In this document: positions 1-64,000 of the stretch, one piece after another
Numbering within the stretch: the first letter of the stretch is position 1
How the letters are laid out: every line of letters starts with the position of its first letter
Assembly: GCF_027938815.1 (NCBI RefSeq)
Contig: NZ_CP115913.1
Span: 4,002,001 to 4,066,000 of the forward strand
Direction of reading: 5' to 3'
DNA length: 64,000 bases
Origin: Oceanirhabdus sp. W0125-5
GTDB taxonomy: Bacteria > Bacillota > Clostridia > Clostridiales > Clostridiaceae
Notes under the pieces: generated by a model
The model's input: the letters and a program-made list of their open reading frames with translations, nothing else
Told to the model about the DNA's origin: nothing
The model's database searches: none
Program-made: the position numbers and the translations under genes

Positions 1-1
1 A

Positions 2-805
2 ACTTCAATCCTATATTTTATATTAGGAAGCATCTTCTGCCCTAAAATAGATACCTCAAATATATTGTTATATATGATTGATTTAAATGAGAATTTTATC
101 ATTTCCCCCTATCTATTATTTATTCCATTTGCTGTAGTTTTTTTGACCTTCTTAGGGTTAAAGACTCTATATACACTTCCCATAGGAACACTCTTAGGAT
201 CAATTTGCGCAATTGTAGTTCAGAAAAAATCACTTTACGCTATTACTAATGCAATTTTAAAGGGATACTCACTAAAAAAAACAACTTCTATTATATCCCC
301 CTTAATAAAAGGAGGTGGAGCATTCAATATGCTGGAGGTAATAATAATTGTTGCAGGTTCTATAGTTCTAGTAACAATCCTTGATGAAAACGGCGTTTTA
401 TCTCCACTTACAGAGCTATTTCTCAAGAATATAACTTCACCACTAAAACTTATAATCAATACATCTTTATTAAGTTCAGTAATGACAATTATAACCTGTG
501 ATCAAACCATGGGAATAGTTCTTCCTGGAAAGTTGATGAAGCAACATTACTTAGACTATAAACTTACAGAGGATACTCTAGCCAGAACCATCTCTGATAC
601 TGGAACAATAATTGCACCTTTAATGCCCTGGAATGTAAATTCAATTATTATATTAGCTATAACTGGCGTGAGTTCTATTGTTTATGCCCCCTTTACATTT
701 CTGTGTATTTTAAACCCTTTAATATCTATAATAGTAATATGGGTAAAACTAAGACAAACACCCTTTAAAATTAATAAAGAATTAAAAATAACAAGTAGCG
801 ATTAG
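2..805 (+). CDS. NhaC-family Na+/H+ antiporter, 3' part (5' end outside window)
   Basis: C-terminal part of an integral-membrane antiporter that likely exchanges Na+ for H+ across the cytoplasmic membrane. The frame is open from base 2, so the gene starts upstream of the window; the internal TTG at 65 and ATG at 74 are not needed as starts. Several hydrophobic segments are visible. Family hallmarks seen are the GGGAFNMLEVI stretch, a CDQTMGIVLPG segment and the SDTGTIIAPLMPWN segment, all typical of the C-terminal half of NhaC proteins. The 267 residues seen fit a family of about 450-500. A hairpin overlaps the stop codon. Assignment to NhaC is by motif recognition; other members of the ion transporter superfamily are less likely. 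Confidence 0.8.
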   Translation, partial: TSILYFILGSIFCPKIDTSNILLYMIDLNENFIISPYLLFIPFAVVFLTFLGLKTLYTLPIGTLLGSICAIVVQKKSLYAITNAILKGYSLKKTTSIISPLIKGGGAFNMLEVIIIVAGSIVLVTILDENGVLSPLTELFLKNITSPLKLIINTSLLSSVMTIITCDQTMGIVLPGKLMKQHYLDYKLTEDTLARTISDTGTIIAPLMPWNVNSIIILAITGVSSIVYAPFTFLCILNPLISIIVIWVKLRQTPFKINKELKITSSD

Positions 806-832
806 TAGGCGTAGCCTAGTGCATTACTAATC
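800..832 (+). terminator. Hairpin overlapping the antiporter stop codon
   Basis: An inverted repeat GATTAGTA ... TACTAATC encloses a smaller GGC-GTA-GCC repeat and includes the stop codon of the antiporter gene. The T-rich run only comes about 15 bases later, so it is an imperfect terminator candidate. Confidence 0.35.
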
Positions 833-917
833 AAACCTCACTCAGTTTTTTATTTTATCTAGGTATAATCTAATATCTCGCACTCTTATTAGTTATATAT
901 TTTTTTAGGTATAGGTC

Positions 918-938
918 GGTACTTATTAAATAAGTACC
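918..938. repeat. Perfect hairpin palindrome outside the left terminal repeat
   Basis: Arms GGTACTTATT and AATAAGTACC separated by one base, directly outside the left terminal repeat of the IS1595-like element. It may be a transcription stop shielding the element or part of its end; no tight T-run follows it. Confidence 0.45.
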
Positions 939-939
939 C

Positions 940-968
940 TATCTCTCTTTTTTAGAATAATGTTGAAA
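940..968 (+). repeat. Left terminal inverted repeat
   Basis: Starts TATCTCTCTTTTTTA and ends ATGTTGAAA; its reverse complement recurs at 2712-2740 with three mismatches and, more weakly, at about 60508-60537. Confidence 0.6.
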
Positions 969-1110
969 AAATATCTGTTTAGACTATTCATATTATCTGT
1001 TTGGACTATTCACGTTATTAGACAAACTATTCTCACAGACTAATATTCTTAATATTTTTCAAGTAAATTAGATGTATTTATTATTTAGTGACTCATATAC
1101 TTTGAATCCC

Positions 1111-2523
1111 TTAAGCAGCAGTCACATAAATAGGCTTACGTTTCTTGAAATCCTTTATAATCATAAAACTATACTTACAGTGACTTTCTAAAAATAAACT
1201 CTCAGTAGCATTAGAGTTATCATCACAACACTCTGCCATTACATTTACAGTATATCCCCTCACTCTAGTAAAGTAATTCAAGATTCTATAATTTTTATTA
1301 AAAAGGTTCTTTTCCTTTATCCATCTATACCAATATAGATAGTTCGTCAAATATTTGCTTGATACACCATTAAAACTGCTTAGCCATTGGTTTACCTCTC
1401 TTTTCATTCCCATTAGATTTTCAATATGATACTTCTGATTATTATCACCAGTACATCCTCTAGCTAATCCTAAATCCATAGACTGAGCAAATAGATGATA
1501 ATGTCTATTTCCTTCAGTACACAATACAGTTCCAGAATTAATTTTTCCATAAAATATTTTTTCTAGTGTAATTTTATTAACTCTTCTATTACAAGCTTCA
1601 ATTATCATATTTCCTTTTCTATCTACTGCACATACCACATAATCAACCTTAGGTTTATTGTCATTAAAAATCAAAGTATATTTATTCTTAATCCCACATC
1701 TTCTCCCTTTATTAAATACTCCCCCATTTTTATTTCTTGTTACATTTCCTTTTACACTCTCAATTACTGCCATATGACCCATCTCAACTATTCCACCAAT
1801 ACAGCCTGACCCCATATTTATTCTTAACCCATCCATGATTTTATGTCTCCAGAAAAAAGCTGTAGCGATGTTTATTCCTACCATATGACTACATTCCTTT
1901 AATGATAAGCCCTTTACCATACATTTCATATATTTATTCCATTTATGAATTCCTTTCTTACTATAATACATAGGTGATAAAGTTATGTCACTAAATGTTT
2001 TTCCACACTCTTCACTCTTGCATTTATATCTCTGCTTACCATCATATTTGCCATACTTCCATATATCTATATATCCACAGTGTGGGCACACCCTTCCATC
2101 TTTGAATCTTAGTTTCCTTATACCTTCTATTATTGCTTCAACCTGGATGTTGTTTTTGTCACTTTTAATTTGATTTATTATTTTATCAAGTAAAATTAAT
2201 TTATTTCTTCTCTTTTCCTCACTAAGAATTCGCTTTTTTTCTTTCATCCTATTTTCTTGAATCCTCTTTATTTCTAACTCTCTAGCTCTATTTACCATTG
2301 CTAATAGATTTTCTTTTATTTCAGGTAAAAAATTTCCTTCTACTACATCCTTCTCAAATTTATCTAAAAAATCATCATTATATTGATATTCACCTTTTAC
2401 TAAAGATACTTTTTCACATTCCTTTGAATATTCATTAACTCCATTTTCACACATTTGATTATCACAGGTATTATTTTGAATATAATCACCTTTAATTAAA
2501 TTATTATTAAAAACTTTAGTCAT
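1111..2523 (-). CDS. IS1595-like transposase-derived protein with degenerate catalytic site
   Basis: 470 residues from the ATG at 2523, which has GGAGG five bases upstream; a longer frame runs through that site. Order: a charged, probably helical N-terminal extension of about 140 residues not usual in the family, a zinc ribbon (C146, C149, C168, C173) and an ISXO2/IS1595-type nuclease fold. In active members the first acidic residue lies in a V-E-x-D-E-T motif; here the same place reads VEMGHM (247-251), so Asp is Gly and the next Glu is His. The second Asp (VLCSDG type) is Glu337 in VLCTEG. The C-terminal part, including FNGVSSKYLTNYLYWYRW, is well kept. The frame is intact, so this is not simple decay. 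It may be a domesticated DNA-binding protein or depend on a helper. Fold assignment is confident; activity is unknown. Confidence 0.75.
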   Translation of the reverse strand: MTKVFNNNLIKGDYIQNNTCDNQMCENGVNEYSKECEKVSLVKGEYQYNDDFLDKFEKDVVEGNFLPEIKENLLAMVNRARELEIKRIQENRMKEKKRILSEEKRRNKLILLDKIINQIKSDKNNIQVEAIIEGIRKLRFKDGRVCPHCGYIDIWKYGKYDGKQRYKCKSEECGKTFSDITLSPMYYSKKGIHKWNKYMKCMVKGLSLKECSHMVGINIATAFFWRHKIMDGLRINMGSGCIGGIVEMGHMAVIESVKGNVTRNKNGGVFNKGRRCGIKNKYTLIFNDNKPKVDYVVCAVDRKGNMIIEACNRRVNKITLEKIFYGKINSGTVLCTEGNRHYHLFAQSMDLGLARGCTGDNNQKYHIENLMGMKREVNQWLSSFNGVSSKYLTNYLYWYRWIKEKNLFNKNYRILNYFTRVRGYTVNVMAECCDDNSNATESLFLESHCKYSFMIIKDFKKRKPIYVTAA

Positions 2524-2711
2524 AATTACCTCCAAAACTTATATCTATATAAAATGCACCTTTTAGAGTATATCCTTTTTTGCAAACACTCATTCGCACC
2601 TTTTCTATAATTATGACCATTCCTTATCTTTATATTCATTAATTCAAGAAATACTTTTAAATTTTTCACCTTTTAATCTGATTATAACTTGTACTCTAAC
2701 CAATAAAGTTA

Positions 2712-2740
2712 TTTCAACATTTTCTTAAAAAAGAGAGATA
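2712..2740 (-). repeat. Right terminal inverted repeat
   Basis: Partner of the repeat at 940-968, in opposite orientation, 26 of 29 positions identical. Confidence 0.6.
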
Positions 2741-2813
2741 TGTTACTGAAATTTAAGTTGTATATATATCACTTGAGAGTTAAATTAACTTAACAAATAA
2801 AAATATCAATGAA

Positions 2814-2854
2814 ATAAAAAAGATGACCCTTGTAGTATACAAAGATCATCTTTT
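2814..2854 (-). terminator. Terminator of the M4 protease gene
   Basis: Inverted repeat with outer arms AAGATGA and TCATCTT around a TTTGTA/TACAA inner stem, followed on the minus strand by a T-run; it lies about 95 bases past the protease stop. Confidence 0.6.
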
Positions 2855-2947
2855 AACTTCATAGTATTCTTTTAATATTGATAATGTAGCTTAAATTACA
2901 GAGTATCAATTCTGCACGAGTCTTTTTTACCTTAATTATAACTCATA

Positions 2948-4579
2948 TTAATTAACTCCAACCGAATCAAATGCATCATTTACAGCTTGAACCTCTGCAC
3001 TGTTAGCTCCATATAATTCAACAGCTGATTGCACGAGAGCTGCTCTAGCTTGACTAAATGTGCTTGAAGCTGTGAAGTGTTGTGTTAATGCACGATAGAA
3101 TATTTCAGTCATCTTATCTATGCCTATACCACTAACAGTAACGCCGTAATGTCTTCCACCTTCACTGATCAAATATGCAGCCTTATTAATAATTCCACTG
3201 TTCCAATGAACTCCACCATTATCTGCAGTTCCTACATATCTATCATCATAATGATCAGGATCTCCATATTTTGTAGGATCAGCCATTGATCTCATTGCAT
3301 CATTAGGATCTGCTGGAGTATAAATATCTTCTCCAATAAGCCAATCAGGATTATTGTTAAAAGCAAATTCTACTGCTGTTCCGAAAATATCTGACATTGC
3401 TTCATTTAATGCTCCAGATTCATTATAATAAATCAAATCTGCAGTATGCTCTGTAACCGCATGAGTTATTTCATGTGCTATTACATCTAGTGAACCTGAT
3501 AATTCAGTAAATGTAACACCGTCTCCATCTCCAAATACTATCTGCTGTCCATTCCAGAATGCATTATTATAACTTCTACTATAATGAACTGTTGCCTTAA
3601 TTAAACTACCTTTATTATCAAAGCTGTTTCTACTAAATCTATTTAAATAATAATCATAAGTTAAACCTGCATAATGATGAGCATCAACAGCAGCACGATC
3701 ATTAGAATCATTTAAAACATTATCACTATCTGCCCATAAACTTCCTGGAAGTCTAGTTCTGTTATTAGCATTATACGTTTCAATTCCATCTCCACGAGTT
3801 CTATCAACTAGATAATAAATAGAATTAGATAATAAAGTATTAATTTCTTTCGTATCTCCCAATACTCCAGTACCTGTTCCAACTGTGTCTTCGCCTGATG
3901 TAGGCTTTTTAGTAGGTTTTCCGTATTTAAGATTATTATATTTATTTATTAATTCTCCAGTTACTGCATCAATAAAGTAATTCCAGTTACCTGGCTCTGG
4001 ATATAAGAAGTTTAGATTTACTAAGTATGCATATCTAGCTTCATTTTCATGATAATATACTACTAAATCTGCTTCAGGTTTAACTTCATATTCCGGTTCA
4101 AAAGTTAAATCTTCTTGAGCTTTTTTAATTGCTTCATTCTTATTTATTTTTTTATCAAGTTTCAATTTATCATGCTTATCAAGATTAGGAATAACCGCTC
4201 CTGATATACTTGTAAGCACTCCATTTTTATCAATATGCGCTGCTTGAGTTGAGCCGAAAACAGGTATTCCTTTATATACTTGCTGCAGCTTTATATTAGT
4301 ATACCCTAATTTATCTATCTTTTTAGATGTTATCTTAAAAGCTTCTTTAGCATTCCCTTTTCCAAATTTAAACTTATCCTTACTGTTATCTAAATACTTA
4401 TATAAAACTTCTTCAGCACTTTCATTTGACGCATTTGTTAATTGACCAGATATAAATTCTGGGGTACCATGTTTTTTGTTCCAATTAATTTTTCCATTTT
4501 CTGATTTCGCCAATGCTGTTGATAGAGGTGAAAAAGCAAACACTAAAACTAATAAGATTGTTAGGAACTTATTTTTCAA
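2948..4579 (-). CDS. Secreted thermolysin-like zinc metalloprotease (M4, bacillolysin type)
   Basis: Extracellular endopeptidase made as a preproenzyme of 543 residues. A signal peptide (about 1-24, ending STALA) is followed by an FTP/PepSY propeptide (about 30-215) and a catalytic domain from about 235. The zinc site HEITH is at 369-373, the third ligand Glu393 lies in ALNEAMSD, and the catalytic-acid His458 lies in GVHWNSGI, so all key residues of the M4 family are present. The TTG start is supported by AAGGAG seven bases upstream. The gene stands alone. With the two DUF885 lipoproteins upstream it suggests growth on protein. Family assignment is very secure. Confidence 0.95.
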
Positions 4580-4870
4580 AAAAACACTCCTTATAAATTT
4601 TTGAATTTTACTTATATTGTAATTTTATGAAGTGCTTTTTTGATTTATGAATACATACATTAAAAAAAGCAATTTACAAAATGAACAAAATTATTCTTTA
4701 AATCCTCCCTATAAACCTATTAATTCAAGAATTTATTTAACTTTTTTTCTTTTTGATATTAATATTTGATTTTACTCTAATTCACCAAACATAATAATAT
4801 CTATTTACATATAATGTAAATAACAAGTTATAATTATATTAAGTATGATAAGTTATTTTTTAAGTTTTAA
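4580..4870. other. Intergenic region upstream of the protease
   Basis: AT-rich and without a convincing gene. It holds the protease ribosome binding site and a loose inverted repeat (TGCTTTTTT ... AAAAAAGCA, about 4631-4671). I could not pick a convincing promoter. Confidence 0.4.
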
Positions 4871-4908
4871 AAAAATCACGCTTCCAAAATTTCAGAAACG
4901 TGATTTTT
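4871..4908 (-). terminator. Terminator of the first DUF885 lipoprotein gene
   Basis: Stem AAAAATCACG / CGTGATTTTT just past the stop codon; it can act in both directions. Confidence 0.75.
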
Positions 4909-4911
4909 ATT

Positions 4912-6735
4912 CTATTTACTACTTTTTTCTTTTATTCTATTATCAATATGCATCGACAATATTTCTAAAGGTATTGCCCCATTCTCTAGAATCCATCCAT
5001 TAAACTCTACAATATCAAATTTTTCACCAAGTTCCTTTTTTGCTTTTTCACGCAATTTTACAATATGTAATTCCCCAATTTTATAAGAACATGCTTGAGC
5101 AGGTATAGCTGTATATCTTACAACTTCACGTCTTGAATAGCCTTCATTTTGAAAACCTTCATTTACCATATACTTTATCGCTTTATCTATATTCCAATCA
5201 AAATAATTAAGTCCTGTATCAACAACTAACCTTGTAGCTCTAAATAACTCTGACTTTAAATACCCAAGATGATGCTTTGGATCTTTTGAAAATTGCATTT
5301 CATCAGCTAATTTCTCAGCATACAATGCCCATCCTTCCATAAAAGCATTGTTTGACCACATATTTATTAGACTACTATTTGAATTTCGAATGGCATTCTC
5401 ACGTTCTAAATGATGTCCTGGTATAGTTTCATGATATGCTAAAGTATTAATATCATAATCAACTTGTTGATAACCAAAATCAAGATAAAAGGTTCCAGCT
5501 CTTTTTAAATCATATGATGGTGAAGAATAGTAATCGCCACCGCCAGATGGTGTAATATTAGGTATAGATTCTGGTATGAATTCTTTTGGAACAATCTTAT
5601 GCAAATTATCTATTGCATTTTTCATAACTTTTTCATACTGTGCCACGGATTCTTGTCCACTATATTTTTTATCATCCCAAGTCAACTTATCATATGCACT
5701 TTTTAAATCACTTGTATCATATCCTATGGCTTCAAAGCTTCTTTTAATATCTGCTCTTATACGTTTTACTTCACTTTCCCCTAATTGCATAATTTCTTCA
5801 GGCGTTAGGTTTGTTGTTGTCTGTTGTTTTATACGAAATTGATAGTATTCTTTCCCATTAGGCAAGTCACTAGCTCCAACTACATCTGAACGCGATTCTA
5901 TAAGTGCCCCTAGTTTTTCAGCCACTTCAGTAAGTGCGGGAATATATTCTTCATCTATTATTACTTGTAATTGAGTTAATAGCTCATCCTTGTTTTCAAT
6001 TTCTAAGGATTTAATTTTGTTTTCATAATATTTATATACATCATTTTTCCTTCCATTTCTACCTAGATAGCATGTTTTAATTGTATCTATTGATGAGTAC
6101 ATAATATACTTATTGAATAAAATCCCCTTTTCATTTCCTTCTTCAAAGCTTTTAAGCAAATTAAGTAGCATGTCATCAGCCAGTTTGAATCGATTTATAT
6201 AATTTACTGCACTTGCTTCATCCTCAATTATTGCTTTGTTTGAAAACACTCCATGGATAAATGAAACCGCTCCATTTATTCCCCAGAATGGATGTAAGTG
6301 TTGTTGATATTCCATCCCTTCTAACTTTTCATTAAGATACCACTGTACCGTTAAAAAATTAATGTCATTTTTATCTACATCTTTAAATGAGTTTAATTTA
6401 TTAAGTCCTTCAAGGTAAAGTTGTTTTTCTCTCTCAACCTCCTCATTACTTCCAGTATTCATTCTATCTTTAATATCATTAAGTCCTAATTCATCTAAAT
6501 TAGTAAATACTACATCCCATGTTGGATATATAGTCATAATATCTTTAAACATTAGTTCTTTAAAGTCCTGAAAATTCTTTGCTTTTGATATATAAAACTC
6601 GTAGTTTAAATCTCCATCTAGTTTTTTTAAAGATTGATCTCCCTTTAATTCATTTTTCTGTGAATCATTCCCCTTTGTTGAACACCCTGATAATAACATT
6701 ACTAAAATCAAAAATATTACAAATACTTTTTTCAT
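4912..6735 (-). CDS. DUF885 family lipoprotein, predicted metallopeptidase (copy 1)
   Basis: 607 residues. A lipoprotein signal (MKKVFVIFLILVMLLSGC, lipidated Cys18) anchors the protein outside the membrane. The rest is a single DUF885 domain with the family signature HETIPGHH at 435-442, a zinc-peptidase-like HExxxxH arrangement, and a following EGWALYAEKLADEM stretch with a conserved acidic residue. Members are annotated as putative metallopeptidases; a carboxypeptidase-type role is likely but unproven. The start has AGGGGG seven bases upstream. It is followed on the same strand side by a close paralogue at 7015-8859, so this is a tandem duplication. Family call is firm, substrate unknown. 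Confidence 0.88.
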   Translation of the reverse strand: MKKVFVIFLILVMLLSGCSTKGNDSQKNELKGDQSLKKLDGDLNYEFYISKAKNFQDFKELMFKDIMTIYPTWDVVFTNLDELGLNDIKDRMNTGSNEEVEREKQLYLEGLNKLNSFKDVDKNDINFLTVQWYLNEKLEGMEYQQHLHPFWGINGAVSFIHGVFSNKAIIEDEASAVNYINRFKLADDMLLNLLKSFEEGNEKGILFNKYIMYSSIDTIKTCYLGRNGRKNDVYKYYENKIKSLEIENKDELLTQLQVIIDEEYIPALTEVAEKLGALIESRSDVVGASDLPNGKEYYQFRIKQQTTTNLTPEEIMQLGESEVKRIRADIKRSFEAIGYDTSDLKSAYDKLTWDDKKYSGQESVAQYEKVMKNAIDNLHKIVPKEFIPESIPNITPSGGGDYYSSPSYDLKRAGTFYLDFGYQQVDYDINTLAYHETIPGHHLERENAIRNSNSSLINMWSNNAFMEGWALYAEKLADEMQFSKDPKHHLGYLKSELFRATRLVVDTGLNYFDWNIDKAIKYMVNEGFQNEGYSRREVVRYTAIPAQACSYKIGELHIVKLREKAKKELGEKFDIVEFNGWILENGAIPLEILSMHIDNRIKEKSSK

Positions 6736-6875
6736 ACAATCCCCCTAACACTCTTTTTTATTAATTATTACATTTTTTTATATATAATACCATATTTTGT
6801 AATCTTATGCAATTTAATCATTGTAATCTTGCAAAAATGTAATATTCTCATAAAAAGCGAAAATAAAAAACACGC

Positions 6876-6905
6876 TTCCTAATTTGAGAAACGTGTTTTT
6901 TCTTC
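6876..6905 (-). terminator. Hairpin between the two DUF885 genes
   Basis: Arms AAACACG and CGTGTTT followed by a T-run lie between the paralogues, echoing the terminator after copy 1 (ATCACG / CGTGAT). Confidence 0.6.
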
Positions 6906-6945
6906 ATTAATATTGCTCATTTTCCAAAGACGAATTCTCTTCAGT

Positions 6946-7016
6946 CGTCATAATTCAAGTGGTGACAGGCACCTTTTCTTATTATTCGTCATAATGCGAG
7001 TGGTGACAGTCCCCTT
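6946..7016. repeat. Two REP-like units (GGTGACAGGCACC type)
   Basis: Two direct copies of a ~30-bp unit, CGTCATAATxCxAGTGGTGACAGxCxCCTT, at 6946-6975 and 6987-7016. The first contains GGTGACAGGCACC, a small stem with GGTG/CACC arms; the second reads GGTGACAGTCCCC. The second copy abuts and overlaps the stop codon of the gene at 7015. Such GTGACAGGCACC/GTGACAGTCCCC units resemble Firmicute REP elements mobilised by Y1-type (RAYT) transposases; that link is from general knowledge. Confidence 0.5.
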
Positions 7017-8859
7017 ATTTTTTTTCTTTTATTCTATTATCAATATGGATTGACAATACATCTAGAGGTATTGAACCATTTTCAAGAATCCATCCATTAA
7101 ATTCTACAAGGTCAAATTTTTCACCAAGTTCCTTTTTTGCTTTTTCACGTAATTTTAAAATACTTAATTCACCAAGTTTGTATGAGCAAGCTTGAGCAGG
7201 AATAGCTGTATATCTTATAATCTCACTTCTTGCAAAGGATGGATGCTGCAAACCTTCATATACCATATAATTCCCAGCTTTATTCAAATCCCAACCAAAA
7301 TAATTAAGTCCTGTATCAACAACTAATCTTGTAGCTCTAAATAACTCCGACTTTAAATAACCAAGATGATGTTTAGGATTATTTGAAAATTGCATTTCAT
7401 CCGCTAATTTCTCTGCATACAATGCCCATCCTTCAACGTAGGCTCCGTAATGTCCCATTTTTAAGAACTCACTTATATTTGGATTTCGAATTGTCTTTTC
7501 ACGTTCTAAATGATGTCCAGGTATAGTTTCATGAAATGCTAAAGTATTAATAGCATAATCAACATGATTATAACCAAGATCAATATAAAAAGTTCCTGCT
7601 CTACTTAAATCAAATGATGGTGATGAATAGTAATTCCCACCACCAGATGGTTTAATATCAGGTAAAGATTCTGGTATAAATTCTTTTGGAACAATCTTAT
7701 TCAAATTATCCATTGCATTTTTCATAACCTTTTGATACTGAGCTACTGCTAATTGTCCATTGTATATTTTGTCATTCATAGCCAATTTATTATATGCACT
7801 TATTAAATCACTACTATCATATCCTAAAGCTTCAAAACTTTTTTTAATTTCATCTCTTATACGTTTCACTTCACTTTCTCCTAATTTCATAATTTCTTCA
7901 GGAGTTAAGTTTGTTGTTGTCTGTTGTTTTATACGAAATTGATAATACTCTTTTCCATCAGGCAAATCTGCAGCTCCTATTACATCTGATCTTGGACTTT
8001 TAAAATCAATTAATTTATTTGACACTTCCGTAAGTGCTGGAATATATTCTTCATCTATTATTGTTATTAATTGAGCTAAAAGTTCATCTTTATTTTCTAT
8101 ATTTAATGGTTTAATTTTCTCCTCAAAGTATTTGTAAACATCATTACGTCGTCCATTTCTTAATTCATAGCAATTTGTAATTGTACCTTTTGCTGTGTAC
8201 ATAACATAATTATTGAAATAAATCCCCTTTTTATTTCCCTCCTCAAAACTTTTTAATGTATTAAGTATTAAGTCATCTGCTAATTTAAATCTGTTTATAA
8301 AATTCACTGCACTTACTTCATCCTCTATTATTGAGTCATTTGAAAAAAACCTATGAGTAGATGAAATAATACCATTTATACCCCAGAAAGGATTTAAGTG
8401 CTTCTTAAATTCCAATCCCTCTAACTGCAGATTAAGATACCACTTTACAGTTAAAAAATTTATATCACTCTTGTCTATATCTTTAAATGAGTTTAATTTT
8501 TCAAGAGCTTCAATATAAAGTTGTTTTTCTTTATTAATTTCCTCTTCACTTCCAGTATTTAATCTACCTTTTATATCATCAAGTCCTAAATCATCTAATT
8601 CAGTAAATATACAATCCCATGATGGATAAATAGAAATTATATCTTTAAACATTAGGTCCTGAAATTCCTGAAAGTTCTTTGCTTTTGACATATAGAAATC
8701 ATAATTTGACTTTTCTTCATTTAATATTGTGGATTTTTCCTCTGTTAATATTGAAGACTTCTCTCCATTAAGTTCATTTTTCTTTGAATCTTTTTCTGTT
8801 GTTGAACATCCTGATATAAAAATAATCATAATTATTAAAAACACTAAAATTTTTTTCAT
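7015..8859 (-). CDS. DUF885 family lipoprotein, predicted metallopeptidase (copy 2)
   Basis: 614 residues from the ATG at 8859, chosen because GGGGTGAT precedes it and a lipoprotein signal (MKKILVFLIIMIIFISGC) follows; a frame open 29 codons further upstream lacks such a site. Same architecture as copy 1, with HETIPGHH at about 443-450 and the same C-terminal EGWALYAEKLADEM block. A repeated, Ser/Thr/Glu-rich linker after the lipid anchor (SSILTEEKSTILNEEKS) is not in copy 1. The two proteins are clearly alike over their full length, so one arose by tandem duplication. The stop codon lies inside a REP-like repeat. Confidence 0.88.
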   Translation of the reverse strand: MKKILVFLIIMIIFISGCSTTEKDSKKNELNGEKSSILTEEKSTILNEEKSNYDFYMSKAKNFQEFQDLMFKDIISIYPSWDCIFTELDDLGLDDIKGRLNTGSEEEINKEKQLYIEALEKLNSFKDIDKSDINFLTVKWYLNLQLEGLEFKKHLNPFWGINGIISSTHRFFSNDSIIEDEVSAVNFINRFKLADDLILNTLKSFEEGNKKGIYFNNYVMYTAKGTITNCYELRNGRRNDVYKYFEEKIKPLNIENKDELLAQLITIIDEEYIPALTEVSNKLIDFKSPRSDVIGAADLPDGKEYYQFRIKQQTTTNLTPEEIMKLGESEVKRIRDEIKKSFEALGYDSSDLISAYNKLAMNDKIYNGQLAVAQYQKVMKNAMDNLNKIVPKEFIPESLPDIKPSGGGNYYSSPSFDLSRAGTFYIDLGYNHVDYAINTLAFHETIPGHHLEREKTIRNPNISEFLKMGHYGAYVEGWALYAEKLADEMQFSNNPKHHLGYLKSELFRATRLVVDTGLNYFGWDLNKAGNYMVYEGLQHPSFARSEIIRYTAIPAQACSYKLGELSILKLREKAKKELGEKFDLVEFNGWILENGSIPLDVLSIHIDNRIKEKK

Positions 8860-9034
8860 ACAATCACCCCTATATTGTTTCCATGATATTACATTTATAT
8901 GAACAATATACCACATTATTCTATTACCAGTTATTTGCATACACAATATTTCTATATAAATTCAAAAACCAATTTCTCTAAAGCATAGCCAATTAACAAT
9001 TAACTAATAATATTAATATAACTAATATAAGCAG

Positions 9035-9841
9035 GTGATTAATATATCTCAAAAAATGATAATTCCTAAAATTGCACTTATATGTTTCATACTCTTTTGT
9101 TCTTTCAATTATGATTGTATGGCACTTCATAGTAGTGAAAACGCTAGAGATGATTTAAAAAATTCTTGTTCTAATTTGATAAAACCTAAAAAAGACATAT
9201 TTGATGTAGATGAAAGTCAACTTGTAGTAAAACTACCAAGTTCAAATATCAAACTTTATTATGTGAAAAAAGAAGATGGTATGTATAAAGATTTTGTGTT
9301 ACAAATAAATGACTCAAAACGTGTTTTTCGATGGAAAAATGAAACCAATCCTACTTTTGCTCCTCAGCTCATACTTTCCGATTTAGACAAAGACGGAAAA
9401 GAAGAACTAGTAATTCTATTAACCAAAGGACATGGTACTGGATTTTATTTTGGAGATGTTCATGTAATTGAGCAAGAACCATTAATTGAAATCTTAGTTG
9501 AAAATCCTTTTATAATTCTATATAAGAATGTACAATTCGAAGAACATCCAGAACATTTTGAAATGATTTTAAATAATAAAAAATATCTCTATAGGAAAAA
9601 TGACGTTCTTTATCCTGGTCAAGAAGGAGGTATAGGATGGTATAATGACGCTGTAAAATTTAAAGTAGAAGATAACACTCTGTATGCACGAGTTCCTGTA
9701 TATGCACCTTTCACCAAATTTCTAGGACACTTAATAATAAAATATAAGTATGAAGATGAAATATTGCAAATGGAAAGTATCGAATATATTGACACTGGGA
9801 TATTTAAAATGAAGAGTATTGATATTTCAAATGATAACTAA
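9035..9841 (+). CDS. Exported protein of unknown function, FG-GAP/VCBS-like segment
   Basis: 268 residues with an N-terminal signal sequence (hydrophobic run IALICFILFCSF, then an Ala-rich site near residue 30). The middle has LSDLDKDGKEELVIL, an Asp-rich calcium-binding-like loop of the FG-GAP/VCBS kind often seen in exported clostridial proteins. No catalytic motif is recognised. The start is uncertain: the GTG at 9035 lies inside the only AGGTGA-like site, and the ATG at 9056 is rather far from it. It is a single gene, divergent from the DUF885 pair and followed by a strong terminator. Confidence 0.65.
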   Translation: MINISQKMIIPKIALICFILFCSFNYDCMALHSSENARDDLKNSCSNLIKPKKDIFDVDESQLVVKLPSSNIKLYYVKKEDGMYKDFVLQINDSKRVFRWKNETNPTFAPQLILSDLDKDGKEELVILLTKGHGTGFYFGDVHVIEQEPLIEILVENPFIILYKNVQFEEHPEHFEMILNNKKYLYRKNDVLYPGQEGGIGWYNDAVKFKVEDNTLYARVPVYAPFTKFLGHLIIKYKYEDEILQMESIEYIDTGIFKMKSIDISNDN

Positions 9842-9852
9842 TTTATTTCATA

Positions 9853-9892
9853 AAAAAAACTGATTATAGCCTAAATCTATAATCAGTTTTTT
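9853..9892. terminator. Strong bidirectional terminator
   Basis: Stem AAAACTGATTATAG / CTATAATCAGTTTT flanked by A- and T-runs; it can end the exported-protein gene on plus and the purine operon on minus. Confidence 0.8.
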
Positions 9893-9926
9893 CATTTATT
9901 TACTAAAAGAAAAATTTGTATTCTCA

Positions 9927-10015
9927 AAAACAATGTTCCATTAAACTGAAAGAGTAACCCGATTATTGTCTCTTACAAATAAAAATCAAATTTCTCCAAG
10001 AGAAATATCCATCAT
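9927..10015. repeat. Dispersed intergenic repeat, copy 1
   Basis: About 85 bases, beginning CAATGTTCCATTAA and ending AAATATCC, that resemble the sequence at 61147-61230. Both copies lie downstream of the last gene of a minus-strand operon (purD here, hydA there) and run into simple ATTCTCC/TGTCC-type sequence. Confidence 0.4.
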
Positions 10016-10035
10016 TCTCCATTATCAATTATACA

Positions 10036-11289
10036 TTATATTTTACCAATGTCTTTTCTAAAGAACATTCCATCAAACTGAACATTCTCAATGCTCTCAT
10101 ATGCTTTATCATATGCTTCATTGCTATCATTTCCTATAGCTGTTACACAAGCAACTCTTCCTCCGCTTGTTCTCAGCTTACTATCCTCTACTTCTGCTCC
10201 TGCAAAGAATACTTTGCTTTCTTCTTGAAGATTATCATTGTATTGAATATCTATACCTTTTTTATACTTAAGTGGATATCCTCCTGAGGCAAGAACAACT
10301 GCGCAACAGTGTTTATCTTTCCATGATATATCTTCTACTTCTAGTGAGTTATCCATACACTTCTTAAGAATACTTGCAAAGTCACTTTCCATTAAAGACA
10401 TAATTGCTTGTGTTTCAGGATCTCCCATTCTTACATTATACTCAAGAAGATACGATACTCCATTCTTAATCATTATTCCAAAGAAAATAAATCCCTTAAA
10501 TGTAAGCTTATCGTTTTTTAGTCCTGTAAGAGTTGGTTCCATTATATTATTAATGAAATCGTTCATAACCTCTTCATTAACATGAAGATTAGGTGATACA
10601 ACTCCCATTCCTCCTGTGTTTGGACCTTCATCACCTTCATGAGCTCTTTTATGGTCTTTACATGAGATAAATGGTATTATCTTCTCCCCATCAAAAAGTG
10701 TTACTATTGAAGCTTCAACTCCCTCTAAAAACTCTTCAACAACTACACTTTTACCTGCCTCATTAAATCTCTCATTAAGCATAAACTCCTTAAGAGTCTC
10801 TATTGCTTCATCTTTATCTCCTGCAATGACTACCCCTTTTCCAGCTGCTAATCCATCAGCTTTAATAACAATAGGATATTCCATAGTATCAATAAACTCT
10901 ACAGCTTTATTATAATCATCAAAGCTCTCATACTTGGCTGTTTTTATTCCATGCTTCTTCATGAAATCCTTTGCAAAGATCTTACTTCCCTCAAGCACAG
11001 CAGCTTCTTTATGAGGTCCAATAATAGATAAACCTTCATTTGTAAATGCATCAACTACACCATCAACTAGAGGCGCTTCTGGACCAACCACTGTTAAATC
11101 AATTTTCTCTCTTTTACATAAATCTATTAAATCATCAAATGAGTTATATTTAAAGTTCTCACATTTATTTTCTAAAGCAGTTCCTCCATTTCCTGGAGCT
11201 ACAAAAACCTTGTCACAGCTTTCACTCTGTGCAATTTTCCAAGCGATAGCATGTTCTCTTCCACCTGAACCAATAACTAAAAACTTCAT
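10036..11289 (-). CDS. purD: Phosphoribosylamine-glycine ligase (GAR synthetase)
   Basis: Joins phosphoribosylamine and glycine with ATP to make GAR, the second step of IMP synthesis in the cytoplasm. 417 residues from the ATG at 11289, which has GGGAAGGTG just upstream. The start MKFLVIGSGGREHAIAWK is the typical PurD beginning (Rossmann-like, with GSGGREHA). An ATP-grasp domain follows, with KADGLAAGKGV as the nucleotide loop and NVRMGDPETQ as the metal/ATP site near residue 290. It is last in the purE-C-F-M-N-H-D operon, 132 bases after purH, and a small hairpin in that gap might lower its expression. Confidence 0.97.
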   Translation of the reverse strand: MKFLVIGSGGREHAIAWKIAQSESCDKVFVAPGNGGTALENKCENFKYNSFDDLIDLCKREKIDLTVVGPEAPLVDGVVDAFTNEGLSIIGPHKEAAVLEGSKIFAKDFMKKHGIKTAKYESFDDYNKAVEFIDTMEYPIVIKADGLAAGKGVVIAGDKDEAIETLKEFMLNERFNEAGKSVVVEEFLEGVEASIVTLFDGEKIIPFISCKDHKRAHEGDEGPNTGGMGVVSPNLHVNEEVMNDFINNIMEPTLTGLKNDKLTFKGFIFFGIMIKNGVSYLLEYNVRMGDPETQAIMSLMESDFASILKKCMDNSLEVEDISWKDKHCCAVVLASGGYPLKYKKGIDIQYNDNLQEESKVFFAGAEVEDSKLRTSGGRVACVTAIGNDSNEAYDKAYESIENVQFDGMFFRKDIGKI

Positions 11290-11381
11290 ATTAACACCTT
11301 CCCACATTTAAAGTTTCTTTGCATTAAATCTTATTACATTTAAAGAACTCATAAGCACTAAAAATTTATAAAGAATAAAGA

Positions 11382-11402
11382 ACAGAGAAGTTTATTCTCT
11401 GT
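11382..11402 (-). other. Intra-operon hairpin between purH and purD
   Basis: Arms ACAGAGAA and TTCTCTGT with a 5-base loop, within a run of TTCTTTATTCTCTG-like simple sequence. No long T-run follows, so it is more likely a processing or partial stop site than a full terminator. Confidence 0.4.
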
Positions 11403-11421
11403 CATTTATTCTCTGTATTAT

Positions 11422-12921
11422 TTAGTGTTTGAAGTGTCTTAATCCTGTAAACACCATTGAAATCCCCAATTCATCACACTTCTCTATTGAAAGCTTATCC
11501 TTAATTGACCCACCTGGTTGTATAATGCCTTTAATTCCATATTCTCCAGCTTTCTCAACTACATCACTGAAAGGGAAGAATGCATCTGAAGCTAAAATAG
11601 TACCATCCCCTGCTCTATCTAAAGCTTCACAAGCTGCCCATATTCTATTTACCTGACCTGCGCCTACACCTTTTGCCATTTTATCTTTTACTACTACTAT
11701 AGCATTTGACTTAACATATTTACAAATCTTCATACCGAAAATCATATCTTCAAGTTCTTTTTCAGAAGGCTTATTATCTGTTACATATTTTATCTCTTCA
11801 ATTAATTTTTCATCTCTTGTTTGTCTAAGGATTGCACCATCAACTGAAACATACTCATACTTGTCATCTGGCTTATAGTTACATTTTAACACTCTTAGAT
11901 TTTTCTTTTTACTGAATTCTGCTAATGCTTCTTCATCAAAGTCTGGTGCAATAACAATCTCAACAAATATTTTATTTATCTCTTCTGCAGTAGCCTTATC
12001 AACCTTTCTATTGAAAGCAATAATTCCTCCGAAGATTGAGATTGGGTCACAGTTATATGCTTTCATATATGCATCATATGAGTTTTCACCAATAGCCGCT
12101 CCACATGGTGTGTTGTGCTTTAATGAACAGCATGCTGGCTCTTCAAATTCCCATACTACTTTCCATGCTATGTCAAGATCCTTAATATTATTATATGATA
12201 ACTTCTTACCACCTAAAATCTCAATATTATTCATTACCCCTTTACCATCATTTCTTAAGTAAAGAGCTGCATCTTGATGAGAGTTCTCACCATATCTTAA
12301 GTTTTCTTCTTTTTTATATGAAACTGATAAGTATTCTTCTTCACCATCTTCATTCATATACTCACTAATAGCTGCATCATATGAACTAGTAACATTAAAC
12401 ACTTTTCTCGCCATTTCTTTTTTAAACTCATAAGAAATTTCATTCTTATCTTCAAACTCATTAATAACCTTTTCATAATCTTCAGGATCTACAACAACAA
12501 GAACATCCTTAAAGTTCTTTGCAGCAGATCTTAACATAGTTGGCCCACCAATATCTATAAGTTCTACCATCTCTTCAAATGTTTTATCCTCTTTTAAACC
12601 AGCAAAGAATGGATAAAGATTAACTATAACTATATCTATTGGAGCTATCTCTCTTTCTTCAAGAGTATTCATATCTTCAACTTTAGCTCTATTAGCAAGA
12701 ATTCCTCCATGTATAACAGGGTGAAGTGATTTTACTCTACCACCTAACATTTCTCCACTTCCAGTTACCTCACTAACCTCAGTAACATTTACTCCACACT
12801 CTTTAAGCTTTCTATATGTTCCACCAGTAGATAAAATTTCATATCCTCTATTTTCAAGATATTCAGCTATTTTCTCAACATTACTTTTATCAAAAACACT
12901 AATTAATGCTCTTCTCTTCAT
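11422..12921 (-). CDS. purH: Bifunctional AICAR formyltransferase / IMP cyclohydrolase
   Basis: Catalyses the last two steps of IMP synthesis: formylation of AICAR with 10-formyl-THF, then ring closure. 499 residues from the ATG at 12921, preceded by GGAGG eight bases upstream. The N-terminal IMP cyclohydrolase (about 1-195, starting [15 protein letters not shown], with the TGGTYRKL loop) is followed by the formyltransferase domain carrying the Lys-His catalytic motif in [14 protein letters not shown]. Length and motifs are normal for the family. It starts 25 bases after the purN stop. Confidence 0.97.
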
Positions 12922-12946
12922 GATCAACGCCTCCATAAAATATATG

Positions 12947-13531
12947 TTATTCCTGATTATCCTCAATCAATTGCTTAATAACCTTAACAATTAATTTATG
13001 CTCTTCACGATTAACTTTAGCTCTAAGAGATTCTATTGTGTCATCTTTTTCCACCTTAACCTCTGCCTGCTGGATAATTGGTCCTGTATCAGTTCCCTCA
13101 TCTACAAAATGCATTGTGCAGCCACTTTTTTCAACTCCACTTTCTAGAACTGCTTTATGGACTCTATCTCCATACATTCCTTTTCCACAGAAATTTGGAA
13201 TTAAAGATGGATGTAGGTTTATTATTTTATTATTGAACTTCTTAATAATATCCCCTCTTAATATTGTGAGAAATCCTGCTAGTACAACCAAATCTACTTT
13301 TCCATGAATTGTTTCGATTACATTGTTACTAATTTCCTCACGAGAATATTCTTTTCTATCAAAAACAACAGTTTTTATATTCTCTCTCTCAGCCCTTAAA
13401 AGACCTCCAGCATTTTTGTTATCGCTTATAACATATTCAATTGAACATTCAAGCTCGTTATTTTTAATACTATCAATTATGGCTTGTAGATTAGTTCCTC
13501 CACCTGATATAAGGACAGCTATCTTAAACAT
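12947..13531 (-). CDS. purN: Phosphoribosylglycinamide formyltransferase (folate dependent)
   Basis: Transfers a formyl group from 10-formyl-THF to GAR, giving FGAR. 194 residues, starting [19 protein letters not shown], the typical phosphate-binding loop of GART. The catalytic region shows [10 protein letters not shown] (Asn-His pair) and the formyl-transfer Asp in [11 protein letters not shown]. Its start overlaps the purM end by 13 bases, which suggests translational coupling; GAGAGGTGAAGGG precedes the ATG. No formate-dependent purT is seen here. Confidence 0.97.
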
Positions 13532-14526
13532 AACCCTTCACCTCTCTGAACATATCCAATCTCATATGCCTTTTCACCTAATTCAATTAAAGTCTTAATT
13601 ACAGCATCTTTATCATTCTTATTAACACACAGTACAAATCCAATTCCCATATTGAAGGTATGATACATTTCATCCTCTTCAACACCTAAATCCATAAGAT
13701 GTTTAAATATATTTGGAAGTGGATAACTTTCTTTGTTTACTACTGCCATAAAGTCACCTTTGAACATTCTAGGAATATTCTCATAAAATCCACCGCCAGT
13801 GATGTGTGCCATTCCTTTAATTTCAAACTGCTGCATTAACTTTAAAATTGAATTTACATATATTCTTGTAGGCGTCAATAATTCTTCACCTATACTCTTA
13901 CCATTAAACTCTTCACTATAATCCTTAATTAATTTTCTAACTAAAGAAAATCCATTACTGTGTACACCTGATGATGATAATCCGATAAGAACATCATCTT
14001 CACAAATATCTGAACCATCAATTACATTTTCTTTATCTACTACTCCAACCACAAATCCTGCCATATCGTATTTTCCTTCATCGTAGAAACCAGGCATTTC
14101 AGCTGTTTCTCCACCAATCAGCGCACATGTAGAACTTTTACATCCATCAGCTACTCCTTTTACAATTTGTTCTGCAACAGATGCATCAAGTTTTCCACAT
14201 GCAACATAATCTAAAAAGAAAAGTGGTTTTGCTCCGTGACATAGAATGTCATTAACACACATAGCCACACAGTCAATTCCAACTGTATCGTACTTTTCTA
14301 GTTTAAATGCTATATCCAATTTTGTCCCTACACCGTCTGTTCCTGAAACCAATATAGGTTCTTTAAGTCCTTCTGGCAACTTAAACATCGCTCCAAAGCT
14401 TCCTATGTTGTTCATTACACCAGGGATAAACGTATCTTTAACCATTCCCTTTATTTTATCAACAGCTTTATATCCTTCTTCAATGTTTACACCAGCATCT
14501 TTATATGAAATCTTATTATTCTCCAT
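13519..14526 (-). CDS. purM: Phosphoribosylformylglycinamidine cyclo-ligase (AIR synthetase)
   Basis: ATP-dependent closure of FGAM to AIR, step five of the pathway. 335 residues, typical length. The N-terminal half carries SYKDAGVNIEEG and the ATP/substrate segment LVSGTDGVGTKLDIA; the second half has LIGGETAEMPG and HITGGGFYENIPR, all hallmarks of the PurM/PurL superfamily. It follows purF by about 34 bases and overlaps purN. Confidence 0.97.
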   Translation of the reverse strand: MENNKISYKDAGVNIEEGYKAVDKIKGMVKDTFIPGVMNNIGSFGAMFKLPEGLKEPILVSGTDGVGTKLDIAFKLEKYDTVGIDCVAMCVNDILCHGAKPLFFLDYVACGKLDASVAEQIVKGVADGCKSSTCALIGGETAEMPGFYDEGKYDMAGFVVGVVDKENVIDGSDICEDDVLIGLSSSGVHSNGFSLVRKLIKDYSEEFNGKSIGEELLTPTRIYVNSILKLMQQFEIKGMAHITGGGFYENIPRMFKGDFMAVVNKESYPLPNIFKHLMDLGVEEDEMYHTFNMGIGFVLCVNKNDKDAVIKTLIELGEKAYEIGYVQRGEGLCLR

Positions 14527-14560
14527 AATTATTCTCCATTCTATATAGTTTCAATTTTTA

Positions 14561-15940
14561 TTATATCTTAGAAGGGTTGACTGGATAAACACCTTCAAAA
14601 CATCCTAAACAGAATTCCTTCTTACCATTTAATGACCAAAGAAGTCCTTCGATACTAAGATAACCTGTTGAATCTGCTCCAATGAATTCGCTTATTTCTT
14701 GCTCATCACAACTAGATGCAATTAGATCCTTTCTATAAGGAGTATCTATCCCAAAATAACACGGGTATTTTACCATAGGTGATGAAATTCTCAAATGAAC
14801 CTCTTTAGCACCTGCTTTTTTTAATATTTCAATTAGTTTCTTAGATGTTGTACCTCTTACAATAGAATCATCAATAAGAACAACTCTCTTACCTTCTACA
14901 TTACTCTTAAGAACATTTAACTTAACAGATACAGCCCTTTCTCTAGTCTCTTGATCAGGAGTTATAAAAGTTCTTCCTACATATCTGTTTTTAACTAATC
15001 CTAAAGCATATGGAATACCTGATGCTTCAGAAAATCCTAAAGCTGCTGGTATACCTGAATCTGGAACACCAACCACAACATCAGCCTCTACTGGCTTTTC
15101 TTCAAATAATCTTTTCCCTGCTCTTACTCTTGACTCATAAATATTTATGTCATCCATTATTGAATCTGGTCTAGCAAAGTAAATATACTCAAAAGCACAT
15201 ATTGATTTGCTTACCTTTTCTTGAATCTCAATGGATTTAATTTCATTCTTATCTATAATAACAATTTCCCCTGGTTCAATATCCCTTAAAAATTCTCCTC
15301 CAACTGCATCTATAGCACAGCTCTCAGAAGTAATAATATAACTTTCTTTGTATTTACCTAAACATAATGGTCTTATACCATTTGGATCTCTTACCCCAAT
15401 AAGAAACTCATCTGTTAAAAATACCATCCCATATGAACCTTTGATTGCTTGCATAGTATCTACAACGCTTTTTAAAATTCCCTTTTTCGCTTTTCTAGCA
15501 ATAAGTTTAAGTATAACCTCTGAATCTGTAGATGTTTGAAACATATGTCCTGAATCTTCTAATAATTCTCTCAATATATCAGCATTAACAAGATTCCCAT
15601 TGTGTGCTGTAGCGATATCTCCCAACTTAAATTGACCTATTAGTGGTTGAGCATTTTCCACATTGCTCCCACCTGCTGTAGAATATCTAACATGCCCTAT
15701 GGAGGCATGCCCTTGAAGTCCTTCTAATATTTCTTCATTAAATACATCTGCTACTAATCCCATACCTTTATGAGACTTCATCTTTTCCCCATCGACCGTG
15801 GCAATTCCAGCACTTTCCTGGCCTCTATGCTGAAGAGCATAGAGACCATAATATGTCATCTTACCTGTATTTATTTGTTCATTCCCCATATTAAATATTC
15901 CAAAAACACCACATTCATCTTGAAATTTATCTTTGTCCAT
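14561..15940 (-). CDS. purF: Amidophosphoribosyltransferase, Fe-S and propeptide type
   Basis: Commits PRPP to purine synthesis by replacing pyrophosphate with ammonia from glutamine. 459 residues from the ATG at 15940, preceded by GGAGG; a slightly longer frame has no better site. The short leader MDKDKFQDE should be removed to expose Cys10 (CGVFGIF) as the N-terminal nucleophile of the glutaminase. The phosphoribosyltransferase site is VVLIDDSIVRGTTS. Cysteines in CAFEYIYF, KYPCYFGID and CLGCFEGVYP match the four ligands of the 4Fe-4S cluster of the Bacillus-type enzyme, so oxygen sensitivity is expected. Confidence 0.97.
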   Translation of the reverse strand: MDKDKFQDECGVFGIFNMGNEQINTGKMTYYGLYALQHRGQESAGIATVDGEKMKSHKGMGLVADVFNEEILEGLQGHASIGHVRYSTAGGSNVENAQPLIGQFKLGDIATAHNGNLVNADILRELLEDSGHMFQTSTDSEVILKLIARKAKKGILKSVVDTMQAIKGSYGMVFLTDEFLIGVRDPNGIRPLCLGKYKESYIITSESCAIDAVGGEFLRDIEPGEIVIIDKNEIKSIEIQEKVSKSICAFEYIYFARPDSIMDDINIYESRVRAGKRLFEEKPVEADVVVGVPDSGIPAALGFSEASGIPYALGLVKNRYVGRTFITPDQETRERAVSVKLNVLKSNVEGKRVVLIDDSIVRGTTSKKLIEILKKAGAKEVHLRISSPMVKYPCYFGIDTPYRKDLIASSCDEQEISEFIGADSTGYLSIEGLLWSLNGKKEFCLGCFEGVYPVNPSKI

Positions 15941-16016
15941 AATTTCCTCCAAGTAAATTTATGCTATACCCTTAATATAACCTAAATTATTTTTTGACCG
16001 TGACTTTTTAATAATA

Positions 16017-16712
16017 TTATAATCTACCTAACAGTTTCTCATATCCTTCAATAACATTTCCAAGATCTCTTCTGAATCTGTCCTTATCCATCTTCTCGCC
16101 AGTATTCTTATCCCAGAATCTACATGTATCTGGTGAAATCTCATCCGCTAAATAAATTTCTCCATTACTCTTTCCAAACTCTAATTTAAAATCAACTAAT
16201 GTGATATCTCTTTCAAGGAAGAATTCTTTTAAAATTTCATTAACTTTTAAAGCAGTTTCCTTTATGTGATTTATTTCTTCGAATGTTGCTAAATCTAATG
16301 CTACTGCATGATAAGCATTCATTAGAGGATCTCCAAGATCATCATTTTTGTAACTTAACTCAAAAACAGTTGTGCTAAGTTTTCTTCCTTCTTCAACACC
16401 GTACTTCTTAGCCATGCTACCTGCTGCAACATTTCTTATGATAACTTCTAATGGTATGATATCAACTTTACGACAAAGTTGCTCTCTATCACTAAGTTTC
16501 TTTACAAAGTGAGTTTTAATTCCTTTTTCATTTAACATAGTAAATAATGAAGTAGTTATTGCATTGTTTAGTATTCCTTTTGACATTATCTCAGCTTTTT
16601 TCTCTCCATTAAAAGCTGTTGCATCATCTTTATAGTAAATAACTACATGATCCTCATCATGGTTATAAATTTTCTTTGCTTTACCTTCATATAAAAACTC
16701 TCTATTTTCCAT
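16017..16712 (-). CDS. purC: SAICAR synthetase
   Basis: Condenses CAIR with aspartate using ATP to form SAICAR. 231 residues from the ATG at 16712, whose first base overlaps the purE stop codon (TAATG), a coupled arrangement with AAGGGGTG upstream. Signatures are YEGKAKKIY at the N-terminus, [12 protein letters not shown], the [16 protein letters not shown] strand and LVDFKLEFG, ending with the [12 protein letters not shown] metal/aspartate site. Normal length. Confidence 0.97.
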
Positions 16713-17191
16713 TATAAATCGCACCCCTTTTCACTTTCTCTTATAAAATCTTCTTTCATAACTCTTCTGTATTCAATTAACTTTTCTTTTAACTCTGGGT
16801 ACTTAATTGCAAGTATCTCTACTGCAAGCATTCCAGCGTTAAATGCATTATTGATTCCTACTGTTGCTACTGGAATTGGTTTTGGCATTTGAACAATTGA
16901 AAGAAGAGAATCCATTCCATCTAATGCTCCATTACATGGCACTCCAATAACCGGTAATATTGTTTTTGAAGCTATTACTCCTGGTAAGTGTGCTGCAAGT
17001 CCCGCTCCTGCAATTATACACTCAAAACCTTCATTTTCTATTTCAACCAACACCTCACAAAGTCTTTCTGGAACTCTATGAGCAGATAATACATATCCCC
17101 TATACTCTATATTAAATTGTTTTAAAATGTCTGCTGCTTTCCTCATGATCTCTGTATCTGATTTACTACCGAAAAAAATTGCTACCTTCAT
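16712..17191 (-). CDS. purE: N5-CAIR mutase (PurE), first gene of the pur operon
   Basis: Converts N5-CAIR (or AIR plus CO2) to CAIR. 159 residues, starting [16 protein letters not shown] from the second of two close ATGs because GAGGTG lies six bases before it. The active-site segments [14 protein letters not shown] and [12 protein letters not shown] are intact. No purK is present next to it, so whether it works as mutase or as a direct AIR carboxylase cannot be decided here. It opens a seven-gene operon controlled from the region at 17260-17420, where a CGAAT palindrome suggests PurR control. Confidence 0.95.
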
Positions 17192-17271
17192 TCCCATCAC
17201 CTCACGATTATTGTTTAACAAAATAATAACACTAAAAAAAGATAAATTCAATACATTTTATTCATTTTTTT

Positions 17272-17296
17272 AAATATTATTCGTTATAATACGAAT
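17272..17296 (-). promoter_or_regulatory. Putative PurR-box upstream of purE
   Basis: The minus strand shows a palindrome ATTCGT-N6-ACGAAT (17279-17296) overlapping CGAATAATATTT (17272-17283). The same 12-base CGAATAATATTT occurs upstream of purL. CGAA-containing inverted repeats are the known recognition pattern of PurR in Firmicutes. Regulation is inferred. Confidence 0.5.
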
Positions 17297-17533
17297 GTTA
17301 ATCAATTTTCTTATTTTATAATTCTGCGACACATTAAAGTATTGTACCTTAAAAGTGTGACAATAAAGGTCAAATAGTGATATAATTTATATAGATATTC
17401 TAGTTTAGAAATCATTTTATTCAAATAGATTAAATATAATTATTTGTTCTTTATACTTTAAATTTTACTGTGGATTTTTTTGAATAACTTTAATTTTCTA
17501 CTAAGAAATCTAAAGATGACATGAAAGGTCGTG

Positions 17534-17872
17534 ATGAACATGGATAAACTAGCTACGGCATTAGTTTTTATTACAATTGGTATAATCTTCATTTATGTAT
17601 CAAAACGTAATATAAGCAACCGTAAAGAAGAGATGAACAAAAATTTTGAGGATGCAATAATCGTATTAAGAAAAAAGCTTGCTACCCTTATGCCTAACGA
17701 AGATGTGAAGCTCACAGAAATTCTTTCAATAAGAGAGAAGGAATTTATAGACTCCATAAGTAGTAGTAAAGATAATGACAAAGCATTTGGAATGTGGTCT
17801 GCACAACAGGGAATTATCACTGTTCAGGACATTTTAATAAAAATAAAGAAAGTAAAAAGCTCAAAAGCATAA
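17534..17872 (+). CDS. Small membrane-anchored protein of unknown function
   Basis: 112 residues from the ATG at 17534, chosen because AAAGG lies five bases upstream; GTG at 17531 and ATG at 17540 are alternatives. One N-terminal membrane helix (ATALVFITIGIIFIYV) is followed by a charged, mostly helical cytoplasmic or external part. No known domain is recognised. It is divergent from the purine operon, a single-gene unit. Its last codons form the left arm of its own terminator. Confidence 0.7.
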   Translation: MNMDKLATALVFITIGIIFIYVSKRNISNRKEEMNKNFEDAIIVLRKKLATLMPNEDVKLTEILSIREKEFIDSISSSKDNDKAFGMWSAQQGIITVQDILIKIKKVKSSKA

Positions 17873-17898
17873 GGACACCTTATGCTTTTGAGCTTTTT
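17854..17898 (+). terminator. Terminator overlapping the end of the small membrane protein gene
   Basis: A perfect 20-base stem (arms ending AAAAGCTCAAAAGCATAAGG and its complement, loop ACA) with TTTTT at its foot. The final codons and stop of the gene lie within the left arm. Confidence 0.9.
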
Positions 17899-18013
17899 AG
17901 GCTCTTGAAAAAAGTGCAATACTCTGATTAAATATTAATGAATTTAAGTAATTTAAAAAGTTATATTTTAAAACTTCCAAATTACTTCAAGTTATTAAAA
18001 TTACTTTTTGTAT

Positions 18014-18042
18014 TTGATTTAAAATAAAAAAATTTGTATAAT
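18014..18042 (+). promoter_or_regulatory. Promoter of the MFS transporter gene
   Basis: TTGATT, 17-base spacer, TATAAT. The -10 lies in the left arm of an inverted repeat, AAAATTTGTAT (18029-18039) ... ATACAAATTTT (18064-18074), with alternating AT between, so a repressor site is likely. Confidence 0.7.
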
Positions 18043-18074
18043 ATATATATAATATATATATAAATACAAATTTT
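18029..18074. promoter_or_regulatory. Operator-like inverted repeat over the MFS promoter
   Basis: Perfect 11-base arms AAAATTTGTAT / ATACAAATTTT, 24 bases apart, overlapping the -10 box and the start of the transcript. No regulator gene lies next to it. Confidence 0.5.
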
Positions 18075-18090
18075 ATACGGAGGCCTTGCT

Positions 18091-18108
18091 ATGTATCGTC
18101 CAATTTAG
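18091..18108 (+). other. Five-codon leader reading frame (MYRPI) before the MFS gene
   Basis: CGGAGG is followed seven bases later by ATG and a reading frame of five codons ending TAG, 117 bases ahead of the MFS start and downstream of its promoter. It may be a regulatory leader peptide or the relic of a lost start; only the good ribosome site speaks for translation. Confidence 0.35.
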
Positions 18109-18224
18109 AAAACAACCAATTTATTTTATAAAGTTACTTATTCAATATTGTGAAACTTATTAGTATAAAGAAGTTTCTAATATCTATAAGTTTTTTTGTT
18201 ATATAAATTCGGAGGTGTTCTAAA

Positions 18225-19373
18225 TTGAATAATAAGAGAAATATTTACTTAATGTATGTAATTATTTTTTTGCAAGGTTTTGTCTTTTATGGTCCCGTGG
18301 CTACACTATATAGGCAAGCTAGGGGTCTTTCTATGTCTCAAATATTCCTTATTGAATCCATATCCTGGATATTGATTATTGTTCTAGAAGTTCCCTGGGG
18401 TTGGTTTTCAGATAAATTTGGTTATAAAAAAACATTGATATTTGTTAATGCATTATTTTTTGCATCTAAAATAGTTTTCTACCTGTCTAGTTCATTTGTG
18501 TTATTTTTACTTGAAAGATTAATGCTGTCAATAGTATTCTCAGGTTTATCGGGTTGTGACACAGCCCTTATATATTCATCAATAGATGAAGATGAAGCTC
18601 AAAGAGTTTTTGGCAGATATAGTGCTTTTGGAACATTGGGATTCTTATTAGCTTCAGTTTTATCCTCATTTATAGTAAGGATATCACTTGATTATACAGC
18701 ATTGTTCACTATTTTTCCCTATGCACTAGCAGCAGTATTAACCTTATTTCTAGTAGAAGTTAAGGTTGATAATAAAGAAAAACCTAAGTTCAAAGAGAGT
18801 TTAAAACAAGCTTTTAGAGATAAAACAATCATTATGTTTATTATTTCCATTGCCCTAATTATTGAGGTTTTCCAAGCAGTAACAGTTTTCTTAAATCAGT
18901 CTCAATACTTAAAAAGTGGTATCGATGCAAAATACTTTGGTGTTATTTTAGCCGGAATACAGTTGATTAGACTATTCTCCGTAAAATCTAATTATTTGAG
19001 CAAAAAATTAGGCAGTTGCCAAGCGATAATAATCTTGATTTTTTTAGTAGTTTTATGTTGCATAGTTTTAATTTTCACATCTAATCCCATTTTGAGTGTT
19101 ATGACAATTATCTTAATATCACTCAGTGTAGCAATGATAGGTCCAATAGAAATTGCTATTAAAAATAAAACTATTAGAACCTCAAATAGAGCTACAATAT
19201 TATCAATATATTCTATGACAGGAAGTCTAATAGCCTCTTTAGGAAATATTATTATAGGAAAAACGGCTGACCTCTCCTTGGAGATGGGATTTATAACATG
19301 TTCAGCGATGAGCCTTATAGGGTTAGTATTTATGATTATGTACTATAAATTAACTAATGAAAAGAATAACTAA
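18225..19373 (+). CDS. Major facilitator superfamily transporter
   Basis: 382 residues with about 12 hydrophobic segments. The MFS loop between helices 2 and 3 is visible as GWFSDKFGYKKTL (G-x-x-x-D-x-x-G-x-K type), preceded by LEVPWG, a form common in drug-efflux-like MFS proteins of Firmicutes. The TTG start is supported by GGAGGTG seven bases upstream. Its substrate is not evident. It is monocistronic, with an operator-like promoter upstream and a GC-containing terminator downstream. It lies 11 kb from the peptide synthetases, so a role in export of their product is only a guess. Confidence 0.85.
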   Translation: MNNKRNIYLMYVIIFLQGFVFYGPVATLYRQARGLSMSQIFLIESISWILIIVLEVPWGWFSDKFGYKKTLIFVNALFFASKIVFYLSSSFVLFLLERLMLSIVFSGLSGCDTALIYSSIDEDEAQRVFGRYSAFGTLGFLLASVLSSFIVRISLDYTALFTIFPYALAAVLTLFLVEVKVDNKEKPKFKESLKQAFRDKTIIMFIISIALIIEVFQAVTVFLNQSQYLKSGIDAKYFGVILAGIQLIRLFSVKSNYLSKKLGSCQAIIILIFLVVLCCIVLIFTSNPILSVMTIILISLSVAMIGPIEIAIKNKTIRTSNRATILSIYSMTGSLIASLGNIIIGKTADLSLEMGFITCSAMSLIGLVFMIMYYKLTNEKNN

Positions 19374-19381
19374 AAAGTATA

Positions 19382-19415
19382 CCCCTACGAAATCCAAATA
19401 GAGTAGGGGCTTTAT
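19382..19415 (+). terminator. Terminator of the MFS gene
   Basis: Stem CCCCTAC / GTAGGGG with a 14-base loop, then CTTTATT. Confidence 0.7.
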
Positions 19416-19587
19416 TATATTCAGATATTTACAAGTTATCATTGAAAAACTATAGATATACTAAGTGTGAAAAACTCACTTACATAAAATATTTATTACA
19501 TACATTCTAAAACATATCAAAATTAAGAACACAATATTTTACCCCAGCTAAATCAAGTAGAAACATATTATTCAAAAAAAAAAACAA

Positions 19588-19623
19588 AATGGATGTTCCT
19601 GACACAAGTCCGAAACATCCATC
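19588..19623 (-). terminator. Terminator of purL
   Basis: Arms ATGGATGTT and AACATCCAT close to the purL stop, with a T-rich run beyond on the minus strand. Confidence 0.75.
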
Positions 19624-19644
19624 TTTTCAATTCACAATTCTAAG

Positions 19645-22600
19645 TTACTTAAAGTACTCCACTCCAGATTTAAATATCTTCTGATCCATTTGACCATGAA
19701 TATTCTTGTATAATCCTTTTCCTATTCTCTCTGAATGACCCATTTTACCAAATACTCTTCCATCAAGACTTGTAACACCTTCAATTCCTAAAGAAGATCC
19801 ATTAGGATTGCTACCATGATAAGCAGTGGCAATCTGATCATTTTCAATCAGAGATTTTAATACTGCTTCATTTGCTACAAATCTACCTTCACCATGTGAT
19901 ATAGGTATTGTATGGATATCTCCTACATTTACCCCACTAAGCCAAGGAGATTTATTACTTATTATTTTAGTTTTCACCATCTTAGCAATGTGCTTACCTG
20001 AATTATTGTACGTTAAAGTTGGACTGTTATCATCCACCTCTTTTATTTCACCAAATGGAACTAATCCTAGTTTTACAAGGGCCTGGAATCCATTACATAT
20101 ACCAAGCATTAATCCATCTCTTTTATACAGAAGCTCCATAACACCTTCTTTAATTACAGGGTTTCTAAATATTGCTGATATAAATTTACCTGAACCATCA
20201 GGCTCATCACCAGCACTGAATCCTCCTGGCAGCATTATTATATTACTTCTATTTATTTCTTCTCTCAGCTTTTCTATAGACTCTCTTATATGTTGTTCAG
20301 TTAAGTTCTTAAATACAAGTAACTTTGCATCTCCACCGGCTTTATCAAAAGCAGCTTTAGAGTCATATTCGCAGTTTGTCCCTGGGAATACAGGTATTAA
20401 AATCTTTGGCTTTCTACTTTCTCTATCACTAACATAGATTTCTTTCTTAAATTTACTTTCAAGAATGCTTAAATCCACTTCTGATTCCTTAGGCTCTACA
20501 GAGAATATTGGCTTTAATGGCTGTTCCCATTCTTTTTGCAGTTCTTCACCTTTTACAACCTCTTCTTCTAGGTAAATAGAATACTCTCTTGAAGTTGCAC
20601 CTAGTTGAATTACATTACCTTCACTTAGTAATAACTCAATCTCTTTTGAATACTCTTCAGGTATTTCACAAATGATAGATCCATTTAATTTCTCCTGCAT
20701 TAACTTTGAATACTCTTCTTTATTAAGCTTTATTCCAATTCTATTTCCAAAAGTCATTTTACTTAAAGAACTCTCCAAAGTATCTCCGCTTAAAGCATAT
20801 GCACTATCAATTTTCCCCTCTTTAATTAGAGAATTAATTTTACTATACACCTCTTTTGCTTTATTGAAATCAGGCATATACTGCTCATTTACTGGTATTT
20901 TAAATAATATAACTTGAGACCCAACACCTTTGAATTCTGGTGAAATTATATTATCCACATGACCTGTACCTACCCCAAAAGCAACAAGAGTTGGCGGAAC
21001 ATGAATATCTTTAAATGTTCCTGACATACTATCCTTTCCACCAATAGCTGGAGTTTCAAATTCTAATTGTGATTTAAAAGCACCTAATAATGCGGCAAAT
21101 GGTTTACCCCATTTTTTCTTATCTTCTCCTAAGCGCTCAAAATATTCTTGGAAAGAAAATCTTACATCTTTATAATCAACACCGCTTGCAACAAGTTTTG
21201 ATAAACATTCAAGAACTGCAAAAATTCCTCCGTGGAATGGACTCCATTCAGATAGTCCCACGTTAAATCCAAAGCTCATTGCAGAAACAGTTGATGTTTC
21301 TCCACCTTTAACTGGTATTTTATGAACCATTGTTTGGATAGGTGTTTTTTCAAATTTTCCGCCAAATGGCATTAACACCGTTCCTGCACCTATTGAATTA
21401 TCAAACATCTCTATAAGACCTTGTTGACTGCATCTATTTATATCTTTTACATGACTCTCAAATCTGCAAAGAGAATTAGTATTTACATCTGAATTTTGTT
21501 GCTGCTCAAATTCAGCAGGCATTTCAATAAAAACATCAGTTTCATTAGAAGCTCCATTTGTGTCAAGGAAATCTCTATGAATATCAACAATATTCTTCCC
21601 TCTCCATTTCATAATAAGCTTTCTTTCTTCTGTAACTTCTGCAATTTCATATGCTTCCAAATTCTCTTCATCTGCAAGTTCAATAAATTTTTCAACATCA
21701 CAAGCACTTACAGCTACAGCCATTCTCTCTTGTGATTCTGATATTGCAAGTTCTGTTCCATCTAACCCATCATATTTCTTTCTCACCTTATCAAGATCAA
21801 TTATTAATCCATCTGCAATCTCACCTACTGCTACTGATACTCCACCTGCACCGAAATCATTACATCTCTTAATAAGCTTTAATACTCTCTCATCTCTAAA
21901 TAACCTTTGAATCTTTCTCTCAGTTGGAGGATTACCTTTTTGAACCTCTGCTCCACACTCATCAATAGATTTCTCATCATGAACCTTAGATGACCCTGAA
22001 GCTCCTCCAATTCCATCTCTTCCTGTTCTTCCTCCAATAAGGATAATTCTATCTCCTTCAACAGGAGTCTCTCTTCTAACATACTCCTTAGGAACAGCTC
22101 CTACTACAGCACCTACTTCCATTCTCTTAGCTTTATAACCTTCATGATAAATTTCATGAACTAATCCTGTTGTAAGACCAATCTGATTTCCATAAGAACT
22201 ATACCCTCTAGCAGCTTCTCTTGTTATCTTAATTTGAGGTAACTTTCCTTTTAATGTACTTTCAATAGATTCCCTTGGATCACCACTTCCTGTCACTCTC
22301 ATTGCTGCATAAACGTAACTTCTTCCTGATAATGGATCTCTTATTGCTCCTCCAAGACAAGTCGAAGCTCCCCCAAATGGTTCAATCTCTGTAGGGTGGT
22401 TGTGTGTTTCATTTTTAAACATTAACAGCCATTCTTCATCCTCGCCATTATTATCCACCACTATATTAATTGAACACGCATTTATTTCTTCTGATATATC
22501 AAGGTCATCGAGTTTTCCTCTTCTCTTCATTTCCTTCATTCCAATTACAGCAAGATCCATAAGGGTAATTCCTCTTTCCTTGTCTCCATATACCCCTTCT

Positions 22601-23376
22601 CTTACTTTCACATATTCATTAAGTGTATCTTTAATTATTCCACTGTATAAACCATCTTCAATCTCAATATTATTAATTAATGTATTAAATGTTGTATGTC
22701 TGCAATGATCCGACCAATATGTGTCCAATACTTTTATTTCTGTTACTGTAGGATTTCTATCTATACTATTAAAGTATTCTACAATATGTTTAACATCTCG
22801 TTTAGTCATGGATAATCCCATATCTTGAATGAATGATTGAATCTGCGTATTATCCATATTTATAAATCCATCTATCACTTTAACATCATCAACTTGAATA
22901 TTCTCTTTCACTTGTATGTTTAATTCGCCAAGTGGTATTTCATGACTATCCACTTTATTAATTAAAAATTCCTTTATTTTCTCAAACTCACTCTCTTCTA
23001 TTTCACCTTTTAAAAAATATACTTTAGAGCATTCAACTTCAGGTTCTCTCTCTGGATACAGAAGTCTTATACACTGTTCTGCTGAATCAGCTCTCTGATC
23101 AAACTGCCCTTTAAGGTATGCAACATGTATTGTAGTATATCCTTGAATATCACCAAGCTCTTCTTGAATCTTTTCAATGTTCTTCTCTCCAATGAGTGTT
23201 TTTGATACTAACTCAAATTCCTCATCATTAATTCCTTTTATATAATATCTATTCATAATTCTTACATCGCTAAGCTCAATATTAAATACCTCTTTAAGTT
23301 GCTCCTTCAAAATAACACTCTCATTATTAAACCCATTCTTTTTTTCAATGAATACTTCCTTACCCTTATTAAGCAC
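19645..23376 (-). CDS. purL: Phosphoribosylformylglycinamidine synthase, large one-chain type
   Basis: Converts FGAR to FGAM with ATP and glutamine. 1243 residues from a GTG at 23376, chosen because GGAGGG lies six bases upstream; a longer frame begins 12 codons earlier and runs through that site. N-terminal domain, then the two PurM-like halves: the LDTYWSDHCRHTTF linker, FKNETHNHPTEIEPFGGASTC, GRTGRDGIGGASGSSK and FGAGGVSVAVGEIADG, then a class I glutaminase domain at the C-terminus with the nucleophile Cys in LGICNGFQ and the His-Glu pair in SHGEGRF. The domain combination explains why separate purQ and purS are not needed. Confidence 0.97.
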   Translation of the reverse strand: MLNKGKEVFIEKKNGFNNESVILKEQLKEVFNIELSDVRIMNRYYIKGINDEEFELVSKTLIGEKNIEKIQEELGDIQGYTTIHVAYLKGQFDQRADSAEQCIRLLYPEREPEVECSKVYFLKGEIEESEFEKIKEFLINKVDSHEIPLGELNIQVKENIQVDDVKVIDGFINMDNTQIQSFIQDMGLSMTKRDVKHIVEYFNSIDRNPTVTEIKVLDTYWSDHCRHTTFNTLINNIEIEDGLYSGIIKDTLNEYVKVREGVYGDKERGITLMDLAVIGMKEMKRRGKLDDLDISEEINACSINIVVDNNGEDEEWLLMFKNETHNHPTEIEPFGGASTCLGGAIRDPLSGRSYVYAAMRVTGSGDPRESIESTLKGKLPQIKITREAARGYSSYGNQIGLTTGLVHEIYHEGYKAKRMEVGAVVGAVPKEYVRRETPVEGDRIILIGGRTGRDGIGGASGSSKVHDEKSIDECGAEVQKGNPPTERKIQRLFRDERVLKLIKRCNDFGAGGVSVAVGEIADGLIIDLDKVRKKYDGLDGTELAISESQERMAVAVSACDVEKFIELADEENLEAYEIAEVTEERKLIMKWRGKNIVDIHRDFLDTNGASNETDVFIEMPAEFEQQQNSDVNTNSLCRFESHVKDINRCSQQGLIEMFDNSIGAGTVLMPFGGKFEKTPIQTMVHKIPVKGGETSTVSAMSFGFNVGLSEWSPFHGGIFAVLECLSKLVASGVDYKDVRFSFQEYFERLGEDKKKWGKPFAALLGAFKSQLEFETPAIGGKDSMSGTFKDIHVPPTLVAFGVGTGHVDNIISPEFKGVGSQVILFKIPVNEQYMPDFNKAKEVYSKINSLIKEGKIDSAYALSGDTLESSLSKMTFGNRIGIKLNKEEYSKLMQEKLNGSIICEIPEEYSKEIELLLSEGNVIQLGATSREYSIYLEEEVVKGEELQKEWEQPLKPIFSVEPKESEVDLSILESKFKKEIYVSDRESRKPKILIPVFPGTNCEYDSKAAFDKAGGDAKLLVFKNLTEQHIRESIEKLREEINRSNIIMLPGGFSAGDEPDGSGKFISAIFRNPVIKEGVMELLYKRDGLMLGICNGFQALVKLGLVPFGEIKEVDDNSPTLTYNNSGKHIAKMVKTKIISNKSPWLSGVNVGDIHTIPISHGEGRFVANEAVLKSLIENDQIATAYHGSNPNGSSLGIEGVTSLDGRVFGKMGHSERIGKGLYKNIHGQMDQKIFKSGVEYFK

Positions 23377-23413
23377 AACCATCCCTCCACACGAATATTT
23401 TATCATTTTCACA

Positions 23414-23425
23414 AAATATTATTCG
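23414..23425 (-). promoter_or_regulatory. Putative PurR-box upstream of purL
   Basis: CGAATAATATTT on the minus strand, identical to the site before purE, here 38 bases ahead of the start. Together with AAAATATTCG nearer the gene it makes a spaced inverted repeat that reaches into the leader. Confidence 0.5.
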
Positions 23426-23572
23426 CTTATATTATATACTATTCTCAAACTTTTTCAAAGTATTTTCGTATTTAATTTTAAAATACTTGTGCAATTATGA
23501 AAAATCAGCTAATTATTGTTCTATATATACAATCTATTTATGAAAAATTATTTATAAATTTAGGTAAAAATA

Positions 23573-23600
23573 TTGAAGTTAATCTATGTAATGATATAAT
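23573..23600 (+). promoter_or_regulatory. Promoter of the cyclophilin gene
   Basis: TTGAAG, 16-base spacer, TATAAT, about 60 bases ahead of the start. Confidence 0.6.
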
Positions 23601-23662
23601 TTATGATATACAAAAATTATATCACATTAAAATATGTGTATAGTTAAGAAAGGAATGTTATC

Positions 23663-24466
23663 ATGCTAAAGAAGACAATTGCACTAATATGTATAGCAAC
23701 ACTTTTATTTACTGGTTGCGGGAAGAATGATTTACAAAAAAATAATTCCAATAAAAATACTACAAAAAATGAACAAAAGAATAATGAGAAAAATGAAACT
23801 GAAGAAGCTAAGAATGATTCTGCTAAAAAAGAAGAAGAACCAGAACTTCCTGTTTTACTCGCTCTTCCACAATTCTCTGAAATGAAAGAAGGAGAAGAAT
23901 ATGCAGTAATGAAAACCAACATGGGTGAAATTAAAATTCGTTTCTTCCCAGAATTTGTTCCAAAAGCTGTTGAAAACTTCATAACTCACTCTAAAAACAA
24001 CTATTATGATGGATTGATATTTCATAGAGTTATGAATGAATTTATGATTCAAGGTGGAGATCCTAAAGGGAACGGTACTGGTGGAGAAAGTATATGGGGC
24101 AAACCATTTGAAGATGAATTTACAAGAGAATTACATAACTTTAGAGGAGCCCTTTCTATGGCTAACGCAGGACCTAACACAAATGGAAGTCAGTTCTTTA
24201 TTGTTCAGGCTACAGAAGTTCGTCCTGAGAAATTCATTGGAGATATGGAGGCTATAGGTGAAGCTTCTTATCCACAAGTTGCAATTAATAAATATAAAGA
24301 AATAGGAGGAACTCCTCACTTAGACTATAATCATACTGTATTCGGTCAAGTTTTTGAAGGAATGGATGTAGTAGATGCAATCGCTGCAGTTAAGACTGGA
24401 GAAGGAAGTAAACCCATAGAAGATATTGTTATTGAGGATATTGTTATTGAAACTTATAAAAAATAA
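23663..24466 (+). CDS. Lipoprotein cyclophilin-type peptidyl-prolyl isomerase
   Basis: 267 residues. A lipoprotein signal (MLKKTIALICIATLLFTGC, lipidated Cys19) and a low-complexity Asn/Lys/Glu linker (about 20-75) hold a cyclophilin domain (about 85-265) outside the membrane, where it likely helps secreted proteins fold. Catalytic-site segments seen are FHRVMNEFMIQGGDP (Phe-His-Arg and Gln-Gly-Gly), MANAGPNTNGSQFFI and HTVFGQVFEGMDVV. AAAGGAATG precedes the ATG. It is monocistronic, divergent from purL. Confidence 0.93.
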   Translation: MLKKTIALICIATLLFTGCGKNDLQKNNSNKNTTKNEQKNNEKNETEEAKNDSAKKEEEPELPVLLALPQFSEMKEGEEYAVMKTNMGEIKIRFFPEFVPKAVENFITHSKNNYYDGLIFHRVMNEFMIQGGDPKGNGTGGESIWGKPFEDEFTRELHNFRGALSMANAGPNTNGSQFFIVQATEVRPEKFIGDMEAIGEASYPQVAINKYKEIGGTPHLDYNHTVFGQVFEGMDVVDAIAAVKTGEGSKPIEDIVIEDIVIETYKK

Positions 24467-24502
24467 AGAATAAAGATAAAAGAAGAAAGAAAAAATATGA
24501 AT

Positions 24503-24536
24503 GCTTTTCTGCTACGTGCAGAAAAGCTTTTATTTT
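24503..24536 (+). terminator. Terminator of the cyclophilin gene
   Basis: Perfect stem GCTTTTCTGC / GCAGAAAAGC followed by TTTTATTTTT. Confidence 0.9.
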
Positions 24537-24710
24537 TGACTCTATCTTAGATGAATAAATTTCGATTGTTTCATAGAAGCTTTTGCATTTTTTTGATATA
24601 ATTGGATTGATATACTTAATGCACGATAACATTTTTATTTTGCAGTAATAGAAATTTAGCAATGATATGGTAATAGTAGAATATTGATAAATAAATTAAG
24701 GAGGATTATG

Positions 24711-25370
24711 ATGGGCATTTCCGTTAATGAACTTTTTACATTGAAAGAATTAGACGCACAAGCAATATTTAGAGGGGTTAAGCATCCTTGGGAAGTTCTT
24801 ACAAGAATTAATACTTTCATACTTGAGTACGCCAAAACTCTGCCAAATGATTTTGAAAGAATAGAGGAATTTATATGGGTCGGCAAAGGCACTACTATAG
24901 AAAAAAGTGCTCTGATAAAAGGTCCAGCGATTATCGGCTATAATTGCGAAATCAGGCATTCCGCTTACATTAGAGGAAATGTTATTATTGGTAATGATGT
25001 TGTCGTTGGAAACTCAACTGAAATTAAAAATTCAATTCTCTTTAATAAAGTGCAGGTTCCCCATTTTAATTATGTTGCTGATTCAATATTAGGGTATAAA
25101 TCCCATTTGGGGGCAGGTGCAATAACTTCTAATTTAAAGTCTAATGGGACGTTAGTAAAAGTAAAATATGGTACAGATATTATTGAAACTGATTTAAGGA
25201 AATTTGGTGCAATTTTAGGTGATTCATCGGAAGTAGGATGCAATACAGTTTTGAACCCAGGGACGATATTAGGAAAAGATAGTATTGTTTATCCATTATG
25301 TTCTGTGAGGGGTTATATTCCAGAAAAGAGTATTTTGAAAAATAGTGGTGAAATTGTAGAGAGAAAATAA
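24711..25370 (+). CDS. Left-handed beta-helix (hexapeptide-repeat) protein, GlmU-C-terminus-like
   Basis: 219 residues from the second of two adjacent ATGs, six bases after AGGAGG. After about 60 N-terminal residues come hexapeptide repeats of the left-handed beta helix (IEKSALIKGPAIIGYNCEIRH, broken here in form only), like the acetyltransferase half of GlmU, including HFNYVADSILG and LGAGAITSNLK, which match the GlmU acetyl-CoA region. No nucleotidyltransferase half is present. It probably acts as an acyltransferase or a sugar-nucleotide-related enzyme; the substrate is unknown. Single gene. Confidence 0.8.
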   Translation: MGISVNELFTLKELDAQAIFRGVKHPWEVLTRINTFILEYAKTLPNDFERIEEFIWVGKGTTIEKSALIKGPAIIGYNCEIRHSAYIRGNVIIGNDVVVGNSTEIKNSILFNKVQVPHFNYVADSILGYKSHLGAGAITSNLKSNGTLVKVKYGTDIIETDLRKFGAILGDSSEVGCNTVLNPGTILGKDSIVYPLCSVRGYIPEKSILKNSGEIVERK

Positions 25371-25373
25371 AGT

Positions 25374-25397
25374 TAAGGAACCCTTAGGTTCCTTCTA
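25374..25397. terminator. Hairpin between convergent genes
   Basis: Stem AAGGAACC / GGTTCCTT with loop CTTA; likely a weak terminator for the plus gene, with no long T-run. Confidence 0.5.
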
Positions 25398-25443
25398 ATT
25401 TGCTATATTATAAACATTATTCGCTGTTCTTTATTCTTTGATT

Positions 25444-26139
25444 TTATATTTCCCTATAATTCCCTACCCACATGGATATCATACAAGAAATAATGAAGAG
25501 TACCCCAACAACACATCCTATAAAAATTTCAACATTTCCAAATATACTCACTAATTTATCCACGATTTTTATAAACTTTCTTATATCAAATGAAGAAAAG
25601 TATTTTTTTAATATATTTGGCATTAGTACTACCATTAGATATAATATTACATTAATAAATCTCATTTTTAAATATCCATACTTAAAATAGAATGGTAAAT
25701 AAATTGATGCTAAAAACAAGTATCCTACAGCTGCTATAGCAATGTACCCCAATTGAAAACTTTGAGTTGTAAGTTCACCCTTAATTCCAAAATAGATTAT
25801 CGGACCAATTTTACTTACTAATACCCATAGTATGAATATCAAGATAGTATAAATATATTTCGCTATAACTACATCCCCATTATTTACTGGAAAACTCCTT
25901 AAAATCATATCACTTTTATTCTGCTCTTCAAATCCAAGTGGCATCAATACGCAGAATAGAAATACAGTAAAAATTCCTGCCATATTAAATCCTATCTGAA
26001 ATACCATAGTTGTGTTAGCATCAGCACTCCCTTGATAAACACTGGCAATACCATATGAAACAGTAACCAATACAGCAATCATAGTAAATATCCATTTGTA
26101 TTTCAACATACTTAAGTCTTTCATTACAAGAGAGCCCAT
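25444..26139 (-). CDS. ABC-2 type transporter permease (second)
   Basis: 231 residues from the ATG at 26139, with AGGAGGGAG upstream and one base after the previous stop codon. About six hydrophobic helices; an ABC-2 fold of the small BcrB/YtrC-like kind. It is last in a GntR-ATPase-permease-permease operon, the common layout of antibiotic- or stress-responsive exporters. The pair of permeases probably forms a heterodimer with the ATPase. The substrate is unknown. Confidence 0.8.
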   Translation of the reverse strand: MGSLVMKDLSMLKYKWIFTMIAVLVTVSYGIASVYQGSADANTTMVFQIGFNMAGIFTVFLFCVLMPLGFEEQNKSDMILRSFPVNNGDVVIAKYIYTILIFILWVLVSKIGPIIYFGIKGELTTQSFQLGYIAIAAVGYLFLASIYLPFYFKYGYLKMRFINVILYLMVVLMPNILKKYFSSFDIRKFIKIVDKLVSIFGNVEIFIGCVVGVLFIISCMISMWVGNYREI

Positions 26140-26140
26140 A

Positions 26141-26767
26141 TTAAAACTCCCTCCTCTCATATAATTTAGATGAAATACTGTATGATAATACTACACTTAT
26201 AAGAAATAAAGCTATCAACATGACTATTGCATAGTTACTCTCAAAAATATTATGCTTTATATTATTGAAGGCATCAAAGATCATATTTGCCACAAAAAGG
26301 ATTATCATAGCAACCACAGTAACAACCTTCCCTTTAATAAGCCCATACTTTAAATATGCTGGTACCAACCATAATACAACAAATACCGAACCCACAATTG
26401 ATACTAATAGTCTTTCCAAATCTAAAAATTCTGAGAATGCTATATTCAATTTAAATGTTGCTATAAATATTAAAGCAATAGCTATTATAATTCCAAAAAC
26501 AGCAGCAATTATAATATTTATATATTTACTCAAAACAATCTCCTTCTTGCTAATAGGTAATGATACTAATATTTGTTCAACTCTGAAATAATTATCGTAT
26601 GATATACCGACAATAGCATAGGAATAAATTATTATAGGTGTTACTATCCCATATATATAATTATCAATATTAGATTGATCTAATACAAAAAATATTACGC
26701 AGCATAATAACAATCCCTTAATCCCCATTTTCTGTAATTTAAAATCCTTATATAAAAGATTAAGCAC
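26141..26767 (-). CDS. ABC-2 type transporter permease (first)
   Basis: 208 residues, GTG start overlapping the end of the ATPase gene by 8 bases; the GGAGGGGAG in the ATPase tail serves as its ribosome site. About six membrane helices and an N-terminal LLYKDFKLQK amphipathic stretch typical of ABC-2 permeases. Confidence 0.8.
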   Translation of the reverse strand: MLNLLYKDFKLQKMGIKGLLLCCVIFFVLDQSNIDNYIYGIVTPIIIYSYAIVGISYDNYFRVEQILVSLPISKKEIVLSKYINIIIAAVFGIIIAIALIFIATFKLNIAFSEFLDLERLLVSIVGSVFVVLWLVPAYLKYGLIKGKVVTVVAMIILFVANMIFDAFNNIKHNIFESNYAIVMLIALFLISVVLSYSISSKLYERREF

Positions 26768-27626
26768 TCTTCTCCCCTCCTATAGTGTAGAGCATTATAT
26801 CCTCCAAAGAAGCTTTTTCAATAACCACCTTTTCCTTAAAAGTTCTTTGTATTTCCCTGCTCTTAGTAGTTAAACCTTCAAATCCAAAAGAGTTTTCTTT
26901 TATACTAATAAAATCATTTTTAAGTGAACTATTCAGAATGTCTTTTCCTCCCCTTACCAAGGAATAACTCTCCATAATCTCATCTTTCTCCTTAGAAAAA
27001 ACTAATTTACCATTGTTTATAAAGGTTATATAATCAGCTATTTTCTCAAGGTCACTTGTTATATGGGTTGAGAAGAAAACCGATTTCTTTTCATCTTGAA
27101 TTTCATCATATAAAAGCTCTAGTATTTCATTTCTAAAAACAGGATCAAGACCTGACGTTGGCTCATCCATTATTAATAATTCAGCGTTATGAGATAGAGC
27201 CATTGCTAAAGAGAACTTCATCTTCATTCCTTTTGATAATTCCTTTATCTTTTTCTTTTCTGTTAAATTAAATCTATCCAATAACTCTCTATATTTTGCA
27301 TTATCCCAATTTCTGTAAAATCTAGATATTATCTTTGCATTATCTTTAATAGATAATTCCTGGTAATAAAAACTCTCATCATAAACAAAACCAATCTTCT
27401 CTTTTATCTCCTTTTCTGATTTTATATTATCCTTTTCGAATATCTTTATTTCACCACTATTACGACGTATTAAGTTCATTATCATCTTTATTGTTGTACT
27501 TTTACCAGCACCATTTGGCCCTATAAATCCCATAACATATCCTCTATCAAGAGAAAAACTTACATCATCCAATTTAAATTTCCCATAATCTTTTGTAATG
27601 TTTTTTACCTCTAAAATCTTACTCAT
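26760..27626 (-). CDS. ABC transporter ATP-binding protein
   Basis: 288 residues from the ATG at 27626, eight bases after AGGAGG. Walker A GPNGAGKST, signature LSKGMKMKF, Walker B LLIMDEPTSGLD and the switch His in FFSTHI are all present, so it should bind and hydrolyse ATP. A C-terminal extension of about 80 residues is of the BcrA/YtrB kind. It drives the two permeases encoded directly downstream. Confidence 0.93.
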   Translation of the reverse strand: MSKILEVKNITKDYGKFKLDDVSFSLDRGYVMGFIGPNGAGKSTTIKMIMNLIRRNSGEIKIFEKDNIKSEKEIKEKIGFVYDESFYYQELSIKDNAKIISRFYRNWDNAKYRELLDRFNLTEKKKIKELSKGMKMKFSLAMALSHNAELLIMDEPTSGLDPVFRNEILELLYDEIQDEKKSVFFSTHITSDLEKIADYITFINNGKLVFSKEKDEIMESYSLVRGGKDILNSSLKNDFISIKENSFGFEGLTTKSREIQRTFKEKVVIEKASLEDIMLYTIGGEKSA

Positions 27627-27639
27627 GTTACTTTTCCTC

Positions 27640-28014
27640 CTATTCCTCTTCATAAATTACACTTAACAGTTCAATCAATTCCTCTAATGTTAATCCAAGC
27701 AATCTAGATTCATCCACCACATTGCTTAGCATATCTTCAATTATCTTTAGTTTCTTTTCTCTAAGAAGTTCCTGATTCTGAGATTTTACAAAGCTTCCTT
27801 TACCTCTTACAGTTTCTATATATCCATCTCTCTCAAGCTCTTCATATGCTCTTTTAGTTGTAATTACACTAATATGCAGTTCTTTCGCTAACATTCTAAT
27901 AGATGGAAGCGGTTCTCCTGCTTCTATCTCACCTTTAAGTATCAAGGTTTTTATCTGTTCACCTATTTGTTCGTAAATAGGCATTGTACTTGAATTTGAT
28001 ATTAAAATTTTCAT
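27640..28014 (-). CDS. GntR-family (YtrA-type) transcriptional regulator
   Basis: 124 residues from the ATG at 28014 with AGGGTG upstream. An N-terminal winged helix (about 8-75: PIYEQIGEQIKTLILKGEIEAG, then LPSIRMLAKELHISVITTKRAYEELERDGYIETVRGKGSFV) is followed by a short C-terminal helical tail, the size of the YtrA subfamily that controls ABC exporters. As first gene of the operon it likely represses its own promoter through the palindrome at 28089-28125. Confidence 0.92.
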   Translation of the reverse strand: MKILISNSSTMPIYEQIGEQIKTLILKGEIEAGEPLPSIRMLAKELHISVITTKRAYEELERDGYIETVRGKGSFVKSQNQELLREKKLKIIEDMLSNVVDESRLLGLTLEELIELLSVIYEEE

Positions 28015-28088
28015 TTCTAAAATCACCCTAACTAATTAGTTTATGTTTTATTCATAGAACATAGTAAATTCTTATCACTGTCCATACC

Positions 28089-28125
28089 GTTTATACTGTT
28101 TATATATTATATATACAGTATAAAC
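28089..28125. promoter_or_regulatory. Operator of the GntR/ABC operon
   Basis: Perfect arms GTTTATACTGT and ACAGTATAAAC, 15 bases apart, with further dyad symmetry in the AT centre. The right arm contains the -10 box of the minus-strand promoter, as expected for a repressor site. Confidence 0.75.
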
Positions 28126-28145
28126 ATCATATTAATATATGTCAA
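28117..28145 (-). promoter_or_regulatory. Promoter of the GntR/ABC operon
   Basis: TTGACA (28145-28140), 17-base spacer, TATACT (28122-28117), read on the minus strand; the -10 overlaps the operator. Confidence 0.8.
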
Positions 28146-28188
28146 CACTTTTTTGGAATTTTTATGAAAATATTTTAGATAAAAGAAA

Positions 28189-28222
28189 AAGATAGTGATA
28201 TACTACTTACATCACTATCTTT
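28189..28222 (-). terminator. Terminator of the HATPase / zinc-ribbon unit
   Basis: Stem AAAGATAGTGAT / ATCACTATCTTT followed on the minus strand by a T-rich run, 14 bases past the zinc-ribbon stop. Confidence 0.75.
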
Positions 28223-28235
28223 ACTACTGGTTTTA

Positions 28236-28388
28236 TCAATCATTCTTAATTATTTTTTTTAGTTCATTATTATCAGAATTAATATCTACTTTAGTTAATT
28301 TAGCCCCACAGTTATCACATGTTAGATCGTCTCTTTCTATAGAAGTATACCATATGGAATTACATTGTTCGCAATAAAGTTTATTCAT
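28236..28388 (-). CDS. 50-residue zinc-ribbon protein
   Basis: A small gene, ATG at 28388 with GGGGGATG upstream, stop at 28236. The protein starts MNKLYCEQCNSIWYTS and has two CxxC pairs (C6/C9 and C24/C27, TCDNCGAKL), a likely zinc knuckle, then a charged tail. It follows the HATPase gene by about 57 bases on the same strand and shares its terminator, so the two are probably co-transcribed. Function is unknown; an adaptor or metal-binding role is possible. Confidence 0.7.
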   Translation of the reverse strand: MNKLYCEQCNSIWYTSIERDDLTCDNCGAKLTKVDINSDNNELKKIIKND

Positions 28389-28445
28389 TTTTCATCCCCC
28401 TTAATAGAAGGATATGCTAGAAATTAAAACATATTCAAAAAATAT

Positions 28446-28994
28446 TTAACTCCAAATATCTACACCTATGCCTTGAAGATTTTCGATTATATATTCGTTA
28501 ATCCACTTAATTATTGAAGGGGAGTTAATATCTTCACCTACAATTTCTTTAATCTCTGTACTTTTAAATACAAACTCATTTTCATTAACTTTATGAATAT
28601 ATTCTATATCCACATTATCAAATAACAATAAAGAACTTATTGTTTCGTTTATCCTACCTAAAGGTGGTCTATCAATATTATTTCTTTCCATAGTTCCTAC
28701 TAATTTAGTTCCTTCACCTACTTCAGACCAAATCTCAATTCCTCCTCCACATCTATCACATGCAGCTTCAAAGAGAGGAATTCCTAGTCCAATATCCCTA
28801 GTATCCCTTGAGGTGGTGAATGGACTTCTAACTTTCTCTAAAAACTCTTTTTCCATACCTTTTCCATCGTCTTCAATTATTATTTTAAAAAGATTTTCAC
28901 TTGTATTTTCTTCAATATGCACCTTAATTAAATTACTGTTAGCAGTTATAGAGTTCTGCACTAAATCTAGTATATGTAATGATAACTCTCTCAT
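28446..28994 (-). CDS. HATPase-domain protein (histidine kinase/anti-sigma ATPase type)
   Basis: 182 residues. A GHKL ATPase domain fills the N-terminal two thirds: LHILDLVQNSITAN (N-box), IEDDGKGM (G1), DIGLGIPLFEAACDRCGG (G2, with an inserted Cys pair) and GEGTKL. There is no dimerisation helix or receiver domain. Proteins of just this form, starting with an LHILD.xQNS segment, are frequent companions of clostridial [FeFe] hydrogenase operons (general knowledge); here the hydrogenase genes lie 32 kb away, beyond the NRPS genes. GAGGTAAGTT precedes the start. Confidence 0.82.
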   Translation of the reverse strand: MRELSLHILDLVQNSITANSNLIKVHIEENTSENLFKIIIEDDGKGMEKEFLEKVRSPFTTSRDTRDIGLGIPLFEAACDRCGGGIEIWSEVGEGTKLVGTMERNNIDRPPLGRINETISSLLLFDNVDIEYIHKVNENEFVFKSTEIKEIVGEDINSPSIIKWINEYIIENLQGIGVDIWS

Positions 28995-29181
28995 AACTTA
29001 CCTCAACCCCTTTTTAAAGAATAAATAATAGAGAATAAAGAACAAATCAGGACGAAAAATTACGTAATCTATTCTTCATTCTTTTTATTTCAATTATATT
29101 ATAGCATGTTTTCACACATGTAAAAATCATCTGGCCATATATATACGTTAAATATAATCGTACTACTTAGTTTCTTTTTTA

Positions 29182-29210
29182 TGAACTTTTGTGAACTTTT
29201 GTGAATTTTT
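29182..29210 (+). repeat. Three 10-bp tandem repeats upstream of the methyltransferase
   Basis: TGAACTTTTG twice and TGAATTTTT once, in register at one helical turn, about 85 bases ahead of the start. It could be a regulator binding array. Confidence 0.4.
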
Positions 29211-29292
29211 ACAAAATTCTGCAATTTTATGTTATCATATATATAAAAAGATTGATTATTGTTTTTTGAATGAAATTAAAGGAGTGAACTGT

Positions 29293-30012
29293 ATGGAAAA
29301 CATTAAAAAATTATTAGAAAATCTAAAACCATCAAATGTATTAGATATTGGTACAGGTGTTGGTGAATTCATCAACATATTAAAAGAAGCACTTCCTTCT
29401 TACGATAAAATTACAGGTATTGATATTGAGGAAAAAGTAATTGAAATGGCAAAAAAAACTTTTAATGAACCATCAATTAATTTTGAAGTTATGAATGGAG
29501 AATCTATGGAATACTCCGATGGAGAGTTTGATCTTGTATGTCTTGCAAATTCAATCCATCACCTACCTAACATAAAAACTTCATTCGATGAGATGAAACG
29601 TGTAACCTCAGAGAATGGATATATTCTTATTAATGAAATGTTCAAAGATAATCAAACTGAAGAACAACAGACTCATGTAATTCTACATCACTGGTCTGCT
29701 AAGATTTCTAGAATGCTTGGAAAATTTCATAATGAAACCTATAATAAATCAGAAATAAAAGAAATTTTACTTGAAAATAACCTTGAAATTATTGATGAAA
29801 TCGAATTTAAATATGATGAACCTTGCAATCAAGAAGCAAAAGAACAATTATCAACACAGGTTGGATCTATTTTAGATAGTGTAAGAGACAAAATTAAAGA
29901 TCATGAAGCATACGAAGAAATCTGTTCAACAGCTGAAGATCTTAAAAAGAGAGTTTTAGATATTGGATTCCAAGGAGCTACTCAATATATGTTGTTATGT
30001 AGAAAAATTTAA
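29293..30012 (+). CDS. Class I SAM-dependent methyltransferase
   Basis: 239 residues from the ATG at 29293, six bases after AAAGGAGTG; a frame open further upstream lacks a good site. Motif I is VLDIGTGVGEF (about 16-26), acidic ribose-binding residue in GIDIEEK, then GESMEYSDGEFDLVCLANSIHHL, the motif of UbiE/MenG-type small-molecule methyltransferases. The substrate is unknown. It is convergent with the NRPS genes and its final 109 bases are repeated at 60274, so it marks the left edge of the island. Confidence 0.88.
   Translation: MENIKKLLENLKPSNVLDIGTGVGEFINILKEALPSYDKITGIDIEEKVIEMAKKTFNEPSINFEVMNGESMEYSDGEFDLVCLANSIHHLPNIKTSFDEMKRVTSENGYILINEMFKDNQTEEQQTHVILHHWSAKISRMLGKFHNETYNKSEIKEILLENNLEIIDEIEFKYDEPCNQEAKEQLSTQVGSILDSVRDKIKDHEAYEEICSTAEDLKKRVLDIGFQGATQYMLLCRKI
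29893..30001 (+). repeat. Left copy of the 109-bp direct repeat flanking the NRPS island
   Basis: The 3' end of the methyltransferase gene. It matches 60274-60382 at 108 of 109 positions; the single difference is C at 29902 versus T at 60283. Similarity ends sharply at the right edge, three codons before the stop. Confidence 0.95.
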
Positions 30013-30028
30013 ATTGCTATATACAAAA

Positions 30029-30057
30029 CCACCCCATAAAGTTCCTTTATGGGGTGG
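30029..30057. terminator. Bidirectional terminator between methyltransferase and NRPS genes
   Basis: Perfect 13-base stem CCACCCCATAAAG / CTTTATGGGGTGG with loop TTC and A/T-rich flanks; it can end transcription from both sides. Confidence 0.85.
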
Positions 30058-30090
30058 AATTTAATTTTAACTATTATATAAAGAACATTA

Positions 30091-33000
30091 TTATTTTTTA
30101 TCAAGAAACTCTAAAATAGTTTCTCCTAACTTATCTACATAAGGCGGCAATAAAATTGTACTGTGATTTCCTTGAATTTCTTGATATTCTAAAACCTCTC
30201 CTGTCATTTTACTCCATGATTCTTTATTAAATAAATGATGCTCAGTTTTTGATGCCTTAACAACTAATGTTGGAGTTTTAACCCTTTTAGCTAAGTAACA
30301 ATATCTGCACTTAGGCATTAATTCTTCACAGAAGAATTTTAAAATTTTCTTTCTATCACTAATTATATCCATCTGTCTTTCCTTAGAAATTCTATGTTTC
30401 TTTCCAATTAAATCAGTAAATCTTTTGATAGTATAGTTTTTATCTTTATTTGTTATCCTACGCCAAAAGTCTACTGTATTTAATACTCCTCTTAAAATAT
30501 CGATTATTATATGGATTTTCTTTTCTACAAAAGCTTCTTGATCTATTTCAATTAGTGCACTTACCTCTTCGCCTTGCATTTCAAGTATACTTACTATATC
30601 ATATGCCAAATATGTTCCGATACAAAATCCAGCAATTATATATGGACCTTCATTTTGAATTTCTCTTATTTCTCTGATATAGTCAGTTGTCATTTCATAA
30701 TAACTTTCTGGTAGTGGCTCACTACCATTTAATCCTTTTGGTTGAATTCCATAAACACTATAATTTTCTTCTAGTAATTTTGCTAAATGCCTGTAATAAA
30801 ATATGTCTCCATCTCCACCATGGACTATAAATATTTTCTTATTACTAGTGCTATTATTGATTTTAAAAATATGATTACTTCTTTCACCATTAACACCTCT
30901 CTGAATTATAAATTCAGATAAATCAGCTATGGTCTTATGAACCATTAAATTTGCTGGTGTGATTTCAATCTCCAATCTATTTTTAATTTCATTAGCAACT
31001 TGTATTATATTTATTGAATTTCCACCTAATTCAAAGAAATCATCATGTACATATATTTCATTTAACCCAAGCACACCTTTCCATATCTCAGCTATTACAT
31101 TTTCATGTAAACTTCTTGGTAATATGCTTTTTTTGCTATAATTCGTAATTTTAACATTGCAAAGAGCTTTCTTATCAACCTTCCCATTCGAATTTAATGG
31201 AATCTCGTCCATTTTTATGAAGTGCGCTGGAATCATATATTCAGGTAGATCTTGTTTTAAATAGTTTCTTAATTCTACGGCATCAAAAGAATTATTACAT
31301 ACTAAATAGGCACATAAATACTTCTCCTCATTCTTGTTACTTCTTGCTAATACTACTGCTTCTTTTATATTGTCATGACTAGTCAATCTATTTTCAATCT
31401 CTCCAAGTTCAATTCTAAAACCTCTTATTTTGACTTGGTTATCTATTCTTCCTAAAAACTCTATTTCTCCATCTGGCAACCATCTAGCTAAATCGCCTGT
31501 TTTATACATTATTTCCTCAAGTCTATATGGGTTATTTACAAACTTTTCAGATGTTAACTCAGGTCTATTTAAGTATCCTCGAGCCACGCCATCTCCAGCT
31601 ATACACAATTCTCCATGAACTCCAACTGGCACAATTTCATTGTTACCATCAACAATATATATATCTGTATTACTTATTGGTTTTCCTATAGTTATTTTTT
31701 GTTGATTTTTAAGGAGTTTAACAGTAGACCATATTGTCGTTTCAGTTGGTCCATAAACATTGTAAGCTTTTAGATTTTCATAAGCCTTTAAATCATTTAA
31801 TAAATTAATTGGTAATTCTTCCCCTCCAACTAATATTACTTTCATACCTTTTAAGGTCTTTTGAAATTTGCTGCTAGCTAAAAGTAACTTTAATCTTGAT
31901 GGTGTACTTTGCATAATTTCCACATTATTTTGCTCAATGATATTGCTTAAATTATCACCATCATTATGTTGCTCTTCGCTTGCAACTACTACTTTTAAAC
32001 CTTGTGTTAAAGGAACTAAAGTCTCCAATCCAAATATATCAAAAGAAATAGTTGTAATACATAGTATACTTTTATATTCTGTTAGATTTATTTCTTTACT
32101 TATGCCATGCGCGAAGTTATTAACTTGCCTATGCTCTATCATAACTCCTTTAGGTTTTCCTGTAGATCCTGATGTATAAATTACATAAGCTAAGTCATTA
32201 TTCTTACTTATTTTTTCTAGATTATTTCTATTTCCCTTAAAGATTCCTCCATCAGTAATATCTATAATAGTTCCTTCGAATTTTAATACTTCAGCAAATT
32301 CATTAGTTGTAACTAGTATTTCTACTTTTGCATCGTTAATTGTATATTCTATTCGCTCTTTAGGATGCTTAGGATCAATTGGTAAATATGCTGCTCCTGC
32401 TTTCAATATTCCCATTATTCCGATTATCATTTCAACTGATCTTTCCACCATTATCCCTACTATGGAATTAGCTTGTACTCCTTTACTTCTTAATAATCTA
32501 GCTAATTGATTTGATTTTTCATTTAATTCACTATAGGTTAGCTTTTTATCTTTAAATACAAGAGCTATATTATTTGGAGTTTTTTCAACATTATCTTCAA
32601 ATAATTCATGTATTGTCTTATCTTTAGGGTAAACTGATCTAGTATCATTAAAATTATATAATATTTCTTTCTTTTCTTTATTTGTTAACATTTGTATTTC
32701 CGAAAGCTTAGCTTGAGGATTTTTACATATACTCTTTAATATTTCTATAAAGTGTTTGCTCATTCTTCTGATAGATTCTTCTTTAAATAACTTTGTACAG
32801 TATTCAAAAGTAAATCTTACTGTTTTTTCCTCTACTACAGCATTTATAGTTATATCAAACTTTGATATCTTACTTTTAACATTTTGGGGTTTTAGTAATA
32901 GTCCATCTAAATCTAACTTTTTTCCATAGCTAATGTTTGTCATGTTAAACATTACATCAAAAAGTGGATTTCTGCTAGTATCTCTCCTAACTTGCAGCTT

Positions 33001-36000
33001 GTCTATTAATTGTTCAAACTGGTAACTTTGATTTTCATATGCTTTTAGTGAATTTTCTTTTACTTCTTTCAAGAAATTAATATATGTTTTTTTCCTACTT
33101 GGTTTATTTCTCAAAGCTAAAGTATTAACAAACATACCAATAATATTCTGGAGGTCTGCATGTGTTCTTCCTCCAATCGGAGTCCCTATTACTATATCTT
33201 CTTGACTACTGTATTTTGAAAAAAGTACGTACATCGTAGAAAGCAATACCATATGCATAGTGCTTCCACTTTCTTTTGCTATCTTTTTTAAGCCCTTTGT
33301 GGTTTCTTCGTCTATTTGGAATCTAATACTATCTCCTTCAAAACTTTTCATTATTGGCCTTTCATAATCATAAGGCATATTTAATACTGGTACTTCATCC
33401 TTAAATCTATTAATCCAGTATTCTTCTTGCTTTTTCATTTCATCTGATTTTAGAAATTTATTCTGCCATTCCGAAAAATCTTTATATTGTATCCTTAATG
33501 GCTTCAAATTAATCCCATTATATAGACTAACAAACTCTTTAATTAATAGGCTCATTGACATCCCATCTGAAATTATATGGTGCATATCAATTAACAAATA
33601 ATGTTTTCCTAAACTCTCTACAATCTCAGCTCTAAATAATGGAGCTTTTTCCAGCTCAAAAGCTTTTAAAAAGCTTTTTATAATGTTTTCTGGCTCTTTT
33701 ATGTCCACTGACCTATTTTTTAACTTAAATTCATATTCTGCATCTATCTTTTGTATTATTTCTCCTTCACTGGAATGGAAGTAAGTTCTTAAAGCCTCAT
33801 GTCTTGCTACTAATTTCTTAAAGGCGTTATCAATTCTTTCTTTGTCAATTTTTCCTTCTAGTTCAAACATAACTGGCATATTATATGCTGTGCTATCTTT
33901 CTCAAACTGTTGAAGAGTATATAACCTTTTCTGTGCTGATGATGTTTCATAGTACTCTTTTTCAACTGCTTTTTCTATTGTCTTATATAGATTTTCACTA
34001 CTGTTTTCAATATATTCACTTATTTCTTTTATAGTTGAATTCTTAAATAACTCCTTCAATGGTATTTGAACATTTAACTCTTTATGGATTTTATTTATAA
34101 GAACTATTGCTTTTAAAGAATGTCCTCCTAAGTCAAAGAAATTATCATTTATACCAATTTTATCCACTCCTAATATTTGGCACCATAGCTCCACCAACTT
34201 TTCTTCTATCTCATTTGTTGGAGCTATATATTTAGTTATCATACGTTCATTTATATCAGGTTTAGGTAATGCTTTTGTGTTTATTTTACCATTGACTGTC
34301 AAAGGTAATTCATCAATTTGAATAAAGTATGATGGTACCATATATTCTGGCAAACTCTCCTTTAAGTAATCTCTTAATAGCGAATTATCAATCTCTTCTT
34401 TACAATTAACATAGGCACATAAATACTTCTCATTGTTATCAGTACCTCTTGCTAGAACAACTGCTTGATTTATATTTTTATGGCTTAGCAATCTATTTTC
34501 TATCTCACCAAGTTCTATTCTATAACCTCTTATTTTAACTTGGTTATCTACTCTTCCTATAAATTCTATATTCCCATCTGGCAACCATCTAGCTAAATCA
34601 CCTGTTTTATACATTCTCTCCCCTTGTTCAAATGGGTTTTCAATAAACTTTTTATTTGTTAACTCAGGTCTGTTAAGATATCCTCTGGCTACCCCTTCCC
34701 CTGATACGCATAATTCACCTGGAATCCCAATGGGAACAATTTTATTTTTAGAATCCAATATTAAAACCTTTGTATTTGATATTGGCTTTCCTATTAAGAC
34801 TTTATTACTACATTCATTGAACTCATGTATAGTAGAACATACACTATTTTCTGTTGGTCCATATTCATTATAAAGTTTTGTATTACTTAAAGTTTTAAAA
34901 TGTTTTGATACAACATCTTCATGAATACTTTCTCCTGCAACTGTAATCTTTCTTAATGAAGTTACTTCATTTAAACATTCCTCTAATAATGTACTATAAA
35001 ATGCTGGTGTAATAAGAAAGTTTGATACATTATTCCTTATTATAGTTCTTTTTAAATACTCTATATCCAATCTCTTTTCTTCATTAACTAATACTAACTT
35101 AGATCCAGATATTAAAGGTGTCATAATATCTTCAACAGAGCTGTCAAAACTAAAAGATGGTATTTGTAAAATAGCGTCATTGCTATCAAACTTATAATAT
35201 TCTTTTCTCCATAACAATGTATTCCTTATATTTTTATGCTCAATAAGTACTCCTTTTGGATTTCCAGTTGTTCCAGATGTGTATATAATATAGGCTAAAT
35301 TTTTACAATTGTTATTTATTGTTAAATTACTAGTATCTCCTTTATATATCTCATTATCTGAAACATGTAATACATCCCCTTCAAAATCAATACTCTTCGA
35401 AAATTGTTTTTTTGTTAATAATAGCTTACAATCACTATCTTTAAGCATATATTCTATTCTTTCTATAGGCGATGCAGGGTCAATTGGTAGATATGCTCCA
35501 CCTGATTTTAAAACACCAAGAATACTAACAATCATTTCAATTGATCTTTCAACCATTATTCCAATTATATTTTCGGCTTGCACCCCATTTTTCCCTATTA
35601 CTCTAGCAAGTTGATTTGCTTTTTCATTTAGCTCTCTGTAAGTAAACTTTGTATCTTTAAATATTACAGCAATATTTTCAGGTGTCTTTTCTACTTGTTC
35701 TTCAAATAATTCTTGTATTTTCTTGTCCCTTGGATAATCTATTTTTGTGTTATTAAAATCATAAAGAATTTGATTCTTTTCTTTTTCTGTAATAATTTCT
35801 ACTTCTGAAAGTTTAATATCGCAATTTTTACATATACTCTTTAATATTTTTATATAGTGTTTACCCATTCTTCTTATAGTATCTTCTTTAAACAACTTTG
35901 TACAATATTCAAAATCAAGTCTTACTGTGTCATAATCTTCCATTGCTTTTAGTGTTAAATCAACTTTTGATATATTTTGTCCAGTAATAAATTGTTTTAA

Positions 36001-39000
36001 TACAAGCCCATCTAATTCTAAGTCCTTACCATAGTCAATATTAGTCATATTAAACATTACATCGAAAAGTGGGTTTCTACTAAGATTTCTTCTTACATTC
36101 ACTTTTTCAATTAACTCTTCAAACTGATAACTTTGATTCTCATATGCATTTAATGAATTTTCTTTTACTTCCTTCAAGAATTCACTGTATGTCTTTTCTC
36201 CACTTGGGTAATTTCTCAATGCTAATGTATTAACAAACATCCCCATAATATTTTGAATGTCTGCATGTGGTCTTCCTCCTACTGGTGTTCCTACTATTAT
36301 ATCTTCTTGTCTACTATATTTTGATAATAATATAGTAAATGCAGACATTAATACCATATGCATGGTACTTCCACTTTCTTTTGCAATCTTTCTTAAGCCC
36401 CTAGTTATTTCTTCATCTACTAAAAAGCTTATATTATCTCCTTCAAAATTCTGAATTAATGGTCTTTCATAATCATAAGGCATATCTAATACTGGTATTT
36501 CATCATTAAATCTTTTAGTCCAGTATTCTTCTTGTTTTTTGATTTCTTGTGATTTCAAGAATTTATTCTGCCATTCAGCAAAATCTTTGTATTGAATTCT
36601 TAATGGTTTCAGATCACTTCCATTATACAAACTTACAAACTCTTTAATTAATATACTTCTTGATATTCCATCTGAAATGATATGATGCATATCTATTAAT
36701 AAATAATTCTTTCCTTTACTTTCAATAATTTCTGCTCTGAATAATGGCGCATCTTCTAAATTAAAAATTTTTCTGAAATTTGCTATTGCATCTTCTATTT
36801 CATCTTCTTTTCTTATTAATAAATTAAATTCGCACTCACTATTTATCTTCTGTACAATTTCCCCATCAATAGTTTCAAAACATGTTCTTAATGCTTCATG
36901 TCTTTCAATTAATTTTTTAAAGGTATTTTCAATTTTTTCCTTATCTATTTTTCCTTCTAACTCATATACTACTGGCATATTATATGCTGTACTTTCTTTT
37001 TCTAGTTGTTGAAGAGTATATAATCTTTTTTGTACTGATGATACTTCATAATATTCTTTTCCTTCTGCTTTTTCTATTGTTGAATAGAAATTCTTCCTGC
37101 CATTGGCTATATACTCACCAATTTCTTTTATAGTTGGACTCTTAAATAATTCTTTTAATGGCAATTCTGCATCTAGTTCTTTATGAATTTTACCAATAAC
37201 TACTGTAGCCTTTAAAGAATGTCCTCCTAAATCGAAGAAATTATCATTTATTCCTATTTTATTAATCCCTAACACTTCGCTCCATATCTCACCTATTTTT
37301 TCTTCTATTTTATTTCTTGGAGCCTCATACTCATTTAAACTTACATCATAATTTGGTTCCGGAAGTGCTTTACTATTAAGTTTTCCATTACTTGTTAAAG
37401 GAATCTTTTCTAAAAGTACATAATATGACGGAATCATATATTCTGGTAAGCCATCCTTTAGATAGTTCTTTAAATTCAGCTCACTTAACTCTTTATCACT
37501 TACCACATATGCGCATAAGTATTTATCATTTTCTCCCTTATCTTTTACTTGAACAACAGCTTCATCAACATACTCATGATGCAATAGTCTATTTTCTATC
37601 TCTCCAAGCTCTATTCTGAATCCTCTTATTTTAACTTGATTGTCTATTCTTCCTAAAAATTCTATATTTCCTTCTGATGACCATCTTGCCAAATCACCTG
37701 TCTTGTACATTAATTGATTTGATAAAAATGGGTTTTTTATAAATTTTTGTTGTGTTAAATTGCTTCTGTTCAAATATCCTTTTCCAAGACCTTCTCCAGC
37801 TATACAAAGTTCTCCAGGTATCCCAACTGCAGAAAGATTATTATCTTTATCTAATACATATGCCTTTATATTATTAAGAGGTTTTCCAATTATATTCTTA
37901 AAATCATTTAGTCTTTTTGCATCAATCATTGTAGCAATACACCCTATAGTGCTTTCTGTTGGTCCATAATGATTCATAAATTGAATTTTATTTCTATCAC
38001 TTAAAAGCATAAATTTTTCTATATCTTTTATGTGTATTGATTCTCCTCCTAATATTATTAATCTTAGTTTGCAAGAATCATCAAATAATTTTTTTGTATC
38101 TTTACAATTAACAATCATATTGAACATTGAAGGTGTTATTTTAATATACGTGATATCTTTTTTAAGATACTCTATTAGTTTTACTGGATCTCTATAATTT
38201 TCTTCTGATAATATGTTTAATTTTATTCCAGTAACTAAAGCAGTATACAATGCAGTATATCCCAAGTCGAATGCATATGAAGATAACAATGCCGTTTCAT
38301 CTTTTATAGTTAATGAAGCTTTTTTAATAATTGAAGTGCAATAATTAACTAGATTTGAATGCTTTATCATTACTCCTTTTGCTTTACCTGTAGTACCTGA
38401 TGTATATATTACATATGCTAAATCATTGTGTTTATTAATTACATTTAAATTGCTATTATCACCTCTAAATATATTTTCATTTTTAACATCTATAATATGT
38501 CCATTGAACGCTAACCCCTTAACATGTTTATTAGATGTAACTAATAAATCTACTTCTGCATCCCGAAGCATATATTCGATTCTATCTTTTGGAAACTTTG
38601 GATCTATTGGCACGTATGCTGCTCCTGATTTTAGTATTCCCATTATTCCAATGATAATTTCTATTGACTGTTCTGTCATTAATGCAATTGTAGAATTAAC
38701 TTTCGCACCATTATCTCTTAATACTCTTGCCAGTTGATTTGCCTTTTCATTCAATTCTTTATATGTTATTTGCTTATCTTCAAATGATGCAGCAATATTG
38801 TCTGGTGTTTTTAGTACTTGGTCTTCAAACAATTCAATAATAGTTTTTTCCTTAGGATAATCAGTATTTGTATCATTAAACTTATTTAGTATTTGACTTT
38901 TTTCTTTTTCAGTGATTACTTCTATATCTGACAACTTAGAGTTACTATTTTTACAAATACTATTCAGTATTTCTTTATAGTGTTCACCCATTCTTTGTAT

Positions 39001-42000
39001 AGTTTCTTCTTTAAAAAGCTTTGAACAATATTGCAAGCTGAAATTAATAATCTCATCATTTTCTATGGCTGTTAAAGTCAGGTCAAATTTTGATACTTTT
39101 CTTTCATCCATGATTGGTTTTAATACAAGATTATCTAATTTCAAATTTTTACCATAGTCAATATTAGTCATGTTAAACATTACATCAAAAAGTGGATTTC
39201 TACTCATATCTCTTCTTACATTTAACTTTTCAATTAACTCTTCAAACTGATAACTTTGATTCTCATATGCTTTTAATGAATTCTCTTTCACTTCTTTTAA
39301 GAAGTCAATGTATGTTTTTTCTCCACTTGGAGTATTTCTTAATGCTAAAGTATTAACAAACATCCCCATAATATTTTGAAGGTCTGCATGAGGTCTTCCT
39401 CCAATTGGAGTTCCTACTACTATATCTTCTTGTCTACTATATTTTGATAATAATATATACATTCCAGACATTAGTACCATATGCATTGTGCTTCCGCTTT
39501 CTTTTGCAATCTTTCTTAAACCTTTTGTGATTTCTTCATCTACAAAAAAGCTTATATAATTTCCTTCAAAACTCTGAATTATTGGTCTTTCAAAATCACA
39601 AGGCATATTTAATACTGGTACTTCATCATCAAATCTATTAATCCAGTATTCTTCTTGTTTTTTCATTTCTTCTGATTTTAGGAATCTACTCTGCCATTCT
39701 GCAAAATCTTTATATTGAATTTTTAAGGGTTCTAGCACCACTCCATTATATAAGCTTACAAACTCCTTAATTAATATGCTTCTAGATATCCCATCTGAAA
39801 TTATATGATGCATATCTATCAATAAATAGTTCTTTTCATTGCTCTCTATAAGCTCAGCCCTAAATAATGGAGCTTTTTCTAATTCAAACGATCTTCTGAA
39901 ACTTTTTATGATACTTTCTAATTCTTCTTGATCTTCTCTTTTAATTAATATTTTAAATTCATATTCATTATCTATCTTCTGTACAATTTCACCATCAATA
40001 GTATCAAAATATGTTCTTAATGCTTCATGTCTTTCAACTAATTTTTTAAAGGTATTTTCAATTTTTTCCTTATCTATTTTTCCTTCTAACTCATATATAG
40101 CTGGCATATTATATGCTGTACTCTTTTTTTCAAACTGTTGAAGAGCGTATAATCTTTTTTGTGCTGATGATGCTTTATAATATTCTTTTTCTTCTACATT
40201 TTCTATTGAAGAATAGGAGTTTTTACTGCTGTTTTCTACATACTTACTTATTTCTTTTATGGTTGGACTCTTAAATAACTCTTTTAATGGTACTTCTACA
40301 TTTAATTCTTTATGGATTTTACTAATAACTACTGTTGCTTTTAAAGAATGTCCTCCTAAATCAAAGAAATTATCATTTATACCTACTTTTTTAAACCCTA
40401 ATACTTCCCTCCATATTTCAACCATTTTTTCTTCTATTTGATTTCGTGGAGCCTGATATTCATTTAAATTCACATCAAAGGTAGGTTCTGGAAGAGCTTT
40501 TCTATTGAGTTTTCCATTAGTTGTTATGGGCATTTTCTCTAAATATACATAATGGACTGGAACCATATATTCTGGTAAGCTTCCCTTTAGATAGTTTTTT
40601 AAAATTAACTGGCTTATTTCTTTTTCACTTACCACATAAGCACATAAATATTTTTCATTTTCTTTGTTCTCTTTTACTAAAACAACAGCTTCATTAACAT
40701 ACTCATGCTGTAATAGTCTATTTTCTATCTCTCCAAGTTCTATCCTGAATCCTCTTATTTTAACTTGATTGTCTATTCTACCTATAAATTCTATGCTTCC
40801 ATCTGATGACCATCTTGCTAAATCTCCTGTTTTGTACATTCTTTGTCCTTTTTCATATGGGTTTTCTACAAACTTTCGTGCTGTTAGATCTGGTCTATTT
40901 AAGTAACCTCTTGCTAACCCGTCTCCAGATATACACAATTCTCCTTGTACTCCAACAGGTACTATCTTATTATCATTATCCAAGATGTATATTGATGTAT
41001 TACATATTGGCTTTCCTATTGGTATATAATCAAGATTGTTCACATTTTGATAGTCAATTAAATACATAGTTGAATCAACACAACATTCTGTTGGACCATA
41101 TACATTGCTTATTTTAACTGTATTGTATTTTAAATTTGTGAAAATATTTTTTACAATCTTAGGACTTAATGTGTCTCCACCAATAACAAAGTGTTTAATA
41201 TGTAGATTACATTCTTTATTGATATAATTAGAGATCATGTTCATATGCATAGGCGTTCCATCTGATATTTCTATTTTATTGTCTATGTAATACTCTACAA
41301 TTTTTTGACCACTTGTCCTAACTTCCTCAGGAGCTATAAATAATGTATTTCCATTAAACAATGCTCCAAAGATTTGTTTAACAGAAGCATCGAAGTAATA
41401 TGGCGATAAAAGAGCTACTTTTAATCCACTATAATACATTGAATATATTCTTTCATTTAACGCTACAACCAAATTATTAACACTTCTATGTTCAATCATC
41501 ACGCCCTTAGGCTCTCCAGTCGAACCTGATGTATATATTACATAGGCTAAATCGTTATATTTATTTATTATACTTAAATTGCTATTATCTTCTATATATA
41601 TTTTTTCATTTAAAATATCAACTATATTTACAATATGTTTGAACTCATTGTTATAATTTTCTGTTGTTACTAATATATTAACTTCAGCATCCTTTAGCAT
41701 ATATTCAATACGACCCTTTGGTAAATTAGAGTCTAATGGTAAATATGCAGCTCCTGCTTTTAATATGCCCATTATTCCAACAATCATATCTAGGGATCTC
41801 TCAACTAAAATACCTACTATGCACCCCGAACCTATCCCCTTTTTTCTTAATACTCTACCTAATTGATTAGCTTTTTCATTTAACTCTCTATATGTTAACT
41901 GTTTTCCTTCAAATACTGCAGCTATATTATTTGGAGTATCTTCTACCTGTTCTTCAAATATTACTTGTATTGTCTTTTCCTTATTATAATCTAATTTTGT

Positions 42001-42786
42001 ATTATTAAATTCATAAAGAATCTGCTCCTTTTCTACTTCTGTTAACATCTCTATATCTTTAACTCTTTCATCAAGTTTATTTACAATTTGACTTATTATT
42101 TTAAAATAATTTTGTCCAAATAATTCTATTGTTTCTCTTTCAAATAATTTAGAATTATATATAAAAGATATATCTATTGCATCATTATCTTTTTTATCAA
42201 TACAAATTGTTATCTCATTCTTATTTGAGTTACATATATAATCAATATATTCACTGCTATGTAGTCTATTGGAAACAATACATATGGGCGTAATCTCCAT
42301 TACATGATCGCATATTTTTGAATTTCTTAAAATATTTTCAATACTGTAATACTGATTTTCATAAGCTTGTACTATGTTTTCCTGTAATCCTTTCATTAAA
42401 CTTTTAAGTTTTGTTTCCTTATTTAAACTACTCTTCAAAGGTAATACTTTATTTTTTATAATATCAATATCTTTCTTGTTAGCTATATATATTGGAATAC
42501 CTATTATCGTCTCTTCTTTACCTGTATACTTATATAACTCTATATTTAATCCAGCAGCAAAAATAATAAATTCTAATAAATCATTTTTTTTAGATATTAA
42601 TTTCAGTCTTTGATTTAATGTATTATCAATGGAAAAAGAGACTATATTCTTGATGTATTCATCTGCAGAAAAAAAGTCATATTTCAACCCATTTTTATTA
42701 TCATTATCAAAGTCAATAGATTCCCAGTATTGCCTTGATTCAAGTACTTTTTCATTCATATTCGTTGATTTTCTGTCTTGTTTCAT
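30091..42786 (-). CDS. Nonribosomal peptide synthetase, subunit 2 (modules 6-9 plus thioesterase)
   Basis: 4231 residues. Order: half a condensation domain (about 1-260, no HHxxxDG), A6 (core FDASVKQ near 463), T6 (~810), C7 (HHIISDG ~993), A7 (~1507), T7 (~1850), C8 (~2034), A8 (~2542), T8 (~2884), C9 (~3069), A9 (~3580), T9 (GGNSI ~3917), thioesterase (~3985-4231). Pocket codes read by hand: A6 DAKDVGVVDK (near Glu DAKDLGVVDK), A7 DLTKIGHIGK (near Asp DLTKVGHIGK), A8 DSELTAEVCK (nearest Tyr-type DGTLTAEVAK), A9 DILQLGVIWK (near Gly DILQLGLIWK). All four T domains have the Ser for phosphopantetheine. No epimerase domain. The thioesterase motif is GFCIG, Cys4055 in place of Ser, with a candidate His4208. 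Start has GGAGGG upstream; it follows subunit 1 after 101 bases. Confidence 0.96.
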   Translation of the reverse strand: MKQDRKSTNMNEKVLESRQYWESIDFDNDNKNGLKYDFFSADEYIKNIVSFSIDNTLNQRLKLISKKNDLLEFIIFAAGLNIELYKYTGKEETIIGIPIYIANKKDIDIIKNKVLPLKSSLNKETKLKSLMKGLQENIVQAYENQYYSIENILRNSKICDHVMEITPICIVSNRLHSSEYIDYICNSNKNEITICIDKKDNDAIDISFIYNSKLFERETIELFGQNYFKIISQIVNKLDERVKDIEMLTEVEKEQILYEFNNTKLDYNKEKTIQVIFEEQVEDTPNNIAAVFEGKQLTYRELNEKANQLGRVLRKKGIGSGCIVGILVERSLDMIVGIMGILKAGAAYLPLDSNLPKGRIEYMLKDAEVNILVTTENYNNEFKHIVNIVDILNEKIYIEDNSNLSIINKYNDLAYVIYTSGSTGEPKGVMIEHRSVNNLVVALNERIYSMYYSGLKVALLSPYYFDASVKQIFGALFNGNTLFIAPEEVRTSGQKIVEYYIDNKIEISDGTPMHMNMISNYINKECNLHIKHFVIGGDTLSPKIVKNIFTNLKYNTVKISNVYGPTECCVDSTMYLIDYQNVNNLDYIPIGKPICNTSIYILDNDNKIVPVGVQGELCISGDGLARGYLNRPDLTARKFVENPYEKGQRMYKTGDLARWSSDGSIEFIGRIDNQVKIRGFRIELGEIENRLLQHEYVNEAVVLVKENKENEKYLCAYVVSEKEISQLILKNYLKGSLPEYMVPVHYVYLEKMPITTNGKLNRKALPEPTFDVNLNEYQAPRNQIEEKMVEIWREVLGFKKVGINDNFFDLGGHSLKATVVISKIHKELNVEVPLKELFKSPTIKEISKYVENSSKNSYSSIENVEEKEYYKASSAQKRLYALQQFEKKSTAYNMPAIYELEGKIDKEKIENTFKKLVERHEALRTYFDTIDGEIVQKIDNEYEFKILIKREDQEELESIIKSFRRSFELEKAPLFRAELIESNEKNYLLIDMHHIISDGISRSILIKEFVSLYNGVVLEPLKIQYKDFAEWQSRFLKSEEMKKQEEYWINRFDDEVPVLNMPCDFERPIIQSFEGNYISFFVDEEITKGLRKIAKESGSTMHMVLMSGMYILLSKYSRQEDIVVGTPIGGRPHADLQNIMGMFVNTLALRNTPSGEKTYIDFLKEVKENSLKAYENQSYQFEELIEKLNVRRDMSRNPLFDVMFNMTNIDYGKNLKLDNLVLKPIMDERKVSKFDLTLTAIENDEIINFSLQYCSKLFKEETIQRMGEHYKEILNSICKNSNSKLSDIEVITEKEKSQILNKFNDTNTDYPKEKTIIELFEDQVLKTPDNIAASFEDKQITYKELNEKANQLARVLRDNGAKVNSTIALMTEQSIEIIIGIMGILKSGAAYVPIDPKFPKDRIEYMLRDAEVDLLVTSNKHVKGLAFNGHIIDVKNENIFRGDNSNLNVINKHNDLAYVIYTSGTTGKAKGVMIKHSNLVNYCTSIIKKASLTIKDETALLSSYAFDLGYTALYTALVTGIKLNILSEENYRDPVKLIEYLKKDITYIKITPSMFNMIVNCKDTKKLFDDSCKLRLIILGGESIHIKDIEKFMLLSDRNKIQFMNHYGPTESTIGCIATMIDAKRLNDFKNIIGKPLNNIKAYVLDKDNNLSAVGIPGELCIAGEGLGKGYLNRSNLTQQKFIKNPFLSNQLMYKTGDLARWSSEGNIEFLGRIDNQVKIRGFRIELGEIENRLLHHEYVDEAVVQVKDKGENDKYLCAYVVSDKELSELNLKNYLKDGLPEYMIPSYYVLLEKIPLTSNGKLNSKALPEPNYDVSLNEYEAPRNKIEEKIGEIWSEVLGINKIGINDNFFDLGGHSLKATVVIGKIHKELDAELPLKELFKSPTIKEIGEYIANGRKNFYSTIEKAEGKEYYEVSSVQKRLYTLQQLEKESTAYNMPVVYELEGKIDKEKIENTFKKLIERHEALRTCFETIDGEIVQKINSECEFNLLIRKEDEIEDAIANFRKIFNLEDAPLFRAEIIESKGKNYLLIDMHHIISDGISRSILIKEFVSLYNGSDLKPLRIQYKDFAEWQNKFLKSQEIKKQEEYWTKRFNDEIPVLDMPYDYERPLIQNFEGDNISFLVDEEITRGLRKIAKESGSTMHMVLMSAFTILLSKYSRQEDIIVGTPVGGRPHADIQNIMGMFVNTLALRNYPSGEKTYSEFLKEVKENSLNAYENQSYQFEELIEKVNVRRNLSRNPLFDVMFNMTNIDYGKDLELDGLVLKQFITGQNISKVDLTLKAMEDYDTVRLDFEYCTKLFKEDTIRRMGKHYIKILKSICKNCDIKLSEVEIITEKEKNQILYDFNNTKIDYPRDKKIQELFEEQVEKTPENIAVIFKDTKFTYRELNEKANQLARVIGKNGVQAENIIGIMVERSIEMIVSILGVLKSGGAYLPIDPASPIERIEYMLKDSDCKLLLTKKQFSKSIDFEGDVLHVSDNEIYKGDTSNLTINNNCKNLAYIIYTSGTTGNPKGVLIEHKNIRNTLLWRKEYYKFDSNDAILQIPSFSFDSSVEDIMTPLISGSKLVLVNEEKRLDIEYLKRTIIRNNVSNFLITPAFYSTLLEECLNEVTSLRKITVAGESIHEDVVSKHFKTLSNTKLYNEYGPTENSVCSTIHEFNECSNKVLIGKPISNTKVLILDSKNKIVPIGIPGELCVSGEGVARGYLNRPELTNKKFIENPFEQGERMYKTGDLARWLPDGNIEFIGRVDNQVKIRGYRIELGEIENRLLSHKNINQAVVLARGTDNNEKYLCAYVNCKEEIDNSLLRDYLKESLPEYMVPSYFIQIDELPLTVNGKINTKALPKPDINERMITKYIAPTNEIEEKLVELWCQILGVDKIGINDNFFDLGGHSLKAIVLINKIHKELNVQIPLKELFKNSTIKEISEYIENSSENLYKTIEKAVEKEYYETSSAQKRLYTLQQFEKDSTAYNMPVMFELEGKIDKERIDNAFKKLVARHEALRTYFHSSEGEIIQKIDAEYEFKLKNRSVDIKEPENIIKSFLKAFELEKAPLFRAEIVESLGKHYLLIDMHHIISDGMSMSLLIKEFVSLYNGINLKPLRIQYKDFSEWQNKFLKSDEMKKQEEYWINRFKDEVPVLNMPYDYERPIMKSFEGDSIRFQIDEETTKGLKKIAKESGSTMHMVLLSTMYVLFSKYSSQEDIVIGTPIGGRTHADLQNIIGMFVNTLALRNKPSRKKTYINFLKEVKENSLKAYENQSYQFEQLIDKLQVRRDTSRNPLFDVMFNMTNISYGKKLDLDGLLLKPQNVKSKISKFDITINAVVEEKTVRFTFEYCTKLFKEESIRRMSKHFIEILKSICKNPQAKLSEIQMLTNKEKKEILYNFNDTRSVYPKDKTIHELFEDNVEKTPNNIALVFKDKKLTYSELNEKSNQLARLLRSKGVQANSIVGIMVERSVEMIIGIMGILKAGAAYLPIDPKHPKERIEYTINDAKVEILVTTNEFAEVLKFEGTIIDITDGGIFKGNRNNLEKISKNNDLAYVIYTSGSTGKPKGVMIEHRQVNNFAHGISKEINLTEYKSILCITTISFDIFGLETLVPLTQGLKVVVASEEQHNDGDNLSNIIEQNNVEIMQSTPSRLKLLLASSKFQKTLKGMKVILVGGEELPINLLNDLKAYENLKAYNVYGPTETTIWSTVKLLKNQQKITIGKPISNTDIYIVDGNNEIVPVGVHGELCIAGDGVARGYLNRPELTSEKFVNNPYRLEEIMYKTGDLARWLPDGEIEFLGRIDNQVKIRGFRIELGEIENRLTSHDNIKEAVVLARSNKNEEKYLCAYLVCNNSFDAVELRNYLKQDLPEYMIPAHFIKMDEIPLNSNGKVDKKALCNVKITNYSKKSILPRSLHENVIAEIWKGVLGLNEIYVHDDFFELGGNSINIIQVANEIKNRLEIEITPANLMVHKTIADLSEFIIQRGVNGERSNHIFKINNSTSNKKIFIVHGGDGDIFYYRHLAKLLEENYSVYGIQPKGLNGSEPLPESYYEMTTDYIREIREIQNEGPYIIAGFCIGTYLAYDIVSILEMQGEEVSALIEIDQEAFVEKKIHIIIDILRGVLNTVDFWRRITNKDKNYTIKRFTDLIGKKHRISKERQMDIISDRKKILKFFCEELMPKCRYCYLAKRVKTPTLVVKASKTEHHLFNKESWSKMTGEVLEYQEIQGNHSTILLPPYVDKLGETILEFLDKK
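34635..35630 (-). repeat. Near-identical A-domain block, module 8 copy
   Basis: About 1.0 kb of the A8 coding region that aligns without gaps, at a constant offset of 19589, to A2 at 54224-55219. Similarity falls off outside, within the A-domain ends, pointing to recombination between modules. Confidence 0.75.
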
Positions 42787-42821
42787 ATTAACCCTCCATC
42801 ATCTCCACCTTGTATTTCTTA

Positions 42822-42863
42822 TTTGTTAGAGTTAAATCAACATAATGATTTAACTCTAACAAA
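42822..42863 (-). other. Intercistronic hairpin between the two NRPS genes
   Basis: A perfect 18-base stem (arm TTTGTTAGAGTTAAATCA) with a 6-base loop. The bases after it on the minus strand (TAAGAAATACAAGG) have no T-run, so it is not a typical terminator. It may protect or divide the long mRNA and set the ratio of the subunits. Confidence 0.6.
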
Positions 42864-42887
42864 GATAATTGATTTAGCTAAATAATG

Positions 42888-45800
42888 TTAAAAATCAAAT
42901 CCTACACTTCTTAAATCACTTAACTTTTCTTCTACTTCAATAATATAATCTTCCTCTTCATTACTTAAAATATTGATTTTATCAATCTCAATATCACTAT
43001 TTTTTGATATAGTCTCAATAATTAACTTAATGTCTCTTATAGCTCTATTAATAGTTTCCTCTTTGAATAACTTTGTGCAATATTCTAAGTTAAGTTCTAA
43101 AGTTTTTTTATTATCTACTGCTCTTAAAATCATATCAACTTTTGAGACTTTTCTTTCAGTATTAAGTGGTTTTAATCTAAGACCTTTTAATTCTGAATTA
43201 GTATCATAATCTATATTTATCATATTAAACATTACATCAAACAATGGGTTTCTACTTGTATCTCTTCTTACTTGAAGCTTTTGAATTAACTCTTCAAATT
43301 GATAACTTTGATTTTCATATGCCTTTATTGAGTTCTCTTTTACTTCTCTTAAAAATTCTACATAAGTTTTTTCTCTACTCGGCTTATTTCTCATAGGGAG
43401 TGTATTTACAAACATTCCCATTACCCTTTGAAGATCTGCATGAGATCTGCCTGCTATGGGCACTCCCACTATAATATCTTCTTGACCACTATATTTTGAT
43501 AATAAAATGTTAAATACTGATAATAAAATCATGTGCATTGTGCTTCCACTCTCTTTTGCAATTATTCGTAACTCATTGCTGATTTTTTCATCTATTTTAA
43601 AACTAACATTATCCCCTTCAAAACTCTGCATTTTTGGTCTTTCATAATCATAAGGCATATTTAATACTGGTATTTCATCATTGAATCTATTAATCCAATA
43701 ATCTTCTTGTTTTTTGATTTCATCTGATTTTAAGAATTTATTCTGCCACTCTGCAAAATCTTTATATTGAATTCTTAATGGTTCTAATTCCACTCCATTA
43801 TATAAAATGATAAACTCATTAATTAAAATACTCATTGATACTCCATCTGAAATTATATGATGCATATCTATCAACAAATAGTTCTTTTCCTTACTTTCAA
43901 TGATCTCAGCTCTAAATAATGGTGCATTTTCTAAGTTAAAAGCTCTTATGAAGTTCGTAACAAGATTTATTGATTCTTTCTCATCTGTTTTTCTAAATAA
44001 CATCTTAAATTCATATTCACTATCTATCTTTTGTATTATTTCACCTTCTCTGGCTTGAAAGTATGTTTTCAAGGCATCATGTCTTTCTACTAGTTTCTTA
44101 AAGGTGTTTTCTATTCTCTCTTTGTCTATTTCTCCATCTAGTTCATAAACGACCGGCATGTTATATGCTGTACTTTCTTTTTCAAACATTTGAAGAGTAT
44201 ATAATCTTTTCTGTGCTGATGATGTTTCATAGTAATCTTTTTCTTCTGCTTTTTCTATTGTCTTATATAGATTTTCACTACTATTTTCAATGTATTTACT
44301 TATTTCTTTTATTGTGGGACTCTTAAATAACTCTTTCAATTGCAATTCTACATTTAATTCTTTATGGATTTTACTCATAAGAACTGTAGCTTTTAATGAA
44401 TGTCCTCCTATATCAAAGAAATTATTATTTATTCCTATTTTCTCTAAGCCTAATACTTCGCACCAAATCTCTACTAACTTTTCTTCAATTTCATTTCTGG
44501 GTGCTTCATACGTAGCTGTACTAATTTGATTTAAGTTCGGTTCTGGCAAAGCATTTCTATTAATCTTACCATTAGAAGTTAATGGCATCTTCTCTAGATA
44601 CACAAAATAGGATGGCACCATATAATCTGGAAGATTAACTTTTAAATAATCTCTTAATGTTGAATTATTAATTCCTTCTTCACTTACCACGTAAGCACAC
44701 AAGTACTTTTCATTGTTTTTATCATCTTTTGCCAATACAACTGCTTCGTTAATTTTTTTATGCTTGAGTAGTTTGATTTCTATCTCTCCAAGTTCAATCC
44801 TAAATCCTCTTATTTTAACCTGGTTATCAATTCTTCCTAAGAATTCAATGCTTCCATCAGGTAACCATCTTCCCAAATCGCCTGTTTTATACATTCTCCT
44901 ACCTGGTTCAAATGGATTTTCTATAAACTTTTCTTTAGTTAAATCAGTTCTGTTAAGGTATCCTCTAGCTATACCTCTACCTGAAATACATATTTCTCCT
45001 TGAGTTCCTATTGGTTGTAATTGACCATGAGTATTTGTAATATAAACTTGTGTGTTATCAATAGGCTTACCAATTAATACCTTTTCTTCTACTGAACATT
45101 TTGTTGTTATTGCATCGATAGATGTTTCGGTTGGTCCATAATGATTATATAAATTATACCCTTTAGCCATAATCTCATTTTTGATAAATGGCTCTAAATT
45201 GTCTCCTCCAAGTATAATTGTTTCTAAAGAATTTAATCTTGTTTCATTAAATAATACCTCTTTTGCCATTCTCGGAATACAATTTATGATATTTATATCA
45301 TTACATTCTACAGTTTTTCTAAATACTTTTTTATCTAAAATATCTTTCTTTCTAGGTATAAATAACTTTGCACCTGAAATTAACGCTCCCATAATCTGTT
45401 CAACACTTGGATCAAAAGTAAAATCAGTCATATTCAAGATGTTTTTTTGATAATTAATGTTATATTTGTTAATAAACCACAATATAGTATTTATTACATT
45501 TCTATGTTCTATCATTACACCTTTAGGTTTACCTGTACTTCCAGAAGTATAGATTACATAAGCTAGATTAGTCTCATCATTTATAAGAGTTAAATTATCC
45601 TTTACTCCGATGTATGATTTATCATCATCTAAAAGAATTGTTTCAACTCCAGCTTCAACCTTGCTTTCAAAATTTACTTGAGTTAATAATATAACTGCAT
45701 TACTATCTTCAAGCATATATTCTATTCTATCTTTTGGATAATTAGGATCTATAGGTAAATAAGCACCTCCAGCCTTTAATGTTCCAATCATTCCAATTAT

Positions 45801-48800
45801 CATCTCTATTGATCTTTCAGCCATAATTCCAACGATACATTCAGAACTTATTCCCTTATTTCTTAAGAGTCTAGCAATTATATTTGACTTTTCATTTAAC
45901 TCTTTGTATGTTAGTTGTTTATCTTCGTATACCACCGCGATATTATCTGGTGTTTTCTCAACTTGTTCTTCAAATAACTCCTGTAATGTTTTTCCTTTAG
46001 GGTAATCAGTTTTTGTGTTATTAAAATCATATACTATTTGATTCTTTTCATCATAAGTCAAAATTTCAATTTCTGAAAGCTTAATATCAGAATTGTTACA
46101 TATGCTATTTAGTATCTCTACATAGTGGCTTGCCATTCTTTCTATGGTTTCTTTCTTAAACAACTTTGTACAATATTCTAAGTTAAGCTTTATTATATTA
46201 TCATCATCTACTGCTGTTAATGTTAAATCAAATTTTGATATCTTACTTTCAGTAATATACTGTTTTATTTCAAGTCCATCTAGCACTGAATCTGTTCCAT
46301 AATCAATATTAGTCATGTTAAACATCACATCAAATAATGGATTTCTACTTGTATCTCTTTTTATTTGAAGCTTTTCAATCAACTCTTCAAACTGATAACT
46401 TTGATTGTCATATGCCTTTAATGAATTTTCTCTTACTTCTTTCAAAAAATCAGTGTATGTCTTTTCTCCATTAGGAGCATTCCTTAATGCTAATGTGTTT
46501 ACAAATACTCCTATAATATTTTGAAGATCTGCATGTGGTCTACCAGCAATTGGCGTCCCCACTATAATGTCTTCCTGTCCGCTGTATTTTGCTAAAAGTA
46601 TATACACCGCAGAAAGTAAAACCATATGCATTGTACTTTCGCTTTCTTTTGCCACTTTTCTTAAGTGTTCAGATACTTCTTTATGGAGTGTGAAACCAAA
46701 ATTATCGCCTTCAAAACTTTGCATCATTGGTCTTTCATAATCAGTTGGCAAATTCAGTACAGGTATTTCATCACTAAATCTATCTAACCAATATTCCTCT
46801 TGCTTTTTAATTTCATCTGATCTTAAGAATTTATTCTGCCATTCAGTAAACTCTTTGTATTGAATTCTTAATGGTTCAAGCTCCTCACCATTATATAATG
46901 CTGTAAATTCTTTTATTAATATACTCATTGATACACCATCCGATATTATATGATGCATGTCTATTAATAAATAAGTCTTTTCATTGTTTTGAATAACTTC
47001 AACTCTAAATAATGGTGCTTTATTGATATCAAATGTTCTTATGAAATTCTTCATAATACTTTCCTCATCTGAAGTTACACTACTAACTAATAAATTAAAT
47101 TCAAACTTATTATCTATCTTTTGTACAATTTCACCATCAACTGAATAGAAACATGTTCTCAATGCCTCATGTCTTTCAACTAATCTTTTGAAAGCCTTTT
47201 CGATTTTTACTTTATCAACATTTCCTAGTAACTGATAAACTGCTGGCATGTTATAAACTATACTATCTTTTTCAAATTGCTGAAGAGTATATAATCTCTT
47301 TTGTGCTGAGGAAGCTTCATAATATTCTTGCTCATCTACTATACCAATTGCAACGTATGGACTTTCACAAGAATTAGCAATATAAATACTTAATTCTTTT
47401 ATAGTTGGACTCTTAAATATCTCTTTTAATGGTACCTCAATAAATAATTCTTTATGAATCTTACTCATAAGCACAGCGGCATTCAAAGAGTGTCCACCTA
47501 AATCAAAGAAGTTATCATTTATTCCTACTCTATCTACCCCCAAAACTTCACACCAAATTTCAACTAATTTTTCATCTATTTCATTTCGTGGTGCTTCATA
47601 TTTTGAAACAATTAGCTTGCTTATATTTGGTTCTGGTAAAGCTTTTTTGTTGATTTTCCCATTAGCAGTAAGAGGAATTTTTTCTATTTGCACAAAGTAT
47701 GCTGGTATCATGTATTCCGGTAAACTCTCTTTTAAATGATTTCTTAATTCGGAACTATCTATCTCTTTATCCATTACAACATATGCACATAAATATTTTT
47801 CTTTCTTATCACTAACTCTAGCTATTACTATTGCTTTTTCAACATTGATTTGATTTAAGAGTCTATTTTCTATCTCACTAAGTTCTATTCTAAATCCTCT
47901 TATTTTAACCTGATTATCAATTCTACCCATAAATTCTATATTACCATCAGGTAACCATCTTGCTAAATCTCCTGTTTTGTACATTCTTTCTCCATGGTCA
48001 AATGGGTTATTAACAAATTTTTCTAATGTTAATTCTGGTCTATTTAAATAACCTCTTGCTAACCCATCTCCACTAATGCATATTTCTCCTGGTACTCCTA
48101 TTGGCATAAGTTTATCATTATTAACAATGTATATCTTATTATTTTGTAATGGTCTTCCTATTGGTATGCTGTTATATTTTACATCTTTAGCTATTGAGTA
48201 CTTAGATGCGTATATAGTATCTTCTGTTGGTCCGTAAATATTTTCTAATTTGATATTATTGAACTTGTTAAAGAAATTATTTGCGATAATTCCCTTAAGT
48301 TCTTCACCAGCAGAAAATACATATTTCAGACTCTTAATTTTATCAATATCCTCTTCATTTATTTCATTAAACATACTCAGCATTGCAGGTACAAAGTTAA
48401 TATGGGTTACCTTATATTTGTTTATGGCATTATTAATTGAGTTAATATTGTTCTCCTCATTTTCTTTGAGAATTGCCAATGTACCATTCCCAACAAACCA
48501 GCCAAATAACTCAGTAACTGAAACATCAAAAGTATACTTAGTTTTTAATAAGTAAACATCAGTATCTTTTAATGGATAATTTTTTTCCATAAACATTAAC
48601 GTATTAACTGCACTTCTATGTTCAATTAATACACCTTTTGGATTTCCAGTAGAACCTGATGTATATATGACATAAGCTAAGTCACTGCTTTTATTTGTTG
48701 TAGTTAAATTACTACAATCTCCTTCAAAATTATTTTCATCTGTTAAATCAATTAATTGTCCTTTGAAATCAATCATTCCAGCATATTTGCTTGTAGTAAC

Positions 48801-51800
48801 TAAAAAATCTACTTTTGCATCATTCAGTGTATACTCTATTCTTTCCTTAGGATTTTTATAATCTATAGGCAAGTATGCTCCACCAGCCTTTAAGATTCCA
48901 ATTATTCCTATGATCATTTCAAATGATCTTTCTACTATAATTCCAACTATTGACTCAGGACCGATTCCAATATTTCTTAAATTTCTTGCTAGTTGATTTG
49001 ACTTTTTATTTAACTCACTATAAGTTAACTTCTTATCTTCAAACATCACAGCTATATTGTCAGGCGTCTTTTCTACTTGTTCTTCAAATATCTCATTTAT
49101 TGTTTTATCTTTCGGATAATCTGACTTAGTATCATTAAAATCAAATAGTATTTGATCCTTTTCTTTTTCTGTTATTATTTCTATTTCCGAAAGTTTAACT
49201 TCATAATCTCTACATATAGCTCTTAAAATCTTTAAATATTGACTTCCTAACCTTTTAATAGTTTCTTCATTAAATAGTTTTATACAATACTCGAAGCAAA
49301 ATTCTAAAGATTTTTTATTTTCTATTACTGTCAATGTTAAATCAAATTTTGATATTTTACTACCTATCTCTTGCTCTCTTAATTTAAGATTATCTAATTC
49401 TATATCTGCACTATTGTTAATGTTAATCATATTAAACATAACATCAAATAATGGATTTCTACTTGTATCTCTTCTAATCTCAAGTTTCTGAATTAACTCC
49501 TCAAACTGATAACTTTGATTCTCATATGCATTAAAAGAATTATCCTTTACTTCCTCCAAGAAATCTATATATGATTTTTCTCCAGAAGGAAAATTTCTTA
49601 ACGCTAATGTATTTACAAACATTCCAATTATATTTTCAGTATCTGAATGAGCTCTTCCAGCTATAGGAGTTCCTATAATAATATCTTCTTGTCCACTATA
49701 TTTAGATAAAAGTATATACATGGCAGATATTAATACCATATTCATTGTACTGCCAGTATCTTTTACAACTTTTTTCAGTGCATTCAAAGTCTCTTCGTCT
49801 ACAGATAAACTTATATTCTCCCCTTCATAGCTCTTTATTAACGGTCTCTCATAATCTGTTGGCATGTTTAAAACTGGAATGTCATCATTGAACTGATTCA
49901 TCCAATATTTTTCTTGTTTTTTCATTTCTTCACTTTGCAAGAATTTATTCTGCCATTCCGCGAAATCTTTGTATTGAATCTTTAAAGGACTTAATTCTTT
50001 ACTATTATATAGAGCTGAAAATTCTTTTATTAATATACTCATTGATATTCCATCTGAAATTATGTGATGCATATCTATAAATAGATAATTTCTTTCATTA
50101 TTATTAATAATGCTTACTCTAAATAATGGTCCCTTATCTAACTTAAAAGGTCTTACTACTTTGCTACTAATATCAGCTATATATTTTTTATTTTCTTTTA
50201 TGTCATCCAGTTTAAACTCATTTTTCTTATCTATCTTCTGAACTATTTCACCATTAATAGTCTCAAAATATGTTCTTAATGATTCATGCCTTTCAAATAA
50301 TTTATTAAATACATTTTCAATTTTTTCTTTGTTTATATCACCATCTAACTCGTATAAAGCAGGCATATTATATGCTGTACTGTCTTTATCTAATTGATAA
50401 AGAGTAAACAACCTTTTTTGAGCTGAAGATACTTTGAAGTGTTCTTTTTCCATTACTTTCGGAATATTTATATATGAATTATGAGTACTATTTTCAACAA
50501 AGTTACTTATTTCTTTTATAGTTACTCTCTTAAAGAATTCCTTTAATGGTACTTCAACCTGTAACTTTTTATGAATTTTATTCTTTACTGATGTAGCTTT
50601 TAAGGAGTGTCCGCCCAAATCGAAGAAGTTATCATTTATACTTATTTTATTTACTCCTAATACTTCACTCCATATTTCAACTAACATCTCTTCTATATGA
50701 TTTCTAGGTGATTCAAACTCAGTAAAAGCAGCCTCATTTATATTTGGTTCTGGTAAAACTCTTCTGTTAATTTTACCATTTTCGGTCAATGGGATTTTAT
50801 CTAAATGTACATAATATAGAGGTACCATATATTCTGGTAAACTCTGTTTTAGATAATCAATTATATTAGAATTTTCAATTTCATCCTCACAAACTATATA
50901 AGCACATAGATACTTTTCACTATTATTATTTTTTAACATTACTACAGCTTCGTTAATTTTTTCATGAGTTAATAATCTATTTTCTATCTCACCTAGCTCT
51001 ATTCTAAAACCTCTTATTTTTACTTGATTATCTATTCTTCCTAAAAACTCAATATTCCCATCTGGCAGCCACCTTGCTAAATCTCCAGTTTTATACATTC
51101 TCCTTCCTTGTTCAAATGGACTTTGTATAAATTTTTTATCTGTTAACTCCTGTCTATTTAAGTAGCCTCTTGCTAATCCATCACCTGTTATGCATAACTC
51201 GCCTTGAACACCTATTGGAAGCATCTTATTTTTTGAGTCTAAGATAAATACTTTTGTATTTGCAATCGGTGTTCCAATTAAAATCTTATTCTTCTCACTT
51301 ATGATTTCATAAATAGTTGTGCATACACTATTTTCTGTAGGACCATACTCATTAAATAATCTTGTATTACTAAATATCTCAAAATGTTTCCTCACAACCT
51401 CTTCATGTATACTTTCTCCGCCTACAGTTATTCTTGTTAACGTAGTAGTATCTTTTAAACATTCCTCTAACATTGTTTTGTAAAATGCAGGTGTAATAAG
51501 AAAGTTTGTTACTTTGTTGCTAATTATTATATGCTTTAAGTAATCTGTATCTAATATTCTATCTTGATTCATTACAACTAATTTGGATCCTGTAATTAAA
51601 GGAGTCATTATATCTTGTACTGAACTATCAAAACTAAAGGAAGGCATTTGCAAAGTGACATCATTTTCATCAAATCCATAGTATTTTCTTCTCCAAAATA
51701 ATGTATTAATTATACTTTTGTGCTCAATCAATACACCTTTAGGATTACCAGATGTTCCTGAAGTATAAATCACATATGCCAGATTATTACAATTATTATT

Positions 51801-54800
51801 TTTTTCTAAATTATGTTTTGATTCTTCATAGATTTTTTTATTTCTTATATCTAATACTTCGCCTTTAAATGATACACTTGTCAAATGCTCATTTGTAGTC
51901 AATAATATATTACATTCACTATCTTTAAGAATATACCCTACTCTGTCTTTTGGAGTCTTTGGATCTATAGGTAAGTATGCCCCTCCAGATTTTAATATTC
52001 CAATTACACCAGTTATCATTTCTAATGATCTTTCTACCATTATTCCTATTATATTATCTGGTTTTATACCATTTTTTCTCAATGTTCTTGCTAATTGATT
52101 TGATTTTTCATTTAACTCCTTATATGTTATTTGATTTTCTTCAAATACCACTGCGATTTTATCTGGTGTCTTTTTTACTTGTTCTTCAAATAATTCAGGT
52201 AGTGTCTTATCATCAGGATAATCTTTTATTGTATTATTGAAATCAAAAAATATTTTATTCTCTTCTTTTTCAGATAAGATAGATATTTCAGAAATTTTCA
52301 CTTCACAATCTTTACATATGCTATTTAATATTACTATGTAATGTTCTCCAATTCTCTTAATAGTTTCCTTTTTAAATAATTTTGTACAATATTCCAAACT
52401 TATGTCAATGGACTTATCATATTCTGTAGCTGTAAAGGTTAAGTCAAATTTTGATATATTATTCTTAATAAGTTCTTGTTTGAGAATAAGACCACTGATA
52501 TCTGTTTCTAAACCATAATCAATATTAGCCATATTGAACATTACATCAAATAAAGGGTTTCTGCTTGGATCTCTCCTAACTATTAATCTGTCAATTAAGT
52601 CTTCGTATTGATAATTTTGATTTTCATATGCCTTTAGTGAATTTTCCTTTACATCTTTTAAAAATTCAATAAATGTCTTTTGTCCACTTGGATAATTTCT
52701 CAATGCTAACGTATTAACAAACATTCCCATAATGTTTTGAGTGTCTGCATGATTTCTTCCTGATGTTGGTGTTCCTATAACTATATCTTCTTGCCCACTG
52801 TATTTTGATAAAAGAATATACACTGCAGAAATTAATACCATATGCATTGTACTATCACTTTTCTTTGCAATACTTTTTAAACTATTTTTTAATTTTTCAT
52901 CAAGACTAAAGTTTAAAGTATTTCCTTCAAAATTCTTCATTGCAGGTCTCTCATAATCAGTTGGAAGATTTAATATTGGTATTTCGTCACTGAAACTGCT
53001 TGTCCAATATTCCTCTTCCTTTTTCATTTTGTCCGATTTCAGAAATTTGTTGTGCCATTCCGAAAAATCTTTGTACTGAATTTTTAAAGGTTTTAATTTT
53101 GCTCCATTATATAATGCAGCAAACTCTTTTATTAATATACTCATTGATATTCCATCAGATATTATGTGATGCATATCTATTAATAAATATGTCTTTTCTT
53201 TATTTTCTACAAACTCAATTCTAAACAGTGGTCCATTTTCTAAATCAAAAGGTTTTATAAAATCTTTTATTATATTCTCCAATTTATCAACATGAACTTT
53301 TTTAACTATCAGTTTAAAAACTATTTTATTGCTTATCCTCTGCACTATTTCATCATCTACTGATTTAAAATTGGTTCTTAATATTTCATGTCTTTCAACA
53401 AGTTTTGTAAATGTATTTTCAATTTTAGTTTTATCTATATTCCCCTGTAACTCAAACAAAGATGGCATATTATATGCAATACTATCTTTGTCAAATTGAT
53501 TAATAGTATATAACCTTTTTTGTGGAGATGATACTTGGTAAAACTCCTTTTCTTCTACTTTACCTATACTTTCAAATGATTCTAGTTTTTTATTATCTAA
53601 ATAATGACTTATCTCTTTTATTGTTGGATACTTAAATAGTTCCTGTAATGAAACTTCCATGTTTAATTGTTTATGAATCCTACTAACAAGAAGAGTTGCT
53701 TTTAGTGAATGTCCTCCAAGGTCAAAAAAGTTGTCACTTATTCCAATTCTTTTTACATTTAATACCTCAGACCATATTTTAACTAACTTTTCTTCTATCA
53801 TGTTTCTTGGTGCCTCATATTTTATTGCAGTAGTTTCATTTATATTAGGTTCTGGCAAAGCTTTTCTATTAATTTTCCCATTTGTCGTTAATGGAAGTTT
53901 ATCTAAATATACAAACTTAGATGGAATCATATAGTCTGGTAAACTGTCTTTCAAGAATTTTCTCAATTCCAAACTCTCTACATTGTTTTCAACTACCACA
54001 TAAGCACATAAATATTTTTCTTTTTTCTCATTCTCCTTTACTAAAACTACAGCTTCTTTACTATTTTGATGACTTAATATTCTATTTTCTATCTCTCCAA
54101 GTTCTATTCTAAATCCTCTTATTTTAACTTGATTGTCAATCCTACCTAAAAATTCAATATTACCATCTGGCAACCATCTTGCTAAGTCTCCAGTTTTATA
54201 TAATTTCTTTCCTTTTTCATATTGGTTTTCAATAAATTTTTTATTTGTTAATTCAGGTCTATTAAGATATCCTCTCGCTACCCCTTCCCCTGAGACGCAT
54301 AATTCACCTGGAATCCCAATGGGAACAAATTTATTTTTAGAATCCAATATTAAAACCTTTGTATTTGATATTGGCTTTCCTATTAAGACTTTATTACTAT
54401 ATCCATGGAATTCATATATAGTAGAACATACACTATTTTCTGTTGGTCCATATTCATTATAAAGTTTTGTATTACTTAAAGTTTCAAAATGTTTTGTTAC
54501 AACATCTTCATGAATACTTTCTCCCGCAACTGTAATCTTTCTTAATGAAGTTACTTCATTTAAACATTCATCTAATAATGTACTATAAAATGCTGGTGTA
54601 ATAAGAAAGTTTGATACATTATTCCTTATTATAATTCTTTTTAAATACTCTATATCCAATCTCTTTTCTTGATTAATTAATACTAGCTTTGATCCAGATA
54701 TTAATGGTGTCATAATGTCTTCAACAGAGCTGTCAAAACTAAAAGATGGAATTTGTAAAATAGAGTCATGGCTATCAAATTTATAATATTCTTTTCTCCA

Positions 54801-57800
54801 TAACAAAGTATTCCTTATATTTTTCTGCTCAATAAGTACTCCTTTTGGATTTCCAGTTGTTCCAGATGTATATATAATATAGGCTAAATTCTCACAATTA
54901 TTATTTCTTGCTAAATTACTTGTATCTCCTTTATATATCTCATTGTTTGATACTTGTAATACATCCCCTTGAAAATCTATACTCTTCGAAAATTGTTTTT
55001 TTGTTAATAACAGCTTACAATCACTATCTCTAAGCATATATTCTATTCTTTCTATAGGCGAAGCAGGGTCAATTGGCAGATATGCTCCACCTGATTTTAA
55101 TACACCAAGAATGCTAACAATCATCTCAATTGATCTTTCAACCATTATTCCAATTATATTTTCGGGTTGTACACCTTTTTTTCTTATTACTCTAGCAAGT
55201 TGATTTGCTTTTTCATTTAACTCTTTGTAGGTTAAATGTATATCTTCAAACACCAATGCAGGATTATCAGGAGTCTTTTCAACTTGTTCTTCAAATAATT
55301 CATGTATTGTTTTATTTTCAGTATATTCTGCCTTCGTATTATTAAACTCATATAATATTTGATTCTTCTCTTTTTCAGTGATAATATCAATTTCTGAAAG
55401 CTTAATCTCAATACTTTCACAAACATCATTTAGTATTTTTTTATAATGTTTACTCATTCTATTAAGGGTTTCTTCTTTAAATAACTTTGTACAATACTCA
55501 AAGTTAAACTCAATATTCTTTTCATTTTCTATTGCAGTTAATGTTAAATCAAATTTTGCTACTTTATTATCTATAGAACATTGTTTAAGTATCAGTTCAT
55601 TTACTTCTATATATCTTTCAAATTTTATATTAGTTAAATTAAAAGTCACATCAAAGATTGGATTTCTACTTGTGTCTCTTCGTACTTTTAATTTTTCTAT
55701 TAATTCTTCAAGTTGATAACTTTGATTTTCATATGCTTTAATTGAATTGTATTTTACTTCTTTTAAGAACTCCATATATGATTTATCTCCATTTGGATTA
55801 TTTCTTAAAGGTAAAGTATTTACAAACATTCCTGTTATATTCTCAAGATCTGAATGTGCTCTTCCTGCAATTGGAGTTCCTATTACTATATCATCTTGTC
55901 CACTATATTTTGATAATAGAATATTGAATGCTGACAGTAAAATCATATGCATTGTACTTTCACATTCTTTTGCAATATTTCTTAATGCCTCAGTAGTTTT
56001 TTCATCTATGGAAAACTTTAAGTTAGCTCCCTCAAAACTTTGTATTACAGGTCTTTCATAATCAGTAGGCATATTCAATATTGGTATTTCATCATTAAAT
56101 CTATTTATCCAATATTCTTCTTGCTTTTTCATCTCTTCTGATTTTAAGAATATATTCTGCCATTCAGCAAAATCTTTGTATTGAATTCTTAATGGTTCTA
56201 ATTCTTCTCCGTTATATAAAGCAATAAATTCTTTAATTAATATGCTCATTGATACTCCATCTGAGATTATGTGGTGCATATCTATTAGTAAGAAATTTTT
56301 ATCATTACTCTCTAAAATCTCAACTCTAAATAATGGAGAATTTTCTAAATTAAATGGTCTAATAAACTTATTTATATAGTTTTCTATTTCAACAGTGGCT
56401 TTTATGTTACTTGTAATTTTGAGTTCATTTTTACAATCAATTTTTTGTACTATTTCACCTTCAATTATTTCAAAATAAGTTCTTAAAGATTCATGTCTGT
56501 TAACTAATTTTCTAAAGGTATCTTGAATTTTTTCTCTATCAATTTTTCCTGCTAATTCATAAACCACAGGCATATTATACGCAATACTTTCATTATCAAA
56601 CTGTTGAATTGTATATATTCTTTTCTGTGCTGCTGATATCTCATAGTATTCTTTTTCTTTAAGTTTTTTTATATTCTCATATTTCTTTTCATTACTCTTT
56701 TGAATATAGTTACTTATTTCTTTAATTGTTGGTTTCATAAACAGAACATTTAGGGGCACTTCTATATCTAATTTTTTATGAATTTTGCTTATAACTGTTG
56801 TGGCCTTTAATGAATGTCCCCCTATATCAAAGAAATTATCATTAATTCCAACTTTCTTTATTTCCAATACATCACACCAGATACTAACTAATATTTTTTC
56901 TACTTTATTCCTCGGAGCTTCATATTTTGAAATTATAAGCTCATTTATGTTTGGTTCTGGTAGTGCTTTTTTATCTACTTTACCATTAATGGTTAAAGGA
57001 ATATTATCAATATTTACAAAGAATGAAGGTATCATATACTCAGGTAAACTTTCTTTCAGATAGTCTCTTATTTTAGTATTATCAATTATTTCATTAGATA
57101 CTAGATAAGCGCATAAATATTTATCCTTTCCTTCCTTCTCCCTTGAAATAACAATCGCATCTCTTATATCTCTAAATTGCACTAACCTGCTCTCTATTTC
57201 TGCTAGTTCAATCCTAAATCCTCTTATTTTTACTTGCTTATCTTTTCTTCCCAAAAATTCAATATTTCCATCTGGTAACCATCTTGCCAAATCACCTGTT
57301 TTATACATTCTTTGACCATTTTCAAAAGGATTTTTAATAAATTTTTGTTCTGTTAACTCTGGTTTATTTAAGTATCCTCTTGCTAATACCTCTCCTGCTA
57401 TACACAGCTCTCCCGTAACACCTACTGGCAGAAGCTTATGCTCTGTATTTATAATGTATACTTTTGAATTATTTACTGGTTTACCTATTGGTATATTGTT
57501 AACTACTTCATCTACAAAATAACTAGTTGTTACAACTGTGGCTTCTGTCGGTCCATAATTATTAACTAATTGATATTCATTGCTTTTAAAATAATTTAGT
57601 TTATCTCCTCCAGTTAATAGGAATCTTAAAGAACCTGTTTTGATATTTATAAAATCTTCACAAATTTGTGTTGGCAAGAAACTTATTGTAATATTTTTTT
57701 CATTATAATATTTACTTAACTTATCTACATTGAATCTTAGTTCATTATCAATAATATGAATTTGAGCACCTTTTATAAGATATGGCCATGTTTCCCAAAC

Positions 57801-59777
57801 ACATGCATCAAATGAAAAACTAGAATATACTGTACTTCTATCCTTTTCACTTACCTCAAACTTAGTATTATGATTTTTACATAAGTTTATTAATGATTTA
57901 TGCTCTATCATTACACCTTTGGGTTTTCCAGTTGTCCCTGAAGTATAAATTACATAAGCTAGATTGCTAGACTTATTTATTTTTTTCAAGTTACTTGAAT
58001 CCTTATGAAATATCTCTTCATTTAATAAATCAATAATTCTTCCACTAAACTCTATGTCATCTATCAAATTTGTTTTACTTAATAATATTTTACTTTCACT
58101 ATCATGAAGCATGTATTCTTTTCTCTCTCTTGGATATTCATGATCTATAGGTAAATATGCTCCTCCTGCCTTTAAAATCCCTAAAATTCCTATTATCATT
58201 TCTAATGACTTGTCTACCATTATTCCTACTATTGTATCCGGTCGGACTTCTTTTTCCCTTAGCACTTTAGCTAATTGATTTGATTTTTCATTTAGTTCTT
58301 TATATGTTAAATGTTTATCCCCAAATACAACTGCAACATTGTTTGGTGTTTTCTCAACTTGCTGTTCAAATAATTCAGGTATAGTTTTATCATTAGGGTA
58401 CTCTGCTTTTGTATCATTAAAATCATAAAGTATTTGCTTCTTTTGTTCCTCTGTAATTAATTCTATATCTGACACATTAATATTCATTTTATCTACAATT
58501 TGTATAATTACATATTCAAAGTTTTTTACTAGATTTTCAACGAACACAGAGTAGAAACTATTATTATATGAAATTTTCACATTATACTCATTAAAAATAG
58601 ATATTTGTACTGCTAAGTTATAGTTTGTCTTTTCTTCAATACTATAATCTACAATATTTATTTTACTGTTTTCATCTACTTGAGTATCTAAAGGATAATT
58701 CTCTATCACAACCAAATTATCAAATAATTGTTTATTTTCTGTACTATATTTTGATTGTATATCAACTAAAGATGAATACTGAAACTCTTCATGATTTCTT
58801 AAGTCAAGATCCAATTTTCTTAGTACTGTAGTAATTTTTTCATCTTTATAAGCCTTAACTCTCAAAGGAACTGTATTAATAAATAAACCTACAGTATTTT
58901 CAATGTTTTTAATATGATGCGGTCTTCCTGATAAAGTTACTCCAAAAATAATGTCCTTCTTTGAATCATACTTCTGTTGTAAAATTCCCCATGCTGTATA
59001 TAATACAGTAGATATTGATACTCTGTTTTTCTTAGCAAAATTTTTAATTTTGTTTTTAACTTGATTATCTATTGAATATACATATTCTCTGTTAGAGTTA
59101 AGTTTGTGATCATTATAATTTACATAAAAAGTAGAATTCATATTTTCGTAATTTTCTAAATATTTCTCCCAATATTCTTTCTCTTTATTAATATCTCTAT
59201 TTTTATTCCAATTTAAAAATTCTTTATAGGTAGCTTTTTTGTTGTATTTTACTTTCTCACCATTTAATAAAGAATTATATACTTGAATAAACTCTTTTAT
59301 TAGTATTCCGTTACTCCACCCATCATATACTATGTGATGGATTTTTAAAAAACATTGTGCTTTTTCTTCACTCAATTTACAAATATAGAATTTTACACAC
59401 TCTTCTTCTATGTTGATTCTTTCTCCTTTTATTTTCTCTGAGATTTCTGATAATTTATTTTTTTTATCAACATCTTCAAAATTTGATATATCATAACTTT
59501 CTATAGAAACTTTGTAATTCTTTAACACAATTTGCACTGGCTTATCTAATTTCTTCCACCTAAAAACGGTACGTAACATTTCATTGTTATCTAACAAATC
59601 TTCCCAAGTTTTTTTCAAAATATTTATATCAATTTTTCCTTGAATAATAAAACTAATCTCTTCCTGATATTCACTAGTTTCCTCGTCCTTAATATAATAA
59701 AAAAGAATGCCTTTTTGTGTATCAGATAATCCCATAATATCCTTAACATTATCTTTTCTTAAATTATTACTCCCCAT
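42888..59777 (-). CDS. Nonribosomal peptide synthetase, subunit 1 (modules 1-5 plus condensation domain 6)
   Basis: 5629 residues, among the largest proteins of such a genome. Five C-A-T modules of about 1040 residues, then a sixth C domain at the C-terminus. C1 HHIVYDG ~146, A1 core FDACVWE ~656, T1 ~985; C2 ~1166, A2 ~1678, T2 ~2020; C3 ~2204, A3 ~2712, T3 ~3052; C4 ~3236, A4 ~3747, T4 ~4090; C5 ~4273, A5 ~4787, T5 ~5122; C6 ~5306. Pocket codes read by hand: A1 DAWFLGNVVK (exact Leu code), A2 DSELTAEVCK and A3 DSQLTGEVCK (Tyr-like), A4 DVTNFAIIYK (no match I know), A5 DPENIGHIDK (acidic, fits Orn/Lys). C domains carry intact HHxxxDG. A condensation domain before A1 suggests the first Leu is N-acylated, so the product may be a lipopeptide. 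The start has AAGGGGG upstream. Confidence 0.96.
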   Translation of the reverse strand: MGSNNLRKDNVKDIMGLSDTQKGILFYYIKDEETSEYQEEISFIIQGKIDINILKKTWEDLLDNNEMLRTVFRWKKLDKPVQIVLKNYKVSIESYDISNFEDVDKKNKLSEISEKIKGERINIEEECVKFYICKLSEEKAQCFLKIHHIVYDGWSNGILIKEFIQVYNSLLNGEKVKYNKKATYKEFLNWNKNRDINKEKEYWEKYLENYENMNSTFYVNYNDHKLNSNREYVYSIDNQVKNKIKNFAKKNRVSISTVLYTAWGILQQKYDSKKDIIFGVTLSGRPHHIKNIENTVGLFINTVPLRVKAYKDEKITTVLRKLDLDLRNHEEFQYSSLVDIQSKYSTENKQLFDNLVVIENYPLDTQVDENSKINIVDYSIEEKTNYNLAVQISIFNEYNVKISYNNSFYSVFVENLVKNFEYVIIQIVDKMNINVSDIELITEEQKKQILYDFNDTKAEYPNDKTIPELFEQQVEKTPNNVAVVFGDKHLTYKELNEKSNQLAKVLREKEVRPDTIVGIMVDKSLEMIIGILGILKAGGAYLPIDHEYPRERKEYMLHDSESKILLSKTNLIDDIEFSGRIIDLLNEEIFHKDSSNLKKINKSSNLAYVIYTSGTTGKPKGVMIEHKSLINLCKNHNTKFEVSEKDRSTVYSSFSFDACVWETWPYLIKGAQIHIIDNELRFNVDKLSKYYNEKNITISFLPTQICEDFINIKTGSLRFLLTGGDKLNYFKSNEYQLVNNYGPTEATVVTTSYFVDEVVNNIPIGKPVNNSKVYIINTEHKLLPVGVTGELCIAGEVLARGYLNKPELTEQKFIKNPFENGQRMYKTGDLARWLPDGNIEFLGRKDKQVKIRGFRIELAEIESRLVQFRDIRDAIVISREKEGKDKYLCAYLVSNEIIDNTKIRDYLKESLPEYMIPSFFVNIDNIPLTINGKVDKKALPEPNINELIISKYEAPRNKVEKILVSIWCDVLEIKKVGINDNFFDIGGHSLKATTVISKIHKKLDIEVPLNVLFMKPTIKEISNYIQKSNEKKYENIKKLKEKEYYEISAAQKRIYTIQQFDNESIAYNMPVVYELAGKIDREKIQDTFRKLVNRHESLRTYFEIIEGEIVQKIDCKNELKITSNIKATVEIENYINKFIRPFNLENSPLFRVEILESNDKNFLLIDMHHIISDGVSMSILIKEFIALYNGEELEPLRIQYKDFAEWQNIFLKSEEMKKQEEYWINRFNDEIPILNMPTDYERPVIQSFEGANLKFSIDEKTTEALRNIAKECESTMHMILLSAFNILLSKYSGQDDIVIGTPIAGRAHSDLENITGMFVNTLPLRNNPNGDKSYMEFLKEVKYNSIKAYENQSYQLEELIEKLKVRRDTSRNPIFDVTFNLTNIKFERYIEVNELILKQCSIDNKVAKFDLTLTAIENEKNIEFNFEYCTKLFKEETLNRMSKHYKKILNDVCESIEIKLSEIDIITEKEKNQILYEFNNTKAEYTENKTIHELFEEQVEKTPDNPALVFEDIHLTYKELNEKANQLARVIRKKGVQPENIIGIMVERSIEMIVSILGVLKSGGAYLPIDPASPIERIEYMLRDSDCKLLLTKKQFSKSIDFQGDVLQVSNNEIYKGDTSNLARNNNCENLAYIIYTSGTTGNPKGVLIEQKNIRNTLLWRKEYYKFDSHDSILQIPSFSFDSSVEDIMTPLISGSKLVLINQEKRLDIEYLKRIIIRNNVSNFLITPAFYSTLLDECLNEVTSLRKITVAGESIHEDVVTKHFETLSNTKLYNEYGPTENSVCSTIYEFHGYSNKVLIGKPISNTKVLILDSKNKFVPIGIPGELCVSGEGVARGYLNRPELTNKKFIENQYEKGKKLYKTGDLARWLPDGNIEFLGRIDNQVKIRGFRIELGEIENRILSHQNSKEAVVLVKENEKKEKYLCAYVVVENNVESLELRKFLKDSLPDYMIPSKFVYLDKLPLTTNGKINRKALPEPNINETTAIKYEAPRNMIEEKLVKIWSEVLNVKRIGISDNFFDLGGHSLKATLLVSRIHKQLNMEVSLQELFKYPTIKEISHYLDNKKLESFESIGKVEEKEFYQVSSPQKRLYTINQFDKDSIAYNMPSLFELQGNIDKTKIENTFTKLVERHEILRTNFKSVDDEIVQRISNKIVFKLIVKKVHVDKLENIIKDFIKPFDLENGPLFRIEFVENKEKTYLLIDMHHIISDGISMSILIKEFAALYNGAKLKPLKIQYKDFSEWHNKFLKSDKMKKEEEYWTSSFSDEIPILNLPTDYERPAMKNFEGNTLNFSLDEKLKNSLKSIAKKSDSTMHMVLISAVYILLSKYSGQEDIVIGTPTSGRNHADTQNIMGMFVNTLALRNYPSGQKTFIEFLKDVKENSLKAYENQNYQYEDLIDRLIVRRDPSRNPLFDVMFNMANIDYGLETDISGLILKQELIKNNISKFDLTFTATEYDKSIDISLEYCTKLFKKETIKRIGEHYIVILNSICKDCEVKISEISILSEKEENKIFFDFNNTIKDYPDDKTLPELFEEQVKKTPDKIAVVFEENQITYKELNEKSNQLARTLRKNGIKPDNIIGIMVERSLEMITGVIGILKSGGAYLPIDPKTPKDRVGYILKDSECNILLTTNEHLTSVSFKGEVLDIRNKKIYEESKHNLEKNNNCNNLAYVIYTSGTSGNPKGVLIEHKSIINTLFWRRKYYGFDENDVTLQMPSFSFDSSVQDIMTPLITGSKLVVMNQDRILDTDYLKHIIISNKVTNFLITPAFYKTMLEECLKDTTTLTRITVGGESIHEEVVRKHFEIFSNTRLFNEYGPTENSVCTTIYEIISEKNKILIGTPIANTKVFILDSKNKMLPIGVQGELCITGDGLARGYLNRQELTDKKFIQSPFEQGRRMYKTGDLARWLPDGNIEFLGRIDNQVKIRGFRIELGEIENRLLTHEKINEAVVMLKNNNSEKYLCAYIVCEDEIENSNIIDYLKQSLPEYMVPLYYVHLDKIPLTENGKINRRVLPEPNINEAAFTEFESPRNHIEEMLVEIWSEVLGVNKISINDNFFDLGGHSLKATSVKNKIHKKLQVEVPLKEFFKRVTIKEISNFVENSTHNSYINIPKVMEKEHFKVSSAQKRLFTLYQLDKDSTAYNMPALYELDGDINKEKIENVFNKLFERHESLRTYFETINGEIVQKIDKKNEFKLDDIKENKKYIADISSKVVRPFKLDKGPLFRVSIINNNERNYLFIDMHHIISDGISMSILIKEFSALYNSKELSPLKIQYKDFAEWQNKFLQSEEMKKQEKYWMNQFNDDIPVLNMPTDYERPLIKSYEGENISLSVDEETLNALKKVVKDTGSTMNMVLISAMYILLSKYSGQEDIIIGTPIAGRAHSDTENIIGMFVNTLALRNFPSGEKSYIDFLEEVKDNSFNAYENQSYQFEELIQKLEIRRDTSRNPLFDVMFNMININNSADIELDNLKLREQEIGSKISKFDLTLTVIENKKSLEFCFEYCIKLFNEETIKRLGSQYLKILRAICRDYEVKLSEIEIITEKEKDQILFDFNDTKSDYPKDKTINEIFEEQVEKTPDNIAVMFEDKKLTYSELNKKSNQLARNLRNIGIGPESIVGIIVERSFEMIIGIIGILKAGGAYLPIDYKNPKERIEYTLNDAKVDFLVTTSKYAGMIDFKGQLIDLTDENNFEGDCSNLTTTNKSSDLAYVIYTSGSTGNPKGVLIEHRSAVNTLMFMEKNYPLKDTDVYLLKTKYTFDVSVTELFGWFVGNGTLAILKENEENNINSINNAINKYKVTHINFVPAMLSMFNEINEEDIDKIKSLKYVFSAGEELKGIIANNFFNKFNNIKLENIYGPTEDTIYASKYSIAKDVKYNSIPIGRPLQNNKIYIVNNDKLMPIGVPGEICISGDGLARGYLNRPELTLEKFVNNPFDHGERMYKTGDLARWLPDGNIEFMGRIDNQVKIRGFRIELSEIENRLLNQINVEKAIVIARVSDKKEKYLCAYVVMDKEIDSSELRNHLKESLPEYMIPAYFVQIEKIPLTANGKINKKALPEPNISKLIVSKYEAPRNEIDEKLVEIWCEVLGVDRVGINDNFFDLGGHSLNAAVLMSKIHKELFIEVPLKEIFKSPTIKELSIYIANSCESPYVAIGIVDEQEYYEASSAQKRLYTLQQFEKDSIVYNMPAVYQLLGNVDKVKIEKAFKRLVERHEALRTCFYSVDGEIVQKIDNKFEFNLLVSSVTSDEESIMKNFIRTFDINKAPLFRVEVIQNNEKTYLLIDMHHIISDGVSMSILIKEFTALYNGEELEPLRIQYKEFTEWQNKFLRSDEIKKQEEYWLDRFSDEIPVLNLPTDYERPMMQSFEGDNFGFTLHKEVSEHLRKVAKESESTMHMVLLSAVYILLAKYSGQEDIIVGTPIAGRPHADLQNIIGVFVNTLALRNAPNGEKTYTDFLKEVRENSLKAYDNQSYQFEELIEKLQIKRDTSRNPLFDVMFNMTNIDYGTDSVLDGLEIKQYITESKISKFDLTLTAVDDDNIIKLNLEYCTKLFKKETIERMASHYVEILNSICNNSDIKLSEIEILTYDEKNQIVYDFNNTKTDYPKGKTLQELFEEQVEKTPDNIAVVYEDKQLTYKELNEKSNIIARLLRNKGISSECIVGIMAERSIEMIIGMIGTLKAGGAYLPIDPNYPKDRIEYMLEDSNAVILLTQVNFESKVEAGVETILLDDDKSYIGVKDNLTLINDETNLAYVIYTSGSTGKPKGVMIEHRNVINTILWFINKYNINYQKNILNMTDFTFDPSVEQIMGALISGAKLFIPRKKDILDKKVFRKTVECNDINIINCIPRMAKEVLFNETRLNSLETIILGGDNLEPFIKNEIMAKGYNLYNHYGPTETSIDAITTKCSVEEKVLIGKPIDNTQVYITNTHGQLQPIGTQGEICISGRGIARGYLNRTDLTKEKFIENPFEPGRRMYKTGDLGRWLPDGSIEFLGRIDNQVKIRGFRIELGEIEIKLLKHKKINEAVVLAKDDKNNEKYLCAYVVSEEGINNSTLRDYLKVNLPDYMVPSYFVYLEKMPLTSNGKINRNALPEPNLNQISTATYEAPRNEIEEKLVEIWCEVLGLEKIGINNNFFDIGGHSLKATVLMSKIHKELNVELQLKELFKSPTIKEISKYIENSSENLYKTIEKAEEKDYYETSSAQKRLYTLQMFEKESTAYNMPVVYELDGEIDKERIENTFKKLVERHDALKTYFQAREGEIIQKIDSEYEFKMLFRKTDEKESINLVTNFIRAFNLENAPLFRAEIIESKEKNYLLIDMHHIISDGVSMSILINEFIILYNGVELEPLRIQYKDFAEWQNKFLKSDEIKKQEDYWINRFNDEIPVLNMPYDYERPKMQSFEGDNVSFKIDEKISNELRIIAKESGSTMHMILLSVFNILLSKYSGQEDIIVGVPIAGRSHADLQRVMGMFVNTLPMRNKPSREKTYVEFLREVKENSIKAYENQSYQFEELIQKLQVRRDTSRNPLFDVMFNMINIDYDTNSELKGLRLKPLNTERKVSKVDMILRAVDNKKTLELNLEYCTKLFKEETINRAIRDIKLIIETISKNSDIEIDKINILSNEEEDYIIEVEEKLSDLRSVGFDF
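54224..55219 (-). repeat. Near-identical A-domain block, module 2 copy
   Basis: Partner of the block at 34635-35630. The inferred pocket code is identical in both, so the same residue should be loaded at positions 2 and 8 of the peptide. Confidence 0.75.
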
Positions 59778-60150
59778 ACTTACCCCCTTATTAAAATGAT
59801 ATTCCTCTTTTTTTGATTTAATTTTGACATTAAAATATACATATATTTCTATGAATATTAAAAAACATAATATGTCAAACTTTTTTTGTAATACATGATA
59901 AAAGAATATTTAATTGCAAACATCAAATAATACCTTTAATATAAGAATTTATTTATGTTGAATCATCGAATAAATTTTTACATTATATTTAATAATAATT
60001 AAATTTTAACATTTTTACACAATATATGTCAATTTTTTTTTTACATATGTTGATTGATATTTTATTTCTCCAACTTTAAACAAAATACTCTATGAATTAG
60101 CTATAAATATTTTATATAGCTCTTAAATATTATCATTATCTTTATCTTTA
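59778..60150. other. Upstream region of the NRPS operon
   Basis: Extremely AT-rich, with no supported gene. It holds the leader and promoter candidates: TTGACA occurs twice on the minus strand, at 60032-60027 (with TTAAAA 17 bases on) and at 59878-59873 (no good -10). Confidence 0.5.
60004..60032 (-). promoter_or_regulatory. Candidate promoter of the NRPS operon
   Basis: Perfect TTGACA, 17-base spacer, weak -10 TTAAAA, read on the minus strand. It implies a leader of about 220 bases before the 5629-residue gene. Confidence 0.4.
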
Positions 60151-60273
60151 TTTGAAAAAAATACTTTTGACAATCATCATCATTATTATTTCCATTACTT
60201 ATATAAATGTACTAATTCACCTTTACTTCCCTAATTATAAAATTATTCTATACTTAATAACATTCGTAGTAAG

Positions 60274-60382
60274 ATTAAAGATTATGAAGCATACGAAGAA
60301 ATCTGTTCAACAGCTGAAGATCTTAAAAAGAGAGTTTTAGATATTGGATTCCAAGGAGCTACTCAATATATGTTGTTATGTA
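60274..60382 (+). repeat. Right copy of the 109-bp direct repeat flanking the NRPS island
   Basis: Same orientation as 29893-30001, 108 of 109 identical, 30.4 kb apart; between the two lie only the two NRPS genes and their flanks. Confidence 0.95.
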
Positions 60383-60441
60383 AGAAACGACAACTATCCA
60401 TAAGTAAACCTAGTAGAAGAATACACCTTAAAAGAAGTTGA
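60274..60441 (+). pseudogene. Detached 3' fragment of the methyltransferase gene
   Basis: Reads IKDYEAYEEICSTAEDLKKR and on to MLLCKK in the methyltransferase frame, then 19 unrelated codons to a stop at 60441. Nothing of the N-terminal two thirds is present and no start is attached. Bases 60274-60382 are the right copy of the 109-bp repeat. It is a remnant, not a functional gene. Confidence 0.85.
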
Positions 60442-60507
60442 GAGTGGAAAGTTGAAAACTTTTTCCGTATTATATTCCTTATTATTCCATTAGGAATGAT
60501 ATATATT

Positions 60508-60537
60508 TTTCAACATTCATTTAAAAAAGAGAGCTAT
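60508..60537 (+). repeat. Solitary copy of the IS1595-like terminal repeat
   Basis: TTTCAACATT, three different bases, TTAAAAAAGAGAG, one difference, TAT: the same pattern as the right end of the element at 2712-2740. No transposase gene is near it. Confidence 0.5.
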
Positions 60538-60549
60538 TTCAGTTTTATA

Positions 60550-61061
60550 TTAACTAATCCCAGTCATAATTTTTTCTTTTAATATCCATTCTCCATTTTT
60601 TAATACTATTGCACTTTTAAAATACATTGCTCTTAATCCATTCATGTACCATAATCCATTTATAACAACTTCATTCTCAGAGTTGAAACTCACATCTTTT
60701 ATCATTAAAAGAACACCTTCTTTGCCATCAACTTTCAAATGGTCCAATATACTCTGTGTTAATCCTTCTTCTTTTAACATATCAAAAGATGCATTCTTAA
60801 CTTCCACGTTATACTTATTTTCAAAGTAATCTAATATTTCTTGTTTTCCTTCTTCAGAAATACTGTTAAAAACTGAACTTTTCATATCAATTGCAAAATA
60901 ATTAATAGTAGTTAAAAATCCTTTTTCAGGTACAAATGAGTCCAGTGCAACTATATAAATTTTAACTATTTTTTTTCTTCAATTTCTTTAGTTGTATGAC
61001 CATATATATTGTTACAAGTAATATTAAAAATTAGAATTATGAATAATAATATTTTTCTCAT
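60550..61061 (-). pseudogene. Exported protein gene split by a frameshift in an A8 run
   Basis: A good start (ATG at 61061, AAGGAGTG upstream) gives a signal sequence, MRKILLFIILIFNITCNNIY, and a frame that stops after 31 codons, straight after a run of eight A (60969-60976, T on the plus strand). Adding one A, or a -1 ribosomal shift on the run, joins it to IVKIYIVALDSFVPEKG, continuous with the 111-residue frame that ends at 60550 (MKSSVFNSISEEGKQEIL ...). So the parent protein is about 169 residues and exported, of unknown function, with a C-terminal part that resembles small nuclear-transport-factor-like folds only loosely. Either a mutated gene or one read by slippage. Confidence 0.65.
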
Positions 61062-61283
61062 AATTATCACTCCTTAAAATATATTATATATTTATTAACT
61101 GATCTTATGTAATTTATGATTTTATCTCTTTATATTGTTTCTAAAATGCAATGTTTCATTAATAATGAAACGAGTTACCCCTGTATTGTTTAATGACAAT
61201 ATAATTATAATTTCTCGAAGAAAAATATCCTACGTTGTCCGTTGTCCACTTTCAACTGTCCATTTCTTTTGAAAGTTTTCCAT
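61062..61283. other. Intergenic region with dispersed repeat, copy 2
   Basis: No gene. Bases 61147-61230 resemble 9927-10015 (CAATGTTTCATTAA ... AAATATCC) and run into GTTGTCCGTTGTCCAC-type simple sequence ahead of the hydA terminator. Confidence 0.4.
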
Positions 61284-61320
61284 AAAAAAAAGCCCCAGAG
61301 TTACCTCTGAGACTTTTCTT
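61284..61320 (-). terminator. Terminator of the hydrogenase operon
   Basis: Minus-strand stem GTCTCAGAG / CTCTGGGGC (with G-T pairs) followed by eight T, just past the hydA stop. Confidence 0.85.
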
Positions 61321-61333
61321 GTATAATTAAATA

Positions 61334-63070
61334 TTAAAACTTATCTCTCTTAACGTAGTGAGTGTGTAGTAATTCGTGTGCTAAATGACCATTTGGCTCA
61401 CCTAAGAAATCTTTGTAAAGCTTTTGAACAGCTTCATTCTTATGTGATTTTCTGATTGGAAGAGCTTTATCTTCAGAATATAATCCTTTTGCTCTAGCAA
61501 CCTTAGCATCAACCTCATCTCTTAATTGTGCTTTAACGATTGGTTGACCACCACCGTTTACGCATCCACCAGGACAAGCCATTACTTCGATGAAGTCATA
61601 AGACTTCTCTCCGCTCTTTATTGACTCAATAACTTTTCTAGCATTTGCTAATCCATGAGCGATTACAGCGTTTAATGTTTGACCATTTGGAAGTTCAAGA
61701 GCTGCTTCTTTAACTCCCTCAATTCCTCTAACTGCTTCATACTCAATTTGATCTAATTCTTTCTCAGCAAGAACTTCGTATACTGTTCTTAAAGCTGCTT
61801 CAGCAACTCCACCAGTAGCACCGAAGATAACACCAGCACCAGTAGACTCTCCAAGTGGGTGATCGAAATCTTCTTCTGCTAAATTAGCAAAGTCTACACC
61901 CATCTCTTTAATCATCTGAGCTAATTCTCTTGTTGTAAGAACTGCATCTACATCTTGTAATCCTTCATTAGATAATTCTTCTCTGTCACCTTCGAACTTC
62001 TTAGCTACACAAGGCATAACAGAAACAACGTAGATATTCTTAGCATCAATTCCCATTTCTTTAGCGAAATAAGACTTGATAACAGCACCCATCATTTGCT
62101 GTGGAGATTTACAAGTTGATAAATTCTCTAGCATTTCTGGATAGTTATGCTCAACGAACTTAATCCATCCTGGACAACAAGAAGTCATTAATGGTAATTT
62201 TTCACCTTTTGATACTCTTGTTAATAACTCTGTTCCCTCTTCCATGATTGTAAGGTCCGCAGCGAAATCAGTATCAAATACTTTATCGAATCCTAATCTT
62301 CTTAGAGCAGCAACCATTTTACCAGTTACTCTCTCACCAACACTTAGGTCAAACTCTTCACCAAGTCCAACTCTAACTGCAGGAGCTGTTTGAACAACAA
62401 CAACTTTGTTCTCGTCATCTATTGCATTCCAAACATCTTGGATGTTTTCTTTTTCTTGTAAAGCTGCAACTGGACAAACCATGATACATTGTCCACAGTT
62501 AACACAGTTAGTTTCACTTAGTGCTCTTCCATATGGAGCTGTTACTCTTGTATCAAATCCTCTTTGAGACCAACCAATTGCACTTACAGTTTGAACGTTA
62601 GAACATACAGAGATACATCTTCCACAAGCAACACACTTCTCGTTATCTCTTACTATAGAACAAGATAAATCATCGATATCACTTGGAGCGATTTCTCCCT
62701 CATATTCTACGTCTCTTATATTATACTCTTCAGCTAATGTCTGAAGCTCACAGTTACCATTTCTTGAACAAGATAAACACTCTCTCTTGTGGTTAGATAG
62801 AGTTAACTGAATTACAGTTTTTCTAGCTTCTCTAACCTTTCTAGTGTTAGTCTTAACGTCCATTCCCTCAGTAGCTTCTAAAGAACATGATGCTAGAAGT
62901 CTTGGACCAACTTCTACAACACATACTCTACAGCTTGAAGGTTTATTTATATCTTTAAAGTAACAAAGAGTAGGTATCTTAATTCCAACTTTTTTAGCGG
63001 CTTCTAATACCGTAGTACCTTTTTCTACTTCAACTTTAATTCCATCAATAGTCAATGATACCATTTCCAT
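61334..63070 (-). CDS. hydA: [FeFe] hydrogenase catalytic subunit, HydA type
   Basis: 578 residues (a start two codons later is also possible; both have AAGG upstream). Order: 2Fe-2S domain with C36, C47, C50, C62; a His-Cys3 4Fe-4S site H94, C98, C101, C107; two 4Fe-4S sites C146-C156 and C189-C199; then the H-cluster domain with motifs TSCCPGW (C298), MPCVAKK (C354) and MACPGGCVNGG (C499, C503). All ligands are present, so it should be active after maturation. It makes or uses H2. Next to a NuoF-like subunit it most likely works in a multimeric NAD(P)H/ferredoxin-linked, possibly electron-bifurcating complex in the cytoplasm. The gap to the upstream gene is about 24 bases, so they are co-transcribed. 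Confidence 0.95.
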   Translation of the reverse strand: MEMVSLTIDGIKVEVEKGTTVLEAAKKVGIKIPTLCYFKDINKPSSCRVCVVEVGPRLLASCSLEATEGMDVKTNTRKVREARKTVIQLTLSNHKRECLSCSRNGNCELQTLAEEYNIRDVEYEGEIAPSDIDDLSCSIVRDNEKCVACGRCISVCSNVQTVSAIGWSQRGFDTRVTAPYGRALSETNCVNCGQCIMVCPVAALQEKENIQDVWNAIDDENKVVVVQTAPAVRVGLGEEFDLSVGERVTGKMVAALRRLGFDKVFDTDFAADLTIMEEGTELLTRVSKGEKLPLMTSCCPGWIKFVEHNYPEMLENLSTCKSPQQMMGAVIKSYFAKEMGIDAKNIYVVSVMPCVAKKFEGDREELSNEGLQDVDAVLTTRELAQMIKEMGVDFANLAEEDFDHPLGESTGAGVIFGATGGVAEAALRTVYEVLAEKELDQIEYEAVRGIEGVKEAALELPNGQTLNAVIAHGLANARKVIESIKSGEKSYDFIEVMACPGGCVNGGGQPIVKAQLRDEVDAKVARAKGLYSEDKALPIRKSHKNEAVQKLYKDFLGEPNGHLAHELLHTHYVKRDKF

Positions 63071-63093
63071 TACCTTCTCACTCCCTTTTCCAT

Positions 63094-64000
63094 CTATTTT
63101 CTTTCGATAGCGTTAAATGGACACTTATCTACACAAGCTCCACACTTAATACACTTATCTTGAATGATTGTGAAGTTCTCTCTAACCTTACCTTCGATAG
63201 CTCCAACTGGACACGCTCTTTGACATAATCCACACTTCTTACATGGCTCTTCAATGATTGTGTATTTTAATAATTCTTTACAGATTCCAGCAGGACAACT
63301 CTTATCTATAACGTGAGCTTCATACTCGTGTCTGAAGTTCTCTAATGTAGATAAGATTGGGTTAGGAGCAGTCTGACCAAGACCACATAAAGAAGTAGCT
63401 TTAATTTGCTTACCTAACTTCTCTAACTTCAGAAGATCTTCCATTGTACCTTTACCTTCAGTAATCTTCTCTAAGATCTCAAGTAATCTCTTAGTACCTA
63501 CTCTACATGGAGTACACTTACCACATGATTCTTCAACAGTAAAGTCTAAGAAGAACTTAGCAACGTCAACCATACAAGTATCTTCGTCCATAACGATCAT
63601 TCCACCTGATCCCATCATTGAACCAAGTTTAATTAGGTTATCGTAGTCGATTGGAGTATCAAGATGCTCTTCAGTTAAAGCTCCACCTGATGGTCCACCA
63701 GTTTGAACAGCTTTAAACTTCTTACCTTTTGGAATTCCTCCACCGATTTCGAATATAACTTCTCTTAAAGTAGTTCCCATTGGTATTTCAACAAGACCAG
63801 TGTTAACAATGTTTCCACCAAGAGCGAATACTTTTGTTCCTGCATTGTTTTCTGAACCTATACTCTTGAACCATTCAGCACCTTTATTGATGATAACTGG
63901 AATGTTAGCATAAGTTTCAACGTTGTTAATAATAGATGGTTTTTCCCATAAACCACTTACAGCTGGGAATGGCGGCTTAGGATTTGGCATACCTCTTTTA
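63094..64000 (-). CDS. NuoF-like hydrogenase subunit (HydB type), 5' end outside window
   Basis: Flavoprotein subunit that passes electrons between NAD(P)H and HydA. The frame is open at the window edge (KRG before the internal Met), so the N-terminal part is missing. Seen: the end of the FMN/NADH domain ([16 protein letters not shown]), the 4Fe-4S motif [10 protein letters not shown] with a later TSLCGLGQ, and a C-terminal ferredoxin-like domain with [12 protein letters not shown] and [12 protein letters not shown]. The C-terminal double cluster is typical of hydrogenase-linked NuoF proteins rather than complex I. The NuoE-like partner probably lies just beyond the window. Confidence 0.92.

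Follow-up and report, generated by a model that had tools for sequence, protein, structure and literature searches.

What is a transposase-like protein whose catalytic residues have been replaced, and whose gene still lies between the inverted ends of its element? The question is raised by an IS1595-like gene near the start of a 64,000-nucleotide stretch of the Oceanirhabdus sp. W0125-5 chromosome (NZ_CP115913.1, positions 4,002,001 to 4,066,000; hereafter the window). The reading that we prefer, at a probability of roughly one half, is that it encodes an exapted transposase of the IS1595 lineage, one that has lost catalysis, has kept its DNA-binding part, RNase H-like scaffold and ends, and would now be maintained as a DNA-binding protein.

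Domain architecture of the window protein

The gene occupies positions 1111–2535 of the window on the minus strand, begins with a TTG start codon, has no internal stop and encodes 474 amino acids. The NCBIfam model for IS1595 family transposases (NF033547) matches the core of the protein with 111.9 bits against a cut-off of 75. The zinc ribbon, formed by C150, C153, C172 and C177 (2005–2088, minus strand), is of the IS1595 type: PF12760 matches residues 137–180 with 28.7 bits (cut-off 25.4), NF050000 scores 41.6 bits (cut-off 28), and the four cysteines are invariant columns in a 13-row alignment. A preliminary description of this DNA, made from the letters alone, had called the zinc ribbon and the C-terminal core intact, and PF12760 and NF033547, both above their curated cut-offs, bear this out. 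The Pfam DDE domain PF12762 had no match to the protein up to an E-value of 1.

With its zinc ribbon, order of RNase H-like domain, terminal inverted repeats and single ORF, the element is built like those of the IS1595 family (IS1595, ISPna2, IS1016 and other groups). It differs in an N-terminal extension of about 95 residues: 149 residues (2089–2535, minus strand) precede the first ribbon cysteine, compared with 53 in L005, the canonical paralogue in the same genome. The preliminary description had noticed this extension, which is common to the other near-full-length family members. The extension evolves faster than the core (48% against 75% identity between the window protein and L038, its closest relative in Oceanirhabdus seepicola), and the region of the zinc ribbon and HTH is best kept, with 59 of 104 residues invariant at 139–242 and 51 of 168 at 243–410 by manual count.

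The RNase H-like core spans residues 247–410 (1306–1797, minus strand). A structure model of the protein has a mean pLDDT of 66 and a pTM of 0.50 and is good only in the core; it predicts a long helix at residues 71–125 of the extension, where the block-mean pLDDT is about 55–87. Residues 246–417 of the model are RNase H-like and match mostly retroviral integrase cores, but other DDE enzymes too, at Z 9.0–10.6 among the 50 rows shown, which cover Foldseek-ranked chains only. In many of these rows the alignment starts with model residue 247 at residue 58 of an HIV-type integrase, or with residue 246 at residue 121 of the PFV integrase. Given no intervening gap, residue 253 would then sit at the first catalytic Asp, D64 of the former and D128 of the latter. 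The predicted RNase H-like fold persists in the modelled window protein although the acidic residues are lost. Searched by sequence, solved structures gave no match to the protein at E-values up to 1; Rfam gave none at the gathering threshold in positions 1–5000 of the window, and no evidence of a guide RNA was seen.

Replacement of the active site

In an alignment with relatives, the first catalytic Asp of the canonical proteins is G253 in the window protein, the Glu next to it is H254 and the second Asp is E341, exactly as the preliminary description had read them. Two further replacements had escaped it, Asn to Met (M375) and Lys to Asn (N382). The alignment of 42 rows comprises 27 proteins with D, D, N, one with D, D, S, seven of the Oceanirhabdus family, five in which the second Asp is Asn and the Asn is Lys, and two without all three residues. 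Among the 28 canonical rows, D253 and D341 are each present in 28 and N375 in 27, whereas D253, D341 and N375 are replaced in 7/7 family rows, the window protein included: G253, H254 and M375 are found in all seven and E341 in six. Position 341 is Val in L003 and Gln in L006. Five residues, E251, H254, E259, D305 and E380, are 7/7 in the family clade.

A family in two Oceanirhabdus species

The family was compared between the window's genome (a 5.78-Mb chromosome) and one other Oceanirhabdus, O. seepicola ZWT (a draft of seven contigs). The former has four members in addition to the window copy, namely L002 (64% identity with the window protein), L003 (54%), L004 (47%) and the broken L006/L007; the latter has L038 (66%), L039 (62%) and L040 (50%), the same loci as L072–L074. 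Non-broken members are thus 47–66% identical to the window protein. An open frame of 445–474 amino acids is present in 7/8 members, and the window protein and six near-full-length paralogues form one clade (SH-aLRT 100 in a quick tree of 60 rows). In L002 an insertion on the 5′ side has displaced the start region, and the same 2,153-bp sequence (100% identity) interrupts L006/L007. These insertions (L125, 2938–5090; L127, 1899–4051), presumably IS21-type from their two ORFs, thus lie in two of the five altered elements of the window's genome.

Among 225 genomes of the order searched with a family profile (E-value up to 1e-40, top candidates scored), scores above 300 bits came only from the window's genome and O. 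seepicola, and the next best score was 299 bits. A DNA search of plasmids found no relatives; protein searches of plasmids and phages returned 89 plasmid and 4 phage records, none of which reached 60% identity or spanned 80% of the query, and viral contigs gave three weak, partial matches.

Homologues with normal DDE residues would, according to the preliminary description, mark the window copy as a simple mutant. Such homologues do occur, L005 among them, with identities of about 40%. However, the clade-wide altered form represents an old, monophyletic and conserved state, and for this reason the window copy is not a simple mutant.

Shared loci and movement

The flanks of L004 and L040 match on both sides (84% over 1,095 columns and 87% over 426), and we conclude firmly that these two copies are positional orthologues. 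The window copy and L038 lie in the same orientation in the same syntenic block, which runs from a Na+/H+ antiporter gene (assigned from PF03553) to a gene that we take to be purD. Their positional orthology is likely rather than proven, because different genes have been inserted on one side in each species. In a comparison of window positions 1–5200 with O. seepicola, only short matches (<100 bp) lie beyond position 2772; further along, at 4912–6735 and 7015–8946, the window carries two tandem, similar lipoprotein-like ORFs of 607 and 643 amino acids, beside an ORF that is presumably M4-type peptidase-like.

The suggestion in the preliminary description that the element still travels, or recently did, finds no support in the window copy, which is probably older than the divergence of the two species, but some support in the family. 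L006 and L004 are 84% identical, compared with 74% for the positional orthologues L004 and L040, which implies that some copying took place after the split. L039 lies at a site that is without an element in the window's genome, in a region that has been rebuilt, and miniature elements of the family, described below, are largely unshared. L003, too, seems to be older than the split. The corresponding O. seepicola site retains an apparent end tip and, on the opposite side, part of the second end; at least this copy was dispensable, since it was lost there and left these scars.

Elements of the IS1595 family are reported to make an 8-bp target-site duplication (PMC8101967). By eye, none was convincing at the flanks of the elements studied here, which are old copies, and the orthologous gaps that might serve as empty sites, too diverged or rebuilt, revealed no duplication either.

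Selection on the protein and conservation of the ends

We estimated dN/dS over the core by the NG86 method and obtained 0.173 for the window copy and L038 and 0.145 for L004 and L040. Across all 28 pairwise comparisons among eight members the ratio was 0.075–0.43 in 25 and undefined in three; these values are rough because dS ranges from 0.8 to 3.0. Purifying selection on the VEMGHM form had been proposed as a check, and the result agrees with it: VExGH is fixed in the clade and dN/dS is low. In O. seepicola, canonical relatives are present as fragments only, and altered family members are still open frames. Low dN/dS would, however, also be expected of an active element with unusual chemistry.

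The ends provide a separate line of evidence. The matching inverted ends reported previously are confirmed as arms of 39 nt at 933–971 and 2709–2747, 85% complementary, and both ends are present in the full elements at the window locus, L003, L004, L038, L039 and L040. Of the two terminal inverted repeats, the one 5′ of the gene (2710–2741) is identical to its counterpart in L038 at 29/31 positions and the one 3′ of it (939–970) at 26/34, compared with 69/138 for the adjoining trailer. For L004 and L040 the ends agree at 31/31 and 29/34 positions (115/130 when both orthologous pairs are pooled). Trailers agree at 76/164 in addition to the 69/138 (pooled 145/302), and the flanks outside the elements at 37/85, 79/135, 56/126 and 65/134. 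Conservation also extends to the leaders (77/106 and 126/173; pooled 203/279), and a leader motif, GGTCATAATTATA..GCGAA..TGTTTG, located upstream of the start codon at 2582–2620 on the minus strand, is kept in all six full-element leaders aligned; it is possibly a promoter or operator. The end sequences have thus changed far less between positional orthologues than most adjoining non-coding DNA. The ends of an unmoved element should drift unless they have a use where they are, and we therefore regard end conservation as the strongest single argument for reuse. Both the protein and its ends look to be selected in place. That the protein is domesticated, as had been suggested, is well supported in so far as VExGH is clade-wide, dN/dS is low, and one locus surely and one probably has been kept in two species.

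Dispersed end sequences and miniature elements

The end sequence recurs throughout the window's genome. With up to three mismatches we found 33+39 = 72 matches, compared with 1+1 for a reversed control; in O. seepicola there were 13+14 = 27, compared with 1+3. Copies with identical ends had been proposed as a further check, and the answer is divided: end matches abound genome-wide, but the full element of the window has no near-identical copies in its own genome or in O. seepicola.

End matches are often paired as short intergenic miniature elements. Twelve of these, 93–113 bp long, were aligned and are 60–93% identical over the whole element; in those of about 104 bp the ends are nearly uniform and the interiors differ, by eye. 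In a 400-kb stretch that is 80.5% coding, none of 18 end-bearing sites (two of which are full elements) falls within an ORF; one lies between divergent genes, 13 between tandem and four between convergent genes. The sites also cluster: 24/34 lie within 558 kb (4002000–4560000, less than 10% of the chromosome), a concentration reached by none of 20,000 random placements. The 34 sites result from a manual merge of close matches, with seven isolated three-mismatch matches dropped; the count is 24/41 if these are kept.

Few of the miniature elements are shared between the species. Collinear stretches contain 16 miniature sites in the window's genome, whereas in O. seepicola they contain three end matches apart from those of the full element. 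We saw one site common to both species (4266726 and C2:1235431), and most of eight aligned sites lack a counterpart. We therefore conclude that the miniature elements turn over. We considered that they might form a conserved regulon and rejected this, as they are largely unshared with O. seepicola and are not enriched between divergent genes.

A canonical relative as a possible helper

An intact IS1595 transposase such as L005 might recognise the ends and move both the element and its miniature copies, in line with the helper dependence that the preliminary description had allowed for; the altered protein would then be a by-product or damper of this process. We consider this unlikely, though L005 could play such a role in the window's genome: L005 is the sole canonical paralogue there (40% identical to the window protein, and the only canonical-scoring copy in that genome in an NCBIfam IS1595 search of five genomes), it retains D, D, N and K, and the inner 19 nt of its one recognisable end, TTTTAAAATAATGTTGAAA, are as in the family consensus by eye. 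The seemingly recent copy of the L004 lineage, L006, would also fit, as would the larger number of end matches in the genome with L005 (72) than in the one without (27), a contrast between two genomes only. However, L005 is a single copy with only one matching end, and the tip of that end differs, AGCTATG where the family has AGCTCTCTT. The NCBIfam search found no intact canonical copy in the O. seepicola draft, only the three family copies and fragments. Moreover, end conservation extends to copies that have apparently stayed in place, and a passenger ORF should not hold dN/dS near 0.15.

Altered proteins in other Clostridiaceae

A second alternative, which we judge distinctly unlikely, is that the protein still works as a transposase, its active site having been rebuilt, for example, from E251, H254, E259, D305, E341 and E380. 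Their near-complete fixation in the clade speaks for this, but position 341 tolerates Val and Gln, and the Oceanirhabdus full elements have neither near-identical copies nor a visible target duplication. Altered proteins elsewhere in the Clostridiaceae bear on this alternative in both directions. We inspected 40 further loci, picked as multi-copy or partly matching rather than as a random sample, from a survey in which the best seven first-look candidates per genome were scored. In 33 of them the frame is open and at least the Asn and the aligned second Asp are missing; two are of the D-to-N type, in four a canonical-type copy has been broken into two frames, and one is unclear. The first Asp is retained in four of the 33 altered open frames (G181). 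An Asp two columns after the canonical second one (D343) is fixed in the two largest altered clades (14/14 and 9/9) and may be a shifted catalytic residue. The altered clades keep different residues from one another, however, which argues against a rebuilt site.

The copies in G191 favour activity. Six copies of another altered clade there (L233–L238) are 91–97% identical over at least 1.1 kb at different chromosomal places, and among ten full-length open frames the best IS1595 score is 77 bits, compared with 201 and 214 for canonical copies elsewhere; the active-site columns cover part of these ten frames, and the search there was for IS1595 transposases only. Some copy pairs also share a few hundred bp of flank, and for this reason the copies need not all be separate insertions. 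L232–L238 and further G191 loci are a case of a multi-copy altered element in a genome that has no canonical-scoring IS1595 copy.

Other altered groups were seen in the same searches. The first Asp is Thr or Ser in 14/14 IS1595-like proteins (L239–L242, L247–L253, L262, L263 and L087), of which L240, L242 and L252 have conserved neighbours in common, in L240 a radical SAM/SPASM protein and an M16 peptidase. The first Asp and the Glu are kept, the second Asp is Asn and the Asn is Lys in 7/7 others (L067, L069, L075–L077, L270 and L271); inverted ends were seen at L069 and L076.

From summed dN and dS we obtained ratios of 0.195 for G191 (36 pairs), 0.196 for G181 (10 pairs), 0.220 for G106 (15 pairs) and 0.201 for three VELTK orthologues (3 pairs), and 0.32 and 0.23 for two further single pairs. 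With midpoint rooting, the tree requires three changes between the canonical and other groups, and for two of these it is well-supported branches that impose the change. Clostridiaceae IS1595-like proteins thus look to have lost their catalytic residues recurrently while staying under selection.

That the window gene is a plain decaying mutant, open by chance, is hardly credible: a broken member, L006/L007, does exist in the same genome, but fixation throughout the clade, the open frames of the other seven members and conservation across species weigh against this idea, and dN/dS and the shared L004/L040 flanks contradict it.

Discussion

The case for exaptation combines features that could be compared directly between sequences: catalytic residues were lost, the replacements are fixed throughout one clade, dN/dS is low, the ends change slowly, and a shared locus is firm in one case and probable in another. 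On this reading the catalytic residues would have been lost in an Oceanirhabdus ancestor. The protein would bind the ends of its own element, presumably also where this sequence recurs in dozens of miniature elements, and would probably act as a repressor, autoregulator or architectural protein rather than as a cutting enzyme. The ends would be operator-like and kept together with the protein, and rare movement would need the help of an intact relative.

Loss of catalysis followed by reuse is known for TnpB, as TldR, and for eukaryotic transposases. The miniature elements of the present family resemble miniature inverted-repeat elements (MITEs) in being short and intergenic and in having the same ends as the full element, but the five-genome IS1595 search found no active partner with exactly the family ends. 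We know of no description of a bacterial DDE insertion sequence that has lost catalysis and been reused with its ends conserved at a fixed locus, and a survey of titles and abstract openings, with most subscription papers outside its scope, yielded no such case.

TldR proteins are reported to be nuclease-dead TnpB proteins in which catalysis was lost several times independently and DNA targeting was kept (PMC13418256). The likeness lies in a transposon protein retained after catalytic loss; in the window protein, too, catalytic residues are replaced yet the coding sequence appears to be under purifying selection. TldR is RNA-guided in its DNA binding, represses a target gene and often has partner genes, whereas the window protein would bind through its zinc ribbon and HTH, and no partner gene was noted. 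A second comparison is with TnpAREP (RAYT), described as a cleaving HuH enzyme with its catalytic Tyr intact and proposed to be domesticated (PMC8266576). In both systems a chromosomal gene derived from a transposase is accompanied by numerous short, dispersed cognate sequences. The window protein, which matches the IS1595 model and is predicted to have an RNase H-like fold, is not an HuH nuclease with a catalytic Tyr; it lacks its catalytic residues, and its gene still lies between its own ends.

More broadly, it is possible, if doubtful, that the Clostridiaceae harbour a recurrent class of transposon-derived DNA-binding proteins in which IS1595 chemistry was lost several times and each lineage came under selection. 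Some of these reach about ten full-length copies where no canonical enzyme was found, so they would have recruited foreign chemistry or rebuilt the active site. With an intact relative found in one species and not in the other, and with positional orthologues in both, Oceanirhabdus offers a clean comparative system.

Follow-up and report, generated by a model that had tools for sequence, protein, structure and literature searches.

A near-perfect 109-bp direct repeat around an NRPS gene pair in Oceanirhabdus: a candidate scar of recombination between diverged methyltransferase 3′ ends

The DNA analysed here (the window: 64,000 nt, positions 4,002,001 to 4,066,000 on the forward strand of NZ_CP115913.1, assembly GCF_027938815.1) comes from Oceanirhabdus sp. 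W0125-5, the genome of which is a single contig of 5,775,129 bp (5.78 Mb). Two large NRPS genes, a pair of the peptide-antibiotic type, lie in it between an intact methyltransferase gene and a [FeFe]-hydrogenase operon, and are bracketed by a direct repeat (Table 1; coordinates throughout are those of the window unless given in Mb). NRPS-2 is laid out as four condensation–adenylation–carrier units followed by a thioesterase, and nine repeated module units can be counted across NRPS-1 and NRPS-2 together. Between the copies of the repeat there is no other complete gene and no other long non-antisense ORF; the composition of the pair is in line with that of the rest of the window.

Table 1. Features at the NRPS locus and its borders, in window coordinates.
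Feature	Position	Strand	Remarks
Intact class I SAM-dependent methyltransferase, 239 aa	29293-30012	+	Pfam Methyltransf_11, 8e-20; 3′ part holds the left repeat copy
Left repeat copy	29893-30001	+	Local alignment; ends 3 codons before the methyltransferase stop
13-bp perfect inverted repeat, terminator-like	30029-30057		Between the convergent methyltransferase and NRPS-2 genes
NRPS-2, 4231 aa	30091-42786	-	4 condensation, 4 adenylation and 4 carrier domains, and a thioesterase
NRPS-1, 5629 aa, multimodular	42888-59777	-	No thioesterase match
Promoter-like site, TTGACA-18-TAAAAT	60003-60032	-	Upstream of NRPS-1, before the right copy; consensus match only
Putative 3′-end stub of another, diverged methyltransferase	60248-60388	+	82% to the G001 methyltransferase over 141 bp (BLASTN)
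Right repeat copy	60274-60382	+	Local alignment; core of the stub, probably homogenised
Exported-protein gene, apparently frameshifted in an A8 run	60550-61068	-	111-aa intact ORF at 60550-60885
Conserved right flank, [FeFe]-hydrogenase operon	61286-64000	-	G001 homology resumes at 61286

Similar NRPS modules occur at two further places in the genome, at 2.66 and 4.76 Mb, the flanks of which hold no comparable repeat, only a 79-bp match of 75% identity that belongs to a dispersed family. For the NRPS thioesterase, a family-wide search (207 genomes, the source genome included) returned only weak matches in the 206 others, and the closest sequence in a class-wide search of 391 genomes was 53% identical, came from another family and belonged to a multimodular NRPS distinct from this one, with unrelated surroundings; among plasmids, only generic NRPS and PKS matches below 60% identity were recovered.

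Local alignment and the ORFs bear out the repeat as the initial annotation had described it, with 108/109 identities between copies in the same orientation and no complete gene between them other than the NRPS pair. The sole mismatch (C/T) gives His to Tyr, and the alignment can be extended by five bases with one 1-nt gap, to 30005/60387. A whole-genome search placed the repeat sequence at exactly two positions in the contig, and a scan of the window found it to be the only repeat of at least 24 bp linking both sides of the NRPS region; chance origin is excluded. The methyltransferase gene itself runs on past the end of the repeat by 11 bp, with three codons, to its end at 30012, leaving the stop outside the repeat.

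Sister-species comparison was made with one congener genome, G001, in which the methyltransferase has an ortholog of 80% amino acid identity and the same synteny. The next best matches in the source genome are ordinary paralogs of 21–39% identity, with no second full-length close paralog left there, and outside the genus identity was at most 41% (207 family genomes, including the source). A scan of genome contigs with the methyltransferase gave only a distant Lentisphaerae match.

Both sides of the locus are shared with G001: a purine gene, cyclophilin, ABC transporter, GntR, HATPase and the methyltransferase on the left, and the hydrogenase operon on the right. Flank proteins are mostly 80–95% identical between the two genomes, with lower values for the cyclophilin and ABC-2 membrane genes. 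At fourfold sites the hydrogenase genes (61334-63990) are 82–92% identical to those of G001, compared with 51–62% for the left flank, a likeness that may reflect either strong codon bias or recent exchange. Between the flanks, the species-specific stretch (30013-61286) measures ~31.3 kb (2.3 kb in G001), which makes it wider than the repeat-bounded block.

An empty site in a relative, with one repeat joining the methyltransferase directly to the exported-protein gene, had been proposed as the counterpart of this arrangement, and was not seen in G001. The syntenic site there is without the NRPS genes and has a single resident methyltransferase 3′ end, and the G001 genome as a whole gave only stand-alone adenylation-domain matches and no thioesterase match at the threshold used; between methyltransferase and hydrogenase, however, lie an ArsR-type gene and another methyltransferase gene, with no exported-protein gene there. 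This 1.8-kb pair has a counterpart at 1.92 Mb in the source genome, 90% identical and with unrelated flanks, and would appear to be a small unit that has moved. Since the pair occupies the interval in G001 and is found elsewhere in the source genome, the interval is a variable site. With one congener compared, gain of the NRPS genes here and their loss in G001 are not separable.

Several further features lie towards the right border. The exported-protein gene has its signal-peptide start in one frame and its body in another, the split apparently marking a pseudogene, a phase-variable site or a sequencing error, and it has a distant paralog at 3.97 Mb. A dispersed intergenic repeat of ~130 bp lies at 61132-61262, with another window copy near 9916-10026. 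Copies of this family were found at at least ~40 places in the genome, at 70–81% identity and on both strands (40 of 587 candidates scored), in places as inverted neighbours, and had no Rfam match. The idea that the right flank is a kept ancestral 3′ flank, prompted by AAGTTRAGAGTGG-like sequence here and in G001, was rejected, as sequence of this kind is also present at other places in the genome. A TTG-started 62-aa ORF (60152-60340) with a signal-peptide-like start straddles the right boundary and enters the right copy in another frame, and is possibly a decayed gene start.

Beyond its identical core, the right copy parts company with the left. Methyltransferase homology reaches 26 bp upstream of the repeat, in a diverged form that matches G001 in register (binomial p ~2e-5 at a 35% match rate): over these 26 bp the right copy agrees with G001 at 20/26 positions and the left at 18/26, while left and right agree with each other at only 12/26. 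The two also agree at just 4/10 positions in the 10 bp downstream of the core, where the right copy continues with a 20-aa tail of its own. The identical tract is thus embedded in homologous yet diverged sequence (108/109 vs 12/26 and 4/10), the stretches behind this mosaic reading being short (26 and ~10 bp) and the contrast between core and edges strong (Fisher p 8e-14). Over nine codons, left–right differences fall 5/2/7 at codon positions 1/2/3, and the upstream peptides SILNNIRSK (right) and SILDSVRDK share I, L, R and K through different synonymous codons. Third-position bias and synonymous changes together point to a gene that diverged while its protein was constrained, and not to a decaying copy. 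On these grounds, a second methyltransferase, of the same family as the resident one, most likely left the right copy behind as a stub, with a divergence close to that of the sister-species gene. Its 109 bp, which have sharp edges, were most likely homogenised recently, either through gene conversion or through a crossover that involved repair. Within the core each copy is ~84% identical to G001, and this equal distance gives no sign of the direction in which the tract was homogenised. Sequence upstream of the stub (59778-60247) matched the methyltransferase no better than shuffles did, and the same was true of G001 gap sequence compared with that downstream of the stub.

The initial annotation had seen no integrase, and that observation stands: neither integrase, recombinase nor tRNA was found in the 64-kb window, and no recombinase Pfam matched among the window ORFs scanned, a set made up of all but small antisense ORFs inside other genes. 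No transposase lies near the repeat. A zinc-ribbon IS1595 match is present at 1111-2535, 27 kb from the repeat, and a tandem paralogous DUF885 gene pair at 4912-8946. A composite transposon or IS-borne insertion was considered and rejected, there being no flanking IS and the repeat measuring 109 bp against the short target duplication of 2–14 bp. Rfam gave nothing, and distant DNA searches with the repeat-edge sequences found no match in phage and plasmid collections; viral contigs likewise gave no match. No donor molecule with a methyltransferase tail joined to NRPS genes was found in the collections searched, in which close congeners are hardly sampled.

Taken together, these observations lean towards the repeat being the scar of a recombination in which the 3′ ends of two diverged methyltransferases took part; the NRPS genes would probably have reached this variable site by recombination of the homologous or homology-facilitated kind. 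On this reading, RecA-type recombination with the methyltransferase 3′ region as its anchor would have brought DNA with the NRPS pair and a methyltransferase tail into the interval that separates the methyltransferase from the hydrogenase operon, whether through a Campbell-like single crossover or through homology-facilitated illegitimate recombination, and with no dedicated integrase involved. The identical 109-bp tract would then be the exchanged or repaired stretch, although conversion could have occurred long after the NRPS genes arrived. Homologous or illegitimate recombination had been named at the outset as one option, and the mosaic of a 109-bp core within diverged sequence supports it.

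The main rival, to which a lesser though appreciable probability is given, holds that an older relic stub, from a tandem or foreign methyltransferase, was already on the site, that the arrival of the NRPS genes was unrelated, and that later conversion from the intact gene homogenised the 109 bp. It predicts the same mosaic pattern and so cannot be separated from the recombination scar by sequence alone, and it accords with a site that varies between the two species (the ArsR/methyltransferase pair in G001, its counterpart at 1.92 Mb here); against this, two independent events would be needed, and ectopic conversion over only 109 bp at a distance of 30 kb would be expected to be uncommon. Simple insertion with duplication, in which the resident methyltransferase 3′ end was copied as the NRPS genes inserted and the edges of the copy decayed later, would account for same orientation, near identity and the absence of the NRPS block from G001. 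That an insertion had duplicated the gene end was also among the earlier suggestions, but the right copy runs upstream into a different methyltransferase lineage. Beyond the core it is nearer to G001 (20/26) than to its supposed parent (12/26), with third-position bias, and one would not expect decay confined to the edges of a 108/109 core, all of which makes this reading improbable.

An integrative element, using a site-specific recombinase with the 109-bp repeat as its attachment site and the recombinase since lost or acting from elsewhere, is less probable again, and is the least credible of the readings weighed. The layout is island-like and lies at the 3′ end of a gene, but no recombinase is present between the repeats or was found in the window, phage and plasmid collections gave no match to the edges, and diverged homology continues past the repeat. 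Nor is the stop codon restored: the repeat is without the last three codons and stop, and its right copy is of the other lineage, which tells against the initial proposal of an element that inserts at a gene's 3′ end and rebuilds it. Only marginally better placed, and still very improbable, is an assembly artefact in which a wrong join at the repeat put the NRPS block here. Repeat-bounded blocks would be classic places for misjoins; on the other side are the single 5.78-Mb contig, the distinct flanks at each copy, and an NRPS composition that suits the window, with similar modules at two other genome loci.

The kind of event favoured here, a recombination scar, is already known. Homology-facilitated illegitimate recombination is the process proposed in PMC5361080 for T6SS effector–immunity modules of Vibrio cholerae, and PMC6382021 discusses it for B. 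subtilis. As in the V. cholerae model (PMC5361080), new genes lie beside a conserved anchor, a displaced or partial gene is left downstream, and an integrase is not needed; unlike it, two NRPS genes form the cargo, what remains is a 141-bp stub whose core has been homogenised, and the process at this locus would be one reconstructed from its products. Campbell-type single-crossover integration likewise leaves direct repeats of the shared segment around the insert and recombinant genes on each side, but such repeats are usually as long as the homology used, whereas here 109 bp of identity lie inside diverged sequence, so that a repaired tract must be assumed under this route. Genomic islands and ICEs at gene 3′ ends share with the locus a direct repeat at the 3′ end and a cargo absent from a relative, but differ from it in that there is no integrase here, the repeat is without the stop, and the gene is not rebuilt.

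An identical tract of 109 bp is long enough for RecA-dependent recombination, and loss of 30.4 kb by recombination of that kind across the repeat is possible in principle. The excision product would be a methyltransferase with a longer, different C-terminus, CKKRQLSISKPSRRIHLKRS replacing CRKI. It is a far step from there to the NRPS pair as a recombinase-free mobile cassette, passing as a circle between related clostridia, with the methyltransferase 3′ tail as docking site and RecA-dependent integration and loss, and such a cassette would seem highly unlikely.

Recombination is an ordinary means by which genomes gain DNA, and it may bring a biosynthetic locus of this size to a core site of the chromosome with no mobile-element machinery. 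The locus also gives reason for caution, in that an island can have a near-perfect direct repeat on either side without this being an attachment site: here, the sequence beyond the repeat shows the copies to be of different parents. If further congeners confirm this reading, the scar would be a direct footprint of the exchange tract.
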